A stretch of 64,000 bases of DNA. Source: a bacterium (lineage in GTDB: Bacteria > Joyebacterota > Joyebacteria > Joyebacterales > Joyebacteraceae). The number at the start of each line of letters is the position of its first letter. Position 1 is the first letter of the stretch. This document shows, in pieces, positions 1 through 64,000 of this stretch. Below the pieces are notes generated by a model that was given only the letters and a program-made list of their open reading frames with translations, was not told the origin of the DNA and did no database searches. Both the position numbers and the translations under genes were made by a program. The stretch spans positions 62,001 to 126,000 of the forward strand of contig JALGZK010000002.1 of NCBI GenBank assembly GCA_025774935.1. Reading direction: 5' to 3'.

Positions 1-2
1 AC

Positions 3-248
3 ATCAAGTTCAAGACGTTCGGGTGTGGGTCGGCGATTGCCACGAGCAGCATGGTGACCGAGATGGCCAAGGGGAAGACGCTCGAAGAGGCGATGGCGAT
101 CACCCGGGGCGACGTCGCGAACGAGCTGGATGGACTCCCGCCTCAGAAGATGCACTGCTCGAATCTGGCCGCAGACGCCCTCCACAAGGCCATCAAGGAC
201 TACTGGGAGAAGCACGGCGGAGGACCGCCTGAGGAGGCGGGCGCCTGA
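3..248 (+). CDS. NifU/IscU-type iron-sulfur cluster scaffold, C-terminal part (5' end outside window)
   Basis: Only the last 81 residues lie in the window; the reading frame is open from base 3 with no start. The peptide carries two conserved scaffold cysteines, in [11 protein letters not shown] and in [12 protein letters not shown], followed by the usual short acidic C-terminal helix (KAIKDYW). These proteins assemble 2Fe-2S or 4Fe-4S clusters from cysteine desulfurase sulfur and pass them to apo-proteins in the cytosol. The reading ends soon after the U-type domain, so NifU-like central and C-terminal domains are absent. This is consistent with the many iron-sulfur proteins encoded further on. 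The first cysteine and the partner nifS/iscS must lie upstream and are not seen. Confidence 0.85.
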
Positions 249-429
249 CGGAATCGGCGGTCGGAATAAACCCGGCCGGGAGAAGTAGTACTAATAGAGT
301 AGAGAGAGTGTGGCAGCGCGGCCCCGGTCCTCTGGGGCCGTCTGCATGTCCGGGAGAGACGCAGGGACCCGAGTTCGCTCGACGGAGCGGCGCCAGGGAG
401 AGGCGTCCGGCAGTACGGCGAAACACCGC

Positions 430-458
430 TTGACATTCACCGAACCTCGTCGTAATCC
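430..458 (+). promoter_or_regulatory. sigma70-type promoter for the DUF4190 gene
   Basis: TTGACA at 430-435 and TAATCC at 453-458 are separated by 17 bases. A start near 465 would give a leader of about 50 bases before the gene at 513. The rest of the 264-base gap after the NifU gene holds no recognised feature. Confidence 0.5.
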
Positions 459-512
459 GATGGGCGTTCGCGTGAAACCCGTCCAACCCGCGCGGCGCAT
501 GAGGAGAACACT

Positions 513-860
513 ATGGAAGGGGCTCCGACCAGCCAGCCGCAGGCCCCGCAGCCGGTTCAGCCCGGCCAGGGCCAGCCGACCGTGATGAAGCCGCACCGCG
601 GCGCCACGGTCCTCGTTCTGGGAATCCTCGGCATCGTGCTCTGCTTCATCTGCGGCATCATCGCCTGGATCATGGGACAGGGCGATCTCAAGGAGATGAG
701 CCAGGGCCAGAGGGACCCCGAGGGCTACGGGCTCACGAGAGCGGGGATGATCTGCGGCATCGTCGGGACCGGACTGGCGGTCGTCGGCCTGCTCTGGTGG
801 ATCATCGCCATGGCGATCTTCGGAACGAGCTTCCTGGGCGCGCTGAACGGCTGCTACTAG
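513..860 (+). CDS. DUF4190-like small membrane protein
   Basis: The protein has 115 residues: a Pro/Gln-rich N-terminus of about 28 residues, two hydrophobic segments (about 31-52 and 85-110) and between them the family-like stretch 'GQGDLKEMSQGQRDPEG..LTRAGMICGIVG'. This pattern is typical of DUF4190 proteins, small inner-membrane proteins of unknown role. The ATG at 513 follows GAGGAG by a normal distance. The next gene, at 886, encodes a DUF2752 membrane protein, and the two are probably co-transcribed. Function is unknown; the family assignment rests on the motif between the two membrane segments. Confidence 0.75.
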   Translation: MEGAPTSQPQAPQPVQPGQGQPTVMKPHRGATVLVLGILGIVLCFICGIIAWIMGQGDLKEMSQGQRDPEGYGLTRAGMICGIVGTGLAVVGLLWWIIAMAIFGTSFLGALNGCY

Positions 861-885
861 GCGGCCCGCGTAGAACGGCAGGCCG

Positions 886-1305
886 GTGAACCTCGAGGTC
901 TCACGCTCGGCGACGCCCTATCGCGTGCCGTGGCGGGCGATCGCCGCGGCGGGCGTCCTGCTCGCCCTTGGCATTGTCGTCGCCGCGCAGCCTACTCTCG
1001 AAGAAGGCCCCGTCGTCTGCCCCTTTCGGGTGGCGACGGGGCTTCCCTGTCCCACCTGCGGTCTCCTGAGAACGACGCACCACGTCCTCGAGGGAGATCT
1101 CGGCCGCGCGATCGCTACCAACCCGCTCGACGCGGTCTTCCTGGTCGTCGTCGTTCCCATCGCGCTGATCGTCTGGATCGCGAACGCCGCGCGCGGGTTC
1201 ACGCTGCGCGTCACGCTCTCGTCCGTGGAGCGACGGTGGGCGTGGACGATCCTAGGGACGATCGTCGCGGCGAACTGGCTCTACGTGCTGGTGACGCAGC
1301 GCTAG
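886..1305 (+). CDS. DUF2752 membrane protein
   Basis: This 139-residue protein starts at GTG 886. It has a first hydrophobic helix near 18-35, the family signature CPFRVATGLPCPTCGLLRT near 45-63 with three cysteines, and two further membrane helices near 85-100 and 118-135. DUF2752 proteins are small bacterial inner-membrane proteins of unknown function, and the cysteines may bind metal or form a disulfide. It lies 25 bases after the DUF4190 gene on the same strand, a common pairing of small membrane proteins. It faces the convergent transglycosylase gene that ends at 1356. Confidence 0.8.
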   Translation: MNLEVSRSATPYRVPWRAIAAAGVLLALGIVVAAQPTLEEGPVVCPFRVATGLPCPTCGLLRTTHHVLEGDLGRAIATNPLDAVFLVVVVPIALIVWIANAARGFTLRVTLSSVERRWAWTILGTIVAANWLYVLVTQR

Positions 1306-1355
1306 CCTGGAGACGTGAACACGATCGAGGAGCTCGTGAAGAGAGGGCCGTGAGG

Positions 1356-3647
1356 TCACTGCACGTTGAGGTCGTAGATCTCACGGTAGATGAGGGAGTA
1401 CCGGTAGACGATGCGGACGTAGTCGCGCGTCTCGAAATACCCGATGTCCTCGACGAAGACGTCTGTGTCATTCCCGCCTCCGTAGTCCCACCACCGCTCG
1501 ACGTTGTCCGGGCCCCCGTTGTAGGCCGCGAGGGCGCTCATGATGTTGCCGTCGAATCGCTCGATGAGGGACGCGAGATACCAGGTCCCGAACCGCACGT
1601 TGACCTCGGGCGTGAGGAGATCGGCCGTCTTGAAGCGCCTGACTCCGAGCTTCCGTGCGATCCCCCTACCGGTGGCCGGCATGATCTGCGAAAGCCCCCT
1701 CGCCCCGGCCCACGAGACGGCGGCAGGTTCGAAGAGGCTCTCCTGCCGCATGAGGGAGAAGTATAGGTTGGGGTCGATGCCGTTCGCCGCGCACTCCCGA
1801 AGGACAATCTCGTCGAAGTGCGCGGGGCAGATCCTCTTCCTCAGGTAGACGGGGGCGTCGCTCAGCCGCGTTGCGGGTGAGATCGCGAGAATGCGCTCCG
1901 AGACGCGGATGGCCCGCTTGTGAAGCCCGGCGCGCTCGTAGTAGTTCACGAGGACGTCGAGCATCCTGGGGTCGGGGGCGAGACCCTCCTCGAGTAGCTC
2001 GAACTCGCGCAGCGCCGCATCGCGCATGTGTATCCCGAGGAAGATGTCCGCGCGCGCGAACTCCGGCACCTCGGAGAGTTCCCGGAAGAGCGCCTCGCGA
2101 CCGGTTGGGAGGTAGACCTTCTCGTACCACTCCGCGAGCCACGTCGAGAAGTCGAGGGCCTCGGCGTTCCAGCTGATCCTGCCGTTCCCCCCGCGGAGGT
2201 CGTGGCCCGCAGCAACCGCGTCTGCTCCAGCGTCCCATCCGGTCGACTCGGTCAGGAGCTCGAGCGAACGCCGGCCGTAGTACGAGTCGCGCTCCGCCTC
2301 TCCGGCCTCTCGGAAGCGCTCGCGCGCGACGTCGTCTTCCCCGAGCGCCGCGCGGCTCTTCCCTGCCCAGAACAGGGCCCGCGCCTCCTGGTGTCCGCCG
2401 CCCCCGAGGAAGAGGTCGGCGAACGCCGTCTCCGCCCGCTTGAACTCCGCGAGCTTGAACATGCAGAGGCCGGACCTGAGCTGCGCGTCGCGGGCGCGGT
2501 CGTGGTTCGGATAGCGCTCCGCCAGGTCCGCGAACGCCGCGCTCGCCTCCTCCCAGCGCGTCTCCTCCTCGAGGAGCCGCGCCTTTTCCCACATGATCTC
2601 CCCAGCGGCAGGGCGATCGGGGTGGAGTCTGACGTACCGGTCGTACGTCTCGAGGCCCTCCTCCACGCGCCCGGTGGCGCGCAGGCAGTAGGCCCGCTTC
2701 GACCACGCGAGGTCGTAGTACTCGCCCCCGTCGCCGAGCTCGATGGCATCCTCGTACCGTCTTCCCGCCGACGTGTACTTCCCCCTCCGCTGGTAGCTTC
2801 TGCCCAGGAAGTAGGTCGCGTCGGCCTCGAACTCCTTCTCGCGATCGTGCTTGAGGTAGTACGTGAAGAACTCGGTCGCCTCCTGGAAGCGCTTGCGGTT
2901 GTAGAGCACGAGCCCCTGATGATAGCGGTCGGTAAACGCCTTCGAGATCTGCCGGCCGCTTCGGAGCGCGTCGTACGAGTGGCGCGAGCGCGGGTACTCC
3001 CCGACCGCCGTCGCGAAGCTCTCCCGCGCGGCGTCCTTGTCGCCGTTCCGCCGATGCGTGAGGCCCATCAGGTAGTGGGCCTTCGCCCGACCGTTGTAGG
3101 ACCCGGCTTCCGTGAGAAGCATGCGGTACCACTGGAGCGCGTTGCCCCAGTCCGACGCGTCGGTGTACGCGTCACCGAGCGCCTCGAGCGCCGCGCCGTA
3201 CATGCTCGTCCGTTCGCCGTCGACGATCGCGTGCAGGCGCGCGACGGCGGCATCGAGGTCGTCGTTCTCGCGATGGCACCTGGCCAGGCGAAGGTTCACA
3301 ACGTCCGAGATCGGAGCCAGCTCGGTGAGGCTGACCTCGTAGAGGGAGATCGCCTCCTCCCACTCCTCCCGTCGTTCGTGACAGCGCGCCGCGAGGAACC
3401 GCGAGCGGGCCGCCATTGAGGCGAAGTAGGAGGCGAACGAGACGCCGTCGTTCGCGTGAATGAGTCCGGCGGTCTTCAGATACAGCGCGCAGGCGTTCTC
3501 GTACCGCCCGGACGAGTACTCGGCCTCCGCCGCGGAGAAGAGTGAGTCGGCCTGGGCCCGCCACGAACCGGCGGCGCTCACGACCGAGAGCGTGAGGACG
3601 AGGACAAGTGCTGCGGAGAAGGCGGCGAGCCTGTGCCGTGCCTGCAT
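1356..3647 (-). CDS. Slt70-like soluble lytic murein transglycosylase with TPR-rich N-terminus
   Basis: The 763-residue protein begins with a signal peptide (MQARHRLAAFSAALVLVLTL, cleavage near 26). A long helical region of TPR-like repeats (about 35-590) resembles the superhelical U-domain of Slt70. The C-terminal SLT domain (about 615-740) contains the catalytic glutamate E636 in MRQES, followed by GARGLSQIMPAT and AAYNGGPDNVERW. Such enzymes cleave the MurNAc-GlcNAc bond of peptidoglycan in the periplasm, forming 1,6-anhydro ends. It lies 72 bases downstream of the enzyme I gene on the same strand. The start follows AGAGGG. Length and domain order are normal for the family. Confidence 0.92.
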   Translation of the reverse strand: MQARHRLAAFSAALVLVLTLSVVSAAGSWRAQADSLFSAAEAEYSSGRYENACALYLKTAGLIHANDGVSFASYFASMAARSRFLAARCHERREEWEEAISLYEVSLTELAPISDVVNLRLARCHRENDDLDAAVARLHAIVDGERTSMYGAALEALGDAYTDASDWGNALQWYRMLLTEAGSYNGRAKAHYLMGLTHRRNGDKDAARESFATAVGEYPRSRHSYDALRSGRQISKAFTDRYHQGLVLYNRKRFQEATEFFTYYLKHDREKEFEADATYFLGRSYQRRGKYTSAGRRYEDAIELGDGGEYYDLAWSKRAYCLRATGRVEEGLETYDRYVRLHPDRPAAGEIMWEKARLLEEETRWEEASAAFADLAERYPNHDRARDAQLRSGLCMFKLAEFKRAETAFADLFLGGGGHQEARALFWAGKSRAALGEDDVARERFREAGEAERDSYYGRRSLELLTESTGWDAGADAVAAGHDLRGGNGRISWNAEALDFSTWLAEWYEKVYLPTGREALFRELSEVPEFARADIFLGIHMRDAALREFELLEEGLAPDPRMLDVLVNYYERAGLHKRAIRVSERILAISPATRLSDAPVYLRKRICPAHFDEIVLRECAANGIDPNLYFSLMRQESLFEPAAVSWAGARGLSQIMPATGRGIARKLGVRRFKTADLLTPEVNVRFGTWYLASLIERFDGNIMSALAAYNGGPDNVERWWDYGGGNDTDVFVEDIGYFETRDYVRIVYRYSLIYREIYDLNVQ

Positions 3648-3719
3648 GCGGCCCTCTGAGACGAAGACGGAGTCTGATCTGAGCGCGCGACTCGAGCGTC
3701 GCGCACGGGCGCGACGAGA

Positions 3720-5483
3720 TCAACGACTCGGCGAAGCCCATCCGAGGACCGCCTCGACCTCTCCGGCGGTTCCGGCAGCGAGCGCCTGCTCCGCGAGCGA
3801 GCGGGCCTTCGCGAGATCGGTCCTCCTGATCTCACGCTTCGCGAGAAGGAGGCGCGGCGGCGCCACAGAGAGCTCCTCGACGCCGAGACCGAGGAGAAGA
3901 GACACGTACTCCGGATCGCCCGCCATCTCGCCGCAGACCGCGACCGGCACTCCGGCGAACCTCGCCCCCTCGACCGTCCGCGCGATCAGCATGAGCACCG
4001 CGGGATCGTGCGGCCTGTACAGACGATCGACGAGCGAGTTCCCCCGGTCGACGGCGAGGACGTACTGGATGAGGTCGTTCGTCCCGATGCTCAGGAAGTC
4101 CGACTCGGCGGCCAGCCGGTCGGCCAGGAGCGCCGCCGACGGGATCTCGATCATGACCCCCGCCGGCACGTTCTCCGCGAACGGCACGCCGTCTCTCCGG
4201 AGCGAGGCCTTCGACTCCTCGAGGACTTCCTTCGCCCCCCTCAGCTCCTCGAGCGTGCAAATCATGGGCCACAGCAGACGGACGTCGGCGTGCGCGCCGG
4301 CCCTGAGGATGGCCCTCATCTGGGCGATGAAGAGCTCCGGCCTGTCGAGGAGCACGCGGATCGACCGATAGCCGAGGTTCGGGTTCCTCTCGCGGAACGG
4401 GTTCTCGGGGCCCACGAACTTGTCGCCGCCCACGTCGAGCGTCCTGATCGTGACCGGCTTCCCGCCCATCGCCTCCACGATGCCGCGGTACGCGTCGTAC
4501 TGCTCGTCCTCGCTGAGGTAGGAGCCGGAGGCCATGAACACGGCCTCCGTTCGGACGAGGCCGATCCCGCGCGCGCCGAGCCGCGCGGCCTCGCGCGCGT
4601 CCTCGACCGAGCCGACGTTCGCGAAGAGCCCGATGCGCGTTCCGTCCATCGTCTCGGCGGGAAGCTCGAGAAGCTCGCCCAGGTCCTCTCTCTCCCGAGC
4701 CTCGGCCTCTCGCTGTCGGTCGAGGCGTTCGAGGGTCGCGGGCGTGGGACGGAGGATCGCCGTCCCCCTCTCGCCGTCGACCGCCATGACGTCGCCGGTG
4801 TTCACCAGATCGGCGATCCCCGGCGCGCCGACGATCGCGGGAACGCCCAGCGAGCGCGCGAGGATCGCGGCGTGCGACTCCTTGCCCCCGTGCTCGGTCA
4901 CGAACCCGAGGACCCTCCCGCGGTCCATCGACACCGCGTCCGAGGCGCGGAGCTCGCTCGCGACGACGATCATCGGGTGCATGAGGGGGCAGTGCGCCCA
5001 CACGCCCAGCATGCGCTCGATGACGCGCTTCCCGATGTCGCTGATGTCGAAGGACCGGTCCCTGAGGTACGTGTCGTCCGACGAGGCGAGGACGCCGGAC
5101 AGCCGCTTCATCTCCTGTGCGACCGCGGCCTCGCCGTTCACGAGGTCGGTGCGGATGCGTCCCTCTATGGCCTCGAGGACGCCCCGGTCCTCGAGGATCA
5201 TCGAGTGAACCAGGAACACGTCGGCGTGCTCGTCGCCCAGCTGCTCCGAGATGCTCTCGGCGTCCCGAGTGAGCTCCTGCTTCACCAGAGCGACGGCGTC
5301 CCGGAACCTCCCGATCTCGCTCTCGACCTCGCCGGAGCCGATCGTGCGGGTCTCCACCTCGTCGAGGATGTCGCCGAAGACGAACGCGGGTCCGGACGCG
5401 ACGCCGGGAGAGGCCGGGATGCCGCAGACGGTGATCTCCGTTCCGTGAGTCTCTGGGGTGCAGTCCTGATGTTCCGAATCCAC
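3720..5483 (-). CDS. ptsI: Phosphoenolpyruvate-protein phosphotransferase (PTS enzyme I)
   Basis: The protein has 587 residues, close to canonical enzyme I, and starts at a GTG preceded by GGAG. It has the N-terminal HPr-docking region, the swivelling His domain with phospho-acceptor H204 in GGKESHAAILARSLGVPAIVG, and a C-terminal PEP-binding barrel (IGLVRTEAVFM, GTNDLIQYVLAVDR, VCGEMAGDPEY). It moves phosphate from PEP to HPr in the cytosol. There is no GAF domain, so it is PtsI-like rather than PtsP-like. No HPr or sugar EII gene is in the window. It lies 64 bases downstream of the flavoprotein gene and may be read together with it. Confidence 0.93.
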   Translation of the reverse strand: MDSEHQDCTPETHGTEITVCGIPASPGVASGPAFVFGDILDEVETRTIGSGEVESEIGRFRDAVALVKQELTRDAESISEQLGDEHADVFLVHSMILEDRGVLEAIEGRIRTDLVNGEAAVAQEMKRLSGVLASSDDTYLRDRSFDISDIGKRVIERMLGVWAHCPLMHPMIVVASELRASDAVSMDRGRVLGFVTEHGGKESHAAILARSLGVPAIVGAPGIADLVNTGDVMAVDGERGTAILRPTPATLERLDRQREAEAREREDLGELLELPAETMDGTRIGLFANVGSVEDAREAARLGARGIGLVRTEAVFMASGSYLSEDEQYDAYRGIVEAMGGKPVTIRTLDVGGDKFVGPENPFRERNPNLGYRSIRVLLDRPELFIAQMRAILRAGAHADVRLLWPMICTLEELRGAKEVLEESKASLRRDGVPFAENVPAGVMIEIPSAALLADRLAAESDFLSIGTNDLIQYVLAVDRGNSLVDRLYRPHDPAVLMLIARTVEGARFAGVPVAVCGEMAGDPEYVSLLLGLGVEELSVAPPRLLLAKREIRRTDLAKARSLAEQALAAGTAGEVEAVLGWASPSR

Positions 5484-5547
5484 GCTGGGTGACTCCGTGT
5501 GGTGGGTGTCCCGGATGCGGCGAGGCGGGGTTCCCCTGCCCGACGCG

Positions 5548-6927
5548 TCAGCGGTTGAGCTTCTTCACCGCCTGGTTCGCCGCGATGAGGACGGGGTCCC
5601 ACACGGGCGAGACCGGGGGTGCGTAGGCCATGTCGATCTGCGCCAGGTCGGCGACGGTCATCCTCGCGAAGAGCGCCGTGGCAAGGGTGTCGACGCGCTT
5701 CCCTGCGCCTTCCCTTCCGATGACCTGACCGCCAAGGAGGTTCCCGGTGTCCGTCTCGAAGACGAGCTTGACGACGACGTCGCCGACACCGGGGTACCCG
5801 TGCGACTTCGTCCTCGCCTTGATCCTGACCGAGTCCGCCGCCCTCCCCTCGCCCTCGGCCGCCTCGACCGTGAGGCCCGTCTGGGCAGCCTCGAGTCCGA
5901 AGATCTTCGCGACGCTCGTCCCGGCGATGCCGCCGAACTGGGCGCTTCCGCCGACGGCGTTCTCGCCGGCGATCTTCCCCTGCTTGTTCGCCGTCGTGCC
6001 GAGCGGGATCCAGGCCGGCTTCCTCGTGACGACGTGCATCGCCTCGCAGCAGTCCCCCGCTGCGAGGACCGCGGGCTCGCTCGTGACCTGCCGGGCGTCC
6101 ACGCCGATGGCGCCCGTCGGGCCGAGGGCGATCCCGGCCCCCGCGGCGAGCTCGGTGACGGGGCGCACCCCGACCGACACGAGCACCATGTCGGTGGCGA
6201 CACGCTGGTCGGCGGCGACGGTGTATCCGACGCTCCCGCCCTCTCCGGGCTCGAACGACTCGACCCTGCGCTCCTTCCTGAGGATGACGCCCTCGTCAAG
6301 AAGCTCTCGTTCGACGATCTCCGACATGTCGGCGTCGAAGTTCGGCAGCACCCGCGGCAGTAGCTCGACGACCGTGACCTCGAGCCCGCGCGCCCTGAGC
6401 GCCTCGGCCATCTCGAGACCGACGTAGCCCGCCCCGACGATGGTCGCGCGCTCGACCTTCCGCTCATCGAGGAAGCTCTTGATCGCCTCGCCCTCGGAGA
6501 GCCTCTTGAGCACAAAGACACCCGGAAGATCGACCCCGGGCAGCGGGGGCTTCACCGGGCGCGCGCCCGAGCCGATGACGAGCGCGTCGAACTCGAGCGA
6601 CTCCTGTCCCCCGCGGTCCAGGTCCTCGTAGGTGACGGTCTTCGCGCGCGGATCGAGCGCGACCGCCTCGGCGCCCAGCCTCACGTCGATCTTCCGCTCG
6701 CGACGGAAGAACTCGGCGTCGTATCGGACGAGGGTGTCGCGGTCCGGGATGACTTCGGCGATGAAGTACGGGATCGAACAGGATGCGTAGGAGACGTCGT
6801 GCCCCTTCTCCAGAACGACGATCTCGACGTCGGGGCGGAGCCTGCGGGCGCGGCTTGCGGCGCTCATCCCGGCAGCGACCCCTCCGACGACGACGAGCCG
6901 TCCTCCTTCTCTCATGGCCGGGGGCAT
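5548..6927 (-). CDS. CoA-disulfide reductase / NADH oxidase-like FAD pyridine-nucleotide oxidoreductase
   Basis: The 459-residue cytosolic flavoprotein has an N-terminal FAD motif (VVVGGVAAGMSAASRARR, about 12-29), a redox cysteine C50 in SYASCSIPYFI, a second dinucleotide motif (TIVGAGYVGLEMAEALRARG) and the second FAD contact AAGDCCEAMHVVT. The single-cysteine 'SxxSCxIPYxI' pattern belongs to the CoA-disulfide reductase / Nox / NADH peroxidase group, which reduces CoA disulfide, persulfides or oxygen with NAD(P)H. There is no C-terminal rhodanese domain. The ATG at 6927 follows GGAGGA. The exact substrate cannot be read from sequence. Confidence 0.85.
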   Translation of the reverse strand: MPPAMREGGRLVVVGGVAAGMSAASRARRLRPDVEIVVLEKGHDVSYASCSIPYFIAEVIPDRDTLVRYDAEFFRRERKIDVRLGAEAVALDPRAKTVTYEDLDRGGQESLEFDALVIGSGARPVKPPLPGVDLPGVFVLKRLSEGEAIKSFLDERKVERATIVGAGYVGLEMAEALRARGLEVTVVELLPRVLPNFDADMSEIVERELLDEGVILRKERRVESFEPGEGGSVGYTVAADQRVATDMVLVSVGVRPVTELAAGAGIALGPTGAIGVDARQVTSEPAVLAAGDCCEAMHVVTRKPAWIPLGTTANKQGKIAGENAVGGSAQFGGIAGTSVAKIFGLEAAQTGLTVEAAEGEGRAADSVRIKARTKSHGYPGVGDVVVKLVFETDTGNLLGGQVIGREGAGKRVDTLATALFARMTVADLAQIDMAYAPPVSPVWDPVLIAANQAVKKLNR

Positions 6928-7066
6928 GTTCTTCCTCCATGAGCCTGCTGCGGTCGGGCTTCACTCGGGCGATGCGGCCCCATGGTGGCACATCGGGCGG
7001 CCGGTTGACAAGCGAATCACCACCGGAGGCAGAGCCGCGTGCGGGCCTCGGGGACGGGAAGAGAAT

Positions 7067-7092
7067 CGGGGGCGGCGTCGATGCCGCCCCCG
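7067..7092 (-). terminator. Intrinsic terminator after hsp20
   Basis: A perfect 10-base stem (CGGGGGCGGC / GCCGCCCCCG) with a 6-base loop lies about 70 bases past the Hsp20 stop. In minus-strand direction it is followed by ATTCTCTTCCC, a moderate T-tract. The rest of the 233-base gap to the flavoprotein start holds nothing else I recognise. Confidence 0.55.
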
Positions 7093-7160
7093 GTAGGGCC
7101 TGCGCTGTTGATTCTGTCGTTCCTGATGAGGCGCTGGCCGAAGTACGTCGGTCGGATCGC

Positions 7161-7607
7161 CTAGCTGTCCCTGATCTCGACCTTCTTCCCTCGCGCGACC
7201 TCGGTCTTCGGGATCTGGATCGTCAGCACGCCGTCGTCATACGCGGCCTCGACCTTCCCGACGTCGGCCGTCGAGGGCAGGTTGAAGATCCGCTTGAACG
7301 AGCCGTAGCTCCGCTCGACGCGGTAGTAGTTCTTCTCCTTCTCCTCGACTTCCTGCCTCTTCTCACCGCTCAGTATGAGCTGGTTGTTGTCGACCGTGAT
7401 GTCGATGTCGTCCTTCGACACGCCCGGGATCTCCGCCTTGACCACGATCTCGTCGTCGGTCTCGGCGATGTCCACGCTCGGGTTCCACGAGAACTCCGAC
7501 GGGAGCTCCGGGGTCGGCCAACTCCTGAGCAGATGATCGAACGTCCGGTCCCACTCGCCGTACAGGGCCGGCACGGCCCTTCTCGGTCTCCAACGGACCA
7601 CTTCCAT
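7161..7607 (-). CDS. Hsp20 / alpha-crystallin small heat-shock protein
   Basis: The 148-residue protein has a central alpha-crystallin domain (about 40-140): 'PSVDIAETDDEIVVKAEIPGV', 'GEKRQEVEEKEKNYYRVERSYGSFKRIFNLP' and the C-terminal 'AAYDDGVLTIQIPK'. Small heat-shock proteins form oligomers that hold unfolding proteins without ATP; clpB, a partner in disaggregation, is elsewhere in the window. I chose the ATG at 7607 because AGGAGGTG sits just upstream and the family N-terminus fits; a longer reading from 7664 would add an unlikely basic extension. No CIRCE operator was found upstream. Confidence 0.93.
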   Translation of the reverse strand: MEVVRWRPRRAVPALYGEWDRTFDHLLRSWPTPELPSEFSWNPSVDIAETDDEIVVKAEIPGVSKDDIDITVDNNQLILSGEKRQEVEEKEKNYYRVERSYGSFKRIFNLPSTADVGKVEAAYDDGVLTIQIPKTEVARGKKVEIRDS

Positions 7608-7780
7608 TTCCACACCTCCTCTTCCCAGTCTGTGGCGGCGCGCGCCCATTAGCGCAGTGTCCACACCGCCACTCTCTTAGATGCGGAGGGGTTCGGCGGG
7701 ATGCTCCGGGCTGGATTCGCGTGGCGGGGCGCCCAGCGATGGCTCACCGCGGGGGTGTCCGGGCGGTCGGGCAGACGAAA

Positions 7781-7804
7781 CGGGGGTGCCGCGTGGCACC
7801 CCCG
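7781..7804 (-). terminator. Intrinsic terminator after the zinc-finger gene
   Basis: A perfect 10-base stem (CGGGGGTGCC / GGCACCCCCG) with a 4-base loop lies about 70 bases past the stop at 7873, followed on the minus strand by TTTCGTC. It would separate the sigma/peptidase/zinc-finger group from hsp20. Confidence 0.5.
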
Positions 7805-7872
7805 CTTGAAAACACTGACACGGCCCGGGTCTCGACCGACGACCGGGCAGTTCTCTTCCTCTTGACCAGGTC

Positions 7873-8127
7873 TTAGTCGTCCTCGTCGTACTGCGCGATG
7901 AACTCCTGGAGGCGCGTGTGCACGATCTCCGGGAGGTCCTCGCCGCCGGCCTGCTTGTGGAGCACTATCGTCTGCTCCACGGTGTTCAGCATCGCGCGAG
8001 CGCTGTCGCAGTACCTGAGATGCTTCTCGAACTCCGTCCTGATCCTCTCTTCGAGCTCGTCGTCGAGGTACTCCGAGATGGTCCGGAGAAACGCCTCGCA
8101 GCCGACGAGTTCGCCCTTCTCTGACAC
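7873..8127 (-). CDS. zf-HC2-like putative anti-sigma factor
   Basis: This 84-residue protein lacks a membrane segment. It has C10 in 'GCEAFLRTISEYLDDEL' and H-x3-C in 'HLRYCDSA' (about 37-41), the spacing of the putative zinc-finger anti-sigma family, which binds an ECF sigma factor and is released by a signal. The C-terminal half is acidic and helical. An ECF sigma gene lies 2.1 kb upstream on the same strand, separated by the S9 peptidase gene. If these three form one transcript, this protein is the natural candidate regulator of that sigma factor; the pairing is inferred from position. Confidence 0.65.
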   Translation of the reverse strand: MSEKGELVGCEAFLRTISEYLDDELEERIRTEFEKHLRYCDSARAMLNTVEQTIVLHKQAGGEDLPEIVHTRLQEFIAQYDEDD

Positions 8128-8228
8128 GGTTCCTGTCTCCTGTGCCGCGCACCGAGCGCGGGCGGTAGGTGGCTTCGGGCATCGCGCCGGTTTTACGATC
8201 TCTCGCGCGCCTTCTGTCCGTTACCCCT

Positions 8229-10175
8229 CTACTCCTCTGATGCAGTTTCCGTCACTTCGGACCGGCCCCCGAGGTGCTTCGCGAGGAACTCCTCGGCCGT
8301 CCCGTAGAAGCTGAGGCGGTTCTCCGGCTTCATGAACCCGTGCCCCTCATCCTGGAAGACAACGTATTCGACCTCCAGACCCTTCGCTTCCATGGCCTCG
8401 ACGATCTGGTCCGACTCCGCCTGGACGACCCGCACGTCGTTCGCGCCCTGTGCGATCAGCATCGGGATCTCGATCTCGGCGATCCTGAAGAGCGGGGATC
8501 TTGACCTCAGGAACTCCTCCTCGGTCTCGGGGTTCCCGATCCGCTCGTACATCATGCTGAGCATCGTCGTCCAGTAGGGCGGCACGGTCTGGATGAACGT
8601 GATGAGGTTGCTCGGTCCCATCATGTCGACCGCGCACGCGAAGAGATCGGGAGTGAACGTTGCGCCGACCAGGGCGGCGTACCCGCCGTAGGAGGCGCCG
8701 TAGATCGCGACCCTCTCCGGATCGGCGATCCCCTCGGCGACGGCCCACTCGACCGCGTCGACGAGATCCTGGTGCATCTTCCCGCCCCACTCCTTGTCGC
8801 CGGCGTTCAGGAAGTCCTTGCCGTAGCCGGTCGAGCCGCGGAAGTTCACCTGCATGCAGACGTAGCCGCGGTTCGCGAGCCACTGCGCCTCCGGGCTGTA
8901 CCCCCACGTGTCTCGTGCCCACGGACCGCCGTGCACGTTCAGGACCATCGGCAGGTCCCTGCGTCCCTTCCCCGCGGGGTACGTGATGTACCCGTGGATG
9001 TCGCGCCCGTCGCTGGACTCGAAGGTGAACGGCACCATCGGCGAGAGCGTGTACTGGCCGAGGTCCGTCCGGTGGTCGAAGACGAACGTCGCATCGCCGG
9101 TCTCCCGATCGAAGCTGTGATACGAGATCGGACCGTCGTCCTTCATGTACGCGACGAGCCAGACGTCGTCGTCGTTGGTCCGGCTGACCACGCTGAAGTC
9201 GCCGTCGTCCAGTGCTGCCATCGCCTCAAACTCGTCGCTGAGGGAGTCGTCGAGGATCTCCCACTCGTCTCGCGCCTTGGTGAAGGCCACGGCCTCGACC
9301 TCGTAGGTGTCCGGGTTGACCATGACGTCACTGACGTCGTACGTGGGGTCCTCGGCGAGGACGTCGAACTCACCGGTCTCGAGGTCGTAGTCGATCAGCC
9401 GGCCCGCGTTCGCGCCGCGGGAGTCGATCATGATCATCCGCTTGCCGTCCGCAGAGAACGTGACCGGCTGGCTCGTCATGTTGTCGACCATGTCCCAGGT
9501 GAGCACGAGCTCCCACACCGAGTCCTCGTCGTCGCGGACAAGGAGGTCGAGCCCGCCGTCGGGACGCATCGCCACAGCGCCCCTCACCTTGAGGTCGTAG
9601 TCTGATATCCAGCCCACGATGTTGCCCGGGTTCCGCGCGACCATCGTGAGCTCGCCCGCCGCGAGGTCGAGGGTGTAGACGTCGTGGAGCCTCGGGTCCT
9701 GCTGGTTCATCGAGACAACGATCGTGTTCGGGTGTCGCTTGGAGTAGTCCAGGACTCGCACCTGGACTCCTTCGTACGGCGTCAGGTCGCGTGTCTCCCC
9801 CGTCTCGAGGCTCACCGCGTAGAGACGCCAGTTCTCGTCCCCACCCTCGTCCTGGATGTACAGGATGTGCTCGCCGTCCTGCGCCCAGGAGTAGAAGATG
9901 ATGCCGCGGTTAGTGTCGCTCGTGATGGGACGGTCGTCGTTCTCCCCGACCGTCCTGACCCACACGTTCAGGACATCGTCGACAGGAGCGACGTACGCAA
10001 GCCGGTCGCCGTCCGGCGAGAGCCTGGCCCGGATTCTCTCGGGGTTCCCGAAGAGAACGGTCCGCGGGATGAGCTCCGGCTCTCCGGTCCCGCACGATGT
10101 CACGGCGATCGCGACGCTGACGAGAAGAACCGTGGTCAGACCGAGGTTCACGAACTTCCTGCTGATTCCGTTCAT
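8229..10175 (-). CDS. S9 (prolyl oligopeptidase family) peptidase, exported lipoprotein
   Basis: The 648-residue protein starts at ATG 10175 after AGGAGG. The N-terminus is a lipoprotein signal ending in a VTSC lipobox, so it is probably anchored on a periplasmic membrane face. Residues about 30-390 form a WD-like beta-propeller ('RARLSPDGDRLAYV', 'SWAQDGEHILYIQD'). The C-terminal alpha/beta hydrolase domain has the nucleophile in GASYGGYAALVG (Ser near 495), the acidic residue in 'GANDVRV' and the histidine in 'DEGHGF'. It is expected to cleave short peptides, like acylaminoacyl peptidase or DPP-IV. It sits 76 bases after the ECF sigma gene. Confidence 0.9.
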   Translation of the reverse strand: MNGISRKFVNLGLTTVLLVSVAIAVTSCGTGEPELIPRTVLFGNPERIRARLSPDGDRLAYVAPVDDVLNVWVRTVGENDDRPITSDTNRGIIFYSWAQDGEHILYIQDEGGDENWRLYAVSLETGETRDLTPYEGVQVRVLDYSKRHPNTIVVSMNQQDPRLHDVYTLDLAAGELTMVARNPGNIVGWISDYDLKVRGAVAMRPDGGLDLLVRDDEDSVWELVLTWDMVDNMTSQPVTFSADGKRMIMIDSRGANAGRLIDYDLETGEFDVLAEDPTYDVSDVMVNPDTYEVEAVAFTKARDEWEILDDSLSDEFEAMAALDDGDFSVVSRTNDDDVWLVAYMKDDGPISYHSFDRETGDATFVFDHRTDLGQYTLSPMVPFTFESSDGRDIHGYITYPAGKGRRDLPMVLNVHGGPWARDTWGYSPEAQWLANRGYVCMQVNFRGSTGYGKDFLNAGDKEWGGKMHQDLVDAVEWAVAEGIADPERVAIYGASYGGYAALVGATFTPDLFACAVDMMGPSNLITFIQTVPPYWTTMLSMMYERIGNPETEEEFLRSRSPLFRIAEIEIPMLIAQGANDVRVVQAESDQIVEAMEAKGLEVEYVVFQDEGHGFMKPENRLSFYGTAEEFLAKHLGGRSEVTETASEE

Positions 10176-10251
10176 CTCTCCTCCTGTTGGGTCACCGTAC
10201 GTTCGGTGTCGTGCGTGGACGGAGGCGGGTCGTTCCGGCGCCACCTCACGC

Positions 10252-10851
10252 TCACGCCGGACTCGTTCCTCGCGCGAAGTAGTCCTCCAGCCTCTCGCGA
10301 AGGTAGAGCCTCGCCCGGTGAAGGCGGGACTTCACCGCCGGCACCGAGAGTCCGAGGATGCCCGCGGTGTCTTCGGTCGAGAGGCCGTGGATGTCCCTCA
10401 GCACGAACACGATCCTGTTATCGGGTCTGAGCTCGTTGATGTGCTGGGTGAGGACCCCGCTCAGCTCCTCGTTCATGAGGTCGGAGGACGGATCGGTCGA
10501 CCAGTCCGGAACCTCGCGGGGCAACGATTCGCCGGCCACGTTCATCGGCCGGTCGAGGGGCACGGTCTGGAGCTTCTTCTTCCTGAGGCGCATCAGGCAC
10601 GCGTTCGTCGCGATGCGGTAGATCCAGGTGGAGAACTTGGCCTCCTGCCGGAAGCGGGGCAGCGCCTCGTACGCCTTCATGAAGACCTCCTGCAGGCAGT
10701 CCTCGGCGTCCTCGGCGTTCCCAAGCATCTTGAGGCAGAGCCCGTAGACCTTCGACTCATGCCGCTCGACGAGCTGGCCGAAGGCCTCCTTGTCACCGGC
10801 CTGGGCGCGTTCGACGAGAACAGAGTCTTCGGGTCCGTTCGTCGGGTCCAT
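10252..10851 (-). CDS. ECF-type RNA polymerase sigma factor
   Basis: The 199-residue protein has sigma region 2 (about 12-80: 'QLVERHESKVYGLCLKMLGNAEDAEDCLQEVFMKAYEALPRF...WIYRIATN') and region 4 (about 135-190: 'LRDIHGLSTEDTAGILGLSVPAVKSRLHRARLYLRERLE'). Regions 1 and 3 are absent, which defines the extracytoplasmic-function group. The ATG at 10851 follows GAGAGGTGG. The insertion between regions 2 and 4 holds the Asp/Ser stretch 'DWSTDPSSDLMNEEL'. The HycI-like gene is 55 bases upstream and the S9 peptidase 76 bases downstream. The zf-HC2 protein at 7873 is a possible partner. Confidence 0.92.
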   Translation of the reverse strand: MDPTNGPEDSVLVERAQAGDKEAFGQLVERHESKVYGLCLKMLGNAEDAEDCLQEVFMKAYEALPRFRQEAKFSTWIYRIATNACLMRLRKKKLQTVPLDRPMNVAGESLPREVPDWSTDPSSDLMNEELSGVLTQHINELRPDNRIVFVLRDIHGLSTEDTAGILGLSVPAVKSRLHRARLYLRERLEDYFARGTSPA

Positions 10852-10906
10852 CGCCACCTCTCGGCCGCGTGCCTCGTGGCTCACGGGGCTCCGCGTGCCT
10901 CCGGTC

Positions 10907-11389
10907 CTACAGCCACTCGCTCTCCAGCGGACTCGTCCCGAACTCCTCGGCCGCGATCTGGGCGACCAGCCGTGGGACGGCCTCGCGCGCGATCTGGGCG
11001 AACTCCTCGTCGTACGTGGTCCCGTCGCCCATCTCGATCGCGTAGATCGATATCTCGAACGGCGCGACTTCCTTCCCGTCCGCGTCGACCTCGATGGTCG
11101 CGCGGTACTCCGTGTCGCGCTCCCGGCGGCGCCCGGCCACGAGCTTGAGATCGGCGAGCCCGAGACGCCTGAGTTCCCCGACGTCACCCTCGCCGCTCGG
11201 GATGCAGTCCACCACAACCACCTTGTCGTAGCCGGCCGCGAGATCGAAGAGGTTCATCTCGACCGACGACGTTTCTATGATGTCGACGTCGGGGTCACCG
11301 AGCTTCGCGTGCAGCCCGCGGGCTACCTCGAGCCCCATCCGCTCCGCCGCGAGACCCGGATCTCCGAGCCCCAGTATGAGCGTTCTCAT
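10907..11389 (-). CDS. HycI/HybD-like hydrogenase maturation protease homologue
   Basis: The 160-residue protein begins MRTLILGLGDPGLAAERMGLEVARGL, resembling the first beta-alpha unit of M52 hydrogenase maturation proteases, and has VVVVDCIPSGEG where the family carries its second nickel-contacting aspartate. Members trim the C-terminus of NiFe-hydrogenase large subunits after metal insertion. The histidine ligand is not obvious, and no hydrogenase large or small subunit is in the window, so it could have another substrate. It lies 144 bases downstream of the fumarate-reductase-like gene, at the end of the hdr-mvhD cluster, which makes a hydrogenase link plausible. The ATG at 11389 follows GGGAGG. 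Confidence 0.65.
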   Translation of the reverse strand: MRTLILGLGDPGLAAERMGLEVARGLHAKLGDPDVDIIETSSVEMNLFDLAAGYDKVVVVDCIPSGEGDVGELRRLGLADLKLVAGRRRERDTEYRATIEVDADGKEVAPFEISIYAIEMGDGTTYDEEFAQIAREAVPRLVAQIAAEEFGTSPLESEWL

Positions 11390-11533
11390 CTGCCTCCCGT
11401 GGGAGCGGGCCGCGGGAACCGATGCAGTCCGCGGAAGCCGCTCGAGGAACCCTAACGGCGCGGACCGGGGAAGACCCCGGTCCTGCCGTCGGCGCACTCG
11501 TGGCGTATTCTCCTGGAAGCGTTGCGGGGTCCT

Positions 11534-13165
11534 CTAGGGGAGGACCGGCAGCTTCTTTTCAATCGTCTCAGGTCTACGGTACTCCGGAAGGAGCATCGGC
11601 GCAACCCGGTTGTCAGCCGCGCCCACCTCCGCCAGCTCGGCGTGGAACCTCTTGAGGTGGTCGAGCGTGAGCTTGCCGGGCGTTTTGAGGGTCGCGGCGC
11701 GCTCTGCGGCCGCGATTCCGGCCCGACGCCCGAAGACGACGACGTCGAGAAGCGAGTTGCCCATGAGCCTGTTTCGCCCGTGGATCCCTCCCGCGACCTC
11801 GCCCGCAGCGTAGAGATTCTTGATCGTCGTCTCGCCGTCCGGCCTGATCTTGAGCCCGCCGTTCTGGTAGTGCTGCGTCGGGTAGACGAGGATCGGCTCC
11901 TTCGCCATGTCGATGTCGAACCGCTGGTACTGGCGGTACATCGCAGGGAGGCGCTCTTTGATGGTCCCCGCACCGTGCTTCTCCTCGATCACGAGCGTGT
12001 CGAGCCAGACCGCGCAGTAGCCGGAAGGAGTGGTGATCCCCTTCTTCCTCTCGGAACACTCCCGGATGATCGCTGCGGCCTCGACGTCACGCGTCTCGAG
12101 CTCGTAGATGAACCGGTTGCCGTCGGTGTTCACGAGCTGGCCGCCCAGTCCCCTGACCTTCTCGGTGACGAGCTGGCCGAGAAGCTGCTCGGGATACGCG
12201 GCCCCCGTCGGGTGGTACTGGATCGTGTCCATGAACTCGAGCGGTACGCCCGCGCGGTAGCCCAGGACGAGTCCGTCGGCGGTGGCCCCGTAGTGGTTCG
12301 TCGTCGGGAAGCCCGCGACGTGCAGACGACCCGCGCCGCCTGTTGCGAGGATGACGGTCTTCGCCCGGACGACGAGGAAGTCGTAGGTCTCCATATTATA
12401 GAGAACCGCGCCGGTGACCGTCTCCCCGTCCGTGATGAGCTCGTAGACGGGCGAGAACTCGACGACGTCGATCCCGCGGTTCTTGGCCTCGTCCCGCAGG
12501 GTCTTCATGATCTCGCCGCCGGTGTAATCGCGCGCGGCGTGCATCCGCCTGCGCGACGTCCCGCCCCCGTGGATCGACACCATGGTGCCGTCGGAGTCCT
12601 TGTCGAACATGACGCCGAGCTTCTCGAGCCACGCGAGGACCTCGGGCGCGTCCTTCACGAGCGCCTCGACGAGGTCGGGATCGTTGAAGTAGCGGCCGCC
12701 GCCGAACACGTCGAGGTAGTGGGTCGAGGGCGAGTCGTTCTCCTTGTCGGCTCCCTGGATGCCGCCCTGCGCCATGATCGTGTTGGCGTCGCCGAACCTG
12801 AGCTTCGTCACGAGGAGCACACCAGCTCCCTGCTCCTGCGCCATGAGAGCCGCCGCCGCGCCCGCGCCACCGCCGCCCACCACCAGCACGTCGACGTCGT
12901 AGTCGACCGTCGAGAGATCGAACCCCTCCGGGTCGAGCACGCTCTTCGCCTCGAAGAGGTCCGCGAACTCCTTCGGCGTGAGCGTCCCCTTCGACGGCCC
13001 GACCTTGAGCTTCCTGAATACGTCCTCGATGAAGTCGGGGTGGTAGCTCTCCAGGAGATCGACCTTCTGGACGGGATCGAGGAGAGGCAGCTCCTGAGTC
13101 ATTCTGAACTCGCGCGTCGAGGCGACGCGCTGCATGGAGTCCTTCATCTCCTTGGTGTAGTACAC
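11534..13165 (-). CDS. Fumarate reductase/succinate dehydrogenase-type flavoprotein (TfrA-like)
   Basis: The 543-residue protein starts at GTG 13165, 8 bases after AGGAGGG. The FAD fold starts near 85 (VLVVGGGGAGAAAALMA). Expected dicarboxylate-site residues are present: IQYHPTG, EKVRGLGGQL, PTQHYQNGG and HGRNRLMGNSLLDVVVFGRRAG. At the usual FAD-linking histidine (SHTxAAQGG) the sequence reads ANTIMAQGG, so FAD is probably non-covalent, as in soluble fumarate reductases. It adds about 80 residues at the N-terminus. It follows the iron-sulfur gene by 11 bases and no membrane anchor gene is present. With HdrABC and MvhD this suggests a cytosolic complex exchanging electrons between fumarate/succinate and the Hdr module. 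Reaction direction is unknown. Confidence 0.85.
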   Translation of the reverse strand: MYYTKEMKDSMQRVASTREFRMTQELPLLDPVQKVDLLESYHPDFIEDVFRKLKVGPSKGTLTPKEFADLFEAKSVLDPEGFDLSTVDYDVDVLVVGGGGAGAAAALMAQEQGAGVLLVTKLRFGDANTIMAQGGIQGADKENDSPSTHYLDVFGGGRYFNDPDLVEALVKDAPEVLAWLEKLGVMFDKDSDGTMVSIHGGGTSRRRMHAARDYTGGEIMKTLRDEAKNRGIDVVEFSPVYELITDGETVTGAVLYNMETYDFLVVRAKTVILATGGAGRLHVAGFPTTNHYGATADGLVLGYRAGVPLEFMDTIQYHPTGAAYPEQLLGQLVTEKVRGLGGQLVNTDGNRFIYELETRDVEAAAIIRECSERKKGITTPSGYCAVWLDTLVIEEKHGAGTIKERLPAMYRQYQRFDIDMAKEPILVYPTQHYQNGGLKIRPDGETTIKNLYAAGEVAGGIHGRNRLMGNSLLDVVVFGRRAGIAAAERAATLKTPGKLTLDHLKRFHAELAEVGAADNRVAPMLLPEYRRPETIEKKLPVLP

Positions 13166-13176
13166 CGCTTACCCTC

Positions 13177-13860
13177 CTAGTCTCCCGGTTCGATGTCCCT
13201 GGCGTCGTAGAGCTTCGCAATCTCCCTCTGGTCCATCGCCTTGAGGCTCGCAATCTCCTTGTCGAACTTGCCGTCGCGCACTTCCTTCACCCGCGCCTCG
13301 AGGTGCTTCGCCTCCGGAGCGATGTGGCGCGAGTAGAGCCGTCGACAGAGGAGCGCCACGTTGTACTGGACGATCTCGGCGGGGCACCTCGCGGCACAGA
13401 GCCCGCACATCAGGCAGTCGAACGAGAGGTCGGCCGCCTTGGCGATGTCGCCGCGGAGCGCGGCCTGGATGTACTCCATCACCTCGATGTCCTGCGGGCA
13501 CGCCTTCGTACATGTGTTGCAGGCCAGGCAGCGGTAGACCTCGGGGTAGTGCGCGAGCACGGCCTCCGCTTTCGGCTTGAGGTCCTCGACGTCGTAGTTC
13601 GCCTTGTTCCCCGGGAAGAAGGGAATCTCGGAGAGGTACATGTCGTCCTGGACCATCTCCTGGCAGGCGAGTCCGACCTTCAGGCGGTAGTCGTCCTGCG
13701 TGCGGTAGACGGTCCCGCAGGCACCGCAGAACGCCCCCCTGCACCCGCAGCCCCTCAGGAAGCGGTACCCGGCGTACTCCATCGCCTTCATGATGGTGAG
13801 GTCGCTGGGAACCTCGTACGCCTTCCCCATCACGTAGATGGTCGCCATCTGTTCTGCCAT
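13177..13860 (-). CDS. Iron-sulfur subunit with N-terminal 2Fe-2S and two HdrC-like 4Fe-4S motifs (FrdB/TfrB-like)
   Basis: The 227-residue protein has a ferredoxin-like N-terminal part with a cysteine cluster CGCRGAFCGACG near 38-50 and a later cysteine in 'VGLACQEM'. Two CxxCxxCxxxCP motifs follow, CLACNTCTKACP near 110 and CLMCGLCAARCP near 150. This order (2Fe-2S, then two 4Fe-4S) matches FrdB/SdhB and the first half of TfrB, but the cysteine-rich CCG domains that end TfrB are absent; here HdrB supplies them. It would wire the flavoprotein encoded 11 bases downstream to the MvhD/Hdr subunits. Start at ATG 13860, after AAGGGAG. Confidence 0.82.
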   Translation of the reverse strand: MAEQMATIYVMGKAYEVPSDLTIMKAMEYAGYRFLRGCGCRGAFCGACGTVYRTQDDYRLKVGLACQEMVQDDMYLSEIPFFPGNKANYDVEDLKPKAEAVLAHYPEVYRCLACNTCTKACPQDIEVMEYIQAALRGDIAKAADLSFDCLMCGLCAARCPAEIVQYNVALLCRRLYSRHIAPEAKHLEARVKEVRDGKFDKEIASLKAMDQREIAKLYDARDIEPGD

Positions 13861-13961
13861 CGTCGCTCGTCTCCCTTGCTCAGAGGTGGGTCCCGCCGGC
13901 CGCAGTCTCTCGTTCCGTTCGGAAGCAGGAGCGCGGCGGGGCCTCACGCACGTCGGAGTCA

Positions 13962-14483
13962 CTAGCTCTTCCGGGCCGCCGGCTTCTCCGCGCCCTTCGC
14001 GCTCTCGGGCGCAGCAGCTGTCTTCTTCGTCGCAGCGGGCTTGTCGGCGGGCTTCGCGCCGCCGTTGCCCCTGCCACCGGCGTGCGCGAGCTCGAGCGGA
14101 CCGAGGTCCCTGACACGATCGACGAACTCGCCCATGATGTTCACGAGCTTGTCGCCTTCGGCCGCCGAGATCCACTCGAGGTGGAGCCGCTCGGGTTCGA
14201 TTCCCATGTCGGACAGCACCCGCTTCAGGAACGCCGCCCGCCGCATCGTCTTGTAGTTCCCGTCCTGGTAGTGGCAGTCACCGGGGTGACAGCCGCCGAT
14301 GAGCACACCGTCCGCCCCCTCCCGAAACGCCCAGAGAACGTGCTGGGGATCGAGACGCCCGCTGCAGTTCAGGCGGACGACGACCCCGTTGGGCGGGTAC
14401 TGCTTCCGCGAGGTCCCGGCCAGATCCGCGCCGGCGTAGGTGCACCACTTGCAGAAGAAGCATACGATTCTCGGTTCGAACAT
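13962..14483 (-). CDS. mvhD: MvhD-type [2Fe-2S] electron-transfer subunit
   Basis: The 173-residue protein opens FEPRIVCFFCKWCTYAGADLAG and contains 'NCSGRLDPQHVLWAFREGADGVLIGGCHPGDCHY', the cysteine pattern of MvhD, the small iron-sulfur protein that passes electrons to HdrA in hydrogenase-heterodisulfide reductase complexes. After residue 135 comes a low-complexity Ala/Lys/Pro tail not typical of the family. Its ATG at 14483 follows the hdrA stop by one base, so the two are translationally linked. Mvh hydrogenase genes are absent; the flavoprotein genes downstream may replace hydrogenase as electron partner. Confidence 0.9.
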   Translation of the reverse strand: MFEPRIVCFFCKWCTYAGADLAGTSRKQYPPNGVVVRLNCSGRLDPQHVLWAFREGADGVLIGGCHPGDCHYQDGNYKTMRRAAFLKRVLSDMGIEPERLHLEWISAAEGDKLVNIMGEFVDRVRDLGPLELAHAGGRGNGGAKPADKPAATKKTAAAPESAKGAEKPAARKS

Positions 14484-14484
14484 A

Positions 14485-16446
14485 TCAGCCCTCCAGTGCC
14501 GCCGAGACCATCCTGTAGACCTGCTCGTCCGTCAGATTCCTCTGCTGAGCCGAAGCGGACGGGCACGCCGCGATGCACGCGCCGCAGCCCTCGCAGATCG
14601 CCTCCTTGATCACGGCGATCCCCTTCTCGTCGTCGAACTCGGCAGCGTCGTAGGGGCAGACCGAGACACAGACCCGGCACCCCGCACAGGTGTCTTCGTC
14701 GATCCACGCGATGATGGGCTCGCGGTGGTACTCCTCCTCCGCGAAGAGGTGAGCGACCTTGCTCGCGGCGCCGGAGGCCTGAGCGACGGCCTCGGGGATG
14801 TCCTTCGGTCCCTGCGCCGCGCCCGCGAGGTAGAAGCCCGGGGCCAGGCTCTCGACCGGCCTGAGCTTCGGGTGCGCCTCAGCGAGGAAGCCCCACTCGT
14901 CCGTGTGAATCTTGAGCATGTTCGCGAGCTCTCTCGCGGCCGCGTTGGGCACGGTCGCGAGTCCGAGCACCGCCATGTCCGCCTCGATCTCCACCTTCTT
15001 GCCGGACAGGGTGTCGGCGCCCCAGACCACGACCTTCCCGTCCTCCTGGAAGATCTTCGAGACCTTGCCGCGGAGGTACAGGACGTCGTCTTCCTCGGCG
15101 GCGCGGGTGTAGAACTCCTCGTACCCCTTCCCCGCCGTCCGGACATCAATGTAGAAGACGTACGCCTGGCCGTCGTGCACCTTGTGCTTGTAGAGCATCG
15201 CGTGCTTGGTCAGGTACATGCAGCAGACCTTCGAGCAGTAGGGCATGTGCGCCTCGGGATCCCTCGAGCCGCAGCACGTGAGAAAGACGACCGTCTCCGG
15301 CACCTTGCCGTCCGACGGGCGCTTGACCTCGCCCTCGGTCGGACCCGACGCAGAGAGCATCCGCTCGAACTGGAGGCTCGTGATGACGTCCGGGTACTTC
15401 CCGCCGCCGTACTCCCCGAGATTCTCGATCGGGTAGAGGTCGTAGCCCGTCGCGACGACGATCGCGCCGACCTCGTCCTCGATAATCTCGTCTTCCTGCT
15501 CGTAGTCGACGCACTGGACCGGACAGATCTTCTTGCAGACCCCGCACTTCCCGTCGTTCGTGAAGTAGAGGCAGTGCTCGCGGTCCAGGACCGGCTTATT
15601 CGGGACCGCCTGGGGGAACGGCGTGTAGATCGCCTTCCTGTCGGCGAGCCCCTCGTCGAACTCCGACGGCGTCTTCGCGGGGCACTTCTCCATGCAGAGA
15701 CCGCAACCGTTGCAGATGTCGCGGTCGAGGTACGCGGCCTTCTTCCTGATCTTGACCTTGAAGTTCCCGACGTACCCGGAGACGTCCTCGATCTCGGAGT
15801 AGGTCATCATCTTGACGCGCGGGTGCTGGGCCACCTCGACCATCTTCGGCGTCATGATGCACTGCGAGCAGTCGAGTGTCGGGAACGTCTCGGAGAGCTG
15901 CGCCATGTGGCCGCCGATCGACGGCCCCTTCTCTACGAGGATGGTCTCGTAGCCCGCGTTGGCGATGTCGAGCGCGGCCTGGATGCCGGCGATGCCGCCG
16001 CCCACCACGAGCGCCTTGTGCGTCATCGGGACCGCGATCGGATCGAGCGCCTCGTCGAGCCTCGCCTTCTCGACCATCGTCTTGATGATCTTGATGGCCT
16101 TCTCGGTCGCCGCTTCCTTGTCGCTCTGATGGACCCAGCTGCACTGCTCGCGGATGTTCGCGATCTCGACCTGGTACGGGTTCACTCCCGCCGCCCTGCC
16201 CGCTCGCCTGAAAGTCGCCTCGTGGAGGGTGGGCGAGCAGGCCGCCACGATCACACCCGAGAGATTGTGCTCCTTGATCGCCTCCTTCACCATCGTCTGG
16301 CCGGGATCGGAGCACATGTAGGTGTAGTCGGTGGAATACGCCACGCCGGGGTACTTCCCCAGTTCCTCCGCGACTCGCTTGACGTCCACCACCCCGGCGA
16401 TGTTGCTCCCGCAGTGGCAAACGAATACCCCAATGCGTTCTTCCAT
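14485..16446 (-). CDS. hdrA: Heterodisulfide reductase subunit A-like flavoprotein (electron-bifurcating core)
   Basis: This 653-residue protein has an N-terminal segment with 'VFVCHCGSNIAGVVDV', the FAD fold (VVGGGIAGIQAALDIANAG near 148), an inserted ferredoxin (CNGCGLCMEKCP, then CGVCKKICP) and two C-terminal 4Fe-4S motifs (CAGCRVCVSVCP, CEGCGACIAACP). All are expected of HdrA, whose FAD splits an electron pair between high- and low-potential acceptors in known complexes. The ATG at 16446 follows AAGGGGGAG; a GTG one codon earlier is less likely. It lies between hdrB (9-base gap) and mvhD (1-base gap). Which ferredoxin and thiol or disulfide are used is not known. Confidence 0.93.
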   Translation of the reverse strand: MEERIGVFVCHCGSNIAGVVDVKRVAEELGKYPGVAYSTDYTYMCSDPGQTMVKEAIKEHNLSGVIVAACSPTLHEATFRRAGRAAGVNPYQVEIANIREQCSWVHQSDKEAATEKAIKIIKTMVEKARLDEALDPIAVPMTHKALVVGGGIAGIQAALDIANAGYETILVEKGPSIGGHMAQLSETFPTLDCSQCIMTPKMVEVAQHPRVKMMTYSEIEDVSGYVGNFKVKIRKKAAYLDRDICNGCGLCMEKCPAKTPSEFDEGLADRKAIYTPFPQAVPNKPVLDREHCLYFTNDGKCGVCKKICPVQCVDYEQEDEIIEDEVGAIVVATGYDLYPIENLGEYGGGKYPDVITSLQFERMLSASGPTEGEVKRPSDGKVPETVVFLTCCGSRDPEAHMPYCSKVCCMYLTKHAMLYKHKVHDGQAYVFYIDVRTAGKGYEEFYTRAAEEDDVLYLRGKVSKIFQEDGKVVVWGADTLSGKKVEIEADMAVLGLATVPNAAARELANMLKIHTDEWGFLAEAHPKLRPVESLAPGFYLAGAAQGPKDIPEAVAQASGAASKVAHLFAEEEYHREPIIAWIDEDTCAGCRVCVSVCPYDAAEFDDEKGIAVIKEAICEGCGACIAACPSASAQQRNLTDEQVYRMVSAALEG

Positions 16447-16455
16447 CACTCCCCC

Positions 16456-17367
16456 TTAGAGCAAGCTCTTCTCCGCGAGCACCGGCCGCGGATCCACGTA
16501 GTTATCGGAGAAATCGATGTGCTCGCCGCCGATCCCGAGGGCGATCCCCAGAAGCTGGGTGAAGTACACGACGGGGATCTTCTTGAATCCGCGGACGCTC
16601 TTTTCCATCTCGTGCTGCTTCTTGTCGAGGTTATAGCGGCAGAGAGGACACGTCGTCACGATGATCTCGGCATCGTTCTTGAGCGCCGAGCCGACGACGT
16701 TCCTGGAGCATTGGACCGCGAGGTCCTCGTCGGCGACGATCTGAAACCCGCCGCAGCACTCCGTCTTCATGGCGAAGTCGACGACGTCACAGCCCAGTGT
16801 CTCGAGGAACTCCTCGAAGATGCTCGGCTGCTCGGGGTCGTCGAACTCCATCTCCTTCTTCGGGCGGAGGAGCATGCACCCGTAGTACGGGGCGACACGC
16901 AGGCCGTCGAGAGTCCGCCTGAGCTTCTTCTTCACCTCGTCGTACCCCACCACGTCGCGGAGCATCTCCAGGTAGTGCAGGACGTCGACCTGGCCCTCGT
17001 AGTCCTCCTTCGTGTAGCTCTCGATCTCCTCCCGCGCGTCCGTGTCGGCGCGCAGGAAGAGGTTCGCCTTCTCCATCTTCTCCGGGTCGTCCCTGACGAC
17101 CTTGTTCGCCCTCTTCAGAACGTGGTAGCAGAACGAGCAGAGGGTCACGACCTTGTCACCCTCCCTCGCCGCGTAGGAGAGGTTGCGGACGGGTGCGAGG
17201 ATCTCCATCACGCTGTCGGAGACGAGCGGGAAGACCGCGCCGCAGCACGTCCAGATCGGGAGCTCCTCGAGCTCCACGCCGACGGCTTTGGCACACTCCC
17301 GCGCCGATACGTCGAAGTCGAGAGCGCGTTCGTGGAGAGTGCAACCCGGGTAGTAAGGGATCTTCAT
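16456..17367 (-). CDS. hdrB: Heterodisulfide reductase subunit B-like (two CCG domains)
   Basis: The 303-residue protein contains two cysteine-rich CCG domains: 'YYPGCTLHERAL' with 'WTCCGAVFP', and 'YYGCMLLRP' with 'TECCGGFQ', plus 'TCPLCRYNLD'. In HdrB these bind two non-cubane 4Fe-4S clusters where disulfides are reduced. It starts at ATG 17367 after GGAGGA, 14 bases after hdrC. In bacteria without methanogenic coenzymes the physiological disulfide or other acceptor is unknown, so the name describes homology only. All CCG cysteines I can check are present, which suggests an active site. Confidence 0.92.
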   Translation of the reverse strand: MKIPYYPGCTLHERALDFDVSARECAKAVGVELEELPIWTCCGAVFPLVSDSVMEILAPVRNLSYAAREGDKVVTLCSFCYHVLKRANKVVRDDPEKMEKANLFLRADTDAREEIESYTKEDYEGQVDVLHYLEMLRDVVGYDEVKKKLRRTLDGLRVAPYYGCMLLRPKKEMEFDDPEQPSIFEEFLETLGCDVVDFAMKTECCGGFQIVADEDLAVQCSRNVVGSALKNDAEIIVTTCPLCRYNLDKKQHEMEKSVRGFKKIPVVYFTQLLGIALGIGGEHIDFSDNYVDPRPVLAEKSLL

Positions 17368-17381
17368 CTCTTCCTCCGACT

Positions 17382-17795
17382 CTATCCGTTCAGCTTTCTC
17401 AGCGCCCCGACCACACCCATCTGAGGAGCATCGGAGACCATGATCGCCGAGACCTCGTCCGCGTCCACCCTGGGGATCGAGAGGCGCTTCCTCAGGACCA
17501 TCTGCCTGAGTGCGTCGCAGATGTTCGAGAACTCGACACCCTTGGGGCACCGCGATGCGCACTGCAGACACGAAGCGCACACCCAGATCGTCTTCGAGTT
17601 CAGGGCCTCATCGAGCTGGCCGATCTGAAGGAGCCTGATCACCTCGCTCGGGATGATGTCCATCTCGTTCACGACCGGACAACCCGCCGAGCACTTCCCG
17701 CACTGGTAGCATTCCAGCAGGCCTTGTCTCGACAGGTCTTCGACCCGTTTGATGAGATCGTCCCGGAGCTCTTCGCTCTTGATGGTAAGCCTCAT
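17382..17795 (-). CDS. hdrC: Heterodisulfide reductase subunit C-like iron-sulfur protein
   Basis: The 137-residue protein has two CxxCxxCxxxCP motifs, CYQCGKCSAGCP near 31 and CASCLQCASRCP near 73, that wire HdrA to HdrB. The ATG at 17795 follows CGGAGGA. It is the first gene of the hdrCBA-mvhD cluster. A TTGACA/TATCCT promoter about 400 bases upstream and a terminator-like hairpin about 150 bases upstream suggest that expression may depend on read-through or on a second, unseen promoter. Confidence 0.92.
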   Translation of the reverse strand: MRLTIKSEELRDDLIKRVEDLSRQGLLECYQCGKCSAGCPVVNEMDIIPSEVIRLLQIGQLDEALNSKTIWVCASCLQCASRCPKGVEFSNICDALRQMVLRKRLSIPRVDADEVSAIMVSDAPQMGVVGALRKLNG

Positions 17796-17928
17796 CGATT
17801 CCTCCGGAGCGTACCCGCGCGCCGCACTGCTGCGGTTCGCAGTCGCTCTCGCATTGGTGAGTGTGTTGTCGCGGAACTCTGCCGCCAGGAAGGAGTCTCC
17901 CCTCCCACTCACTGCCGCCCACTCAATT

Positions 17929-18181
17929 GTCAAAACAAAGACAAGGGTAGGTGTCTCCACCTACCCGCTGCGTCCAATAGAGGTCGGGCCCGTCGTGTCG
18001 GGTGTAGAACCTCTTCTGCCGTACCGAGTGTCGACTGCTCCCAGCCCTCGCCAGCACCCTGACAAGTGACCCCAGCCCTTCTCGTTCACACCCGGCGGAA
18101 TGGCCCGCCGCGCCGTCGAACCGCGTAAACGTCAAGGAGCCACCGCAGCCCGGAGCGGCCGGACCCGCGGTGACAACACGG
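17929..18181 (-). ncRNA. Candidate structured leader or small RNA upstream of hdrCBA
   Basis: Transcription from the promoter at 18188-18216 would start near 18181. The RNA can fold several hairpins, for example CACCGC/GCGGTG, GGCGG/CCGCC and GAGGT/ACCTC enclosing CCCG/CGGG. It ends in a perfect 9-base stem followed by TTGTCTTTGTTTT. I matched it to no known family (6S, SRP, RNase P and tmRNA signatures were looked for). It could be a free RNA of about 240 bases or an attenuator controlling hdrC. The 133 bases from the terminator to hdrC hold only the ribosome-binding site and a small CTGCG/CGCAG hairpin. Confidence 0.45.
17945..17966 (-). terminator. Strong intrinsic terminator upstream of hdrC
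   Basis: On the minus strand GGGTAGGTG-GAGA-CACCTACCC forms a perfect 9-base stem with a 4-base loop, followed by TTGTCTTTGTTTT. It points toward hdrC but lies about 150 bases before its start, as in attenuators or at the end of a separate RNA. Confidence 0.7.
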
Positions 18182-18187
18182 CTTTTG

Positions 18188-18216
18188 AGGATACTATGAG
18201 GCCCCCGCAGTGTCAA
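18188..18216 (-). promoter_or_regulatory. sigma70-type promoter reading toward hdrC
   Basis: On the minus strand, TTGACA (18216-18211) and TATCCT (18193-18188) are separated by 17 bases. This is the best promoter match upstream of the hdr cluster. Confidence 0.55.
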
Positions 18217-18319
18217 CCGATTTGGCACGGTGACAGGGGTGGATTGGGGCTCTCGGAGCGAATCGCGAAGGTCCTCCGAGCCTGGAATCCCCCGAGTACT
18301 CGCTTTTGCCATATCTATG

Positions 18320-18328
18320 TGGTACAAT
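18320..18328 (+). promoter_or_regulatory. Extended -10 promoter for the beta-helix protein
   Basis: TGGTACAAT at 18320-18328 is an extended -10 element; no good -35 box lies 17 bases upstream. It would give a leader of about 95 bases to the ATG at 18431. Confidence 0.4.
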
Positions 18329-18430
18329 CTTAGCGTGAGGGTCATCAGCATCGCTCTCTTCTTCAGGGGCGTGTCGAGAGGCCCAGGGACGTCTTACAGG
18401 GAGCCACCGACCCAGCCGAGGAGGTGCGAC

Positions 18431-19480
18431 ATGAGACTCGCGACCGTACTCTCAGTGCTCCTCGCAGCACTCCTCGCCCCGATCACTCACGCAAACGTGC
18501 TCTTCGTCGACCCCTCGGGAGGCGGCGACTACGACAACATCCCGGAGGCCGTGGCGGCCGGAGGTTTGATCGACACCGTGCTCGTCGCGGCAGGGACCTA
18601 CGCCGTCACCGCTGCGAACGGGTGGCCCGTGATCCTCGACCCGCCCGCTCCGACCCTCATGAGCGTGGCCGGTGCCGCGGCGACGGTACTCGAAGGCGAC
18701 GGCGCGACGGCGGCATTCGCACGCGGCACCGCGGACGGCGTGGAGCTCAAGGTCGTTGGGTTCACAATCCGCAACACGACGCGCGTGGTCGACCTGGACT
18801 TCGGCATGACCTACGAGATCCTCTTCACGGACAACATCGTCGAGTCGAACGGCTACGGGCTCGAGGCGGACAACACGATGTCGGACGGGCTCATCGCGAG
18901 GAACACGTTCATCAACAACGGGAACTTCGGGATCAGCACTTACCACCTGTGGGGCACGATCGAGCTGAACGAGATCATGGGGAGCCCGATCGGGATCAAG
19001 GGTGTCTGCTGCGAGGAACCTCTCATCCGCAACAACTACATCCACGACAACATGCAAGAGGGAATCAAGACGGGCTTCGGGGCCCGCATCGAGGGTAACA
19101 TCATCGAGGGCAACGGAGCGGCCGGGGTCAGCACGGAGGGCGGCCCGGACAACTACGTCCAGGGGAACTTCATCCGTGAGAACGAGACCGGTCTGTTCCT
19201 TGCGTATCCGAACGGCATCGACCTCCGGTTCAACGACATACACGACAACACGACGTACGACCTCATGCTGGGCCCGGCGTCGCCCGCGGGCACCTTCGAC
19301 GCGACGCACAACTGGTGGGGCACGACCGACCCCGACGCGATAGCGGCGGGCATCTGGGACTGCGAGGACGATCCGGCTGTCGCGTGCTGCGTGATCTTCG
19401 AGCCCTGCTGCGCGTCCCCTGGTTGCCCGACGCAGACCGACGCGTCGACGTGGGGCGGGATCAAGGCGATGTACAGATAG
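18431..19480 (+). CDS. Secreted right-handed parallel beta-helix protein ending in the TWG-IK tag
   Basis: The 349-residue protein has a signal peptide (MRLATVLSVLLAALLAPITHA). 'VDPSGGGDYDNIPEAVAAGGLIDTVLVAAGTY', the usual start of pectate-lyase-like or NosD-like solenoids, is followed by repeated 'N.I..N..GI' turns (about 100-295) and a closing 'NWWGT'. After a cysteine-rich stretch with 9 cysteines in about 40 residues it ends DASTWGGIKAMYR at the stop codon. That ending is shared with five other secreted proteins in this window. Start: ATG 18431 after GAGGAGG. It probably acts outside the inner membrane; substrate or binding partner is unknown. Confidence 0.85.
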   Translation: MRLATVLSVLLAALLAPITHANVLFVDPSGGGDYDNIPEAVAAGGLIDTVLVAAGTYAVTAANGWPVILDPPAPTLMSVAGAAATVLEGDGATAAFARGTADGVELKVVGFTIRNTTRVVDLDFGMTYEILFTDNIVESNGYGLEADNTMSDGLIARNTFINNGNFGISTYHLWGTIELNEIMGSPIGIKGVCCEEPLIRNNYIHDNMQEGIKTGFGARIEGNIIEGNGAAGVSTEGGPDNYVQGNFIRENETGLFLAYPNGIDLRFNDIHDNTTYDLMLGPASPAGTFDATHNWWGTTDPDAIAAGIWDCEDDPAVACCVIFEPCCASPGCPTQTDASTWGGIKAMYR

Positions 19481-19527
19481 TCGGCCCTCCGACCCCTCGG
19501 CAGACGAGGCGGAGACAGACGACGAAA

Positions 19528-19552
19528 GGCAGGCGTCCGGCGGGCGCCTGCC
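19528..19552 (+). terminator. Intrinsic terminator after the beta-helix gene
   Basis: GGCAGGCG / CGCCTGCC forms an 8-base stem with a 9-base loop 48 bases after the stop codon, followed by GCTCTGTT. Confidence 0.5.
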
Positions 19553-19573
19553 GCTCTGTTACGCCCGGACCGG

Positions 19574-19602
19574 TTGACACCCGGCGGCCGCGAGACTAGA
19601 GT
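19574..19602 (+). promoter_or_regulatory. sigma70-type promoter for aldolase
   Basis: TTGACA at 19574-19579 and TAGAGT at 19597-19602 are 17 bases apart, about 70 bases before the aldolase start. Confidence 0.55.
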
Positions 19603-19672
19603 CGTAGGCTGGTGTGACGAACACTCGGGCCGAGGGACGGAGCGTCCCTCAATGCGAACGGAGCACGACTCC

Positions 19673-20698
19673 ATGGATCTCGACAGACTTGCAGACACGG
19701 CGGAAGCGCTCGTAGCCGAGGGCAGGGGCATCCTGGCCGCAGACGAGAGTACGAGCACGATCAAGAAGCGCTTCGACTCGATCAACGTCGAGTCGACAGA
19801 GGAGACGCGCCGCGCCTACCGCGAGCTCCTCTTCACGACGGACGGGGCGGAGGAGTTCATCAGCGGCGTCATTCTCTATGACGAGACCATTCGCCAGGCG
19901 ACGGCCGACGGGAAGCCGTTCCCGAAGGTGCTCGCGGACAAGGGCATCATCCCGGGCATCAAGGTGGACTCCGGCGCGAAGGACTTCGCCGGGTTCCCGG
20001 GCGAGAAGGTCACGGAGGGACTCGACGGCCTGCGCGAGCGGCTCGCCGAGTACCGCGAGCTGGGAGCGGGCTTCGCCAAGTGGCGCGCCGTGATCACGAT
20101 CGGCGACAGCATCCCGACGGGGGCCTGCGTTGACGCGAACGCCCACGCGCTGGCGCGATACGCCTCGCTCTGTCAGGAAGCGGACATCGTCCCGATCGTG
20201 GAGCCCGAGGTCCTGATGGACGGCAGCCACTCGATCGAGACCTGCTGGGAGGTCACCGCGGCGACTCTCGAGGCTGTCTACCACGCACTCCACGACCAGC
20301 GCGTCTTCCTCGAGGGAACGCTCCTCAAGCCGAACATGGTGCTCCCAGGGAAGGACTGCCCGACGCAGGCCGGCGCCGAGGAGATAGCAGAGGCGACGGT
20401 GGGCTGCTTCCTCACGGTCGTCCCCGCAGCTGTCCCGGGCATCGTGTTCCTTTCGGGTGGGCAGACTGCCGAGGAGGCGACCGAGCGCCTGAACGCCATG
20501 AACGCGATGGGCCAGTTCCCGTGGGAGCTCAGCTTCTCTTACGGTCGTGCCCTCCAGGCGCCGGTCCTCGAGGCATGGCGCGGAGACGCGGCGAATGCCG
20601 CGGCCGCTCAGAAGGCGTTCCACCACCGCTCGAAGCTGAACGGCGCCGCTCGATTCGGGACGTACTCGAGGGAGATGGAGGCCGCGCTCGTTCAGTGA
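19673..20698 (+). CDS. Class I fructose-bisphosphate aldolase
   Basis: The 341-residue enzyme belongs to the animal/plant-type class I family. 'AEGRGILAADESTSTIKKRF' near 16-35 is the N-terminal signature, and the Schiff-base lysine is K219 in EGTLLKPNMV. It also has 'FLSGGQTAEEATERLNAMN' near 255. It interconverts fructose 1,6-bisphosphate with dihydroxyacetone phosphate and glyceraldehyde 3-phosphate in the cytosol, without metal. The start MDLDRLADTAEALV at 19673 best fits the family; an in-frame ATG at 19652 adds seven residues. pfkA at 47.7 kb is the preceding glycolytic step. The family is less common in bacteria than class II. Confidence 0.95.
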   Translation: MDLDRLADTAEALVAEGRGILAADESTSTIKKRFDSINVESTEETRRAYRELLFTTDGAEEFISGVILYDETIRQATADGKPFPKVLADKGIIPGIKVDSGAKDFAGFPGEKVTEGLDGLRERLAEYRELGAGFAKWRAVITIGDSIPTGACVDANAHALARYASLCQEADIVPIVEPEVLMDGSHSIETCWEVTAATLEAVYHALHDQRVFLEGTLLKPNMVLPGKDCPTQAGAEEIAEATVGCFLTVVPAAVPGIVFLSGGQTAEEATERLNAMNAMGQFPWELSFSYGRALQAPVLEAWRGDAANAAAAQKAFHHRSKLNGAARFGTYSREMEAALVQ

Positions 20699-20795
20699 TG
20701 TGTGACGCGACATCTTCCACATAGCGTGACGCGCGGCGCGCTCCAGAGAGAACGGAGCGCGCTGTCGCGCGAATCGACCGCTCGGGGTGGGTCAG

Positions 20796-21173
20796 ATGAG
20801 TCTCAAGTTCGTCGTCCAGGAGCATCACGCGTCGAGGCTGCACTACGACTTCCGCCTCGAACGGGACGGCGTCCTCAAGTCGTGGGCCATTCCGAAGGGA
20901 CCGTCCATGAGCCTCTCGGACAAGCGGCTCGCGATCGCTGTCGAGGACCATGAGCTCAAGTACGGCGACTTCGAAGGTAAAATCCCCGATGGCGAGTATG
21001 GTGCCGGGCAGGTCATCATCTGGGATTCCGGGACCTACGAACCGATCAAGTGGACCGACAACGAGATCCAGTTCGTCCTGGACGGGAGGAAGCTACGAGG
21101 TGCATTCGTTCTCGTGAAGCTCCAACGCTCGAAGAAGGGCAACGAGTGGCTGCTCATCAAGCGCAAAGATTGA
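20796..21173 (+). CDS. Stand-alone LigD 3'-phosphoesterase (DNA polymerase ligase N-terminal) domain
   Basis: The 125-residue protein consists only of the phosphoesterase domain normally fused to ligase D: 'FVVQEHHASRLHYDFRLERDGVLKSWAIPKGPS' near 4-36, 'EDHELKYGDFEGKIPDGEYGAGQVIIWD', and 'KGNEWLLIKRKD' at the C-terminus. The conserved metal-site residues (H in EHHASRLHYD, D/R in FRLERDG) are present. Such domains heal 3' ends before ligation. There is no ligase, polymerase or Ku gene beside it. The ATG at 20796 follows GGGGTGG; a GTG three codons earlier is possible. Photolyase follows 67 bases later. Confidence 0.9.
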   Translation: MSLKFVVQEHHASRLHYDFRLERDGVLKSWAIPKGPSMSLSDKRLAIAVEDHELKYGDFEGKIPDGEYGAGQVIIWDSGTYEPIKWTDNEIQFVLDGRKLRGAFVLVKLQRSKKGNEWLLIKRKD

Positions 21174-21240
21174 CATGTGAAAACCGATGGGAATACCAGG
21201 CTAGACCCTCTCATCACAGAGCTCCGGAAGTCAGAGGGAA

Positions 21241-22623
21241 GTGATACAGGCCGAGCGCATTAAGCTTCTGAACGATAGGCCTGAGCGGCCATCGGCTCGC
21301 TACGTCCTCTACTGGATGCAGCAGGCTCAGCGCGCTTCGGGGAACCACGCCCTAGAGTTCGCGATCCGTGAGGCAAACCGCCGCCAGCTCCCGGTAGTGA
21401 CGGTCTTCGGTCTGACCCAGAGATTCCCTGGAGCCCAGCTGAGGCACTACGCATTCATGCTCGAGGGACTTGTTGAGGCAGAGGCGGCCCTTCGGAAGCG
21501 CGGCATTCGACTCATCGTCCGACTGGAACCACCGCCTCGGGCAGTTGCGGCACTTGCGGGAGGAGCGTCTCTGGTCGTCACCGACCGCGGCTATCTCAGA
21601 ATCCAGCGTCGGTGGAGGGAGCGGGTAGCGGAGCGCCTCGACTGCCGGGTCGTCCAGGTTGAGAGTGACGTCGTCGTCCCGGTTGATCTCGTCTCAAGCA
21701 AGGAGGAGTACGCGGCTCGAACGATTCGCCCGAAGATCCTCCGACACCGGTCTCGCTTCCTCACGCCGCTCGAGGAGACGAATCCCGCCAGATCCTCAGT
21801 GGGCTTGAGGCTTGGCGGCGAGAAACTTGGAACCGCCGAAGCTCTGTTGAAGCGTCTGAGAGTCGCACGTCGAGCGACGCGCGTGGCGACGTTTCAGGGG
21901 GGACAATCGGAGGCAACCAGGCACCTTCGCAGCTTCCTGAAGGCAAGCCTACCCCGATATGCGGATGAGCACAACAACCCCGGTCGCGCCTGCGTGTCTC
22001 GCCTCTCGCCTTACCTGCACTTCGGTCACATTTCGCCACTCGACGTTGCGCTTGCCGTGCGAAGCACACGCGGAGTGGCCGCAGCGAACAAGGACGGTTT
22101 CCTCGAAGAACTCATCGTCCGCCGGGAGCTGGCAATGAACTTCTGCAGATTCAACGATCATTACGACAACTATGAGTGCCTTCCAGAGTGGGCTCGGAGG
22201 ACTCTAGCCCAGCACGCGCGAGATCGCAGAGATTATCTCTACAGCCCTCAGCAGCTCGAGAGCGCCGCGACACATGATCCATACTGGAACGCCGCGCAAC
22301 GAGAGATGGTCGAGACCGGCACTATGCACGGATACATGAGGATGTACTGGGGGAAGAAGATCATCGAGTGGACCCCAAAGCCCGAGGGGGCGTTCGGAAT
22401 CGCGATAGCTCTCAACAACACGTATCAACTCGATGGCCGCGATCCCAACTCCTTCGCCGGCGTCGCCTGGTGCTTCGGCAAACACGATCGTCCGTGGAAA
22501 GAGCGAGAAGTATTTGGCCAGGTCCGCTGGATGAGCGCGGCCGGTTTGGAACGGAAGTTCGACATGAACGCATACGTCGAGTATGTCGAGCGAGCGTCGG
22601 CGAAGGGAGAGGTACGAATGTGA
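21241..22623 (+). CDS. Class II CPD photolyase
   Basis: The 460-residue protein starts at GTG 21241 after AGAGGGA. It has an N-terminal photolyase fold ('SARYVLYWMQQAQRASGNHALEFAI') and a C-terminal FAD-binding part with the class II features 'RACVSRLSPYLHFGHISP', 'ELIVRRELAMNFC', 'GTMHGYMRMYWGKKIIEW' and 'NNTYQLDGRDPNSFAGVAWCFGKHDRPW'. It uses light to split cyclobutane pyrimidine dimers. The next gene overlaps by four bases (GTGA), a tight operon. Base composition looks slightly less GC-rich than neighbours, a possible transfer sign. The DPYWNAAQREM motif is also typical of this class. Confidence 0.93.
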   Translation: MIQAERIKLLNDRPERPSARYVLYWMQQAQRASGNHALEFAIREANRRQLPVVTVFGLTQRFPGAQLRHYAFMLEGLVEAEAALRKRGIRLIVRLEPPPRAVAALAGGASLVVTDRGYLRIQRRWRERVAERLDCRVVQVESDVVVPVDLVSSKEEYAARTIRPKILRHRSRFLTPLEETNPARSSVGLRLGGEKLGTAEALLKRLRVARRATRVATFQGGQSEATRHLRSFLKASLPRYADEHNNPGRACVSRLSPYLHFGHISPLDVALAVRSTRGVAAANKDGFLEELIVRRELAMNFCRFNDHYDNYECLPEWARRTLAQHARDRRDYLYSPQQLESAATHDPYWNAAQREMVETGTMHGYMRMYWGKKIIEWTPKPEGAFGIAIALNNTYQLDGRDPNSFAGVAWCFGKHDRPWKEREVFGQVRWMSAAGLERKFDMNAYVEYVERASAKGEVRM

Positions 22624-23588
22624 GCACGAAGCCGAGCCACGGCGAGCGACCGCGCGTGGGTATCAGTACGTGTCTTCTGGGAGAGAACGTGAGGTACAAC
22701 GGTGGGCACTCCCGGGATCGTTTCCTGACGGATACGTTCGGGAGATTCGTCGACTGGGTTCCGGTCTGCCCGGAGGTCGAGTGTGGCCTCCCCGTCCCAA
22801 GAGAGTCCATGCACCTCGAAGGGGACCGGGCGGCTCCACGTCTCGTCACGAGCCGAACTCATGTGGACCACACCAACAGGATGCTGAGATGGGCGCGCGG
22901 CCGGCTCAGGGCGCTCGAGGGAGAGGAACTGGTTGGCTTCATCTTCAAGGCGAACTCGCCCAGCTCCGGCATGGCTCGCGTCAAGGTCTTCGACGAAGAC
23001 GGCATGCCGCACAAGGTAGGGGTCGGGATATGGGCGCGTGTCTTCATGGATCACTTCCCTCTTCTGCCCGTCGAAGAGGAAGGGCGTCTTCATGACGATC
23101 TTATCCGGGAGAACTTCATCGAGCAGATCTTCTGTCTAAGGCGCTACAGGGACGCGGTGAGGGGTCGTCGCTCGCGGGGAGCCCTCGTCGACTTTCACGC
23201 CTCCCACAAGCTCCAGCTCATGGCCCACAGCCCGAAGCATCTCAGGGAGATGGGGCGGCTCGTCGCGCGCGCGAAGGAGCTCGGGGCGTCCGAGCTTTAC
23301 ACCCGCTACGAGGAACTCCTGATGACCGCGCTGGCTCTCAAGGCGACACCGGGGAAGAACGCGAACGTGCTCCAGCACGGACTCGGCTACTTCAAGATGA
23401 AGCTGACCCCCGACGAGAGGGTCGAGATGCTCGAGATTATCGAGCGGCACAGAGAGGGGTACCTGCCTCTCGTAGTTCCGGTCACGCTCCTCAGTCACTA
23501 CGTCAGGAAGTACAGGGAGCCCTACCTCGAGCGTCAGTCGTTCCTGAATCCCCACCCTCTGGAGCTCAAGCTCAGAAACCACGCATGA
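22620..23588 (+). CDS. DUF523/DUF1722 (YbgA-like) protein
   Basis: The 322-residue protein has an N-terminal DUF523 domain (about 12-160: 'VGISTCLLGENVRYNGGHSRD', 'PVCPEVECGLPVPRESM') and a C-terminal DUF1722/YbgA domain (about 195-310: 'FHASHKLQLMAHSPKHLREMGRLVA', 'ALKATPGKNANVLQHGLGYFK'). It starts at GTG 22620, overlapping the photolyase stop by four bases, with GGGAGAGG upstream. In E. coli ybgA also sits next to phr, which supports a shared, still undefined, role in repair or light response. The cysteines in the first domain could bind metal; function is not established. Confidence 0.92.
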   Translation: MSTKPSHGERPRVGISTCLLGENVRYNGGHSRDRFLTDTFGRFVDWVPVCPEVECGLPVPRESMHLEGDRAAPRLVTSRTHVDHTNRMLRWARGRLRALEGEELVGFIFKANSPSSGMARVKVFDEDGMPHKVGVGIWARVFMDHFPLLPVEEEGRLHDDLIRENFIEQIFCLRRYRDAVRGRRSRGALVDFHASHKLQLMAHSPKHLREMGRLVARAKELGASELYTRYEELLMTALALKATPGKNANVLQHGLGYFKMKLTPDERVEMLEIIERHREGYLPLVVPVTLLSHYVRKYREPYLERQSFLNPHPLELKLRNHA

Positions 23589-23609
23589 GGTGCATTCGGA
23601 GTCGGGGGA

Positions 23610-23638
23610 TTGACACGCGGACCTTCCGGAATCAGACT
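23610..23638 (+). promoter_or_regulatory. sigma70-type promoter for malic enzyme
   Basis: TTGACA at 23610-23615 and CAGACT at 23633-23638 are 17 bases apart, giving a leader of about 130 bases to the ATG at 23773. Confidence 0.45.
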
Positions 23639-23712
23639 GTGGAAGAATAAATGAGTCCTCGTTCATGAATAAGGAGTCGTGGTCTGCTCCAGCACGTACG
23701 CTCCGGGCATGA

Positions 23713-25440
<1,728 letters not shown>

Positions 25441-25471
25441 CCCAGTCAGGGTGGAGTAGATGGGTCGAGGA

Positions 25472-25493
25472 GGCGGGTCCCGAGGGGCCCGCC
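25472..25493 (+). terminator. Intrinsic terminator after malic enzyme
   Basis: GGCGGGTCC-CGAG-GGGCCCGCC gives a 9-base stem with one G-U pair, followed by TTCATTCG, 31 bases after the stop codon. Confidence 0.55.
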
Positions 25494-25575
25494 TTCATTC
25501 GTCGGCAAACCAGTCCACGCGAAGAGGCGATTCCTCCACGCCCCGGGGCCGGGGGCCGCCGTCCAGCCTCGACCG

Positions 25576-25608
25576 GTGATTGTAATTCACCAATCACAGT
25601 GCTAGACT
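25576..25608 (+). promoter_or_regulatory. Promoter with overlapping inverted-repeat operator for the haem-protein group
   Basis: TTGTAA at 25580-25585 and TAGACT at 25603-25608 are 17 bases apart. GTGATTG (25576-25582) and CAATCAC (25591-25597) form an inverted repeat with an 8-base gap that covers the -35 box, as repressor or activator sites often do. Of the 309 bases between malic enzyme and the next gene, the rest is leader. Confidence 0.5.
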
Positions 25609-25685
25609 CGTTGTGCCGCCCCCGTGGTCGTGCCCGGAGGAGGACAACGGAGCCACCCCCTTCGCATCTATATGAAAGGGAGCGG

Positions 25686-25715
25686 CCCGGCCGCAGGAAC
25701 GAGCGGCCGGGTTTT
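25686..25715 (+). terminator. Terminator-like hairpin in the leader of the haem-protein group
   Basis: CCCGGCCGC (25686-25694) and GCGGCCGGG (25703-25711) form a perfect 9-base stem followed by TTTT. It lies between the promoter at 25580 and the first start codon at 25750, so it may act as an attenuator. Confidence 0.5.
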
Positions 25716-25749
25716 CGACTCATGCGCGGACGGGAGGAGGAGGATCGAC

Positions 25750-26355
25750 ATGCTCAGGACACTTGGGATCATCATCGTACTCGCAGTCGTCGGGGCGGCG
25801 ACGATCGGATTCGCGCGTTCCGGCAACCCGCCCGACGCCAGGACCGGGGCGCCGGGGGAGAGCACGTGCGCTGGTTGCCACGGCAACCTGAACGTCGGCG
25901 GCGGCTCGGTCACGGTGACCGCCCCGGACTCTTTCACGCCCGGCGACACCGTGGACGTGTTCGTCCAGGTCGAGCGCGCGGGGCAGTCGCGGTGGGGATT
26001 CGAGGTAACGGTCCTCGACGGCGCGGACCAGCCGGCCGGCGACATCATCCTGACGGAGCCCGCCCGGACGCAGCTCTCGGTGGCCGGGGGAACCGGGCGG
26101 CAGTACGTGAAGCAGACGTCGCTCGGAACCGATCCCGGGACGCCGAATCTCTCGCCGGGGTGGGGATTCCGATGGGCTTCACCTGTCTCGACGCCCGGCG
26201 CCGTGTCGTTCTACATCGTCGGGATCGCAGCGAACGGGAACGGCGGCACGAGTGGCGACTACACGTACACCGACGTCCACGTCATGGACGGTGTGAGTGC
26301 ATCCATCGAGGAGGATCGAACCACGTGGGGCAAGGTCAAGGCACTCTTCCGCTGA
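25750..26355 (+). CDS. Secreted CxxCH protein (choice-of-anchor V / Reeler-like), TWG-IK tagged, paralogue 1
   Basis: The 201-residue protein has a signal peptide (MLRTLGIIIVLAVVGAATIGFA), then 'RTGAPGESTCAGCHGNLNVGGG' containing a CxxCH haem-c motif, a beta-sandwich ('VTVTAPDSFTPGDTVDVFVQVERAGQSRWGFEVTVLD'), and ends DRTTWGKVKALFR at the stop. The 'GAPGE.TCxxCHG' plus sandwich combination recalls the 'choice-of-anchor V' domain, named because its members carry different C-terminal sorting signals. The assignment is from memory of the family and should be checked. First of three tandem paralogues; the start follows GGAGGAGGA. Likely periplasmic or extracellular. Confidence 0.8.
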   Translation: MLRTLGIIIVLAVVGAATIGFARSGNPPDARTGAPGESTCAGCHGNLNVGGGSVTVTAPDSFTPGDTVDVFVQVERAGQSRWGFEVTVLDGADQPAGDIILTEPARTQLSVAGGTGRQYVKQTSLGTDPGTPNLSPGWGFRWASPVSTPGAVSFYIVGIAANGNGGTSGDYTYTDVHVMDGVSASIEEDRTTWGKVKALFR

Positions 26356-26401
26356 GCGCCTGGGATCTCCGCAGCAATGGATCAGGCCAGGAGGTGGCAT
26401 C

Positions 26402-27007
26402 ATGCTGCGCACAGTCTGGTTGATCGCGATTCTCGGAACGCTCGCATGTGCGGGCGCCGCAGTCGGCTTCTCCACGGGACCACCGGACGGAGCAACGGGA
26501 GCCCCCGGTGAGTTCACCTGTGCCGACTGCCACGGCAACCTGAACGTGGGCGACGGTACGATGACCGTGACGGCGCCGACCTCGTACGCTCCCGGGGACA
26601 CCATCGACGTGTCCCTCAAGGTCGAGCAGGAGGGTCAGGTTCGCTGGGGGTTCGAGCTGACCGTGCTCGATGCCGCCGACCTGCCGGTAGGAGACATCAT
26701 CGTGACCGAGCCTACGCGTACGCAGCTGTCGATAGGCGGCGTGACGTTCCGTCAGTACCTCAAGCACACGGCCCTCGGGACCGACCTCGGTACTCCCGAC
26801 GAGTCGCCCGGCTGGAGCTTCAAGTGGGCCTCCCCCGCAGTCGATCCTGGCCCCGTCACGTTCTACATTGCCGGGAACGCCGCGAACGGGGACGGTTCCA
26901 GCTCCGGGGACTTCATCTACACGAGCGTCTTCATGTACGACGACTCCCACTCGTTCATCGTTGACGAGGAGGCGACATGGGGCATGATCAAATCCCTCTA
27001 TCGGTAG
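26402..27007 (+). CDS. Secreted CxxCH protein (choice-of-anchor V / Reeler-like), TWG-IK tagged, paralogue 2
   Basis: The 201-residue paralogue of the previous gene lies 46 bases after it, with AGGAGGTGG before ATG 26402. Signal peptide MLRTVWLIAILGTLACAGAAVG; haem motif in 'GAPGEFTCADCHGNLNVGDG'; sandwich 'RWGFELTVLDAADLPVGDIIVTEPTRTQLS'; C-terminus DEEATWGMIKSLYR. The two proteins align along their whole length, so this is a tandem duplication. The cysteine in the signal peptide does not follow a convincing lipobox. Function unknown; electron transfer is suggested by CxxCH and by neighbours. Confidence 0.8.
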   Translation: MLRTVWLIAILGTLACAGAAVGFSTGPPDGATGAPGEFTCADCHGNLNVGDGTMTVTAPTSYAPGDTIDVSLKVEQEGQVRWGFELTVLDAADLPVGDIIVTEPTRTQLSIGGVTFRQYLKHTALGTDLGTPDESPGWSFKWASPAVDPGPVTFYIAGNAANGDGSSSGDFIYTSVFMYDDSHSFIVDEEATWGMIKSLYR

Positions 27008-27065
27008 TCGAACGCGATCGCAACTTGTCGGGGCGAACAACCAGCCCGGTAACAGAGAGAGCGAT

Positions 27066-27686
27066 ATGGAGGCAGAGAGCACAGTGACTCGAACGACAGG
27101 CGTAGGAGTGCTCGCGGTGGTTCTCGCGGCCAGCATCGCGCCCGGGGTCTCGGGGTCTGCGACCGTGCCACCCAACGCGTTCACGGGGGCTCCCGGAGAG
27201 CAGACGTGCGCCCTCTGCCACGGCAATCTGAATGTCGGCGACGGCTCCATCATCATCACGGCTCCGGATACGTACATTCCCGGCGTGTGGATCGACCTGA
27301 CGGTTCAGGTGGCGATGGATGGGCAGTCCCGCTGGGGCTTCGAGCTGACCGTGCTCGACGCCAACGATCTGCCGGTGGGCAACATCATTGAGACCGACCC
27401 CGTGCACACGCAGTACTCGTTCGACAGCACCACCGGCCGTGAATACCTGAAGCATACCGAAGCCGGCACGTACGACGGTTGGTCTGACGTGTCGCCAGGC
27501 TGGGAGTTCACGTGGGTTTCGCCCGGCAATGAGGCGCGGCCGGTCACCTTCTACATCGTCGGGAACGCAGCCAACGGAAGCGGGTTCCCAGACGGAGACT
27601 ATGTCTACACTCAGACCCTCACGTACCAAGACACAGGCGTTGACGACAAGAGGACATGGGGTATGATTAAGGCACTCTACCGATAG
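27066..27686 (+). CDS. Secreted CxxCH protein (choice-of-anchor V / Reeler-like), TWG-IK tagged, paralogue 3
   Basis: The 206-residue third copy lies 58 bases after paralogue 2. It has a signal peptide (TGVGVLAVVLAASIAPGVSG), 'GAPGEQTCALCHGNLNVGDG', the same RWGFELTVLD core and C-terminus DDKRTWGMIKALYR. It differs in the region before the tag (a Tyr-rich 'GDYVYTQTLTYQDTG'). It probably belongs to the same transcript as the other two, since no terminator separates them. It is presumed to be exported and to bind one haem c; neither is shown. Confidence 0.8.
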   Translation: MEAESTVTRTTGVGVLAVVLAASIAPGVSGSATVPPNAFTGAPGEQTCALCHGNLNVGDGSIIITAPDTYIPGVWIDLTVQVAMDGQSRWGFELTVLDANDLPVGNIIETDPVHTQYSFDSTTGREYLKHTEAGTYDGWSDVSPGWEFTWVSPGNEARPVTFYIVGNAANGSGFPDGDYVYTQTLTYQDTGVDDKRTWGMIKALYR

Positions 27687-27773
27687 TCGAACTCACAGCC
27701 ACGGCTCCGTGGCCGCATCCTGCGGAGCGCAGACCCCGTTGTCCCGGATCCCGGGACGCGGACGGAGGCTGTC

Positions 27774-28205
27774 ATGTCGAAGCTGAAGCACCTCTGGCCG
27801 GTTCTCTTTCTTGCGGTCGCTCTCATCGTGAGCTGCAGCTCGAGCGACCCGGGCTCGCCCGGCGACGGAAACGGCGGCGTCCCGGAGGACCCGTCGTTCG
27901 CCGATGACGTCCAGCCGATCTTCAACGCGAACTGCACTTCTCAGTTCTGCCACGGCGCGGGGGAGTCGGCGGGACTCAAGCTCACCTCCGGTGACTCGTA
28001 CGCGGAGCTCGTCGACGTGACCTCCACGAACGAGCCTCCGGCGAAGCGCGTCCTCGCGGACGACGCCGAGAACAGCTACCTAGTCATCAAGCTCGAGGGG
28101 CGACAGAGCGTAGGCGGCCGTATGCCACTGAACGCCGGCGCGCTCTCAGACGACGACATCCAGACGATCAGGAACTGGATCGACAACGGAGCCGAGGAGA
28201 ACTGA
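27774..28205 (+). CDS. Exported lipoprotein with cytochrome-c-like domain (CX4CH)
   Basis: The 143-residue protein has a lipoprotein signal with lipobox IVSC near residue 21, a Ser/Gly/Pro linker, and a cytochrome-c-like fold (about 40-140): 'FADDVQPIFNANCTSQFCHGAGESAGLKL' at the N-terminal side and 'GGRMPLNAGALSDDDIQTIRNWIDNGA', with its possible axial methionine, at the C-terminal side. The haem motif is CTSQFCH, i.e. CX4CH rather than CXXCH; such spacing occurs in multihaem cytochromes c3 but is unusual in this family. It lies between the CxxCH paralogues and the cytochrome/barrel gene. Confidence 0.78.
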   Translation: MSKLKHLWPVLFLAVALIVSCSSSDPGSPGDGNGGVPEDPSFADDVQPIFNANCTSQFCHGAGESAGLKLTSGDSYAELVDVTSTNEPPAKRVLADDAENSYLVIKLEGRQSVGGRMPLNAGALSDDDIQTIRNWIDNGAEEN

Positions 28206-28240
28206 GCCAGAGCACCCCTGCCCGGAGGGTGGTACTGATC

Positions 28241-28831
28241 ATGAGAATCCCGCTCATCGTGGTCATGGTACTGACGTGTGCGACCGTCGCGTTCGCGGAC
28301 GCGCACGAGGAGGCCGAGGTCGACGCGCAGACGGTCGAGGAAGAGGCTGAAGCGAGACCGGTGCGGACGCCCGAGACGAAGGTAGCCGCGCTCTTCCAGG
28401 GCCGGTGCGCGGCATGCCACAGCGGCGAGCAGCCGGCGGCCGGACTCGTGCTGACGACCGACGGCTTCAGGACGGCAATCCTCGACGTCCCGAGCGTCGA
28501 GCTCGAGAAGCTCAAGATCATCGACACGGAGACATCAGACCAGAGCTACCTCCTCATGAAGGTCCGGGGCGATAAGGGCATTCAGGGAGGTCGCATGCCG
28601 GCAGGCATGCCTCCTCTGGAGGACGAGGAGATCCAGGTCATCGAGGAGTGGATCGCCTTCGTCATCGCCGCGCGGGCCGCGGAGGCAGCCGAGGAGGAAG
28701 AGGGCGCCGCGGGAGCCGCCGCAGGCGCTGCCGCCGCAGGCGCTGCCGCCGCCGGAGCGGCCTCCGAGGACGCGAGTCCCGCCGATGAGGACGCTTCGCC
28801 CGGCGAGACCGAAGGAAAAAAAAAGCCCTAG
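28241..28831 (+). CDS. Exported c-type cytochrome with Ala-rich tail, likely joined by -1 frameshift to the barrel
   Basis: The 196-residue product starts at ATG 28241 after GGAGGGTGG. It has a signal peptide (MRIPLIVVMVLTCATVAFA), an acidic linker, and a cytochrome domain (about 45-145) with CAACH in 'LFQGRCAACHSG' and 'GGRMPAGMPPLEDEEIQVIEEWIAFV'. A long Ala/Gly/Glu-rich stretch follows, ending EGKKKP at a TAG. The final codons AAA AAA AAG form the slippery heptamer A AAA AAG (28819-28825). Slipping back one base continues into a DUF5777 barrel without a stop, giving a 460-residue fusion. A lost A in the nine-A run (28816-28824) is the alternative. Confidence 0.8.
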   Translation: MRIPLIVVMVLTCATVAFADAHEEAEVDAQTVEEEAEARPVRTPETKVAALFQGRCAACHSGEQPAAGLVLTTDGFRTAILDVPSVELEKLKIIDTETSDQSYLLMKVRGDKGIQGGRMPAGMPPLEDEEIQVIEEWIAFVIAARAAEAAEEEEGAAGAAAGAAAAGAAAAGAASEDASPADEDASPGETEGKKKP

Positions 28832-29622
28832 AAGCTGAGACGACCGAGACCGATGCGGCGTACGGGCTCCCGTACGCCGCATCTTCGTTCTCGGCGACCA
28901 GGCTCATCAACCTGCCGACGACGCGCCCCATCGGCGGCAACAGCATCCTCTTCAGGATCTCCCACCGATTCGTGCCCGCGACCAAGACCGGCTACGAGAC
29001 GTTCTACGGCGTGAACGGCCCGGCCGTCATTCTGCTCGGCCTCGGGTACGGGATCACCGACCAGGTCGGCGTCATGCTCGAGCACACGAACCTCTTCCAC
29101 GAGTACGAGCTCACGGTCACGTGGCTCGCACTCGAGCAGGAAGAGACTGGCATGCCTCTAACTCTCTCGCTCGCTGGGAGCAGCTGCCTCGTGACGCAGA
29201 AGTCGGAACCGGATGACGACGTCTTCGTGTCCGAGAACTTCAAGTTCACGTTCCAGTCGATGCTGGCGCGCCGGTTCGGCGACTCGTTCTCCGTCCTCGT
29301 CGCGCCGATCTACGCGACGAACACCGACCACTGGGAGGAGACCTCCGATAGCACCTTCGCGATCGGCGTCGGCGGACGCTGGATCGTCACCGGTGGATTC
29401 TCGCTCACGGGAGAGTGGATCCCGGTCGTGAGCGGTTACTCGACGGGACACGACTCGTGGGGGCTCGGGCTCGACTGGGAGGTCGGAGGCCACGCGTTCC
29501 AGGTCGTGGTCACGAACTCACTCGGGCTCACGACCGACCAGTTCATACCGGGAGGCGACCTCAGGTTCTCGGACAGCGAGGTCAGGATAGGGTTCAGCAT
29601 CTTCAGGACGTTCTGGCTCTAG
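28825..29622 (+). CDS. DUF5777-like outer-membrane beta-barrel without its own start codon
   Basis: In the -1 frame the sequence reads on from the slippery site for 265 residues: '[21 protein letters not shown]', '[13 protein letters not shown]', '[29 protein letters not shown]', and alternating beta strands to the C-terminal '[13 protein letters not shown]', whose terminal aromatic residue is outer-membrane-like. The N-terminal 'F.ATR..N' and 'FRISHRF' elements match DUF5777 as I recall it. There is no ATG, GTG or TTG in frame before GTG 28972, which lies inside the domain, and no signal peptide of its own. It therefore appears to depend on the cytochrome gene for both start and export signal. 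Confidence 0.7.
28853..28882 (+). repeat. Perfect 14-base inverted repeat inside the cytochrome/barrel junction
   Basis: ATGCGGCGTACGGG and CCCGTACGCCGCAT are separated by only two bases. It begins 27 bases after the slippery site and 21 bases after the cytochrome stop. It could be a stimulatory RNA hairpin, a protein site or a weak terminator; there is no strong T-tract after it. Confidence 0.75.
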
Positions 29623-29628
29623 GACACC

Positions 29629-29657
29629 GGGCGGCCCGTCGCGGCCGAGGGCCGCCC
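29629..29657 (+). terminator. Intrinsic terminator after the barrel gene
   Basis: GGGCGGCCC and GGGCCGCCC form a perfect 9-base stem with an 11-base loop, followed by TCTGTGTCT. It ends the haem-protein group, 28 bases before the DUF255 gene. Confidence 0.55.
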
Positions 29658-29684
29658 TCTGTGTCTGATGGCGGGGAGGCAGGG

Positions 29685-31874
29685 ATGGAGTGGGCGTGGA
29701 CGCAGCACCTGATGCTCGGCGTGGCGTCGCTCGCAGTCGCGATGGTTCTCGGCGACCCGGGCGAGAGCGCCGTGCCGAACGACGATGTGGGGCGGAAGGC
29801 GAACAGACTCATCGACGAGAAGAGCCCGTACCTCCTGCAGCACGCCCACAATCCCGTGGACTGGTACCCCTGGGGAGCCGAGGCGTTCGCCCGCGCCGCG
29901 CGGGAGGACAAGCCGATCTTCCTCTCGATCGGGTACTCGACCTGTCACTGGTGTCACGTGATGGAGAGGGAGTCGTTCGAGGACCCCGAGGTCGCCGCGC
30001 TCATGAACGACGCATTCGTGTGCATCAAGGTCGACCGCGAGGAACGTCCGGACATCGACGGCGTCTACATGGAGGTAGCGCAGCTCATGACCGGACGAGG
30101 GGGATGGCCCCTCACCATCATCATGACGCCCGACAAGCAACCGTTCTACGCCGCGACCTATATCCCCAAGGAGGACCGTTTCGGGCTCCCGGGGATGATG
30201 GCCGTTGTTCCGCGCATCCAGGAGCTCTGGTCGACGCGGCGCGACGACCTCGTCGCCACGGCCGGCCAGGTCGTCGCCGCGCTGTCCGAGGCGCCCGCCG
30301 GAGCGGCCGGCCCCGATCTCGGCGCCGAGACGCTCTCGGCCACGTACGAGCAACTCGCCGCGGCGTACGACCCTGTCCACGGCGGGTTCGGCGCGTCGCC
30401 GAAGTTCCCGACGCCGCACAACCTCCTCTTCCTGCTCCGTTACTGGAACCGGACCGGCGAGCCCGGCGCTCTCGAGATGGTCGAGACGACGCTCGGGGCG
30501 ATGCGGCGGGGCGGGGTCTACGACCACGTCGGATTCGGGTTCCATCGATACTCGACCGACGCCGAATGGCTCCTCCCCCACTTCGAGAAGATGCTCTACG
30601 ACCAGGCGATGCTCGCCATGGCGTACGTGGAGGCATACCAGGCGACCGGGAGCGAAGAGTACGCCCGGACCGCCCGCGAGATACTGACGTACGTCCTTCG
30701 CGACATGACGTCCCCCGAGGGAGGCTTCTACTCGGCCGAGGATGCCGACAGCGAAGGCGAGGAGGGGAAGTTCTACGTCTGGACGACGGGCGAGGTCGGC
30801 GAGGTACTAGACAAGGAACACGCGGAACTCGCGGTCCGGTTCTTCGGCATGCGAGACGGCGGCAACTTCGAGGACGAGGCGAGCGGGAAGAAGAGCGGCG
30901 CGAACATCCTGCACATGCCCGAGCCGCTCGAGGCAAAGGCCAGTTCGCTCGGGATCCACGCGCACGAGCTCTCGTCCCGGATCGACTCCGCGCGTCGGGA
31001 ACTCCTCGCCGTGCGGGAGAAGAGGATACGCCCCCTCCGCGACGACAAGATTCTGACCGACTGGAATGGCCTCATGATCGCGGCGTTCGCGAAGGCGGCG
31101 GCCGCGCTCGACGAGCCAGCGTACGCGGAGGCGGCAATGAAGAGCGCCGACTTCGTGCTCACGACGCTTCGCGGCGAGGACGGGCGAGTCCTTCACCGGT
31201 ACCGCGAGGGCGAGGCGGCGATCGAGGGGAACGCCGAGGACTACGCGTTCCTGGTGTGGGGATTGCTCGAGCTCTACGAGGCGACCTTCGAGCTCCGCTA
31301 CCTCGAGGCCGCGGAGCGGCTCAACGAGGACCTCCTCGAACGGTTCTGGGACGGCGAGGGCGGCGGAGTCTACTTCACTGCCACGGGAGCCGAGACGCTC
31401 CTCACGCGGCGCAAGGAGGTCTACGACGGCGCGATCCCCTCGAGCAACTCGATCACGATGCTGAACCTGCTGAGGCTCGGACGGATGACCGGCGACCCGT
31501 TGCTCGAGGAGCGCGCGGCCGCAATCGGGCGCGCCTTCTCCGGACAGGTCGCGCGCATGGCCATGGGACACACGCAGCTCATGAACGCCGTCGATTTCGG
31601 CGTCGGTCCCTCGCTCGAGGTCGTCATCGTCGGAAGTGGGACGGCCGAGGACACAGCCGCGCTCGTGGCCTCCGTGCGCGACGGCTACGCCCCCAGCAAG
31701 GTCGTCCTTCTGAAGGACACGGATGAACCCGGGGGCCTCCGCGGTCTCGCGGGATGGACCGACGCGCACGACGCCGTCGGCGGAGCGGCCGCCGCGTATG
31801 TCTGCCGGAACTACGAGTGCGACCTCCCCACGACCGATCCCGCCAGGTTGTCCGAGCTCCTCACGGGGCGATGA
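29685..31874 (+). CDS. DUF255 (YyaL/SPATA20-like) thioredoxin-fold protein with six-hairpin domain
   Basis: The 729-residue protein starts at ATG 29685 after GGGGAGG. It has an N-terminal hydrophobic segment (about 8-23) that may export or anchor it. A thioredoxin-fold domain follows (about 45-200) with '[25 protein letters not shown]' and the motif [18 protein letters not shown]-terminal glucosidase-like (alpha/alpha)6 region has '[17 protein letters not shown]' and '[14 protein letters not shown]'. The family's reaction is not established. Placement after exported haem proteins suggests redox or maturation work in the cell envelope; most family members are cytosolic, so the leader is notable. 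Confidence 0.9.
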
Positions 31875-31888
31875 CGCGGCGTGACCCG

Positions 31889-31916
31889 TTGCATCGCGTT
31901 CCCCCTGTGGTAGACT
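31889..31916 (+). promoter_or_regulatory. sigma70-type promoter for the GNAT/hydroxylase group
   Basis: TTGCAT at 31889-31894 and TAGACT at 31911-31916 are 16 bases apart, about 30 bases before the ATG at 31947. The -10 box is identical to that at 25603. Confidence 0.5.
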
Positions 31917-31946
31917 CTCTCCGCCAACACTCACGAAAGGTCGCCG

Positions 31947-32882
31947 ATGCCCGAGATCGAAGTCCGCCCGCTCGAGGCGGGGTCCGAAGCACGTTGGCTC
32001 GAACTCGAACCGCCTCCTGAAGACCCGGCCGAGAGGCTACGCGAGTTCGTCGAGCACTTCGCCGAGAAGGGACGCCAGGATCCGCGCTGCTTCCTGGTGG
32101 CGTTCGACGAGGACCGTGTCGTGGGAACCCTCGAGGGTCTGTTCTTCGACCCCGAGGTCTACTTCATCCGCAAGGTCAGCGTCGCCGAGGACGCCGCCCG
32201 CCCGAGCGTCGAGATGGCGTTCGGCAAGTACCTTGCCCCGTCGTTCGCCGAGGACAGCGTGCTCGTGCTCGCCTGGGACCGACCCGACGCCGCGGCGATC
32301 AACCGGCTCCTCACCGTCTCCGACTTCGTGATCGAGAAGAGGAAGGCGTTCGTGAGGAAGGACCTCACCGAGTACCGGCTCCCCTATGAGGACCCGTTCT
32401 CCTACAGGTCGCTCGCGGAGGTCGGCGAGGAGGGCTTCCTGGAGATCATGACGGCGGCCGCGCACGGAGACCCGTTCGAGAACGTGGAGGGACGCGACCC
32501 CAAGGAGGACTTCGACGAGCTCGTCAAGTACGCCGGCAGCAAGTTCGACGACACGTGGTGGAGCATCGCCTACCTCGACGATCGACCGGTCGGCGTCGTG
32601 CTGCCACAGGAGTTCTCCGACGCCGACGGTGAGGGGACGCTCTTCTACGTCGGGGTCCTTCCCGAGTTCCGCGGGAAGCACTTCGGCAGGATCCTCCACG
32701 CGCGCGGTCTCGCGTTCCTTCGGAGCCACGGCGTCCTCAAGTACGCGGGGTCGACCGACACACGGAACCTCCCCATGATGCGGGTCTTCGAGGTGAACGG
32801 CTGCGAGCGCACCGGAACACAGCTCTTCTACAAACCCCTCAGCAAGCGCGGCGCCGGGGAGAAAACGGGGACTGAGGCATGA
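31947..32882 (+). CDS. Tandem-domain GNAT N-acetyltransferase
   Basis: The 311-residue protein has two GNAT-like halves. The C-terminal half is clear: 'WWSIAYLDDRPVGVVLPQEF', 'GTLFYVGVLPEFRGKHFGRILHARGLAFLRSHG' (acetyl-CoA binding loop) and 'GSTDTRNLPMMRVFEVNG'. The N-terminal half ('FLVAFDEDRVVGTLEGL') is degenerate. It starts 30 bases after the promoter and overlaps the next gene by four bases (ATGA). Substrate unknown. It is co-transcribed with a second, unrelated GNAT gene and a molybdopterin hydroxylase subunit. Confidence 0.85.
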   Translation: MPEIEVRPLEAGSEARWLELEPPPEDPAERLREFVEHFAEKGRQDPRCFLVAFDEDRVVGTLEGLFFDPEVYFIRKVSVAEDAARPSVEMAFGKYLAPSFAEDSVLVLAWDRPDAAAINRLLTVSDFVIEKRKAFVRKDLTEYRLPYEDPFSYRSLAEVGEEGFLEIMTAAAHGDPFENVEGRDPKEDFDELVKYAGSKFDDTWWSIAYLDDRPVGVVLPQEFSDADGEGTLFYVGVLPEFRGKHFGRILHARGLAFLRSHGVLKYAGSTDTRNLPMMRVFEVNGCERTGTQLFYKPLSKRGAGEKTGTEA

Positions 32883-33502
32883 GCGCCACGACGAAGCGGA
32901 AGCGCGACGTCGAGGTCGTCCCGGCCACGCCTGAGCGCTGGCCGGACGTGAAGGCGCTCTTCGGGAAGAGCGGCGCCTGCGGCGGGTGTTGGTGCATGTG
33001 GTGGCGGCAGTCGCACTCCGAGTTCGAGAAGCGGAAGGGCACCCGAAACCGAGACGCGATGCGGAGGATCGTGAAGTCCGGCGCGACGCCGGGCCTGATC
33101 GCCTACGCTGGCGGCGAGCCGGTGGGATGGTGCTCCGTCGCTCCCCGAAGCGAGTTCCCGAGACTCGAGCGCTCCCGCATCCTGAAGCCAGTGGACGACA
33201 AGGACGTCTGGTCCGTCGTGTGCTTCTTCATCGACAGGGACCACCGAGCCGCTGGTGTGTCGGCGGCGCTCCTGCGCGCAGCGGTCGAGTTCGTCAGGGA
33301 CAATGGCGGCACGATCGTCGAAGGCTATCCGGTCGAGCCGAAGAAGGACCACGTGCCGGAGGTCTTCGCGTTCCACGGCTTCGTGTCGACCTTCCGGAAG
33401 CTCGGGTTCACGGAGTGTGCCCGGCGGTCCGAGACGCGACCGATCATGCGCCGCCGCGTGCGCCCGAGACGACCAGGCCATCGCCGGAGGAGCGGGTCGT
33501 GA
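32879..33502 (+). CDS. GNAT family N-acetyltransferase with GGCWCMWWR signature
   Basis: The 207-residue protein has a short N-terminal region with 'GACGGCWCMWWRQSHSEFEKRKG' (about 31-53), a signature of one GNAT subfamily, then the acetyltransferase core with 'GLIAYAGGEPVGWCSVAPR' and 'VVCFFIDRDHRAAGVSAALLRAAVEFVRDNGG', and a basic tail. It overlaps its neighbours by four bases on both sides (ATGA and GTGA), so the three genes are translationally coupled. Substrate unknown. The three cysteines in the signature could bind metal. Confidence 0.88.
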   Translation: MSATTKRKRDVEVVPATPERWPDVKALFGKSGACGGCWCMWWRQSHSEFEKRKGTRNRDAMRRIVKSGATPGLIAYAGGEPVGWCSVAPRSEFPRLERSRILKPVDDKDVWSVVCFFIDRDHRAAGVSAALLRAAVEFVRDNGGTIVEGYPVEPKKDHVPEVFAFHGFVSTFRKLGFTECARRSETRPIMRRRVRPRRPGHRRRSGS

Positions 33503-35829
33503 GCGACCGCGACGACACGGGCGGCCCCCCGGAGATCAGCTCGGCACGCGTCGGTTCGCCGGCGATCCGTGTCGACGCCGACGACAAGTCGACCGGGCGG
33601 GCGGTCTACGTCGACGACCTCACGTTCCCCGGGATGCTGCACGCCGCGCTCGTCTACCCGGGATGCGCACACGCCCGGCTCCTCGGCGTCCGTCCCGACG
33701 AGGCGATCCGAACGCCGGGCGTCAGAGCCGTGCTCACCGCGCAGGACGTACCAGGCGAGAACCAGGTCGGCGTCCTCCGCTCGTACCCGGACCAGCCGCT
33801 CCTCCCCCACGACACCGTCCGATACTCTGGCGACGCCGTCGCCATCGTGGTCGCCGACACGGGGGCGCTGGCGCGCGAGGCCGCGCGCTCCGTGCGCGTC
33901 GACCTCGAGGAGCTGCCCGGAGTCTTCGACGCGGTCGAGGCCATGGAGCCGAATGCGCCTCGCGTACACCCGGAGCGCGAGGACGACGATGACCGGGGAC
34001 TCGTCGGCAACGTCTTCCTCAGAGAGCGCGTGCGGAAGGGAGACGTCGACGCCGGGTTCGAGGAGGCGGACATCATCGTCGAGAGGACGTTCCGGACACA
34101 CCACCAGGAGCACGCGTACCTCGAGCCCCTGGGCGCGATCGCGGTTCCCGGCGAGGGCAGCTCGGTCACGGTCTACGGTACGATGCAGTGCCCGTACTAC
34201 GTTCAGAAGGCGGTCGCAACTGCCCTCGGCGTGCCGCTCGCCGACGTCCGGGTGATCCAGACGGTGACCGGCGGCGGGTTCGGCGGCAAAGAGGACGTCC
34301 CGAGCGAGATCTGCGCGTGCGCGGCCGTCGCCGCGGCGAAGGTCGGAAAGCCGGTGAAGCTCGTCTACACCCGCGAGGAGGACTTCGAGCGGTCGAGCAA
34401 GCGCCACCCCATGACCGTGACGTACCGCCTCGGCGCCACGATCGACGGGACCTTCACCGCCGCGGACATCAGGATCGTCGCGGACGCAGGTGCCTACTCG
34501 ACCCTCACGCCGATTGTCGTCTTCCGCGCGACCGCACACGCGACCGGACCCTACGAGATCCCGAACGTGCGCACCGACGCATATGGCGTCTACACGAACC
34601 GACAGACGACGGGCGCCTTCCGCGGGTTCGGCCAGCCACAGACGATCTTCGCGAGCGAGTCCGTCGTCGACGAGATCGCGTGCGCTCTCGGGATCGACCC
34701 GATCGAGATTCGGGTCAGAAACGGTCTCGCGGTCGGGAAGCGGACGGCGACGGACCACCTTCTCGACGAGAGCGTCGGCCTCCCGGAGACCCTCAGGATC
34801 GCACGGGAGCGGTCGGGCTGGGACGAGAAGCGCGAGGCGTTCGCCGGGGACGCCGGACGCGTACGTCGGGGCATCGGTGTGGGCGCGATCTACTACGGCG
34901 TGAGCCTCGGGGCGAGGGGCCTCGCGATCGATGGATCCGGCGCGCACGTCGAGATCGAGCCCGACGGTTCCGTCCGCGTCGCGATCGGCGGAACGGAGAT
35001 GGGCCAGGGACTCCACACGGTGCTCGCGCAGATCGTCTCTGACTCGCTCGGCGCTCCCATGCACGCGATCCACATCGGCCACGTCGACACCAGCCTCGTT
35101 CCGGACAGCGGACCGAGTGTCGCGTCCCGGACCACCCTCATGTCGGGGAACGCCGTGCTCGACGCCGTCGCGAAGCTCAGGGAGTCGATGGCCCCGGTCG
35201 CCGCCGACGTTCTGGGGGTGACGGCCGAGGACGTGGAGTTCGGCCCCGGCCGGGTCGGAACCCGCGAGAGGTCCGTGACATTCGCGGAGCTTGCGGCAGA
35301 GTGCCATGCGCGGGACGTGGCCACCGTCGCCGACGGCTGGTACAAGGCTCCCGTCACGACGTTCGACGAGGACGGTCAGGGCGACGCGTACGCCGTCTAC
35401 TCCTTCGCCACGCAGGTGGCCGAGGTCGAGGTCGACACCGAGACCGGCGCGGTCGCGCTAGTCCGCGTGACCGCCGCCCACGACGTCGGGAAGGTGCTGA
35501 ACCCCGTCACGCTAGAGGGGCAGGTCCAGGGGGGCGTCCTGCAGGGGGCGGGCATGGCGCTCTACGAAATCATGAAGACCGAGGGGGGCCGGATCGTGAC
35601 GCCGGACTTCGCGACCTACATCCTGCCCACCTCGGTCGACGTCCCCGAGATCGAGGTCGCGTTCGTCGAGGAGCCGTACTCCAAGGGTCCATTCGGAGCG
35701 AAGGGAATCGGCGAGACGCCCGCAATGCCCGGCGCCGCCGCCATCGCGAACGCGGTCTCCCACGCCACCGGCATCCGGTTCAGGGAACTGCCGCTCACAG
35801 CGGAACGCGTGAAGCTCGCGCTCGGCTGA
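33499..35829 (+). CDS. Xanthine dehydrogenase-family molybdopterin-binding large subunit
   Basis: The 776-residue protein starts at GTG 33499 with GGAGGAG upstream. It has the N-terminal 'STGRAVYVDDLTFPGMLHAALVYP' domain and the molybdenum-cofactor loops: TGGGFGGKED, TGAFRGFGQPQ, GGTEMGQGLHTVLAQIV and 'PFGAKGIGETPAMPGAAAIANAV' with the catalytic-type glutamate. This family hydroxylates purines, aldehydes or aromatic compounds with water as oxygen source. The FAD and 2Fe-2S subunits usually encoded beside it are absent here, so they must lie elsewhere. Substrate cannot be told from sequence by eye. Confidence 0.93.
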   Translation: MSDRDDTGGPPEISSARVGSPAIRVDADDKSTGRAVYVDDLTFPGMLHAALVYPGCAHARLLGVRPDEAIRTPGVRAVLTAQDVPGENQVGVLRSYPDQPLLPHDTVRYSGDAVAIVVADTGALAREAARSVRVDLEELPGVFDAVEAMEPNAPRVHPEREDDDDRGLVGNVFLRERVRKGDVDAGFEEADIIVERTFRTHHQEHAYLEPLGAIAVPGEGSSVTVYGTMQCPYYVQKAVATALGVPLADVRVIQTVTGGGFGGKEDVPSEICACAAVAAAKVGKPVKLVYTREEDFERSSKRHPMTVTYRLGATIDGTFTAADIRIVADAGAYSTLTPIVVFRATAHATGPYEIPNVRTDAYGVYTNRQTTGAFRGFGQPQTIFASESVVDEIACALGIDPIEIRVRNGLAVGKRTATDHLLDESVGLPETLRIARERSGWDEKREAFAGDAGRVRRGIGVGAIYYGVSLGARGLAIDGSGAHVEIEPDGSVRVAIGGTEMGQGLHTVLAQIVSDSLGAPMHAIHIGHVDTSLVPDSGPSVASRTTLMSGNAVLDAVAKLRESMAPVAADVLGVTAEDVEFGPGRVGTRERSVTFAELAAECHARDVATVADGWYKAPVTTFDEDGQGDAYAVYSFATQVAEVEVDTETGAVALVRVTAAHDVGKVLNPVTLEGQVQGGVLQGAGMALYEIMKTEGGRIVTPDFATYILPTSVDVPEIEVAFVEEPYSKGPFGAKGIGETPAMPGAAAIANAVSHATGIRFRELPLTAERVKLALG

Positions 35830-35841
35830 AAGGAGCTGCCG

Positions 35842-37770
35842 ATGAGATTGACTCTCGTGCTTGCCGTCCTCGCCTGCATCGCAGGAGGCGCGTCGGCGGA
35901 CACGCCACCCACACACGAGGTCCTCGACGACGCGCTGCAGGCGATCGCGCTCTCGCGCGACGACCTCCACTTCAGGACGGACTACGCGGACGCGCCCGAC
36001 TCGTTCAGGGTGTCCGTCGTCGATTCGCTCCTCGAGAACCCCCTCCACACGGAGCACTACGTTCACGGCTTCGCGGATCGGACGAAGAAGATCCGCTCCC
36101 TCGAGGAGCTCGTGGTCGCGTGTGCCGCGCAGCTCGACCTCGACGCCGCGCTCGATGAGGCGGGACTCGAGCCGCCGGAGAGCGGGACGATGGAGCCGAA
36201 ATCGCCCGGACCGCACGCGCTCGACGTTCTCCTCCCGGCCGCGCGCGAGGCGGCGCGCGAGATCGAAGCCGCCTTCGCCGGACTCAGCGGAGAGGACCGC
36301 GACCTGATCGCGCGGCACGCGCCGGTCCTTCTCGAGGAGGAGGAGTTCGACCCCGACAAGCCAATCGACGTCCGGGACCGTGAGGCCGAGGAGGAAGAGG
36401 AGCTCGGCGACGAGCTCCTGAGGATCGCCGGGCACGTCGACTACGAGAGGATCGCCAGGGCCGGGGCCATCGTGGCGAGGGCGGTCGATCTGGCCATCCC
36501 GCTCGTCGAGGACCCCGAGTCGATGCAGCTTCTCCGACCGGAAGGCGGGGCCACGCCGGACGCGGGGCTAGAGCGCGCCGCGACCGGCGACGTCTGGGAC
36601 GTGATCGCCACCGACGCGGGGATAGTCGCGATCGGCGGACCCGGCCCGACCACCTACACCGAGGCCTGCGCGATCGTGATCGACGTCGGAGGCGACGACA
36701 CGTACGAGGGCTGCGCCTCAGGCACGCACAGGCTCAACCAGGTGTCCGTCGTGATCGACCTGGACGGAGACGACGTCTACTCGGGCGGACACCACACGCT
36801 CGCCGCGGGATTCATGGGCGTCGGAGTGCTCGTCGACCTCGAGGGAGCCGACCGGTACACCGCCGGGAGCTTCTCGTTGGGATCCGGGCTGTTCGGCGTC
36901 GGCGTTCTCGACGACCGGGACGGGAACGACACCTACGCGGGCGACACGTGCGTTCAGGGGTCGGGGGCGTTCGGGCTCGGCGCGCACCGCGACCGCTCGG
37001 GGAACGACACGTATCAGTCGGCGCTCTTCTCGCAGGCCTTCGGATTCGTGATGGGCGTGGGGCTCCTCCACGACGCGGGGGGGAACGACATCTACACGGC
37101 CGGCTGGAAGTACACCGACGAGATCCGCTACTTCGATCACTTCCTGAGTCTCTCGCAGGGGTTCGGGTTCGGCTGGCGCCCCGACGCGTCCGGCGGGATC
37201 GGACTCCTGGTCGACGAGAAGGGCAACGACGTGTACCTGTCCGACATCTTCGGACAGGGTTCGAGCTACTGGTTCGCGGTCGGCGGACTCGTCGACTACG
37301 AGGGCAACGACCAGTATGTCTCCTACCAGTACGCGCAGGGGGCCGGGACCCACATCACGGTCGCCGCGCTCGTCGACTTGGACGGCGACGACAACTACGT
37401 GTCGAAGGGAGTCTCGCAGGGCTGCGGGCACGATCTCGCGATCGGCCTCCTCCACGACTACGGGGGCGACGACAACTACACGTGTCACGACCTGTCGCAG
37501 GCAGCAGGGAACGCGAACGGCATCGGGGTCCTCTTCGACGACGCGGGGAATGACGCGTACTCCGTCCGCGGCGTCGGCAACACCCACGGCTACGGGAACT
37601 GGAGGCGCGACTACGGAAGCATCGGGGTCTTCATCGACGCGGGAGGAACCGACTCGTACTCGGGCCGGGGTGTCGAGGGCGGGTGGTGGACGCACAGCAC
37701 GTACGGGATCGGCGTGGACACCGAGACGGCGGTGGACGAGGAAGCCGCGGAAGGAGCGGACCCCGAATGA
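35842..37770 (+). CDS. Secreted protein with about twelve 26-residue Gly-Asn-Asp-x-Tyr repeats
   Basis: The 642-residue protein has a signal peptide (MRLTLVLAVLACIAGGASA), an acidic helical domain (about 20-260) of unknown type, then about twelve tandem units with the consensus 'GVGxLxDxxGNDxYxxxxxxQGxG' (about 270-625). Examples are VIDVGGDDTYEG, VLDDRDGNDTYAG, LLVDEKGNDVYLSD and VFIDAGGTDSYSG. The spacing and the Gly/Asp pattern suggest a beta-solenoid, perhaps binding calcium like RTX repeats, but the repeat is not the RTX nonapeptide. I do not recognise a named family. The next gene, a HEAT protein, overlaps by four bases (ATGA). Confidence 0.75.
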   Translation: MRLTLVLAVLACIAGGASADTPPTHEVLDDALQAIALSRDDLHFRTDYADAPDSFRVSVVDSLLENPLHTEHYVHGFADRTKKIRSLEELVVACAAQLDLDAALDEAGLEPPESGTMEPKSPGPHALDVLLPAAREAAREIEAAFAGLSGEDRDLIARHAPVLLEEEEFDPDKPIDVRDREAEEEEELGDELLRIAGHVDYERIARAGAIVARAVDLAIPLVEDPESMQLLRPEGGATPDAGLERAATGDVWDVIATDAGIVAIGGPGPTTYTEACAIVIDVGGDDTYEGCASGTHRLNQVSVVIDLDGDDVYSGGHHTLAAGFMGVGVLVDLEGADRYTAGSFSLGSGLFGVGVLDDRDGNDTYAGDTCVQGSGAFGLGAHRDRSGNDTYQSALFSQAFGFVMGVGLLHDAGGNDIYTAGWKYTDEIRYFDHFLSLSQGFGFGWRPDASGGIGLLVDEKGNDVYLSDIFGQGSSYWFAVGGLVDYEGNDQYVSYQYAQGAGTHITVAALVDLDGDDNYVSKGVSQGCGHDLAIGLLHDYGGDDNYTCHDLSQAAGNANGIGVLFDDAGNDAYSVRGVGNTHGYGNWRRDYGSIGVFIDAGGTDSYSGRGVEGGWWTHSTYGIGVDTETAVDEEAAEGADPE

Positions 37771-38801
37771 GACGAATCGAACTCCACTCCGTCCTTGTCA
37801 AGGCCGCCGGAGCGCTCGCTCTGGGAGCCGCCGTCTTCCTGATGACCGTCACGGCGCGCGCTGCGGACGCCGACCTCGTACCCGACACGGAGGCGCTCTC
37901 GAACCTCTCTCCCGAGGAGCTGTTCCTCCGGGCGGCCTCGTCCGCGCTCCAGTTCGAGTCGATGCGCGAGCCTTCGCGGGAGCTTCTCGTCGAGAACTAC
38001 GAGGAGTCGATCCCCTACCTCGTCACCCAGCTGGAAACGGACGGCGCCAGGGAGCGCCACGCTCTCGAGGACATCTTCGTCCGCATCGGGACGCCCGCGG
38101 TCGAGCCTCTCATCGAGGCGTTCGAGTCAGAGCGGGTGAACGAAGAGACGACGAGGGGACTCCGTCTGGCGTCGTACATCCTCGGCAGGCTCGAGGACCC
38201 CTCGGCTACCCGGCCCCTCGTAGCCGCGCGCACGCATCCCGACTGGAAGGTCCGCGGATCGATAGCGGGCGCCGTCGGCAGGATCGCCGACCAGGAGGCC
38301 GTCCCGGCCCTCGTCGCGATGCTCCGCGACGGGAACGAGGTCGTGCGGAAGAGCGCCGCCGTCTCCATCCGGCGCGTGGCGGAGAAGATCGACGAAGGCG
38401 AGTTCGTCGACAGGAAGCTCGCGGAGGACGCCGTCCGCGCGCTCATCGTCGCGCTCGACGACCGCTACTACTCGGTCCGCTACAGCGCGGGCGACGCGCT
38501 CGCCGCGATCGGCAGACCGGCGGGGCACTGGCTCGAGGTCACCGCGAAGACCGGCGAGATGAGGGCGCGGCTCGTCGCCATCAGGGCACTCGGCGAGATC
38601 GGTGACGACGACGCACGCGATTCGCTCAGGAAGCTCCTGGCTGACGAAGAGTGGACGGTGAGAGCGTACGCAGCCCAGGCGATCGGCAGGGTCGGGCTCG
38701 ACGGCGGGTCTCGCAAGGACCTCCAGCGAATGCTCGAGTCGGAGGCGCATCCTTTCGTGACGCTGATGGTGGAGGGTGCCCTCGCGAGTGACGAGGGTTA
38801 G
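37767..38801 (+). CDS. Exported HEAT-repeat protein
   Basis: The 344-residue protein has a signal peptide (about 1-33, 'ALALGAAVFLMTVTARA'). HEAT or PBS-lyase-type repeats follow (about 85-340), e.g. 'AVEPLIEAFESE', 'VRGSIAGAVGRIADQEAVPALVAML', 'VRYSAGDALAAIG', 'VRAYAAQAIGRVGL'. Such repeats form a helical scaffold for protein binding. It overlaps the repeat-protein gene by four bases, so the two products probably work together outside the inner membrane. It also overlaps the convergent GT39 gene by four bases (shared TTAG at 38798-38801). Confidence 0.85.
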   Translation: MRRIELHSVLVKAAGALALGAAVFLMTVTARAADADLVPDTEALSNLSPEELFLRAASSALQFESMREPSRELLVENYEESIPYLVTQLETDGARERHALEDIFVRIGTPAVEPLIEAFESERVNEETTRGLRLASYILGRLEDPSATRPLVAARTHPDWKVRGSIAGAVGRIADQEAVPALVAMLRDGNEVVRKSAAVSIRRVAEKIDEGEFVDRKLAEDAVRALIVALDDRYYSVRYSAGDALAAIGRPAGHWLEVTAKTGEMRARLVAIRALGEIGDDDARDSLRKLLADEEWTVRAYAAQAIGRVGLDGGSRKDLQRMLESEAHPFVTLMVEGALASDEG

Positions 38802-40981
38802 GGTCCCGGGGGGCTGGAGTCCTGTTCGGTCGGGGCCCGTCCGGGGGACTCGGACCGGGAGGAACCGCTCCTGCGCATGAGCTCGCGCACCTGGCGGATG
38901 TTCGCCTGTATCTTCGGGTCGTCGGGGGCGCACTGGCGGGCCATCTCGAGTTCCCTGAGCGCCTCGTCGTACTGGCCCGTCTTCGCGAGGACGATCCCGA
39001 GGTTGTTCCTCGCCTCGGAGAACGTGGGAGCCGCCATCACCGCCCTCGTGTACGCGGCGATCGCCTCCGCCGGACGGTCGGTCTCCTCGAAGAGCAGCCC
39101 CAGTGCGTTCCACGCCTCCTCGAACTGCCGGTCCGCGATGACCGCGCTCTTAAAGTGCGCCTCGGCGAGATCCCACTGGGCGCTCTGCACGAGCATGCCG
39201 CCCAGGTTGTAGTGGGCCATCGCCATGTACGGGTCGATCTCCACCGCGAGCGCGAACCAACGCGCCGCGGTCTCGTGGTCTCCTTTCGCCCAGTGGTGAA
39301 TCCCGATGTTGTTGGCGGCGGAGGCGAGCTCGGGGTCCTTCTTGAGCGCGGTCTCGTACGCCTCGATCGCCTCCTCTTCCCTCCCGAGCCGCTCGAGAGC
39401 CAGCCCCATGTTGTTGTAGGCTCGCGCGAACCCCGGCGAGAGTTCGATCGCGCGCTCGTACTCCTCGATCGCCTCCTCGTACTTCCCCTGCGACGCTTTC
39501 GCGAGGCCGATCGTGAAGTACGTCTGCGGGTGCTCTCCCCGGTGCGTCTCGTAGAAGTCGTAGTTGACAAAGAGCCCGAGCGTGACGAGCGCGACGAGGG
39601 GCCAGACGAGCGCCTTCACGTCACGTCGCTTCACCCTCTCGACGATCCAGAACGCGGCCGCGACCGCGAAGAGGATCAGCATCGGGATCACGGGCAGCCT
39701 GAACCGCGCGTTCACGAAGAACAGCACGACCCCGACCATGTAGGAAATGACGAAGATCGAGAGGAGCGTCGGGACCCGTCGTCGACGCCCGAACATCCAC
39801 ATTCCCAGGAGTCCCAGCGGCCCGACCAGTCCGAAGTGCAGCCACGACGTGATGCGGAACACCCACGACATCTTCCCGAAGTGATAGACGTCCTTGTTGT
39901 TCGCGAGCTCGAAGCTGTCCCAGAAGTACACGAACTTCTTGAGGAAGAGCTTCGCAGCGCGGCCGGGCTGCGTGGTGATGAAACGCCGTCCCCGCTCGTA
40001 CCAGTAGTCCGATATCTCACTCGGCTTGAGCGCGCACCCTCGCCCGAACTCAGCGATCCTCGCCGCGTCCTCGTTCCGCCAGCTCTCACCGAGCTCCGGG
40101 ACGACCGCCGACGCCCCGTCGGACTCCTCATTGTTCCCGATGAAGAAGTTGACTCCGCCCTGTGAGGCAATGGGGACGAAGTCCTTCCCGATGATGTAGT
40201 TCCGTGCCGTCACGGGCGCGATCAGGAGCGCCATGCCCAGAAGGACAATGCCGAAGCGCAGCACGGCCGTCCCGAATGCCGTGTTGGTCCGCGCGATGCG
40301 GACCCGGTGGCACGGATCCGTCGTCCGGCGGAAGTCCTTCGCCGCGCCCAGCCAGATCCACACCAGGAGAAACGGGATGAAGATGAGCACGCTCGGCCGG
40401 GCGATCGCCGACGCGCCCGCGACCAGGCCCGCGACGAGCCACCGTCCCCAGCTCGGCGTCTCGTCGGCCCGCAGGACGGCCAGCAGAAGCACCGTGTCGA
40501 GGAGAACGATCAGGGTGACGATGAGGAGCTCGTTCGTGAAGTAGATGAAGAACGGGTAGACGGCTGCAACCGCTGCGGAGACGATCGCTATCTTCTTGCC
40601 GAAGACGCGCCGCCCGAGGAAGTAGAGCGCCACCGGCAGGAGTGCGCCGTAGAACACCTGGGCCGTCCGGGCCGCGAAGAGGCTGCCGCCGAAGATCTTG
40701 TAGAAGAGGCCGAGGGTGTAAGGGTAGAGAGGAGCCCTGAAGAAGACTTCCCCACCGATCCAGTCGCCTCCCGCGAGCGCCTGCGCCCACTCGACGTGGT
40801 AGAGCTCGTCGAGCATCGGATGGTCCGAAAGGGGGCTCTTCCTGAGGTGGAGCACGTACAGGAAGCGCCCCACCCACGCGACGGCGTAGATCGCGACGAG
40901 ACCCACCAGCGTCCACCGCGTCTCGGCCGGCGTGCACGTCCCCTGTCCTTCGGTCGGTCTCCCCTTGCTCACGTCAGACAC
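38798..40981 (-). CDS. GT39-like membrane glycosyltransferase with C-terminal TPR domain
   Basis: The 727-residue protein has about ten membrane helices (about 25-500) with the GT-C/PMT-type early acidic motif (MLDELYHVEWAQAL) and 'FFRAPLYPYTLGLFYKIFGG', then about six TPRs (about 515-690: 'GKYEEAIEEYERAIELSPGFARAYNNMGLAL' style). It likely transfers sugar from a polyprenyl-phosphate donor on the periplasmic face, with the TPR part binding partners. It starts at GTG 40981 with GAGG upstream. The C-terminus is Ser/Pro-rich. The DUF2723 protein at 58 kb has the same layout (membrane enzyme plus TPR tail). Confidence 0.85.
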   Translation of the reverse strand: MSDVSKGRPTEGQGTCTPAETRWTLVGLVAIYAVAWVGRFLYVLHLRKSPLSDHPMLDELYHVEWAQALAGGDWIGGEVFFRAPLYPYTLGLFYKIFGGSLFAARTAQVFYGALLPVALYFLGRRVFGKKIAIVSAAVAAVYPFFIYFTNELLIVTLIVLLDTVLLLAVLRADETPSWGRWLVAGLVAGASAIARPSVLIFIPFLLVWIWLGAAKDFRRTTDPCHRVRIARTNTAFGTAVLRFGIVLLGMALLIAPVTARNYIIGKDFVPIASQGGVNFFIGNNEESDGASAVVPELGESWRNEDAARIAEFGRGCALKPSEISDYWYERGRRFITTQPGRAAKLFLKKFVYFWDSFELANNKDVYHFGKMSWVFRITSWLHFGLVGPLGLLGMWMFGRRRRVPTLLSIFVISYMVGVVLFFVNARFRLPVIPMLILFAVAAAFWIVERVKRRDVKALVWPLVALVTLGLFVNYDFYETHRGEHPQTYFTIGLAKASQGKYEEAIEEYERAIELSPGFARAYNNMGLALERLGREEEAIEAYETALKKDPELASAANNIGIHHWAKGDHETAARWFALAVEIDPYMAMAHYNLGGMLVQSAQWDLAEAHFKSAVIADRQFEEAWNALGLLFEETDRPAEAIAAYTRAVMAAPTFSEARNNLGIVLAKTGQYDEALRELEMARQCAPDDPKIQANIRQVRELMRRSGSSRSESPGRAPTEQDSSPPGP

Positions 40982-41210
40982 CGGTGCCTCACAATACCGC
41001 GCTATCCTGGTGTATCGCGTAGCCGCCGCCGACGGCCTCTTTTCCGCGCCCCAGGGGGAATCCGCTCACGCGCGCAACTGCACTCCCCAAGCGTCTCTAT
41101 CATATTGAAGGACCTCGTTCCGCGCAAGCCCTCGCGAGCACGGCCAAGCCTGAGACCCAGTCACTTCCTGTCGATATCGCTCATGCTGTGCCAGTTGTAC
41201 AAAAAAGCCG

Positions 41211-41240
41211 TTGACCGTGCCCTCCTGAATGTCGTACAAT
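41211..41240 (+). promoter_or_regulatory. sigma70-type promoter with long structured leader
   Basis: TTGACC at 41211-41216 and TACAAT at 41235-41240 are 18 bases apart. Of the 463 bases between the GT39 gene and 41445, the part before this promoter shows nothing I recognise. Confidence 0.55.
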
Positions 41241-41246
41241 ACAAGG

Positions 41247-41440
41247 GCATTGCGGGAGCAAACTGCTCAGATCCCGAAAGGAGATGACGTTGACCTCCGA
41301 CGGGGCGATGGCTCAGTAGTGCCGTCGGCTGTGCGTTGCTCTCTACATGTCCATGTGAACTGGGGAAGCAACGACCGGACACGCACGGGTCCCCCGGCGC
41401 ACGACCGAGCATGAGATCGGAGTGCGTGGGACCGGAGGGT
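41247..41440 (+). promoter_or_regulatory. Structured 5' leader, candidate cis-acting RNA
   Basis: The leader of about 200 bases can form consecutive hairpins: CGGG/CCCG (enclosing AGC/GCT), GGAG/CTCC, CGACGG/CCGTCG, then GTGCG-TTGCT paired with AGCAA and CGCAC around ACATG/CATGT, and finally CGCAC-ACCGA/TCGG-GTGCG just before the ribosome-binding site. No known riboswitch consensus was matched; c-di-GMP types I and II, fluoride, TPP and cobalamin were considered. Confidence 0.35.
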
Positions 41441-41444
41441 ATGC

Positions 41445-42101
41445 ATGAAACGACTGCTCTTACCGACCGCGGTGGCGGCCTTCGTCATCCTCCTCGCCCT
41501 TCCGTCAATGGCGTCTGACACGTTCGTCGTCATGATGGGCCAGGGCAGTCTCATGAAGTCTCCGGTCAGATACACGGGGACCTTCCTGTCGGGCTTCACA
41601 GGAACGTGGGAGCTGGAGATCGACGATGCGCTGTGGCCGGCGGCCGCCGACACCACGGCCAGGTTCAATTACATCTGGGAGAACTTCTTCGCCGACGGGT
41701 ATGACAGCACACCCGGGGCCGAGGCATGGTACGGAACGCTCGGCGAAGGCTACGGGGCGCCGGCGACGTTCAGCTTCACACTGACGTCTCCGGCGGGCTA
41801 CCTGGCGGGCTCGTCTTCGTTCACGATCATGATCCGCGACGAAGTGCCCGACCGTGCTCTTTCTCAGAGTGAGAAGCACGGGAACAACAACCTGACGGCC
41901 ACGCTCGTGGCCGATCCGGAGGCGGGAGAGGCAGAGTTCGACCAGCAGTGCGGGGAGGCAGCGCTGGGTTCGGGGGACTTCAATTTCGTCAACCCGCCTG
42001 CCGATGACATGGTGTTCATCAACGGCCTGGTTCAGACGTTCATTTGCCCCAGCCCTGTCGAGGACAGCACCTGGGGAATCATCAAGGGGCTGTACCGATA
42101 G
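41445..42101 (+). CDS. Small secreted protein, TWG-IK tagged, paralogue A
   Basis: The 218-residue protein has a signal peptide (MKRLLLPTAVAAFVILLALPSMA), a beta-rich body with 'NYIWENFFADGYDSTPGAEAWYGTLG' (about 73-98), two cysteines late in the chain, and the end PVEDSTWGIIKGLYR at the stop. It has no recognised domain. The following gene encodes a paralogue. The ATG at 41445 follows CGGAGGG. Probably exported; the tag resembles a sorting or processing signal shared with other families in the window. Confidence 0.75.
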   Translation: MKRLLLPTAVAAFVILLALPSMASDTFVVMMGQGSLMKSPVRYTGTFLSGFTGTWELEIDDALWPAAADTTARFNYIWENFFADGYDSTPGAEAWYGTLGEGYGAPATFSFTLTSPAGYLAGSSSFTIMIRDEVPDRALSQSEKHGNNNLTATLVADPEAGEAEFDQQCGEAALGSGDFNFVNPPADDMVFINGLVQTFICPSPVEDSTWGIIKGLYR

Positions 42102-42176
42102 CGTGGGACGGCCGACAAGATAATGAGAGCAACAGCTAGAGGACAGTGCCCGAGAGGGCAAAGCCACAAGGAGAGG

Positions 42177-42824
42177 ATGATGCGCGCACTGATCATCGGG
42201 ATCGCGGTTCTGGCGCTGGCTTCCGTGGCTTCGGGCGAATCGTTCGTCTGGTTCTTCGGCGCAGGCGACGGGGACTTCATGGACAGTCCCCCGGTGTTCG
42301 CCGGCGTCATGGATCCGGGCGGGACGATCAGCGAAGGTGGCTGGTCGATCACGGTTCCCGACGCCGGGTGGCCTCTCGACCCTGTTGAGCGTACCCAGTA
42401 CATCTGGAACACGTTCTTCGCGGGCAACTACACGCCGGGAACGCCTGGTTTCTGGAAGGGCCACTTCGATGTGGCGCACGGCCTGCCGGAGCTTTCGGCT
42501 CTGACGGTCGTGGACGACACCAACGGTGGAACGATGTACGGCACGTGCACGATCGAGATTCAGGTCCTCGACCTGAACAGCAACGGCGAGCTCGACGAAG
42601 GCGAGTACTGCAGCGGCAGTCTCACGGGGCTCGTCATCATCGTCCGTCAGGGCGATGGCGTCTACGACGGCATGTGCGGCGAGGGCAACTACTTCGGCAC
42701 GTACGACAGAGACTGCCCTGGCACCCTCGAGACCTGGAACTTCGGTATGTACCTGTGGCTCGAGGACTGCTCCACACCGGTGGAGGACGCGACCTGGGGT
42801 TCCATCAAGGCCCTGTATCAGTAG
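42177..42824 (+). CDS. Small secreted protein, TWG-IK tagged, paralogue B
   Basis: The 215-residue protein starts at ATG ATG after AAGGAGAGG. Signal peptide MMRALIIGIAVLALASVASG; body with 'QYIWNTFFAGNYTPGTPGFWKGHF', aligning with paralogue A; a Gly/Asp-rich 'LDLNSNGELDEGEYC' stretch that resembles a calcium loop; cysteines that may form disulfides; and the end PVEDATWGSIKALYQ. It lies 75 bases after paralogue A and is followed by a terminator. No known domain was recognised. Confidence 0.75.
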   Translation: MMRALIIGIAVLALASVASGESFVWFFGAGDGDFMDSPPVFAGVMDPGGTISEGGWSITVPDAGWPLDPVERTQYIWNTFFAGNYTPGTPGFWKGHFDVAHGLPELSALTVVDDTNGGTMYGTCTIEIQVLDLNSNGELDEGEYCSGSLTGLVIIVRQGDGVYDGMCGEGNYFGTYDRDCPGTLETWNFGMYLWLEDCSTPVEDATWGSIKALYQ

Positions 42825-42841
42825 TCGAGTTCCCTAGACGG

Positions 42842-42870
42842 GTGCCGGGCGTGTCTGACACGTCCGGCAC
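42842..42870 (+). terminator. Intrinsic terminator after the paralogue pair
   Basis: GTGCCGGGCGTGT and ACACGTCCGGCAC form a 13-base stem with one G-U pair and a 3-base loop, followed by TCTATATTG. Confidence 0.6.
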
Positions 42871-42934
42871 TCTATATTGACGTCGGATGCGGACGTCGGC
42901 GGGTCTGTCTGATACGCAGAACGGACAACACGCT

Positions 42935-45900
42935 ATGACCCGGGATGGAGGGCGGGGCGCGGGGCACCGGACGGGCCGACACCGTCTTGAGGGTGCCCTC
43001 GTCATCACAATCGGGATCTGTCTGATCGCGTCGATGGCGGTCGCAGGAGATCGGAAGTCGGGCGGTGCCCTGGAGGCCGGGGGGGGACCAGCAGGCAGGG
43101 CAGCTGCACACCCGACCGTCACCGATCATCCCGCGGACGGTCACGTCTCCGATACGACGATTAGGCTCGGCATCTCAACGGACGCGGAGTCCGGCGCGGC
43201 ATCGCCGCGCCGCTTCCTGTCTGCGGTCCCGTCGTCAGGCCCGGTGACGCGGAGGCTCGTCGCCGTTCCGGACTGCGACGCCGCCCGCGTGACCGCAGTG
43301 ACCGTCCTCTCGCAGGGATCCCCTCACACCGTACACGGAGACGAGGCCACCCGGCTCGCGCGAGTCGAGGAGATCGTCCGAATCCGCGACCAGATGGTCG
43401 CCGTCGTGACGGTCGACCCGGCCGCGCTCGAACGATACCTGGTCCCCGGTCCCATCGATGGTGTGGAGATCGAGGTCGCGTCCTACGAGGGTTCGCGCCC
43501 GATCTTTGGCGTGCCTGCCTCCACGAACACCGGCCCGTTCACCCGGGCCTGCGAGCGCTCCATCCTGAACTACGCCGCGACCGGCGACGCCGCTCCGAGC
43601 TGGCTGCCTCCGGCCGGTCCGAACGAGCGGCCGCGCGCGGGCACGGCCACCTACTGCTCGTCCGTCGCGGAGTGCGCGACCGCGGAGATCGACATCCTCT
43701 TCGTCGTAGCGGACGCCCTCGCGCTCGAGCCGGACGTCCTGGTCCTGGCCGAGCACCAGGCGTCGTACCTGGGCCTCAACGTGGGCATCGTCGGCACGTC
43801 CGACCTCCCGGAGCTCTCGGCCGAGGCGCTTCAAGGGTTCATCGCGGACGTCTACGAGACGGAGTCGGCAGAGCACTTCGGCGACGGGCACCTCGGGTTC
43901 GTCGTCCTCATCGGTGACGCCTTCGCGGACGACAACACGACGGTCATGATCCCGGTCTACCACGGGTATGGCGGTGAGGAACTGGCCTCCGACCACTACT
44001 TCGCGTGCGTGAGCGGCGACGACGACTACGAGGACGTCATGCTCGGGCGCCTCTCCGTCGGGACCGTCGACGAGCTGGCGACGGTCGTCGACAAGGCGGT
44101 GAACTACGCACCGCTCTCCCCCCCGCCGGACTGGCACGACCAGATACTCCTCATCGGCGGCCTCTTCTACGCGAATAAGAGCCAGTACGTGCAGCTGTTC
44201 GACGGGTACGAGGAGATCATCCCGGCCGAAGTGACCGTCGACAGGATCTACCGTCACGACTTCGGCACGACCGCCGCGTGCGCCCAGGCGATCGCGGACG
44301 CTGTGAACGACAACGGCTACCTGTTCATGAACTTCGCGGGCGACGGCTGGATCTCGGTCTGGTACCACACGATGGACACGTCGCACATCCAGCTCATGTC
44401 GAACCCGGTGCGGCTCCCCATCGTCCTCTCGATGGCGTGTATGACGGGCTGGCTCGACAACACGACCGAGCCGGACGAGACCGGCTCCTACGACTGCATG
44501 GCCGAGCAGCTCGTGAATGCGGAGGGACGCGGCGCCATCGCGTGTCTGGCCGCGCCGCGAGCGAGCGACGGTGCGATCTTCCGCACGCTGACCGAGAAGG
44601 TCTACCGCGCCGCCTACGAGGAGCACTGTATCTTCATCGGCGAGACGATGGCGGTCGCGAAGCTCCTCCACCTCCAGGACGGCGGCGGGAACGAGTACAC
44701 CCGCCAGTTCAATCTCTTCGGCGACCCGACGCTCATCTACTCGTGGGACGTTCCACCGTCGGCAGCTCCCGACTTCGCGGTGAAGTCGCACCAGACGGAA
44801 TGGTCGTCCGACCTCCCGAGCGCGCACGAGGACCTCGAGTTGACCGTTACGGTAGCGAGCCAGAGTCCGGTCTCCGCCGGCCCGGTGCTTGTGCGGGTGA
44901 CGGACGTCTCCGTCGAGGGCACCGACACCTTCGAGGAGACCGTGCCGTGGCTCAACGGGTGGTCCGTCGAGACGGTCGAGTTCACCATACCAACGCCCGC
45001 GGTCGGACCTCACCAGATCGAGGTGGCGGTCGACCCCGACGACGACGTCCAGGAGACCGACGAGACGAACAACAGCTTCACCCGCGAGACGTACGTCTAC
45101 CCGTACCTGTCCGGATTCCCGTCGAGCACGCCGACCGGTCTCTACGGCGCCTGCTCCGGCTACATCGGCGGAGAGCGACACATCGTCGCAGCGGGCGACG
45201 ACTCGCGCGTGATCGCGCTCAGGGCGGACGGAAGCATCGCCTGGCAGTCGAGCGCGACGATCGCCCCCATCCTCTACGGGCCGGAGGTCGCGCCCTCGAT
45301 CGGGGACATCGACGGAGACGGCGAGAACGAGGTCGTCTCGATACGCCGGAGCGGTGTTTGGGCCTTCGAGGCGGGCGGCGGGGAGATGTGGAGCGTGAAC
45401 ACGCAGGAGCCCGTCGGCTCGCCCGTCCTCGCCGACGCCGACGGCGACGGGGACCTTGACGCGATCGTCGCGACTCGGGCCATCTTCGGCTCCGGGTCGA
45501 GTATCGTCGCTTTCGACGAGGGAGGCGGCACGATCTGGACCCACAACCTCCCGTCGAGCGGAGGCAAGGCGAGCGCGCAGCCCGTGGCCGGCGACTTCGA
45601 CCTCGACGGCAGCATCGACGTCGCATACGGCACGAGCGCCGGGTACGTCGGCGCATTCTCCACGACGTCAACTCCCCCTGCCGATCTGTGGAATCCCGTT
45701 CAGGTCGCTTCGTCTGACGTAACGGTCCTCGCCCTCGGGGACCTCGACGACGACGGACTCCTCGAGATCGTCGCGGGCAGCACGGACCTCTTCGCGCTCA
45801 ACGCCGAGACCGGCGCCGCGCACTGGGACGTCCCCCTGGGAGCGGGCGTCGTGTCCGTGGCGATCGGGGACGCCGACGGGGACCAGCAGCTCGAGGTGAT

Positions 45901-47602
45901 CGCCGGCACCGAGTCACCGGGGACGCTCCACCTCGTCGACGGCGGCTCCGAGATCTGGGGCGTGCCGCTCACGGACGAGCCAGCTTCCTCGGTCGCGATC
46001 GCCGACGTCGACGCGGACGGCGACTGCGAGATCCTCGCGGGGACACTGGCGGGCTACGTCCACGTGCTGAACGCCGACGGCTCGAACTTCATCGCGCCGC
46101 TGCCGCTCCCCGGCGCATCGAGCACCCCGTTCGTGGCGTCCCTGACCGAGGAGAGGCTCGCTGACGTGTCGGTCTGCTCCGACGACGGGACGGTCTTCGC
46201 GCTCCGGTTCACCACCGAGACAACCCTGCTCGCAACGGAGTGGTGCGGGCTCGGCGGGCGCGCCGGCCGCGCGGGCGTGCACGCGCAGCCGATCGAGGGA
46301 ACCTTCGGTGGGACCCTGCTCCTGGACGGGCGGTACACTGTGACCGGTGACGTCGTCGTCCAGGCTGACGCGGAGCTCACGGTCGCGCCGGAGACGCTCG
46401 TAGAGTTCGACGCGGGACCGGCCACGCGGCTCGAGGTGAACGGCGATCTCGAGGTGAACGGGCGGCCCTGGGGCGAGGTCGTGATGCGGGCGGTGCCCGG
46501 AACTGCGCAGGGCTGGCACGGGATCGACGTGCGCCCCGGAGGATCGGCCGCCCTCACCTCGTGCCGAGTGAGAGACGCCTGGAAGGCGGTCGGCGGGCTC
46601 AGCGCCGACGCGACCGTTACGTCGTGCGAGCTCACTGACAACGTCTACGGTGTGTACCTCGAGTACGGCACGTTCCACGCCGCCGACACGAGATTCGCCC
46701 TCTCCGAGAGCGTGGGGATCTATCTCAAGGGCGGCTCCGGCTCGATCGCCGGCTGCACGGTCGACTCGAACTTCCGGCACGGACTCGAGCTCGACAGAGG
46801 CGCCGTCTTCGAGCTGGTCGGCTCGACGTTCTCGAACACGCTCGCGGGAGACGGGGTCAAGTGTCGGGCGCTCACGCAGGCGGAGACCGACTCGTGCGTC
46901 TTCGTCGACAACGCGGGTCACGGGGTCTCCTGCAGCGGTTCCTCACCCGTTCTCCGCCACGCGCTGATCACGGGCAACGGCGGCGCCGGGATCCAGGCCG
47001 TGGGGAACGCCAACCCCGTCGTGGGCGTCTCGACGATCGACCACAACTACGTGGGCGTCGAGTGTTCCGGCGGGGCCACCGCCGACCTCGGCTCCGAGTT
47101 CGAGCCGTTGAGCGGCATGAACACCATCGAGCTGAACGAGCACGTCGCGGTCGCGAACTACAGCGGACTCGGCTTCCCGGTCTACGCCAGACGGAACTGG
47201 TGGGGCGACCCGACTCCGGGTCTCAGGCGCTTCATCGGTCCGGTCATCTCAGAGCCGGCGCTGTCGGGCCCGCCCGGCGGACGCGAGACCACCACCCCGG
47301 ACGCCGGCGACGAGGCTCCCTCAGCGTATCGGCTGGCCCAGAACGCACCGAATCCGTTCAACCCGATCACGACGCTCCGCTACGAGATCCCCTCACCGGG
47401 ATGCCACCTCGTGATCGCGGTCCACGACGCGTCCGGCAGACGCGTCGCCACACTTCACTCCGGCCACCGCAGCCCCGGCCTACACGAGGCGACCTGGGAC
47501 GGTCGCAACGACCGCGGGGAAAGGGTTGCAAGCGGTGTCTACTTCGCTAGAATGGTGGCTCCGGACTTCACGACAACCAGGAAGATGATCCTCCTCAAGT
47601 AG
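42935..47602 (+). CDS. Large secreted multidomain protein: C25-like, CARDB, beta-propeller, beta-helix, FlgD-like sorting tail
   Basis: From ATG 42935 the product has 1,555 residues; an earlier ATG at 42887 adds 16. Order: signal segment (about 18-38); C25 gingipain-like fold (about 245-620); CARDB-type Ig domain (about 625-725); FG-GAP/VCBS-like propeller (about 730-1100, repeated 'GDIDGDGENEVV', 'ADADGDGDLDAIV'); beta-helix (about 1130-1430); and a FlgD-like tail with 'FNPITTLRYEIP' and 'ASGVYFARMV', as in type 9-secreted proteins. In the C25 core the cysteine is kept (SMACMTG) but the usual GHG histidine motif reads AGDG, so peptidase activity is doubtful. It follows a terminator and probably has its own promoter. 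Confidence 0.85.
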   Translation: MTRDGGRGAGHRTGRHRLEGALVITIGICLIASMAVAGDRKSGGALEAGGGPAGRAAAHPTVTDHPADGHVSDTTIRLGISTDAESGAASPRRFLSAVPSSGPVTRRLVAVPDCDAARVTAVTVLSQGSPHTVHGDEATRLARVEEIVRIRDQMVAVVTVDPAALERYLVPGPIDGVEIEVASYEGSRPIFGVPASTNTGPFTRACERSILNYAATGDAAPSWLPPAGPNERPRAGTATYCSSVAECATAEIDILFVVADALALEPDVLVLAEHQASYLGLNVGIVGTSDLPELSAEALQGFIADVYETESAEHFGDGHLGFVVLIGDAFADDNTTVMIPVYHGYGGEELASDHYFACVSGDDDYEDVMLGRLSVGTVDELATVVDKAVNYAPLSPPPDWHDQILLIGGLFYANKSQYVQLFDGYEEIIPAEVTVDRIYRHDFGTTAACAQAIADAVNDNGYLFMNFAGDGWISVWYHTMDTSHIQLMSNPVRLPIVLSMACMTGWLDNTTEPDETGSYDCMAEQLVNAEGRGAIACLAAPRASDGAIFRTLTEKVYRAAYEEHCIFIGETMAVAKLLHLQDGGGNEYTRQFNLFGDPTLIYSWDVPPSAAPDFAVKSHQTEWSSDLPSAHEDLELTVTVASQSPVSAGPVLVRVTDVSVEGTDTFEETVPWLNGWSVETVEFTIPTPAVGPHQIEVAVDPDDDVQETDETNNSFTRETYVYPYLSGFPSSTPTGLYGACSGYIGGERHIVAAGDDSRVIALRADGSIAWQSSATIAPILYGPEVAPSIGDIDGDGENEVVSIRRSGVWAFEAGGGEMWSVNTQEPVGSPVLADADGDGDLDAIVATRAIFGSGSSIVAFDEGGGTIWTHNLPSSGGKASAQPVAGDFDLDGSIDVAYGTSAGYVGAFSTTSTPPADLWNPVQVASSDVTVLALGDLDDDGLLEIVAGSTDLFALNAETGAAHWDVPLGAGVVSVAIGDADGDQQLEVIAGTESPGTLHLVDGGSEIWGVPLTDEPASSVAIADVDADGDCEILAGTLAGYVHVLNADGSNFIAPLPLPGASSTPFVASLTEERLADVSVCSDDGTVFALRFTTETTLLATEWCGLGGRAGRAGVHAQPIEGTFGGTLLLDGRYTVTGDVVVQADAELTVAPETLVEFDAGPATRLEVNGDLEVNGRPWGEVVMRAVPGTAQGWHGIDVRPGGSAALTSCRVRDAWKAVGGLSADATVTSCELTDNVYGVYLEYGTFHAADTRFALSESVGIYLKGGSGSIAGCTVDSNFRHGLELDRGAVFELVGSTFSNTLAGDGVKCRALTQAETDSCVFVDNAGHGVSCSGSSPVLRHALITGNGGAGIQAVGNANPVVGVSTIDHNYVGVECSGGATADLGSEFEPLSGMNTIELNEHVAVANYSGLGFPVYARRNWWGDPTPGLRRFIGPVISEPALSGPPGGRETTTPDAGDEAPSAYRLAQNAPNPFNPITTLRYEIPSPGCHLVIAVHDASGRRVATLHSGHRSPGLHEATWDGRNDRGERVASGVYFARMVAPDFTTTRKMILLK

Positions 47603-47710
47603 TGTCTCTCGGGAGACGGGGAGGAAGCGCGGTCGGACACCGCGCGCGTTCTCGCGTGCGGCGTGCGGTCCGCACCGACTCAGCGCTCACCCGGCGGCAG
47701 CGGAGGTGTC

Positions 47711-48709
47711 ATGGCGGCGGTCCGTCACATCGGGGTCCTGACGAGCGGCGGCGACGCCCCGGGCATGAACGCGGCGATCCGCGCGGTCGTGAGGACGGCC
47801 ATCGCCCGCGGGCTCGAGATCACAGGCGTCGTCCGCGGATACACCGGGCTCATCGCCGGGGAGTTCCGCCCGCTCGACGCACACTCGGTCTCGAACATCA
47901 TCCAGCTCGGCGGGACGGTCCTCAAGACCTCCCGGTGTCAGGAGTTCTTCGAGCCCGGGGGCAGGGCGAAGGCCGCCGGGAACCTCGCGGACGCCGGGAT
48001 CGACGGACTCGTCGTCATCGGCGGAGACGGGTCCTTCCAGGGACTTCACCTTCTCGCTACCGAGCACGGCGTCCGGGCCGTCGGCATTCCGGGCACAATC
48101 GACAACGACATCTACGGGACGGACTTCACCGTCGGGTTCCACACAGCGGTCAACACCGCGCTCGAATCGATCGACAAGATCCGCGACACGTCGGCGTCTC
48201 ACGACCGCGTGTTCTTCATCGAGGTCATGGGCCGGACGAGCGGTTCGATAGCCCTGGTCGTGGGCACCGCCGGTGGCGCCGAAGAGATCGTGATCCCCGA
48301 GGAGCCGATGGACCTCGAGCGGATCTGCGCCACCCTTGAAGCGGGACAGAGACGGGGTAAGGAGAGCTTCATCATCGTCGTCGCCGAGGGAGCGGTCGAC
48401 GGCGGCGCGCGGAGTGTCGCGGAAGCCGTGAGCGAGAAGCTGCACCTCAACTACCGCGTCAGCATCCTCGGTCACGTGCAGCGCGGTGGCTCACCCACGT
48501 CGCACGACAGGACCCTCGCGAGTAGGCTCGGGGTCGCGGCCGTCGAGGCGATCGACGCCGGCCGGAGCGACGTCATGGTCGGCGGCGACGGCTGGGGAAT
48601 CGGGATCGTCCCTCTCGTTGAGACCTGGCAGAGGAGAGACCCCCTTCCCGGGACGAAGGAAGCTCTGACGCTCGAGCTGCTGAGAGTCGCGAGGATCACG
48701 GGAACGTAA
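47711..48709 (+). CDS. pfkA: 6-phosphofructokinase (ATP-type)
   Basis: The 332-residue enzyme has 'TSGGDAPGMNAAIRAVV' near 11-27, the ATP-type GGDGS at 104-108, the catalytic PGTIDNDI near 127-134 with D131, 'VEVMGRTSG'-like IEVMGRTSG near 173 and 'ILGHVQRGGSPTSHDR' near 255. It phosphorylates fructose 6-phosphate in glycolysis. The glycine in GGDGS favours ATP over pyrophosphate. The ATG at 47711 follows CGGAGGTG. The aldolase gene for the next step is 27 kb away. A bidirectional terminator separates it from clpB. Confidence 0.95.
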   Translation: MAAVRHIGVLTSGGDAPGMNAAIRAVVRTAIARGLEITGVVRGYTGLIAGEFRPLDAHSVSNIIQLGGTVLKTSRCQEFFEPGGRAKAAGNLADAGIDGLVVIGGDGSFQGLHLLATEHGVRAVGIPGTIDNDIYGTDFTVGFHTAVNTALESIDKIRDTSASHDRVFFIEVMGRTSGSIALVVGTAGGAEEIVIPEEPMDLERICATLEAGQRRGKESFIIVVAEGAVDGGARSVAEAVSEKLHLNYRVSILGHVQRGGSPTSHDRTLASRLGVAAVEAIDAGRSDVMVGGDGWGIGIVPLVETWQRRDPLPGTKEALTLELLRVARITGT

Positions 48710-48774
48710 CCGCCGACGTGGCGCGGACTCGAACGACCGGACGGCGAGAGGCACGAAGCGGCCGCACGTGAGAA

Positions 48775-48808
48775 GGCGGCGCCGGGATCTGCGCAACCCG
48801 ACGCCGCC
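48775..48808. terminator. Bidirectional terminator between pfkA and clpB
   Basis: GGCGGCG-C-CGGG (48775-48786) pairs with CCCG-A-CGCCGCC (48797-48808) around a 10-base loop; TCTT follows on the plus strand and TTCTCACG on the minus strand. Confidence 0.55.
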
Positions 48809-48865
48809 TCTTGCGTGTTCGTCCGAACTCCTGCGGAGGGGCGCACCGCCCCAGGCTCCGCCGAC

Positions 48866-51454
48866 CTACTTCTTCGCCTCGAAGACGAACTTCCCGTCTT
48901 TCATGTCGACGAGCACCGTGTCGCCTTCCGCGAAGTCGCCCTCGAGGATCCGGACGGCGAGGGGGTTCTGAACCTCCCGCTGAAGCGCGCGCTTCAAGGG
49001 CCTCGCGCCGTAGACCGGATCGAAGCCCTCCCGAGCGATCGCCTCCTTCGCGGCGTCGCTGAGCTCGACGCCCATCTTCCTGTCGGAGAGGAGCGCCTGG
49101 AGCCGTTCGAGCTGGATGTCGACGATCAGCTTGATCTCGTCGAGCGAGAGCGAATTGAAGATCACGATCTCGTCGATCCTGTTGAGGAACTCCGGGCGGA
49201 ACTGCGCTCGGAGCGCTTCCATGATCCGGCTGCGCATCTCCTCCGGGTTCTCGCCTCCGAGCTCCTCGATCCAGTGACTACCGACGTTCGAGGTCATGAT
49301 GACGATCGTGTTCGTGAAGTCGACCGTCCTCCCCTGTCCGTCCGTGAGCCGACCGTCGTCCAGGATCTGGAGGAGAACGTTGAAGACCTCCGGGTGCGCC
49401 TTCTCGATCTCGTCCATCAGCACGACCGAGTACGGCCGCCGCCTGACGGCCTCCGTGATGTAGCCGCCCTCCTCGTAGCCGACGTATCCCGGCGGAGCCC
49501 CGATCAGGCGCGCGACGGAGTGCTTCTCCATGAACTCGGACATGTCGATCCGGACCATCGCGTCCTCGTCGTCGAAGAGGAACTCGGCCAGCGCGCGCCC
49601 GAGCTCGGTCTTCCCGACTCCCGTCGGCCCCATGAAGATGAACGACCCGATCGGCCGGCGCGGGTCCTGCAATCCGGCGCGCGCACGCCGCACCGAGTCG
49701 GAGACGACACTGATCGCGTCGTCCTGCCCGACGACCCGCTCTCGAAGCCTGTCCTCCATCCGGAGGAGCTTCTCCCGCTCACCCTCGAGCATCCTCGAGA
49801 CCGGGATGCCCGTCCAGTTCGACACGACGCTCGCGATGTCGTCCTCGTCGACCTCCTCCTTGAGCATCTGCTGCTCGCTCTGGAGCTCCGCGAGCCGCGC
49901 GTTCTGCTCCTCGAGCGTCGCCTCGAGCTCCGTGAGCTTCCCGTAGCGAAGCTCCGCGGCCCGGTTCAGGTCACCCTGCCGTTCCGCGCGCTCGTACTCC
50001 GCCTTCGTCTCCTCGATGCTCGCCTTCGTCTCCCGGAGCGACGTGATCGCGTCTTTCTCGTTCTGCCAGTGGACCTTCATCTCACCCGACTGCTCCTTGA
50101 GGTCAGCGAGTTCACCCACGAGCTTCTCGAGCCGCTCCTTCGACGCCTTGTCCTTCTCCTTCTTGAGCGCCTGCCGCTCGATCTCGAGCTGGACGATGCG
50201 GCGCTCGATCTCGTCGAGCGCGAGGGGCATAGAGTCGATCTCTATCCTGAGTCGCGACGCCGACTCGTCGATGAGGTCGATCGCCTTGTCCGGGAGAAAC
50301 CTGTCGGTGATGTAGCGGTGCGACAGGCTCGCCGCCGCCACGAGAGCGGCGTCCTTGATCCTGACTCCGTGGTGGACCTCGTAGCGCTCCTTCAGGCCTC
50401 GGAGGATCGCGATCGTGTCCTCGACCGAGGGCTCGCCAACGTAGACGGGCTGGAAGCGGCGCTCGAGAGCCGCGTCCTTCTCGATGTGCTTGCGGTACTC
50501 GTCGAGCGTCGTGGCGCCGACGGCGTGGAGCGAGCCGCGAGCGAGCGCCGGCTTCAGCATGTTCGACGCGTCGACCGCGCCCTCGGCCGCGCCGGCGCCT
50601 ACGAGCGTGTGCATCTCGTCGATGAACAGGATGATCTCGCCCTCCGACTCCTCGATCTCACGGAGGACGGCCTTCAGACGGTCCTCGAACTCGCCGCGGT
50701 ATTTCGACCCGGCGATGAGCGCACCCATGTCGAGCGCGGTGATCTTCTTGTTCTTCAGGCCCTCGGGCACGTCGCCGGCGACGACACGCTGCGCGAGGCC
50801 CTCGGCGATCGCGGTCTTCCCCACACCGGGCTCCCCGATCAGGACGGGGTTGTTCTTCGTCCTTCGCGAGAGCACCTGAACGACCCTGCGGATCTCGTCG
50901 TCCCGCCCGATCACCGGATCGAGCTTCCCCGCCCTCGCGAGGTCGGTGAGGTCACGGCTGTACTTCGCCAGCGCCTGGTACTTCTCCTCGGGGTTCTGGT
51001 CGGTAACTCGCTGGCTGCCGCGGATGTCGACGAGGACCTTGAAGATGTTCTCGCGCGTCGCGCCGAACTCACGCAGGATCGCCCCCGCGGGCGACTCCTT
51101 CTCGTCGGAGATCGCGATCAGCACGTGCTCGGTCGAGACGTACTCGTCCTTGAGCTGTTGCGCCTCGTTCCACGACGTGCCCAGCACCGACTGGAGCACC
51201 GGCGACGCGTAGGCTTGGCCGGCCGCGCCGTAGACCTCGGGGACCTTCTCGATCTCCTGCTCGAGCTTTGAGCGGATGCCAGACGTGTCGGCGCCGAGCC
51301 GCTGGAGGATCGGGATCACGATCCCCTCGTGCTGCTCGAGGAGCGCGCTGAGAAGGTGCTCCGGCGTGATCTCCTGGTGGTTCTTCTCGAGGGCCAGGTC
51401 CTGCGCGGCCTGCACGGCCTCCTGCGCCTTGAGTGTAAATCGGTCCAGCCTCAT
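48866..51454 (-). CDS. clpB: ClpB protein disaggregase
   Basis: The 862-residue protein has the full ClpB layout: N-terminal repeat domain ('[31 protein letters not shown]'), first AAA+ module ([13 protein letters not shown] near 205), long coiled-coil middle domain (about 410-530), second AAA+ module ([13 protein letters not shown] near 605) and C-terminal domain. It extracts polypeptides from aggregates with ATP and with DnaK in the cytosol. ATG 51454 follows GGAGGTAGGAG. A TTGAAC-17-TAGGCT promoter lies upstream; no heat-shock-specific operator was seen. Hsp20 at 7.2 kb is a probable functional partner. Confidence 0.97.
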
Positions 51455-51535
51455 GTCGTTCTCCTACCTCCTTCAAACTACCGCCCCCGTTCCGGCTCGT
51501 GCCGCCCGCCCGGGCGGCTTCGGGTGTGCCCGTCG

Positions 51536-51564
51536 AGCCTACTGCCCCCGGAACGAGGGTTCAA
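51536..51564 (-). promoter_or_regulatory. sigma70-type promoter for clpB
   Basis: On the minus strand TTGAAC (51564-51559) and TAGGCT (51541-51536) are 17 bases apart, about 75 bases before the clpB start. Confidence 0.45.
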
Positions 51565-51651
51565 GTTTATGATGCAGGAAGGCCGTTTTCGTCGCGCCCG
51601 GCGCCGCGTCGGCCCGTGCGGCGGCCACGATAGGGAAACGCCCGTTCGCAC

Positions 51652-51681
51652 TTGACGCGGCCGTATGAGCCGGGCTATGAT
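51652..51681 (+). promoter_or_regulatory. sigma70-type promoter for tRNA-Met and the tilS operon
   Basis: TTGACG at 51652-51657 and TATGAT at 51676-51681 are 18 bases apart. Transcription would start near 51688, about 47 bases before the tRNA. Confidence 0.6.
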
Positions 51682-51734
51682 ACTCAGGAACGCACACCGA
51701 GCCGGGGCGCCCGCCCATCACGGCACATGATAAC

Positions 51735-51811
<77 letters not shown>

Positions 51812-51913
51812 GGTTCGGCCCTCCCGCGTGAACGCCGGAGGGCCGATTCTCATGAACGGTCGCGAGCGACTCGTGCGAGCAGCGCAACCGAGTCCTTCCG
51901 AAGCGGAGCACCG

Positions 51914-53347
51914 ATGGCTGACGTCGTTGGAACTGCAAGGGAGACCATCCGAAGGCACCGCCTGATATCCGAGCGCGACACGGTTCTGGCCGCTGTCTCG
52001 GGCGGGCCCGATTCCGTCTGCATGCTGCACGTGCTCCTCTCCCTTCGCGACGAGGTCGGGTTCGACGTGAAGGTGGCTCACCTCGACCACGGCTTCCGCG
52101 GAGAGGAGGCCCGCGAGGAGGCGGAGTTCGTCGAGGGGCTCGCCGCGCGCCTGGGCGTATCGTGCGTCCGCGAGGAGGTCAGCGTGCCGAGCTTCCTCCT
52201 CTCGCGCCGGATGTCGCCGCAGGACGCCGCGCGCCTCCTCCGCTACCAGTTCCTCGTCAAGACGTCGAAGCTCGAGTATTGCCAGCGCATCGCGACGGCG
52301 CACACCGCGGACGACCAGGCCGAGACGGTTCTCATGCGCGTCCTTCGCGGGGCCGGACCCGACGGGCTGGCGGGCATTCCCCCGAAGCGGGAGGGGATCA
52401 TCATCCGCCCGCTCCTCGGCGTGTGGCGACGGGACGTCGAGGAGTACCTCGCGGAGCACGATCTTCCCAGCCGGACCGACCCCTCCAACCTCGAATCGAA
52501 GTACCTGAGGAACCGCGTCCGGAACGAGCTCTTCCCGGTGCTCCGGGAGTACAACCCGAGCATCGAGCGCTCGCTGGTGAACCTCTCGACCATCATGACC
52601 GACGTGGCCGCGCACCTCGAGCGCGAGGCCGAGCTCCTGCTGCCGAAAGCGCTGAAGAGGGCCGCCTCGGGGCAGATTGCCCTTGATTCGGCGGAACTCG
52701 CTGGCTACGATGAAGCTTTACTGAGGAGTGTATTCCGGAGGGTCTTCGAGTCGCTCCGCCCCGAGTTCGCGCCTCTCCCGTTCCAGTACGTCGAGGGTCT
52801 CGTCAACCTCCTGGGCCGGGGCGAAGTGGGCTCGTCCGTGGAGCTTCCCGGAGGGGCGCGGGCGCGCCTCGAGCACGGCCAGGTGGTGGTTTCCCTCGGG
52901 AGCGACCCGTCGGAGCTCCCCACGGTCGAGCTCGACGTACCGGGAGACGCGGTCTTCGAGGAGGCAGGAATCGCGATCTCGGCGAGGGTCCTCGACCCGG
53001 GCGAGGCGTCGGATTCGCCGGCGGGTTCGGACGCAGGCGTCGTCTTCTTCGACCGGGACGCGATCGAGGGACCGCTCGTGATCCGTCCGCGCCGGGAGGG
53101 AGACCGCTTCCGTCCGTTCGGGCTCGAGGGCACGAAGAGCCTCAAGGATCTCTTCATCGACGCGAAAGTGCCGTGGAGCCTCCGTTCGGCCGTCCCTCTC
53201 CTCTGCGACACGAACTCTATCCTCTGGGTCGTCGGCATCAGGCGCTCCGCGGAAGCCGCGGTCACGGATGAAACCCGAAGGGTCCTCGCAGTCCGGGCCC
53301 GCTCACTGGAGGAATCCACTGGAATTCGGGAAGGTCCTTCTCACTGA
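51914..53347 (+). CDS. tilS: tRNA(Ile)-lysidine synthase
   Basis: The 477-residue protein has the PP-loop SGGPDS at 29-34, 'KVAHLDHGFRGEEAREEAEFVEGLAARLG', 'ATAHTADDQAETVLMRVLRGAGPDGLAGIP' and 'LPSRTDPSNLESKYLRNRVRNELFPVL', plus a C-terminal TilS domain ('VIRPRREGDRFRPFGLEGTKSLKDLFIDAKVPWSLR'). It adds lysine to C34 of tRNA-Ile2, changing its decoding from AUG to AUA. ATG 51914 follows GGAG. It is the first protein gene of a tilS-hpt-ftsH-folP-cdaA order known from many bacteria. The next gene, hpt, overlaps its 3' end. Confidence 0.95.
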   Translation: MADVVGTARETIRRHRLISERDTVLAAVSGGPDSVCMLHVLLSLRDEVGFDVKVAHLDHGFRGEEAREEAEFVEGLAARLGVSCVREEVSVPSFLLSRRMSPQDAARLLRYQFLVKTSKLEYCQRIATAHTADDQAETVLMRVLRGAGPDGLAGIPPKREGIIIRPLLGVWRRDVEEYLAEHDLPSRTDPSNLESKYLRNRVRNELFPVLREYNPSIERSLVNLSTIMTDVAAHLEREAELLLPKALKRAASGQIALDSAELAGYDEALLRSVFRRVFESLRPEFAPLPFQYVEGLVNLLGRGEVGSSVELPGGARARLEHGQVVVSLGSDPSELPTVELDVPGDAVFEEAGIAISARVLDPGEASDSPAGSDAGVVFFDRDAIEGPLVIRPRREGDRFRPFGLEGTKSLKDLFIDAKVPWSLRSAVPLLCDTNSILWVVGIRRSAEAAVTDETRRVLAVRARSLEESTGIREGPSH

Positions 53348-53849
53348 GAGTCAGATCCGCGAGAGGGTCGCCGAGCTCGGGCATCGGATCTCCGAGGACT
53401 ACGCCGGCGACCCGCCGGTATTGGTGAACGTGCTCAAGGGCGGCGTGGTCTTCCTCGCGGACCTCATCCGCACCATAGAGATCCCGATCAAGATCGATTT
53501 CATGGAGGTGTCGAGCTACGGGAACGCCACCGAGAGCTCGGGCGTGGTCCGGATCCTCGAGGACCTCTCCCAGAGCATCGAAGGACACCACGTCCTCATC
53601 GTCGAGGACATCATCGACACCGGACACACGCTCAAGTACATCATCGACAACCTCGAGACGCGGCACCCGAAGAGCATCAAGATCTGCACGCTCCTCGACC
53701 GACGCGGCCGGAGAGAGGTCGACCTCAACCTCGACTACGTCGGGTTCGTCGTTCCCGACAAGTTCGTGATCGGATACGGGCTCGACCTCGCGCAGAGGTA
53801 CAGGAACCTGCCTCACATCGCCGTCATCGAGGACGAGGAGATCCCCTAG
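53319..53849 (+). CDS. hpt: Hypoxanthine phosphoribosyltransferase, probable CTG start
   Basis: The 176-residue reading from CTG 53319 matches the family's normal length and N-terminus (LEFGKVLLTESQIRERVAELGHRIS). It has 'VLVNVLKGGVVFLADLIR', the PRPP loop VEDIIDTGHTL and 'CTLLDRRGRREVDLNLDYVGFVVPDKFVIGYGLDLAQRYRNLP'. It salvages hypoxanthine and guanine to nucleotides in the cytosol. GGAGG at 53308-53312 lies 6 bases before the CTG; the first ATG in frame (53268) has no such site and would add 17 residues that overlap tilS. No ATG, GTG or TTG fits the family start. Confidence 0.93.
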   Translation: MEFGKVLLTESQIRERVAELGHRISEDYAGDPPVLVNVLKGGVVFLADLIRTIEIPIKIDFMEVSSYGNATESSGVVRILEDLSQSIEGHHVLIVEDIIDTGHTLKYIIDNLETRHPKSIKICTLLDRRGRREVDLNLDYVGFVVPDKFVIGYGLDLAQRYRNLPHIAVIEDEEIP

Positions 53850-53906
53850 GACAGGAAGCACTCCAGGGACCGCGGCCGCCCGTACCTCGCGGCCGGGAAG
53901 GTGACC

Positions 53907-55934
<2,028 letters not shown>

Positions 55935-55937
55935 GCG

Positions 55938-57155
55938 ATGACCGAAGTGCTCTCCCCGCGCGTCCTCCTCGTCAACTCACCCGACGATGCCGTCCGCGAG
56001 ATGCGGAAGATCGGCGTCTCGGAGGGCGGCATCCGGGCGATGACGGGCAAGACACAGACTATCACCATCAAGGTCGCCGGAGCGTGCTGCCCGTCCGCGC
56101 ACGTGCTCAAGGAACAGATGCTCTCGCTTGGTGGGGACGCCGCGGTCGCGAGGGACGTCATCACCCACAAGGTCGAGACGACCGACATCATCCTCATCGG
56201 GACGCACACCCAGCTCTCGCATCTGGCAGAGAAGCTCTCGTACCAGCCGTTTGGCCTCCCCGCTCTCGGGGAGGAGCTCGGGAAGATACTCGAGACCCTC
56301 TCGGGGAAGACCTCCACCGTGTGGCGTGCGCGCGACCACGCGATCGATCTCGGCGAGCGCGCCCGCGTGATGGGCATACTCAACGTGACGCCGGACTCGT
56401 TCTCCGACGGCGGACACCACCTGCGGCCGACCGCCGCGCTCGACAGAGCGCTCGAGATGGTCGGCGAGGGCGCGGACATCATCGACGTCGGAGGGCAGTC
56501 TTCGCGCCCGGGTTCCGAGCCGATCCCCGAGAAGGACGAGCTCGAACGCGTGGTGCCGGTCGTCGCGAGGATCCACGAGGAGTGGGACGGGCCGATCTCC
56601 GTGGACACGTGGCGCGCCGCCGTCGCCGAGCAGGCAATAGCAGCGGGCGCCTCGATCGTGAACGACATCACCGCGTTCACCGCCGAGCCGGACACTGCGG
56701 CGGTGACGGCGAGACACGACGCCGGCTGCGTCCTGATGCACATGCAGGGTACGCCGGCCACGATGCAGGACGAGCCGACCTACGACGATCTCATGGGAGA
56801 GATCACGCTCTTCCTCCGAAGGGCCGTGGAGGCGGCCGTCGCCGCCGGGATCGCCGGCGACGCGATCGTGGTCGATCCGGGCATCGGTTTCGGGAAGACC
56901 GTCGAGCACAACCTCGCGATCCTGCGACAGCTCCCCGAACTCTCGGTCCTCGGGAAGCCGATCCTTGTCGGCCCCTCCAGGAAGGGGTTCATCGGGAAGG
57001 TCCTTGACCTCCCCGTCGACGAGCGGCTGGAGGGAACGCTCGCGGCCGCCGCGTACGCGGTGGCGCAGGGCGCCCGGATCGTACGCGTGCACGACGTCCG
57101 GGCGGTCGTCCGGGCAGTGAGGATGGTCGAGGCCTGCCTCTCGTCGACGGCCTGA
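55938..57155 (+). CDS. folP: Dihydropteroate synthase with N-terminal extension
   Basis: The 405-residue protein has the normal synthase core from about 140 onward: 'VMGILNVTPDSFSDGG' (144-159), 'GADIIDVGGQSSRPGSEPI', 'PISVDTWRAAVAEQAIAAGASIVNDI', 'DPGIGFGKTVEHNLAIL' and 'GPSRKGFIGKVL'. It joins p-aminobenzoate to dihydropterin pyrophosphate in folate synthesis. The first about 130 residues form an extra domain ('QTITIKVAGACCPSAHVLKEQMLSLGGDAAVARDVI') that occurs in a subset of FolP proteins; its role is unknown. It starts 3 bases after ftsH. The core is complete, so the enzyme is probably active. Confidence 0.95.
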   Translation: MTEVLSPRVLLVNSPDDAVREMRKIGVSEGGIRAMTGKTQTITIKVAGACCPSAHVLKEQMLSLGGDAAVARDVITHKVETTDIILIGTHTQLSHLAEKLSYQPFGLPALGEELGKILETLSGKTSTVWRARDHAIDLGERARVMGILNVTPDSFSDGGHHLRPTAALDRALEMVGEGADIIDVGGQSSRPGSEPIPEKDELERVVPVVARIHEEWDGPISVDTWRAAVAEQAIAAGASIVNDITAFTAEPDTAAVTARHDAGCVLMHMQGTPATMQDEPTYDDLMGEITLFLRRAVEAAVAAGIAGDAIVVDPGIGFGKTVEHNLAILRQLPELSVLGKPILVGPSRKGFIGKVLDLPVDERLEGTLAAAAYAVAQGARIVRVHDVRAVVRAVRMVEACLSSTA

Positions 57156-57209
57156 GCGTGGCCGGAGCGGACCTTGCAGGCGATGACGTCCTGAAGGAGG
57201 ACTGTAACG

Positions 57210-57977
57210 ATGTCGGGCTGGAGAACCCTCATCGACATCATCGACGTGGCGATCGTCGCGTTCGTCGTCTATCAGCTCCTCCTGATACTCCGGGGGAGAC
57301 GGGCACTCCAGATGCTCGTCGGCCTCTTCCTCATCGTCGTCATCGGATTCGTCGCGCGCTGGCTCCAATTCGACGCCCTCAACTGGCTCATGTCGGGTTT
57401 GAAGGGTGTGTGGGTGATCATCTTCGTCGTCCTCTTCCAGGACGAACTCCGGCGCATCCTCGGACAGCTGGGGCAGAGCCGGTTCCTCCGTCCGTTCGTG
57501 AGGCTGGAGGAGTCGAAGGCGATCGACGCCGTGTCGTCCGCCGTCAAGGCGCTCGCCCAGAAGAACACCGGCGCCCTCGTCGTCATCGAGAGGACCGCGC
57601 GCCTGACGAACTACTACCCGACGGGCGTCACCCTCGACGCGCCGGTCGTCTCCAGTCTCCTCGTATCGATCTTCACGCCCCTCACTCCGCTGCACGACGG
57701 CGCCGTGATCATCCGCGGGAACAGGATCGTGGCGGCTCGCTGCACGCTTCCGCTTTCGCAGAACCCTTACTTCGTTCATACTCTAGGAACGAGGCACCGC
57801 GCCGCGGTCGGCCTCACGGAGGAGACGGACTCCGTCGTCGTGGTGGTGTCGGAGGAGACAGGAGAGATCTCACTCGCCCTCGCCGGACAGATATCGAGGG
57901 GGCTCTCACTCAACGCGCTCAGGGACAAGCTGACACAGATCCTGAGCCCCCCCGCGCCCGAGAGCGCCGGAAGCTAG
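57210..57977 (+). CDS. cdaA: Diadenylate cyclase (CdaA/DacA type)
   Basis: The 255-residue protein has three N-terminal membrane helices (about 8-75) and a C-terminal DAC domain with the catalytic motifs LHDGAVII (DGA at 163-165) and GTRHRAA (RHR at 195-197). It makes cyclic di-AMP from two ATP, controlling potassium and osmotic homeostasis in many bacteria. The ATG at 57210 follows GGAGG. It lies 54 bases after folP, an arrangement seen widely; no cdaR regulator gene follows. c-di-AMP receptors are not visible in the window. Confidence 0.95.
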   Translation: MSGWRTLIDIIDVAIVAFVVYQLLLILRGRRALQMLVGLFLIVVIGFVARWLQFDALNWLMSGLKGVWVIIFVVLFQDELRRILGQLGQSRFLRPFVRLEESKAIDAVSSAVKALAQKNTGALVVIERTARLTNYYPTGVTLDAPVVSSLLVSIFTPLTPLHDGAVIIRGNRIVAARCTLPLSQNPYFVHTLGTRHRAAVGLTEETDSVVVVVSEETGEISLALAGQISRGLSLNALRDKLTQILSPPAPESAGS

Positions 57978-57987
57978 AGAGGAACCG

Positions 57988-60717
57988 ATGTACCAGCACG
58001 ACAGAACCAACACGATCATCGGATGGTCACTGGGTGGCTTCGCCCTTCTCATGTACATGCTCACCACGGCGCCGGTCGTCGCGTTCTGGGACAACGGTGA
58101 GTTCATCGCGGTCGGTTACACGCTCGGCGTCGGGCATCCGCCCGGATCCCCGCTCTACACGCTGATCACGCGTCTCTTCTCGCTCCTCCCCTTCGGGAAC
58201 GTCGCCCGAGCGGTGAACTTCGAGTCGGTGCTGATGGGCGCCTTCGCCATCGCCCTCCTCTACTTCATCATCGCGAAGATGGCGAAGCGGTGGGAGGGCA
58301 AGGTCGAGTCGTTCGGGGACGGGCTCCCGACGTACGTGGCTGGTATCACGGCGTGCCTCTTCACAGCGTTCTCCTTCAGCTTCTGGGAGAACGCCCTCGA
58401 GGCAGAGGTCTACGCATCCAATATCTTCGTGATGATGCTGACCCTCTGGCTCATCATGAGGTGGTCGGAGCTGGGCGGGGTCCCCAGAGAGAGGAAGATC
58501 ATCTACCTCGTGCTCTACATCCTGTCTCTCGGCGTCGGAATCCACATGGGCTGCCTCTTGTGGGCTCCGGCGTACCTCCTGTTCGTGATCTTCTTCGAGA
58601 AGAGCTACATAGGCCTGATACTGCTCGGGCTTCCGTTCGGATTCGGGTTCGTCCTCCTGTCGAAGGGGCTCCTCTGGGGGGCTCTCGGGCTGTGGATACT
58701 CTGGTTCGCAGTGACGCTATTCTACGCCGTGCCCGCGTTCTGGCCGGGACCGAAACAGCCGGCAACCCGGCAGGAACGAAAGGCCATCAAGGCCGGGAAG
58801 GTGCGACAGCGCCACCAGGCCGAGCTCCCGGCGTGGCTCATCTGGAGCCTCGCGGGAGTTCAGCTGATTCTCTTCTTCGCGACCATCTCGAACTACGGCG
58901 CCTACGGAGGTCGCTGGTTCTTCGGGCTAGCGGCGGGATCGGTGGGCTCGGTCTATTGGTTCGTCGCCCTTCTGAGAAGAAACGTGATCGACCGCCCGGA
59001 GATCCCGGCGCGAATCGTCCTCGGGACCGTTCTGCTCGCGACCCTCGCGCTCTCGGTTCACGCGTACCTGCTCATCCGCGCTCGCCTGAACCCCGCGATC
59101 AACGAGTCCGATCCGCACACGTGGAAGCTCGTGCTCGACGTGATGCGCAGGAAGCAGTACGAGCCGATGAGGTTCTTCCCGAGGCGGACGCCGTTCTCGA
59201 ACCAGTTCAGCATCCTGTGGAGCTACTACAAGCCGCAGTTCACGGTCTGGCCGCTGCTCCTCGCGGCGTGGGGCGCCGTCGCACACGCCCGAAGGGACAA
59301 GCGGACGTTCTGGATGATGGCGGTCGCGGGGTTCCTCGCCTCGATCGGTCTCCTCTTCTACATGAACATCTCCGACCACGAGGTCAGATCGAGGGAGTAC
59401 TTCTGGGTGCCGTCGTACGTCGGGCTCGCCCTCTGGATGGGGATAGGCTCCGGGGCGATTGTCGACTGGGCGAAGCAGCTTGGCCGCATGTACAGAAACG
59501 TGCTGGCCATCGCGCTCGTGATGTTCTCGCTCGTGCCGTTCATCCGGAACTACCACATCATGGACAGGAGCGACAATTACGTCGCGTACTACTACGGCTG
59601 GAACATGATCAACTTCCTCGAAGAGGACGCCATGCTCATCACGAATGGCGACAACGACACGTTCCCACTGTGGTATCTCCAGCAGGTCGAGGGAATCCGC
59701 CCTGACGTCGACATCGTCAACCTGTCCCTCATCCAGATCAACTGGTACATCAAGCAGCTCAAGGACCGCGGCCTCCCCATGAGCCTGACGTACCAGCAGA
59801 TCCAGGACATGAGACCGTACTGGGTGCGCGACCCGGAGACGCAGGAACACTCGCTCGTGACGCTCCGCGACATCGCGCTCCACGACATCATTCGCTCCAA
59901 CAACTGGAAGCGGCCCGTCTACTTCGCCGTCACGGTCGACGATTTCATGGGGTACTACGACAACCTCGAGCTCGAGGGAATGGCGTTCCGCCTCGTCCCG
60001 ACGGCCGGCCGCCACCAGGTGAACGTCGAGAAGACGTACGAGAACATCTTCGAGAACTACCGGTACGACAGCCTCATCGACGTCGAGGACGGCTGGCGGG
60101 TGATGGACGAGATCTACAAGCCGGCCACGACCGCGAGGCTCGTGACGAACTACGCGGCAGGGTTCTCGAGGCTCGCGTTCAAGGCCATGCAGGAGTCCTC
60201 GCCCAACGTGGACGAGGCGATCAGGCTGTACAACCTCTCACTCAAGTTCGCGCCCGACTACGCCCCGGCATTGAACGGCCTCATCGCGATCTACGCGGCG
60301 AGGCTCTTCCAGCCGGAGCGCGCGCTGCCGCTCGCGGACAAGCTCGTCGAGTCGCAGCCGGAGGCCACCGAGTCGTGGGTGAGGTACGCCGGTGTGAACC
60401 TCATGGTCGCCGAGAGACTCGACGGACAGGAGAGACCAGACGAAGCTATCCCCCACTACGAGAACGCGATGGAGGGTTACGAGGAGGCGCTGAGAAGGGA
60501 TCCCACCCGCGGCGAGATCTACGCGCCTCTCGGCAGCATCTACCAGCGGCTCGGGCTCGAGCAGAAGCTCAACAGCCTGTTCGACCTGTGGGGAAGGCAG
60601 GCGCCCGAGGACTTCGAGGAAGCCCTCGAGGACGCGAGGGAGTACGAGGAGCGGCGGAGTCGGGCCGAGGAGCAGGGTGGACAGGGCGGACAGGGCGGAG
60701 AGACCGGCGGGCGGTAG
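57988..60717 (+). CDS. DUF2723 (TMEM260-like) membrane glycosyltransferase with TPR tail
   Basis: The 909-residue protein has at least ten membrane helices (about 10-520) with the early acidic motif 'TTAPVVAFWDNGEFIAVGYTLGVGHPPGSPLYTL' that defines DUF2723. A soluble part (about 540-700) contains 'DGDNDTFPLWYLQ'-like NGDNDTFPLWYLQQVEGIRPDVD, and TPR-like repeats lie at the C-terminus (about 745-880). The tail is Gln/Gly-rich. The family is related to protein O-mannosyltransferases and its human member TMEM260 O-mannosylates receptor domains. A bacterial substrate, perhaps exported proteins, is unknown. It starts 10 bases after cdaA. Confidence 0.88.
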   Translation: MYQHDRTNTIIGWSLGGFALLMYMLTTAPVVAFWDNGEFIAVGYTLGVGHPPGSPLYTLITRLFSLLPFGNVARAVNFESVLMGAFAIALLYFIIAKMAKRWEGKVESFGDGLPTYVAGITACLFTAFSFSFWENALEAEVYASNIFVMMLTLWLIMRWSELGGVPRERKIIYLVLYILSLGVGIHMGCLLWAPAYLLFVIFFEKSYIGLILLGLPFGFGFVLLSKGLLWGALGLWILWFAVTLFYAVPAFWPGPKQPATRQERKAIKAGKVRQRHQAELPAWLIWSLAGVQLILFFATISNYGAYGGRWFFGLAAGSVGSVYWFVALLRRNVIDRPEIPARIVLGTVLLATLALSVHAYLLIRARLNPAINESDPHTWKLVLDVMRRKQYEPMRFFPRRTPFSNQFSILWSYYKPQFTVWPLLLAAWGAVAHARRDKRTFWMMAVAGFLASIGLLFYMNISDHEVRSREYFWVPSYVGLALWMGIGSGAIVDWAKQLGRMYRNVLAIALVMFSLVPFIRNYHIMDRSDNYVAYYYGWNMINFLEEDAMLITNGDNDTFPLWYLQQVEGIRPDVDIVNLSLIQINWYIKQLKDRGLPMSLTYQQIQDMRPYWVRDPETQEHSLVTLRDIALHDIIRSNNWKRPVYFAVTVDDFMGYYDNLELEGMAFRLVPTAGRHQVNVEKTYENIFENYRYDSLIDVEDGWRVMDEIYKPATTARLVTNYAAGFSRLAFKAMQESSPNVDEAIRLYNLSLKFAPDYAPALNGLIAIYAARLFQPERALPLADKLVESQPEATESWVRYAGVNLMVAERLDGQERPDEAIPHYENAMEGYEEALRRDPTRGEIYAPLGSIYQRLGLEQKLNSLFDLWGRQAPEDFEEALEDAREYEERRSRAEEQGGQGGQGGETGGR

Positions 60718-60776
60718 ACCCTGACGTCGGCCGGGACACGGTCGGAGGCTGGAACAGAGACCGGCGAGACTTACGA

Positions 60777-60804
60777 GCCCGGTCTGCGCGAGCGCAGGCC
60801 GGGC
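60777..60804 (+). terminator. Intrinsic terminator after the DUF2723 gene
   Basis: GCCCGG-T-CTGCG pairs with CGCAG-G-CCGGGC around CGAG, followed by TTCTTCG, 60 bases after the stop codon. It separates the tilS-DUF2723 operon from the convergent peptidase gene. Confidence 0.6.
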
Positions 60805-60856
60805 TTCTTCGTGCGGACCTCTGACAGAAACGTCGACCTCGGGGCGCGGCGCTTCT

Positions 60857-63475
60857 TCAGGAGGAGCGGGGTCTCAGCGTAACTGTCGCGAAGCCGGAGT
60901 CGCGCGCAAGGTATCGGGCGGCCGTGTCGGTCACATCGTCGTTCGTGACCCGCCGCACCGCGTCCGGCATGTTCCGGATGTGCTCATAGCCGACGCCGAC
61001 GACCTCGGCCATCGCGAAGCTCGCCGCCCGCGTCGAACCTCTCTGCATGGCGATCTCGAGCGTCCCCGCGTAGTACCGCTTCGCGAGCTCGAGCTCGTCT
61101 CCACCGAACCCCTCCCCGCCGAGTCTCCCGAACTCCTCGAGCACGGTCTCCACGGCCGCTTCCTCCTGTCCCGGGGGCGTCGTCGCGTGCACGAGGAACG
61201 CCCCGCCGTCCCGGAGCGGGAGGTAGGAGGCGCCGGTGGCGTACGCGTACGGGGGCCGCTCGCGGAGCGCCTGCCAGAGCCAGCCTCCCATCATGCTGAG
61301 CGCTCGCGAGAGGAAGCGCGCCGTCACCGCATCCGGCTCCCCGACGGCGGGGCCGCGAAACCCGAGCACGACCGTCGACTGCTCTACCCCGGGGGCCTCT
61401 TCGTCGACGCGTCCGCCCGGTGGTTGCAGGGGTCCTCGGGACGACTCCCTCTCCGACCCGCCTTCCATCCCCGCGAAGGCTCTCCCGAACTCGTCGCAGA
61501 CGCGACCCGCGGGGAGGTCCCCTGCCACGCAGACCACGAGGTTCGACGCCGTGTAGCACCGGCGGCGCCACGCGTCGATCCCCTCCCGAGTGAGCGACGC
61601 CAGCGTGTGTCTCTCTCCCCGGATCGGACGACCGTAGGGATGATCCGGGAAGACGAGAGGCAGGAGGAGACGGTGAGCGCGCCGGATGGGCCGGTCCTCG
61701 ATCTCGCCGACCTCCGCGAGGACCTCCGCGCGCGCCAGCTCGAACTGGTCGACCGGCAGCGATGGCTCGGTGATGACCTCCCCGAGGATGTCGGCGGCCT
61801 CGCCGAAGTGCTTGGAGAGCACCGTCGACCCGAGCCCGAATCCATCTCGATCGACGGCCGTGACGATCCCGCTTCCGAGCCCCTCGATGTCGTCCGCCAG
61901 CTCCTCCGCGGACCGGCTCACCGTCCCCCGAATCAGGAGCTTCTGCGTGAGGTACGTCGATCCCAGCTCATGGTCCGGCTCCGCCGCGAACCCTCCCCGG
62001 AACCCGAGCGCGACCGAGCAGATCGGAAGCGCGGCTGACTCGCACACGACGAGCGTCGCTCCGTTGGGAAGCGTGTCGCGCGCGAAACACAGGTCGGCCC
62101 TCTCCGCGAGGATCATCGGCCGCACGAACTCCCCGGGAGGCTGCCACGAGGCGGCAGGTTCGCGGACGACCCCCGCCCGCCGGACCGACGTGCGGTCGAG
62201 CAGGGCGGCGAGCTCCTGCGAGCGGTCACCCTCCGGAATGTCCGCCTCCGCCGGAGTGTAGGTCACCACCGACGCGTTGCCCGGAGCGAGGTACGCCTCC
62301 GCGACGCGCCGGACGTCGTCCGTCGACACCGCCGCGAGACGGTCGACGTAGTCCGAGGCGTAGCGGTAGTCGCCGAACGTCTCGAAGAGGCCCATGGTGT
62401 ACGCGATCGAGTCCGCGGTCTCATGCTCGAGCACGTACGACGCCTCGAGCCGGCGGAGGTTCTTCTCCATCTCGTCGGCCGCGATCGGTTCCGACACGAG
62501 TCTCGCGATCTCCTGGAAGATCGCCTCGGTCGTTCGGTCGACGTCCGCGGCGGAACGCACGACGGCCCTCACCACGAGCGTGCCGAGGTCACGCTGCGCC
62601 GACACGAACGCCCCGACGTCACTCACGAGCCCCTGGGTCACCTGGAGCGACTTCCTGAAGCGCGAGCTCCGCCCGACGCCGAGAAGCCCGCAGAGCGCGT
62701 CGAGCGGCGGGATGTCCGCGTCGAGAACGGGAGGCGTGTGGAACGCGACAGCGAGGTACGACTGCTCGAGCCGGCCCGTGATGTTCCTCGCGCGGAGCGC
62801 CCTCTGGGGAGGCTCCGGCTCCGGTGGCGGCGTCCCTGCCCCGCCGGGCGGGATCGTCTCGAGGAACTCGTGCGCGCGCTCGACGACCTCGTTCCGGTCG
62901 ATGTCTCCGACCACGACCTGAACGAGATTGTCTGGAGCGTAGCGAAGTCGGTGGAAGGCAGCGAGATCCGCGGGAGTGACGCTCGACAGCGTCTCGGGCG
63001 TTCCAACGACAGGAATCCGGCAGGGATGCTCGAGGTACGCCGTCTCCATGAGACGTCGCCACAGGAAGGTGCCCGGGTCGTTCTCCCCGCTCCTCGCTTC
63101 CTCGACGATCACGGAGCGCTCGCGCTCGACGTCGTCGGGACCGAAGACGGGCGACCGCGCCGCTACGGCCTGGGCCCTGAGCACTTCTTGCCAGCCGTCA
63201 GCCGGGACGACCTGGTAGTAGAGCGTATGGTCGCATCCCGTCTGCGCGTTCAGATACCCGCCGGCGCCCTGGACGATCTGTGCGATGTCGACGAACGAGC
63301 CGCCGTCGCTTCCCTTGAAGAGCATGTGCTCGACGAAGTGAGCGATGCCGGAGAGTCCTTCCGGATCGTCGATCGACCCGGCGCGGACCCAGAGGTTCAG
63401 TGCGGCGACCGGGGCGGCGCGCATCTCTCTGACGAGGAGCGTGAGGCCGTTCGGGAGAATCTCCTTGTGGACCAG
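60857..63475 (-). CDS. M16 family zinc metallopeptidase (two-domain), probable CTG start
   Basis: The 872-residue reading begins LVHKEILPNGLTLLVREM. It has the inverted zinc motif HFVEH near 46-50 ('GLSGIAHFVEHMLFKGS') with the downstream glutamate region, and a second M16-like half (about 440-860, without HxxEH), as expected of processing-peptidase/PqqF-type proteins. No clear signal peptide is visible. GGAGGAGG lies about 6 bases before CTG 63475; the first ATG is 17 codons into the conserved domain. It follows a DUF885 gene by 22 bases, so both may form a peptidase operon. Confidence 0.93.
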   Translation of the reverse strand: MVHKEILPNGLTLLVREMRAAPVAALNLWVRAGSIDDPEGLSGIAHFVEHMLFKGSDGGSFVDIAQIVQGAGGYLNAQTGCDHTLYYQVVPADGWQEVLRAQAVAARSPVFGPDDVERERSVIVEEARSGENDPGTFLWRRLMETAYLEHPCRIPVVGTPETLSSVTPADLAAFHRLRYAPDNLVQVVVGDIDRNEVVERAHEFLETIPPGGAGTPPPEPEPPQRALRARNITGRLEQSYLAVAFHTPPVLDADIPPLDALCGLLGVGRSSRFRKSLQVTQGLVSDVGAFVSAQRDLGTLVVRAVVRSAADVDRTTEAIFQEIARLVSEPIAADEMEKNLRRLEASYVLEHETADSIAYTMGLFETFGDYRYASDYVDRLAAVSTDDVRRVAEAYLAPGNASVVTYTPAEADIPEGDRSQELAALLDRTSVRRAGVVREPAASWQPPGEFVRPMILAERADLCFARDTLPNGATLVVCESAALPICSVALGFRGGFAAEPDHELGSTYLTQKLLIRGTVSRSAEELADDIEGLGSGIVTAVDRDGFGLGSTVLSKHFGEAADILGEVITEPSLPVDQFELARAEVLAEVGEIEDRPIRRAHRLLLPLVFPDHPYGRPIRGERHTLASLTREGIDAWRRRCYTASNLVVCVAGDLPAGRVCDEFGRAFAGMEGGSERESSRGPLQPPGGRVDEEAPGVEQSTVVLGFRGPAVGEPDAVTARFLSRALSMMGGWLWQALRERPPYAYATGASYLPLRDGGAFLVHATTPPGQEEAAVETVLEEFGRLGGEGFGGDELELAKRYYAGTLEIAMQRGSTRAASFAMAEVVGVGYEHIRNMPDAVRRVTNDDVTDTAARYLARDSGFATVTLRPRSS

Positions 63476-63497
63476 TGGACTCCTCCTCCCGGCGACG

Positions 63498-64000
63498 CTA
63501 CAGGAAGCTCCGGAGCTCGTCGGCGGACCTGAGGCCGAGCGAGACCTCCGCGAGTCGCGGTGGGAGGTTCCCGAGATCCATGAGCCTGTCGTGGAACGCC
63601 TTGAGGTCGAACGATTCGCCTGCAGCCTCCTCGAACCGCTTCCGGATGTCGAGAATCGCCAGCTTCCCGATCGTGTAGCTCATCGGCTGCGTCGGGCTCC
63701 CGCAGTAGCGCCTGACCTCGGCGGTGGCGTTCACGCGCTCGAGGCTCGCCTCGTCCATCATGAACTGGATGGCGTCCTCGACCGTCATCTCACCCCGCTG
63801 AAGGCTAGCGTCCACCACGACCCTCGCCGCACGCCAGGTGTTCTCCTTGAGCTGTGAGAGCCTGGCCTCCGCGTCCGTGTAGAACCCGGCCTCCCTCATC
63901 ATCTCCTCGCAGTAGAGAGCCCACCCCTCGCCGAAGACCGTGCTCCACGTGATCTTCCGCATCTTGTGCCGCCCGATGTTCGAACGCGTGATCTGGAGGT
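63498..64000 (-). CDS. DUF885 protein, C-terminal part (5' end outside window)
   Basis: The last 166 residues are present; the frame is open to the window edge. Signatures are 'STVFGEGWALYCEEMMREAGFY' and 'RYCGSPTQPMSYTIGKLAILDIRKRFEE', both typical of DUF885, a family with a zinc-metallopeptidase-like fold whose HExxH-type motif would lie upstream of the window. The product is probably an exported or cytosolic peptidase; the export signal cannot be seen. It is followed 22 bases later by the M16 peptidase gene. Confidence 0.88.
   Translation of the reverse strand, partial: LQITRSNIGRHKMRKITWSTVFGEGWALYCEEMMREAGFYTDAEARLSQLKENTWRAARVVVDASLQRGEMTVEDAIQFMMDEASLERVNATAEVRRYCGSPTQPMSYTIGKLAILDIRKRFEEAAGESFDLKAFHDRLMDLGNLPPRLAEVSLGLRSADELRSFL

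Follow-up and report, generated by a model that had tools for sequence, protein, structure and literature searches.

A ten-residue C-terminal tail shared by diverse exported proteins, probably a surface address label, in phyla with the type IX translocon gene

Many exported proteins of one bacterial genome end in the same short tail with the consensus [ST]WGxIKx[LM][YF]R, which is probably a hitherto undescribed address label directing proteins to the cell surface. This reading comes from the presence of one tag on many kinds of exported protein and from its occurrence in other phyla that have the type IX translocon gene. Judged from sequence, the tail would be a minimal C-terminal sorting signal, most likely read by the type IX secretion system; we give this explanation a probability of about one half.

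The window, that is, the whole analyzed stretch of 64,000 nucleotides, contains six genes with such tails. They were first noticed in a sequence-only reading; of 2097 stop-terminated window frames, six and no others terminate in TWG.[IV]K.[LM][YF][RQ], with the stops where that reading had placed them, and the looser pattern [ST]WG.[IVL]K is absent from all other frames scanned. All six genes are on the forward strand, and all six products have the export-type hydrophobic N-terminus that had been claimed for them. The first encodes a secreted right-handed beta-helix protein of 349 aa (18431..19480; PF13229, E 6.7e-19) with the tail TWGGIKAMYR at 19448-19477. Three consecutive members encode secreted choice-of-anchor V proteins: 201 aa (25750..26355; NF041895, E 6.4e-25; tail TWGKVKALFR, 26323-26352), 201 aa (26402..27007; E 4.2e-31; TWGMIKSLYR, 26975-27004) and 206 aa (27066..27686; E 7.2e-26; TWGMIKALYR, 27654-27683), the last starting either at ATG 27066 or, with 200 aa, at GTG 27084. 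These are the proteins initially described as CxxCH Reeler-like; they score 88-108 bits against NF041895, with a cut-off of 42. The remaining two are secreted proteins of an unnamed family, without an NCBIfam or Pfam family, which form one blastp body cluster: 218 aa (41445..42101; TWGIIKGLYR, 42069-42098) and 214 aa (42180..42824; TWGSIKALYQ, 42792-42821), the latter from ATG 42180, with ATG 42123 as an alternative start. The bodies thus fall into three unrelated groups, as had been proposed, and the last 15 residues of the six proteins are covered by no listed NCBIfam or Pfam match. The window also contains one tRNA (Rfam).

A profile of the six tails matches 103 places in the 3.24 Mb genome at E<=10, the six of the window included, and 61 of them at E<1e-3, which excludes a chance origin of the tail. 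Eight rows were dropped (hits 25, 28, 51 and 90, short frames; hits 62, 82 and 98, tail far from the stop; hit 103, lowest score), leaving 95 proteins, among which some low-scoring rows may be chance matches. The tail is the exact protein end in 76 of the 95; among the 64 places scoring at least 20 bits, 55 directly abut the stop and 63 lie no more than nine residues from it. In the own phylum the tail is usually preceded by [ST]PVExx. The acidic lead-in noted at the outset is general: of the 76 tails that end exactly at the stop, 74 show one or more D/E among the nine residues preceding the final ten (mean 2.04 versus 1.31 expected from the 60 residues before). An export-type N-terminus was found in 91/95 tail proteins versus 25/108 tail-less control frames (Fisher p 8e-29); a hydrophobicity rule was applied at the best start of each frame, in controls as in tail proteins, and the control frames, at least 150 aa from stop to stop, may include some non-genes. 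Two tail proteins are lipoprotein-like, and a hydrophobic window past residue 35 is present in eight of the 95.

The 95 bodies form 49 blastp clusters, and one shared domain was therefore rejected as the source of the tail. For 73 regular tails, codon identity at shared residues is 0.526 versus 0.553 expected from body codon usage, and nucleotide identity is 0.588 over the last 54 bases versus 0.284 over the 40 bases after the stop. Codon identity near expectation, together with similarity that ends at the stop, indicates selection on the peptide, and recent copying of gene ends is ruled out by the same test. An artefact or plain paralogy, with the tail belonging to one common domain or to a gene end copied recently, is therefore hardly conceivable: some tail genes are indeed paralogous (three of the six in the window), and the largest body cluster has 16 of the 95, but the number of clusters, the codons at equilibrium without similarity beyond the stop, and the tail's presence on different bodies in other phyla all argue against it.

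Nineteen NCBIfam families were identified among the 95 proteins at E<=1e-3. They include choice-of-anchor V, J and X, rhombosortase-dependent M36, a MYXO-CTERM-anchored family and a PEP-CTERM protein, and these names suggest that the bodies are related to ones carrying other sorting signals elsewhere. The domains present include Cohesin, plastocyanin-like, CBM and pectate lyase. There is no described tail family among the 19 NCBIfam and 25 Pfam families listed for the 95, and the type IX models TIGR04183 and TIGR04131 are absent from the 19. The tail is similar to the PEP-CTERM/exosortase, GlyGly-CTERM/rhombosortase and MYXO-CTERM/myxosortase systems in having a variable body and a constant end on dozens of proteins per genome, with related body families by NCBIfam name. 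The tails of those systems contain a membrane helix followed by basic residues, whereas the tail described here has no membrane helix: a 19-residue Kyte-Doolittle window above 1.6 within the last 60 residues occurs in one of the 95, marginally (T33, 1.63). LPXTG/sortase signals are likewise C-terminal sorting signals, but the tail lacks both their membrane helix and LPxTG, which is found in the last 60 residues of 0/95. Signals at the end of outer-membrane beta-barrels finish in an aromatic residue; this candidate was rejected, as the tenth core residue is R in 80/95.

The genome has another C-terminal signal, carried by proteins related to those with the tail. Bodies of 25 of the 95 tail proteins match own-genome proteins that end in a FlgD_ig C-terminal domain (CTD) at E<=1e-3, and most of the matches stop within about 30 residues of the CTD start; two of the 25 deviate: T65 matches over 23 residues in a region remote from the CTD, and T70 stops about 50 residues short of it. 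This comparison used 27 of 30 FlgD_ig loci, as L163, L165 and L177 were left out (wrong frame). None of the 150 listed FlgD_ig matches, from 178 candidates in the genome, falls in the 95 tail proteins. An in-window case of the other signal is the next gene 3' of the last tail gene (42935..47602, forward strand), which has no tail and encodes a peptidase of family C25 (PF01364, E 2.5e-52) with FG-GAP, beta-helix and C-terminal FlgD_ig (PF13860, E 3.9e-11) domains. By sequence its C-terminal domain is type IX type A-like, with 19.4 bits against TIGR04183, below the cut-off of 23; against the PorU models the protein scores 89 and 79 bits, with cut-offs of 420 and 450. The proposal of a sorting or processing signal agrees with all these data: the tail is C-terminal, stands on varied bodies with export-type N-termini, is under selection at the protein level, and replaces the other C-terminal signal of homologues.

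The likeness to type IX type A and type B signals (TIGR04183, TIGR04131) lies in the C-terminal position, the Sec-type N-terminus, the many bodies, some of them homologous to FlgD_ig-tailed proteins, and genomes that match SprA. The difference is size, the tail having 10-15 residues versus about 100 aa for type A and 150-235 aa for type B CTDs (PMC12618676). In Prevotella intermedia, shortened signals exist beside long ones within one genome, as here, but according to PMC11969387 these 'short' CTDs have 40-55 aa, typically three predicted beta-strands and the motifs of long CTDs, compared with about 15 aa for the tail. The sequence-only reading had set the tail apart from PEP-CTERM, LPXTG and type IX signals alike. 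The first two distinctions hold, and the flat exclusion of type IX is unsupported, because all 28 tail-positive outgroup genomes match SprA and some bodies have homologues with a FlgD_ig CTD.

The tail is present in 20/20 genomes of the own phylum (probably Ca. Effluviviacota), in 79/80 genomes of a second, Krumholzibacteriia-named phylum (0 to 55 tails per genome), and in at least 28 of 270 sampled genomes outside the own phylum. Tails in relatives and the outgroup were counted by E-value, with frames read solely at fetched loci, and the outgroup counts are lower bounds, with 31 candidates (tail) and two (SprA) scored per genome. At least two of the 28 outgroup positives, G136 and G283, are second-phylum genomes, with the SprA coordinates of G070 and G033, and named records duplicate numbered relatives, so the genome counts are not additive across samples. 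The tail was initially called lineage-specific; this does not stand, as it occurs in 20 families outside the own phylum, and in at least one further phylum besides the Krumholzibacteriia-named one. The reading had also considered that the tail might be limited to paralogues, belong to a known domain, occur in cytosolic contexts or be absent from relatives; what we found is many bodies, no NCBIfam tail model among the matches, an export context and tails in relatives.

The SprA translocon model TIGR04189 matches at E<=1e-3 in 19/20 genomes of the own phylum, 80/80 of the second phylum and 28/28 tail-positive outgroup genomes, of which 17, 72 and 27, respectively, are listed over the cut-off. 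In the whole outgroup sample 105/270 genomes are SprA-positive, and the tail was found in 0/165 SprA-negative ones (co-occurrence p 2.7e-13 by genome). By family the p-value is 1.6e-9, with 20 tail families and 81 SprA families in a total of 206, tallied by hand from listings. The tie between the tail and type IX secretion is a correlation. SprA follows deep ancestry, hence the association is not independent of phylogeny, and the second phylum gives no within-phylum test since SprA is in 80/80 genomes while tails vary from none to many. In the own phylum, the tail-rich genomes G018 (57% complete) and G013 (78% complete) have no SprA match and a single weak one, respectively. Inspection by eye of the SprA neighbourhood of the own genome gave no lead.

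The tail could instead be a sorting signal that works without type IX secretion and just happens to occur in the same wider group of phyla. It would then have a receptor or processing enzyme to itself, be it a transpeptidase, an anchor protein in the outer membrane or a peptidase (PDZ-type or C-terminal). We regard this as rather unlikely, although all the sorting-signal evidence that needs no SprA applies to it equally. Receptors that read a free carboxylate need a tail exactly at the C-terminus, in line with the predominantly exact position at the stop; moreover, 77 of the 105 SprA-positive outgroup genomes lack a detected tail at the sensitivity used, so SprA alone is no predictor of the tail. 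Such independence is at odds with the lack of tails in SprA-negative outgroup genomes and with the homologous bodies that carry FlgD_ig CTDs in the same genome.

If the type IX system is the reader, as we prefer, the tail proteins would leave the cytoplasm via Sec, as their N-termini suggest by sequence. In the periplasm the free peptide [ST]WGxIKx[LM][YF]R-COOH would be recognised, and the protein directed to the outer membrane or through it, SprA serving as translocon. Reading of the decapeptide could fall to SprA itself or to a specialised outer-membrane shuttle similar to PorV or PorP/SprF, and the decapeptide would take the place of the large CTD found on the genome's other cargo, which is mostly longer; cleavage may follow, perhaps near PVE. 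In this scheme we infer the outer-membrane crossing, the receptor and any cleavage, and read from the sequences the export-type N-terminus, the C-terminal site, the cross-phylum conservation at the protein level, the FlgD_ig-CTD homologues and the co-occurrence with SprA. The tail makes many exported proteins of uncultured phyla recognisable by sequence, and as a signal it is very small and open to testing. Should it be read by type IX machinery, a peptide much smaller than the described CTDs (40 residues and up) would be enough to address cargo, and a ten-residue tag could steer surface display; candidate reporter-tag tails are PVEDSTWGSIKALYR and TWGSIKAMFR.

We speculate less readily that the tail serves retention or docking: as a short amphipathic stretch it would hold small soluble proteins on a scaffold in the periplasm or against the inside of the outer membrane, without export. 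In the tail W, I, L and Y alternate with K and R, the hydrophobic moment at 110 degrees is 0.57 versus 0.39 for shuffles, and with a median of 242 aa, counted from the chosen start, the tail proteins are short beside the FlgD_ig open frames (median 877 aa, stop to stop). However, at 180 degrees too the moment exceeds that of shuffles (0.55 versus 0.35), so it does not single out a helix, and relatives of the tail bodies carry surface-sorting signals; we consider docking improbable. Still further down is the idea that periplasmic proteases recognise the tail as a degron or quality-control tag at the C-terminus. The conservation of this free end, and the export-type N-termini of the proteins bearing it, would suit this, but the tail is gene-encoded on about 100 diverse, apparently ordinary secreted proteins with binding-type domains, which makes a degron very improbable. 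The AlphaFold model of a choice-of-anchor V protein is poor (mean pLDDT 48, tail end 25-29), and the tail has no match in PDB at E<=10. In viral contigs two pattern matches were found, neither a tail-like frame by regular expression, and none for a second pattern; a phage collection had no match to the end of the window sequence. A literature search found no paper on such a tail; six tail strings are absent from the full texts searched, none of which combines 'type IX secretion' with 'Krumholzibacter'.

Ten of the 28 tail-positive outgroup genomes have one kind of small secreted fibronectin-like protein of 130-147 aa ending in WGSIKA[ML]FR. Nine of the ten are 24-38% identical to the first, and WGSIKA.FR is invariant. 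Tentatively, and with somewhat less than even odds, the tail may represent a third class of type IX signal, a free C-terminal decapeptide with a dedicated shuttle, which would be old in SprA-bearing phyla, retained in several lineages on this one small protein, and spread in Effluviviacota to about 100 cargo proteins per genome. No neighbour cluster is common to more than three of the ten loci. Compared with PDB, the small protein has one weak match, 5z06 (E 0.01).

The C-terminal tail [ST]WGxIKx[LM][YF]R is very probably a sorting signal (probability about 0.85). The six secreted proteins described in the sequence-only reading do end in it, and they are the sole frames of the window with such an ending. 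That reading had suggested a genome-wide search, for which a profile of the six tails (A2) was run against the own genome (3.24 Mb, 40 contigs, 96% complete; the window lies within contig C18), yielding 103 places at E ≤ 10 and 61 at E < 1e-3. Frames were read in DNA fetched around the matches. For the 64 matches of at least 20 bits, the stop falls exactly at the tail in 55 and no more than nine residues away in 63; the single exception, not near a stop, is C28:415. From the A2 matches 95 proteins were kept for analysis. Since their alignment was anchored on W and K, these two residues are invariant by construction; the remaining positions carry information, with G in 85, I in 79, Y in 79 and R in 80 of the 95 tails. 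The residue preceding W is T or S in 90/95, and the lead-in has P in 63, V in 65 and E in 67. One paralogous family (L039:796-1350, L042:861-1490, L057:1668-2225 and L057:859-1431 in the fetched stretches) has an extended, F-rich tail running 2-7 residues beyond the core, as in TWGKIKAFFGF and TWGKIKSFFSELF; its endings are KAFFGF, KSFFSELF, KAAVSRMFN and KHFFRELF.

An export-type hydrophobic N-terminal segment was found in 91/95 tail proteins versus 25/108 control frames without the tail, drawn from the same stretches under an identical start-choosing rule; with the start also required within the first 40% of the frame, the counts are 88/95 and 20/108. The bodies fall into 49 clusters (blastp, E 1e-3), the biggest with 16 members. 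Pfam and NCBIfam domains among them include beta-helix, polymorphic-membrane-protein repeats, MAM-like, CBM, CHRD, Cohesin, PKD, lamin-tail, plastocyanin-like and pectate-lyase. Several NCBIfam families named for other sorting signals are also matched: choice-of-anchor V, J and X, the rhombosortase-dependent and myxosortase-dependent M36 families, a MYXO-CTERM-anchored family and the PEP-CTERM protein ScyF. A choice-of-anchor family is one whose anchors vary. Choice-of-anchor V scores above its cut-off in three window proteins and the MYXO-CTERM-anchored family below its own; the remaining matches are given without a cut-off and therefore indicate kinship of bodies, not membership. Lipobox-like signal peptides were noticed in two tail proteins, LLSC by eye (L058:791-1942) and LAAC by pattern (L047:893-1609), so a tail and a lipid anchor may coexist on one protein, judging from these sequences; the pattern also picked out L041:4409-4963, which is doubtful.

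Recent copying of tails between genes was considered and rejected. When 73 regular tails from different bodies are compared, the same codon is used at agreeing residues in 52.6% of 19,678 comparisons versus 55.3% expected from the codon usage of the bodies, single positions deviating in both directions, and nucleotide identity is 59% over the last 54 bases versus 28% over the 40 bases past the stop.

Genomes were counted with a profile of 79 own-genome tails (A3) at E ≤ 1e-3. The tail is present in 20/20 genomes of the own phylum, at 32 to 105 places per genome, and in 79/80 genomes of a second, Krumholzibacteriia-named phylum, at 1 to 55 places each (10/10 fetched loci there have tails). A strict DNA pattern, PVExxTWGxIKALYR-stop, gave 22 stretches in 13 of 84,980 species genomes, among them six Candidatus Eisenbacteria, one Candidatus Krumholzibacteriia and one Candidatus Effluviviaceae; being strict, it shows the whereabouts of near-identical tails, not the absence of variants. 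The excerpted text of the Ca. Effluviviacota paper (PMC11323493) contains none of the terms "type IX", "sorting" and "C-terminal". In a set of 290 relatives, all 20 own-phylum genomes and 28 of 270 others carry the tail. These 28 span 20 families, and ten have at least five places; two of the ten belong to the second phylum, and several match none of its 80 genomes in size and E-value, so that at least one further phylum has the tail. Tails were read as frames in the other eight and in two low-count genomes. In the remaining 16 low-count genomes, 18/18 loci have the tail at most seven residues from the stop, most with a hydrophobic start by eye (exceptions as shown: L219, L221 and L230, the L219 frame being only 14 residues long and truncated by the contig end). 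Some outgroup tails lack the final R or end in E (TTWGRVKALY, TTWGQIKSIF, TTWGAVKGLYE; L195, L197, L198, L205), possibly a variant of the signal.

The type IX translocon SprA (TIGR04189, E ≤ 1e-3) was found in 19/20 genomes of the own phylum (17 above cut-off), in 80/80 of the second phylum (72 above cut-off), in 105/270 outgroup genomes and in 0/14 control genomes; 77 of all 290 relatives score above the cut-off. All 28 tail-positive outgroup genomes match SprA, 27 above cut-off; the weak match in G213 (1.4e-4) is accompanied by a strong one in G350, of the same genus. At the sensitivity used, no tail was found in the 165 SprA-negative outgroup genomes, and 77 SprA-positive ones are without it. 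The hypergeometric p is 2.7e-13 by genome, kinship ignored, and 1.6e-9 by family, phylogeny being otherwise uncorrected (20 tail families and 81 SprA families of about 206, hand-counted from listings).

The own genome also has another C-terminal signal, the FlgD_ig domain, of which there are at least 150 (150 of 178 candidates scored); the protein ends that were read look similar to domains of type IX type A. An example from the window, at 42935-47602, combines a C25 (gingipain-type) peptidase, FG-GAP, beta-helix and a FlgD_ig end, and scores 19.4 bits against TIGR04183 (cut-off 23). Its gene directly follows two tail genes, and its product resembles PorU models, far below their cut-offs. A comparison with 27 correctly read own-genome FlgD_ig proteins (E ≤ 1e-3) gave matches for 25/95 tail bodies: 14 are beta-helix proteins, all matching one protein (L180), and the other 11 match six more, the matched stretch stopping just before the C-terminal domain in 9/11. 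None of the 150 FlgD_ig matches listed lies inside a tail protein. Median lengths are 877 aa for FlgD_ig open frames (stop to stop) versus 242 aa for tail proteins.

Given the co-occurrence and the homologous bodies, reading of the tail by type IX machinery is the best-supported mechanism, at roughly even odds. Type IX signals as described in the excerpt of PMC12618676 take the form of folded domains, type A measuring about 100 aa (shuttle PorV) and type B 150-235 aa (shuttles PorP/SprF); the shortest reported in that of PMC11969387 have 40-55 aa, in contrast to ten residues here. A ten-residue type IX signal, if true, would be a new class, and since specialised shuttles exist, a dedicated reader is plausible. 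The hydrophobic moment of the tail fits helix and strand alike, and a structure model of a tail protein was too poor in quality for use.

When the 16 low-count outgroup genomes were searched again, one kind of small tail protein was found in ten (L237-L246). It has 130-147 aa, with a signal peptide, a body that we read as fibronectin-like, and a near-invariant end, WGSIKA.FR being invariant in 10/10. With the tail counted, identity to the first copy is 24-38% for the other nine; blastp joins nine of the ten, and the tenth (G304) was placed by alignment alone. No Pfam or NCBIfam family explains the protein (best match 7e-4, under cut-off). A profile of its body has no match among the 95 own-genome tail proteins; it hits two proteins of the own genome (E 6e-5 and 2e-4), in each case in the region immediately preceding FlgD_ig. 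Elsewhere in the window, the ORF at 20787-21173 is presumably a stand-alone LigD 3'-phosphoesterase-type domain.

Follow-up and report, generated by a model that had tools for sequence, protein, structure and literature searches.

Organization of the locus

In the 64,000-nucleotide stretch of DNA analysed here (the window), an open reading frame (ORF) for a predicted secreted monoheme cytochrome c is followed in the -1 frame by the coding region of a DUF5777 outer-membrane beta-barrel, and a run of nine A residues (A9) lies at the junction of the two (Table 1). The cytochrome ORF could alternatively start at the GTG at 28229. It has a single CXXCH (CAACH, residues 56-60), and its product (P0001) scores 25.4 bits against the PF00034 cytochrome c profile (cut-off 21.3), so that both the heme-binding motif and the profile match expected of a class I c-type cytochrome are present in the predicted protein. 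Its C-terminus is an Ala/Gly/Glu-rich tail followed by GETEGKKKP directly before the stop codon.

Table 1. Predicted genes and sequence features at and around the cytochrome-barrel junction (positions in the window)
Feature	Position	Strand	Remarks
Three tandem paralogous choice-of-anchor V proteins (NF041895)	25744-27686		Upstream of the cytochromes; CXXCH in each
Small lipoprotein cytochrome	27774-28205		Directly upstream of the 28241 ORF; CX4CH (CTSQFCH) instead of CXXCH
Secreted monoheme cytochrome c ORF	28241-28831	+	196 aa: signal peptide, CAACH, Ala-rich linker, end GKKKP
Low-complexity Ala/Gly/Glu linker, cytochrome domain to slip site	28667-28815	+	From the codon alignment
A9 slip tract	28816-28824	+	Contains A AAA AAA and A AAA AAG
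0-frame TAG stop	28829-28831	+	Kept in 3 of 3 species; barrel frame reads CTA GAA or ATA GAT
DUF5777 outer-membrane beta-barrel	28825-29622	+	-1 frame; PF19089, E=1.6e-55; dN/dS 0.15-0.25
15-bp perfect inverted repeat (14-bp hairpin), GATGCGGCGTACGGG-CT-CCCGTACGCCGCATC	28852-28883	+	Early in the barrel gene, 26 nt downstream of the slip site
DUF255/Thioredox_DsbH (YyaL-like) gene	29685-31874		Directly downstream in 3 of 3 genus species

The barrel (P0002) covers the whole PF19089 model (positions 1-247 of 247) with a score of 188.5 bits, the cut-off being 23.1. Its frame is free of stops from 28789 up to 29620-29622, where it ends; the first ATG, GTG or TTG in this frame is found at 28972, already within the barrel, and a search of the -1 frame for a signal peptide of the barrel's own returned none. 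Independent initiation of the barrel can thus be ruled out, in agreement with the preliminary description of this DNA, which had stated that the barrel possesses neither a start codon nor a signal peptide; an upstream in-frame start was not found. Since the barrel lacks its own start, some translation must enter it via the tract. The predicted structure of the barrel has about 12 strands, the model being poor (mean pLDDT 51), and its Foldseek matches are outer-membrane phospholipase A and KdgM, which together hint at a small outer-membrane barrel.

Anatomy of the A9 tract

Read in the cytochrome frame, the junction is GGA AAA AAA AAG CCC TAG. The heptamer A AAA AAG, which the preliminary description had pointed out at the end of the cytochrome gene, is indeed located at 28819-28825 and in the slippery phase relative to this frame, and a -1 shift leads through an open frame to a product of 460 aa, the length which that description had given for a cytochrome-linker-barrel protein. 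Insertion of one A (10 A) or deletion of two (7 A) likewise results in the fused cytochrome-barrel frame, and tracts of 8, 9, 11 or 12 A result in tails of a few residues.

For codon and A-run statistics we used 360 kb of the contig together with pattern searches of the whole genome. The GC content of the genome is 66%, and AAA makes up 7.5% of the Lys codons in this contig. The 360 kb contain no A/T run of 7 or more apart from A9. The whole 3.24-Mb assembly (G000) contains five such runs, of which only A9 reaches 9, and the whole of the related genome G002 likewise has a single A/T run of at least 9. About 0.6 A9 runs per genome are expected under independent bases, so that one A9 is not improbable by composition. 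The weight of the A9 evidence rests on position and conservation rather than on mere presence.

Conservation of the junction within the genus

We compared the genomes, all of them MAGs, of the three species of the genus that have been sequenced, namely, G000 (the source of this DNA), G001 and G002. All three contain GGAAAAAAAAAGCC[C/A]TAGA in the same phase and with the same stop, and the context GGA9GCC[C/A]TAG is identical among them in tract length and phase. The barrel in L005, the public MAG counterpart of G002, is 88% identical and the junction is the same (GACGGAAAAAAAAAGCCCTAGAA), and in G001 the barrel is 77% identical with the junction GGAAAAAAAAAGCCATAGAT. The GKKKP end and the -1 barrel are thus alike in the three genomes despite dS values of 0.4-0.95; as they share one common ancestor, this agreement represents one evolutionary event that has been preserved. 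A 502-aa open frame in G001, considered as a possible plain fusion, turned out to read the cytochrome out of frame, and here, too, A9 and TAG form the junction.

The preliminary description had offered, as an alternative, that the run lacks one A, which would make the gene a plain fusion. Homopolymers are prone to sequencing and assembly errors and plain fusions do exist elsewhere (see below), but the same nine A occur in the same phase in three separate assemblies, with the TAG conserved one codon on, and we find this explanation hardly credible.

The segments around the tract are far from invariant. Several insertions and deletions in the linker before the tract, and a 12-base deletion in the segment after it, distinguish the species, and all of them are multiples of three, as are all differences in linker length in the codon alignment. 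Among 46 Lys codons aligned in the three species, only the two positions within A9 are AAA in all three (elsewhere 0 of 44), and the Gly codon GGA, which supplies the first A of the tract, is kept as well. We hold that A9 is maintained by selection, as judged from these alignments.

The barrel shows dN/dS values of 0.15-0.25 in all three species pairs (p about 1e-14 or less). For the G000/G002 pair, the value is already as low as 0.13 in the 30 codons that directly follow A9 (p=0.003). The corresponding values for the cytochrome in the three-species codon alignment are 0.30-0.43, so that constraint on the barrel is at least equal to that on the cytochrome. As the barrel is under purifying selection, it must be produced. 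It might otherwise be viewed as a decaying or dispensable remnant left after a frameshift, with the cytochrome as the sole product, a view that its missing start codon and signal peptide and the absence of DUF5777 from most other genomes of the phylum would seem to invite; however, the low dN/dS in three pairs, with no further stop or frame break in the barrel of any of the three species and with conservation of the barrel exceeding that of the cytochrome, makes such decay very improbable.

A homopolymer in the gene of a surface protein is also typical of a contingency locus, and porins are known to be phase-variable (PMC3711429), so that replication slippage could alter the length of the tract in a subpopulation of cells, with 7 or 10 A turning the barrel on and 9 A turning it off. 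Such a tract should vary, whereas exactly nine A, the off phase, are found in 3 of 3 species despite dS of up to 0.95, a constancy that is read from MAG consensus sequences, in which minor variants could hide; moreover, G000 and G002 each have a single A/T run of at least 9. We consider DNA-level phase variation improbable.

Two further observations concern A runs in these assemblies. G001 has a second A9 (L092:1501-1509, corresponding to G001:C109:4164-4172). Located on the minus strand, it falls close to the 3' end of a long ORF (...LERKKKTEKELAVTV); it is absent from G000 and G002 and is possibly a further candidate slip site. An assembly artefact is present at the ends of contigs G001:C61 and G008:C70 (L088:1-50 and L087:1480-1529), where the sequence resembles Illumina adapters and includes A10 or T10.

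Programmed slippage as the probable explanation

The locus displays two features of genes with programmed transcriptional slippage, an A or T tract of at least about nine where the frame changes and a shifted frame conserved as protein. We consider it quite likely that programmed slippage on A9 yields a free cytochrome and a cytochrome-barrel fusion, with RNA polymerase most likely slipping; we infer the occurrence of slippage, the slipping machine, the ratio of the products and the role in electron transfer alike. Cytochrome and barrel would then be one gene broken by a conserved slip tract. The majority of transcripts or ribosomes would read A9 as written and yield a free exported monoheme cytochrome c ending in GKKKP, and a minority would shift frame as if one A were added or two were removed. 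By the most probable route, RNA polymerase would slip on the T9 of the template and produce mRNAs with 10 or 7 A; their translation product, about 460 residues long, would consist of signal peptide, cytochrome, Ala-rich linker and DUF5777 barrel. The signal peptide of the cytochrome would export the barrel, which would insert into the outer membrane and hold the cytochrome at its periplasmic mouth. In mRNAs with 8 or 11 A, the frame would close within a few codons, giving a cytochrome with a slightly altered tail. The preliminary description had proposed that the proportion of free cytochrome to fusion is fixed by frameshifting; the comparative evidence speaks for the frameshifting, not for the ratio itself.

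The same two products could arise if the ribosome, and not the polymerase, slipped, through programmed -1 frameshifting at A AAA AAG or at the overlapping A AAA AAA. The heptamer is in the correct phase with a stop one codon on, and predicted stems begin 8, 10 and 11 nt after the slip codon in G000, G002 and G001, respectively, the distance expected for the conserved stem-loop of a dnaX-type site being 5-9 nt. The inverted repeat of G000 differs in G002 by one compensatory change (T-A to C-G), whereas G001 has a weaker hairpin instead; compared with random positions, the folding strength in G001 ranks 1142 of 4000, which is not above random, and that in the other two ranks 21 and 16. With a strength so ordinary in G001, the downstream hairpin was rejected as an essential stimulator. 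Upstream of the slip site, a GAGGA with a 12-nt spacer occurs in G001 only, and a Shine-Dalgarno-like motif at the spacing of dnaX (about 10 nt upstream) is absent in G000 and G002. The genome encodes both tRNA-Lys(CUU) and tRNA-Lys(UUU), so that the latter is not the sole tRNA-Lys, and tRNA-Lys(CUU) should grip AAG firmly, following the argument in PMC5009743; decoding of A AAA AAA by the UUU tRNA alone would soften this objection. Conservation of the tract also exceeds what the ribosomal motif needs, as all nine A are kept and A AAA AAG needs only six A and a G. On balance, we regard ribosomal frameshifting as unlikely, though a serious contender.

RNA polymerase slippage is favoured because both tRNA-Lys species are present and neither a Shine-Dalgarno-like element nor a hairpin is conserved as a stimulator. 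Nine A is the tract length of the slippage in Thermus dnaX, and nine is also the length at which selection against A/T runs becomes evident in many bacterial genomes (PMC1088944). A review has tied the presence of two tRNA-Lys to polymerase slippage in Thermus, contrasting it with E. coli (PMC5009743). Supposing that one of the two machines acts, we would name the polymerase with some preference and give the ribosome distinctly less credit.

Cytochrome-barrel fusions outside the genus

Within the family, DUF5777 is carried only by the three genus members and one further genome, G008. In G008, the cytochrome and DUF5777 are fused in frame and the A tract is absent. In-frame fusions were also found in three Candidatus Aminicenantes genomes, in L018 and L022, and in six further genomes, all from the phylum of G072. 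The predicted structure of an Aminicenantes fusion is poor as well (mean pLDDT 48). The fusions in Candidatus Aminicenantes, G008 and the phylum of G072 have homologous domains in the same order as the genus gene, the closest being 42-47% identical; they differ from it in that each is one open frame with a shorter linker and no A tract, whereas a slip tract separates the two parts of the genus gene. Aminicenantes fusions L001-L003 have a CX4CH (CSVSDCH), like the small lipoprotein cytochrome of Table 1.

Other relatives, L004 for example, have standalone barrels with their own start, and a search of a plasmid collection returned only distant (27-30%) DUF5777 barrels of Bacteroidota. The preliminary description had named separate orthologues, each with a start codon and a signal peptide, as evidence against a joined gene; this applies in part, as separate barrels with start and signal occur outside the genus, though not within it. 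Its view of a cytochrome-barrel protein as unusual does not hold, since in-frame fusions are found in at least three other lineages. The plain fusion probably preceded the slip-dependent gene with two products, into which the genus would then have turned it.

Neighbourhood and possible function

The neighbouring cytochromes and CXXCH proteins (Table 1) suggest an outer-membrane redox module. A choice-of-anchor V protein also adjoins DUF5777 in G008 and G077, and small lipoprotein cytochromes adjoin DUF5777 barrels in L108 and L110. In the outer membrane, to which the fusion would bring the barrel, a long and flexible linker would connect the barrel with the cytochrome, and the fusion may transfer electrons across the membrane. 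Taking these parts together, we tentatively propose, as a reading that may or may not hold as a whole, an outer-membrane cytochrome-barrel electron-transfer protein whose ratio of free to fused form is set by RNA polymerase slippage on the only nine-A run of the genome, a single genus having made a plain fusion into a gene with two products in a fixed ratio. A role in iron oxidation is not indicated for this protein, unlike for Cyc2.

A literature search combining transcriptional slippage, cytochrome and outer membrane yielded no relevant paper, and a mention of DUF5777 was not found in the literature searched. If our interpretation is true, this would be an outer-membrane redox protein in which recoding chooses between a free and a barrel-tethered cytochrome, and the in-frame relatives would be natural controls. 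More broadly, the cytochrome-barrel architecture is widespread and uncharacterised and may move electrons across the outer membrane. Annotation pipelines will label the gene as a cytochrome and a broken barrel.

Comparison with known systems

Few cases of programmed slippage are known in cellular genes, that is, non-mobile and non-viral ones; dnaX and genes of type III and type VI secretion are among them. As to the protein, the predicted fusion resembles Cyc2 in its signal peptide, its single CXXCH and the joining of a cytochrome, at the N-terminus, with an outer-membrane barrel (PMC8406198). In Cyc2, AXPXFAR[Q/K][T/Y] precedes the CXXCH, PXL follows it and the porin is 16-stranded (PMC8406198), whereas the barrel here is DUF5777, with about 12 strands in the poor model, and the fusion requires recoding. 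Both Cyc2 motifs were sought in this cytochrome and are absent, the sequence there being TPETKVAALFQGRCAACHSGEQPAAGL. The preliminary description was right in considering the barrel different from that of Cyc2.

As to the recoding, the gene shares with E. coli dnaX the in-phase A AAA AAG heptamer and a close stop; however, E. coli has a sole tRNA-Lys and the frameshift there leads to the shorter product, whereas two tRNA-Lys are present here and a Shine-Dalgarno-like element at the proper spacing is not conserved. In Citrobacter rodentium tssM1, an apparently interrupted gene is likewise restored to its long product by slippage and both lengths are made (20-25%, PMC4256274), but the tract is A11, the stop lies 28 nt downstream, the product is a T6SS protein and slippage was tested experimentally, whereas our case is known from sequence. 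With Thermus thermophilus dnaX, the gene shares a sense-strand A9 within the coding region, nearby stops in the alternative frames, two tRNA-Lys and the expectation of two C-terminal variants (PMC1088944, PMC5009743), although the gene is a different one and its unslipped frame yields the long product there and the short one here. The parallel to dnaX drawn in the preliminary description therefore stands for the phase of A AAA AAG, but given A9, the two tRNA-Lys and the lack of a conserved stimulator, the gene is nearer to the dnaX of Thermus than to that of E. coli.
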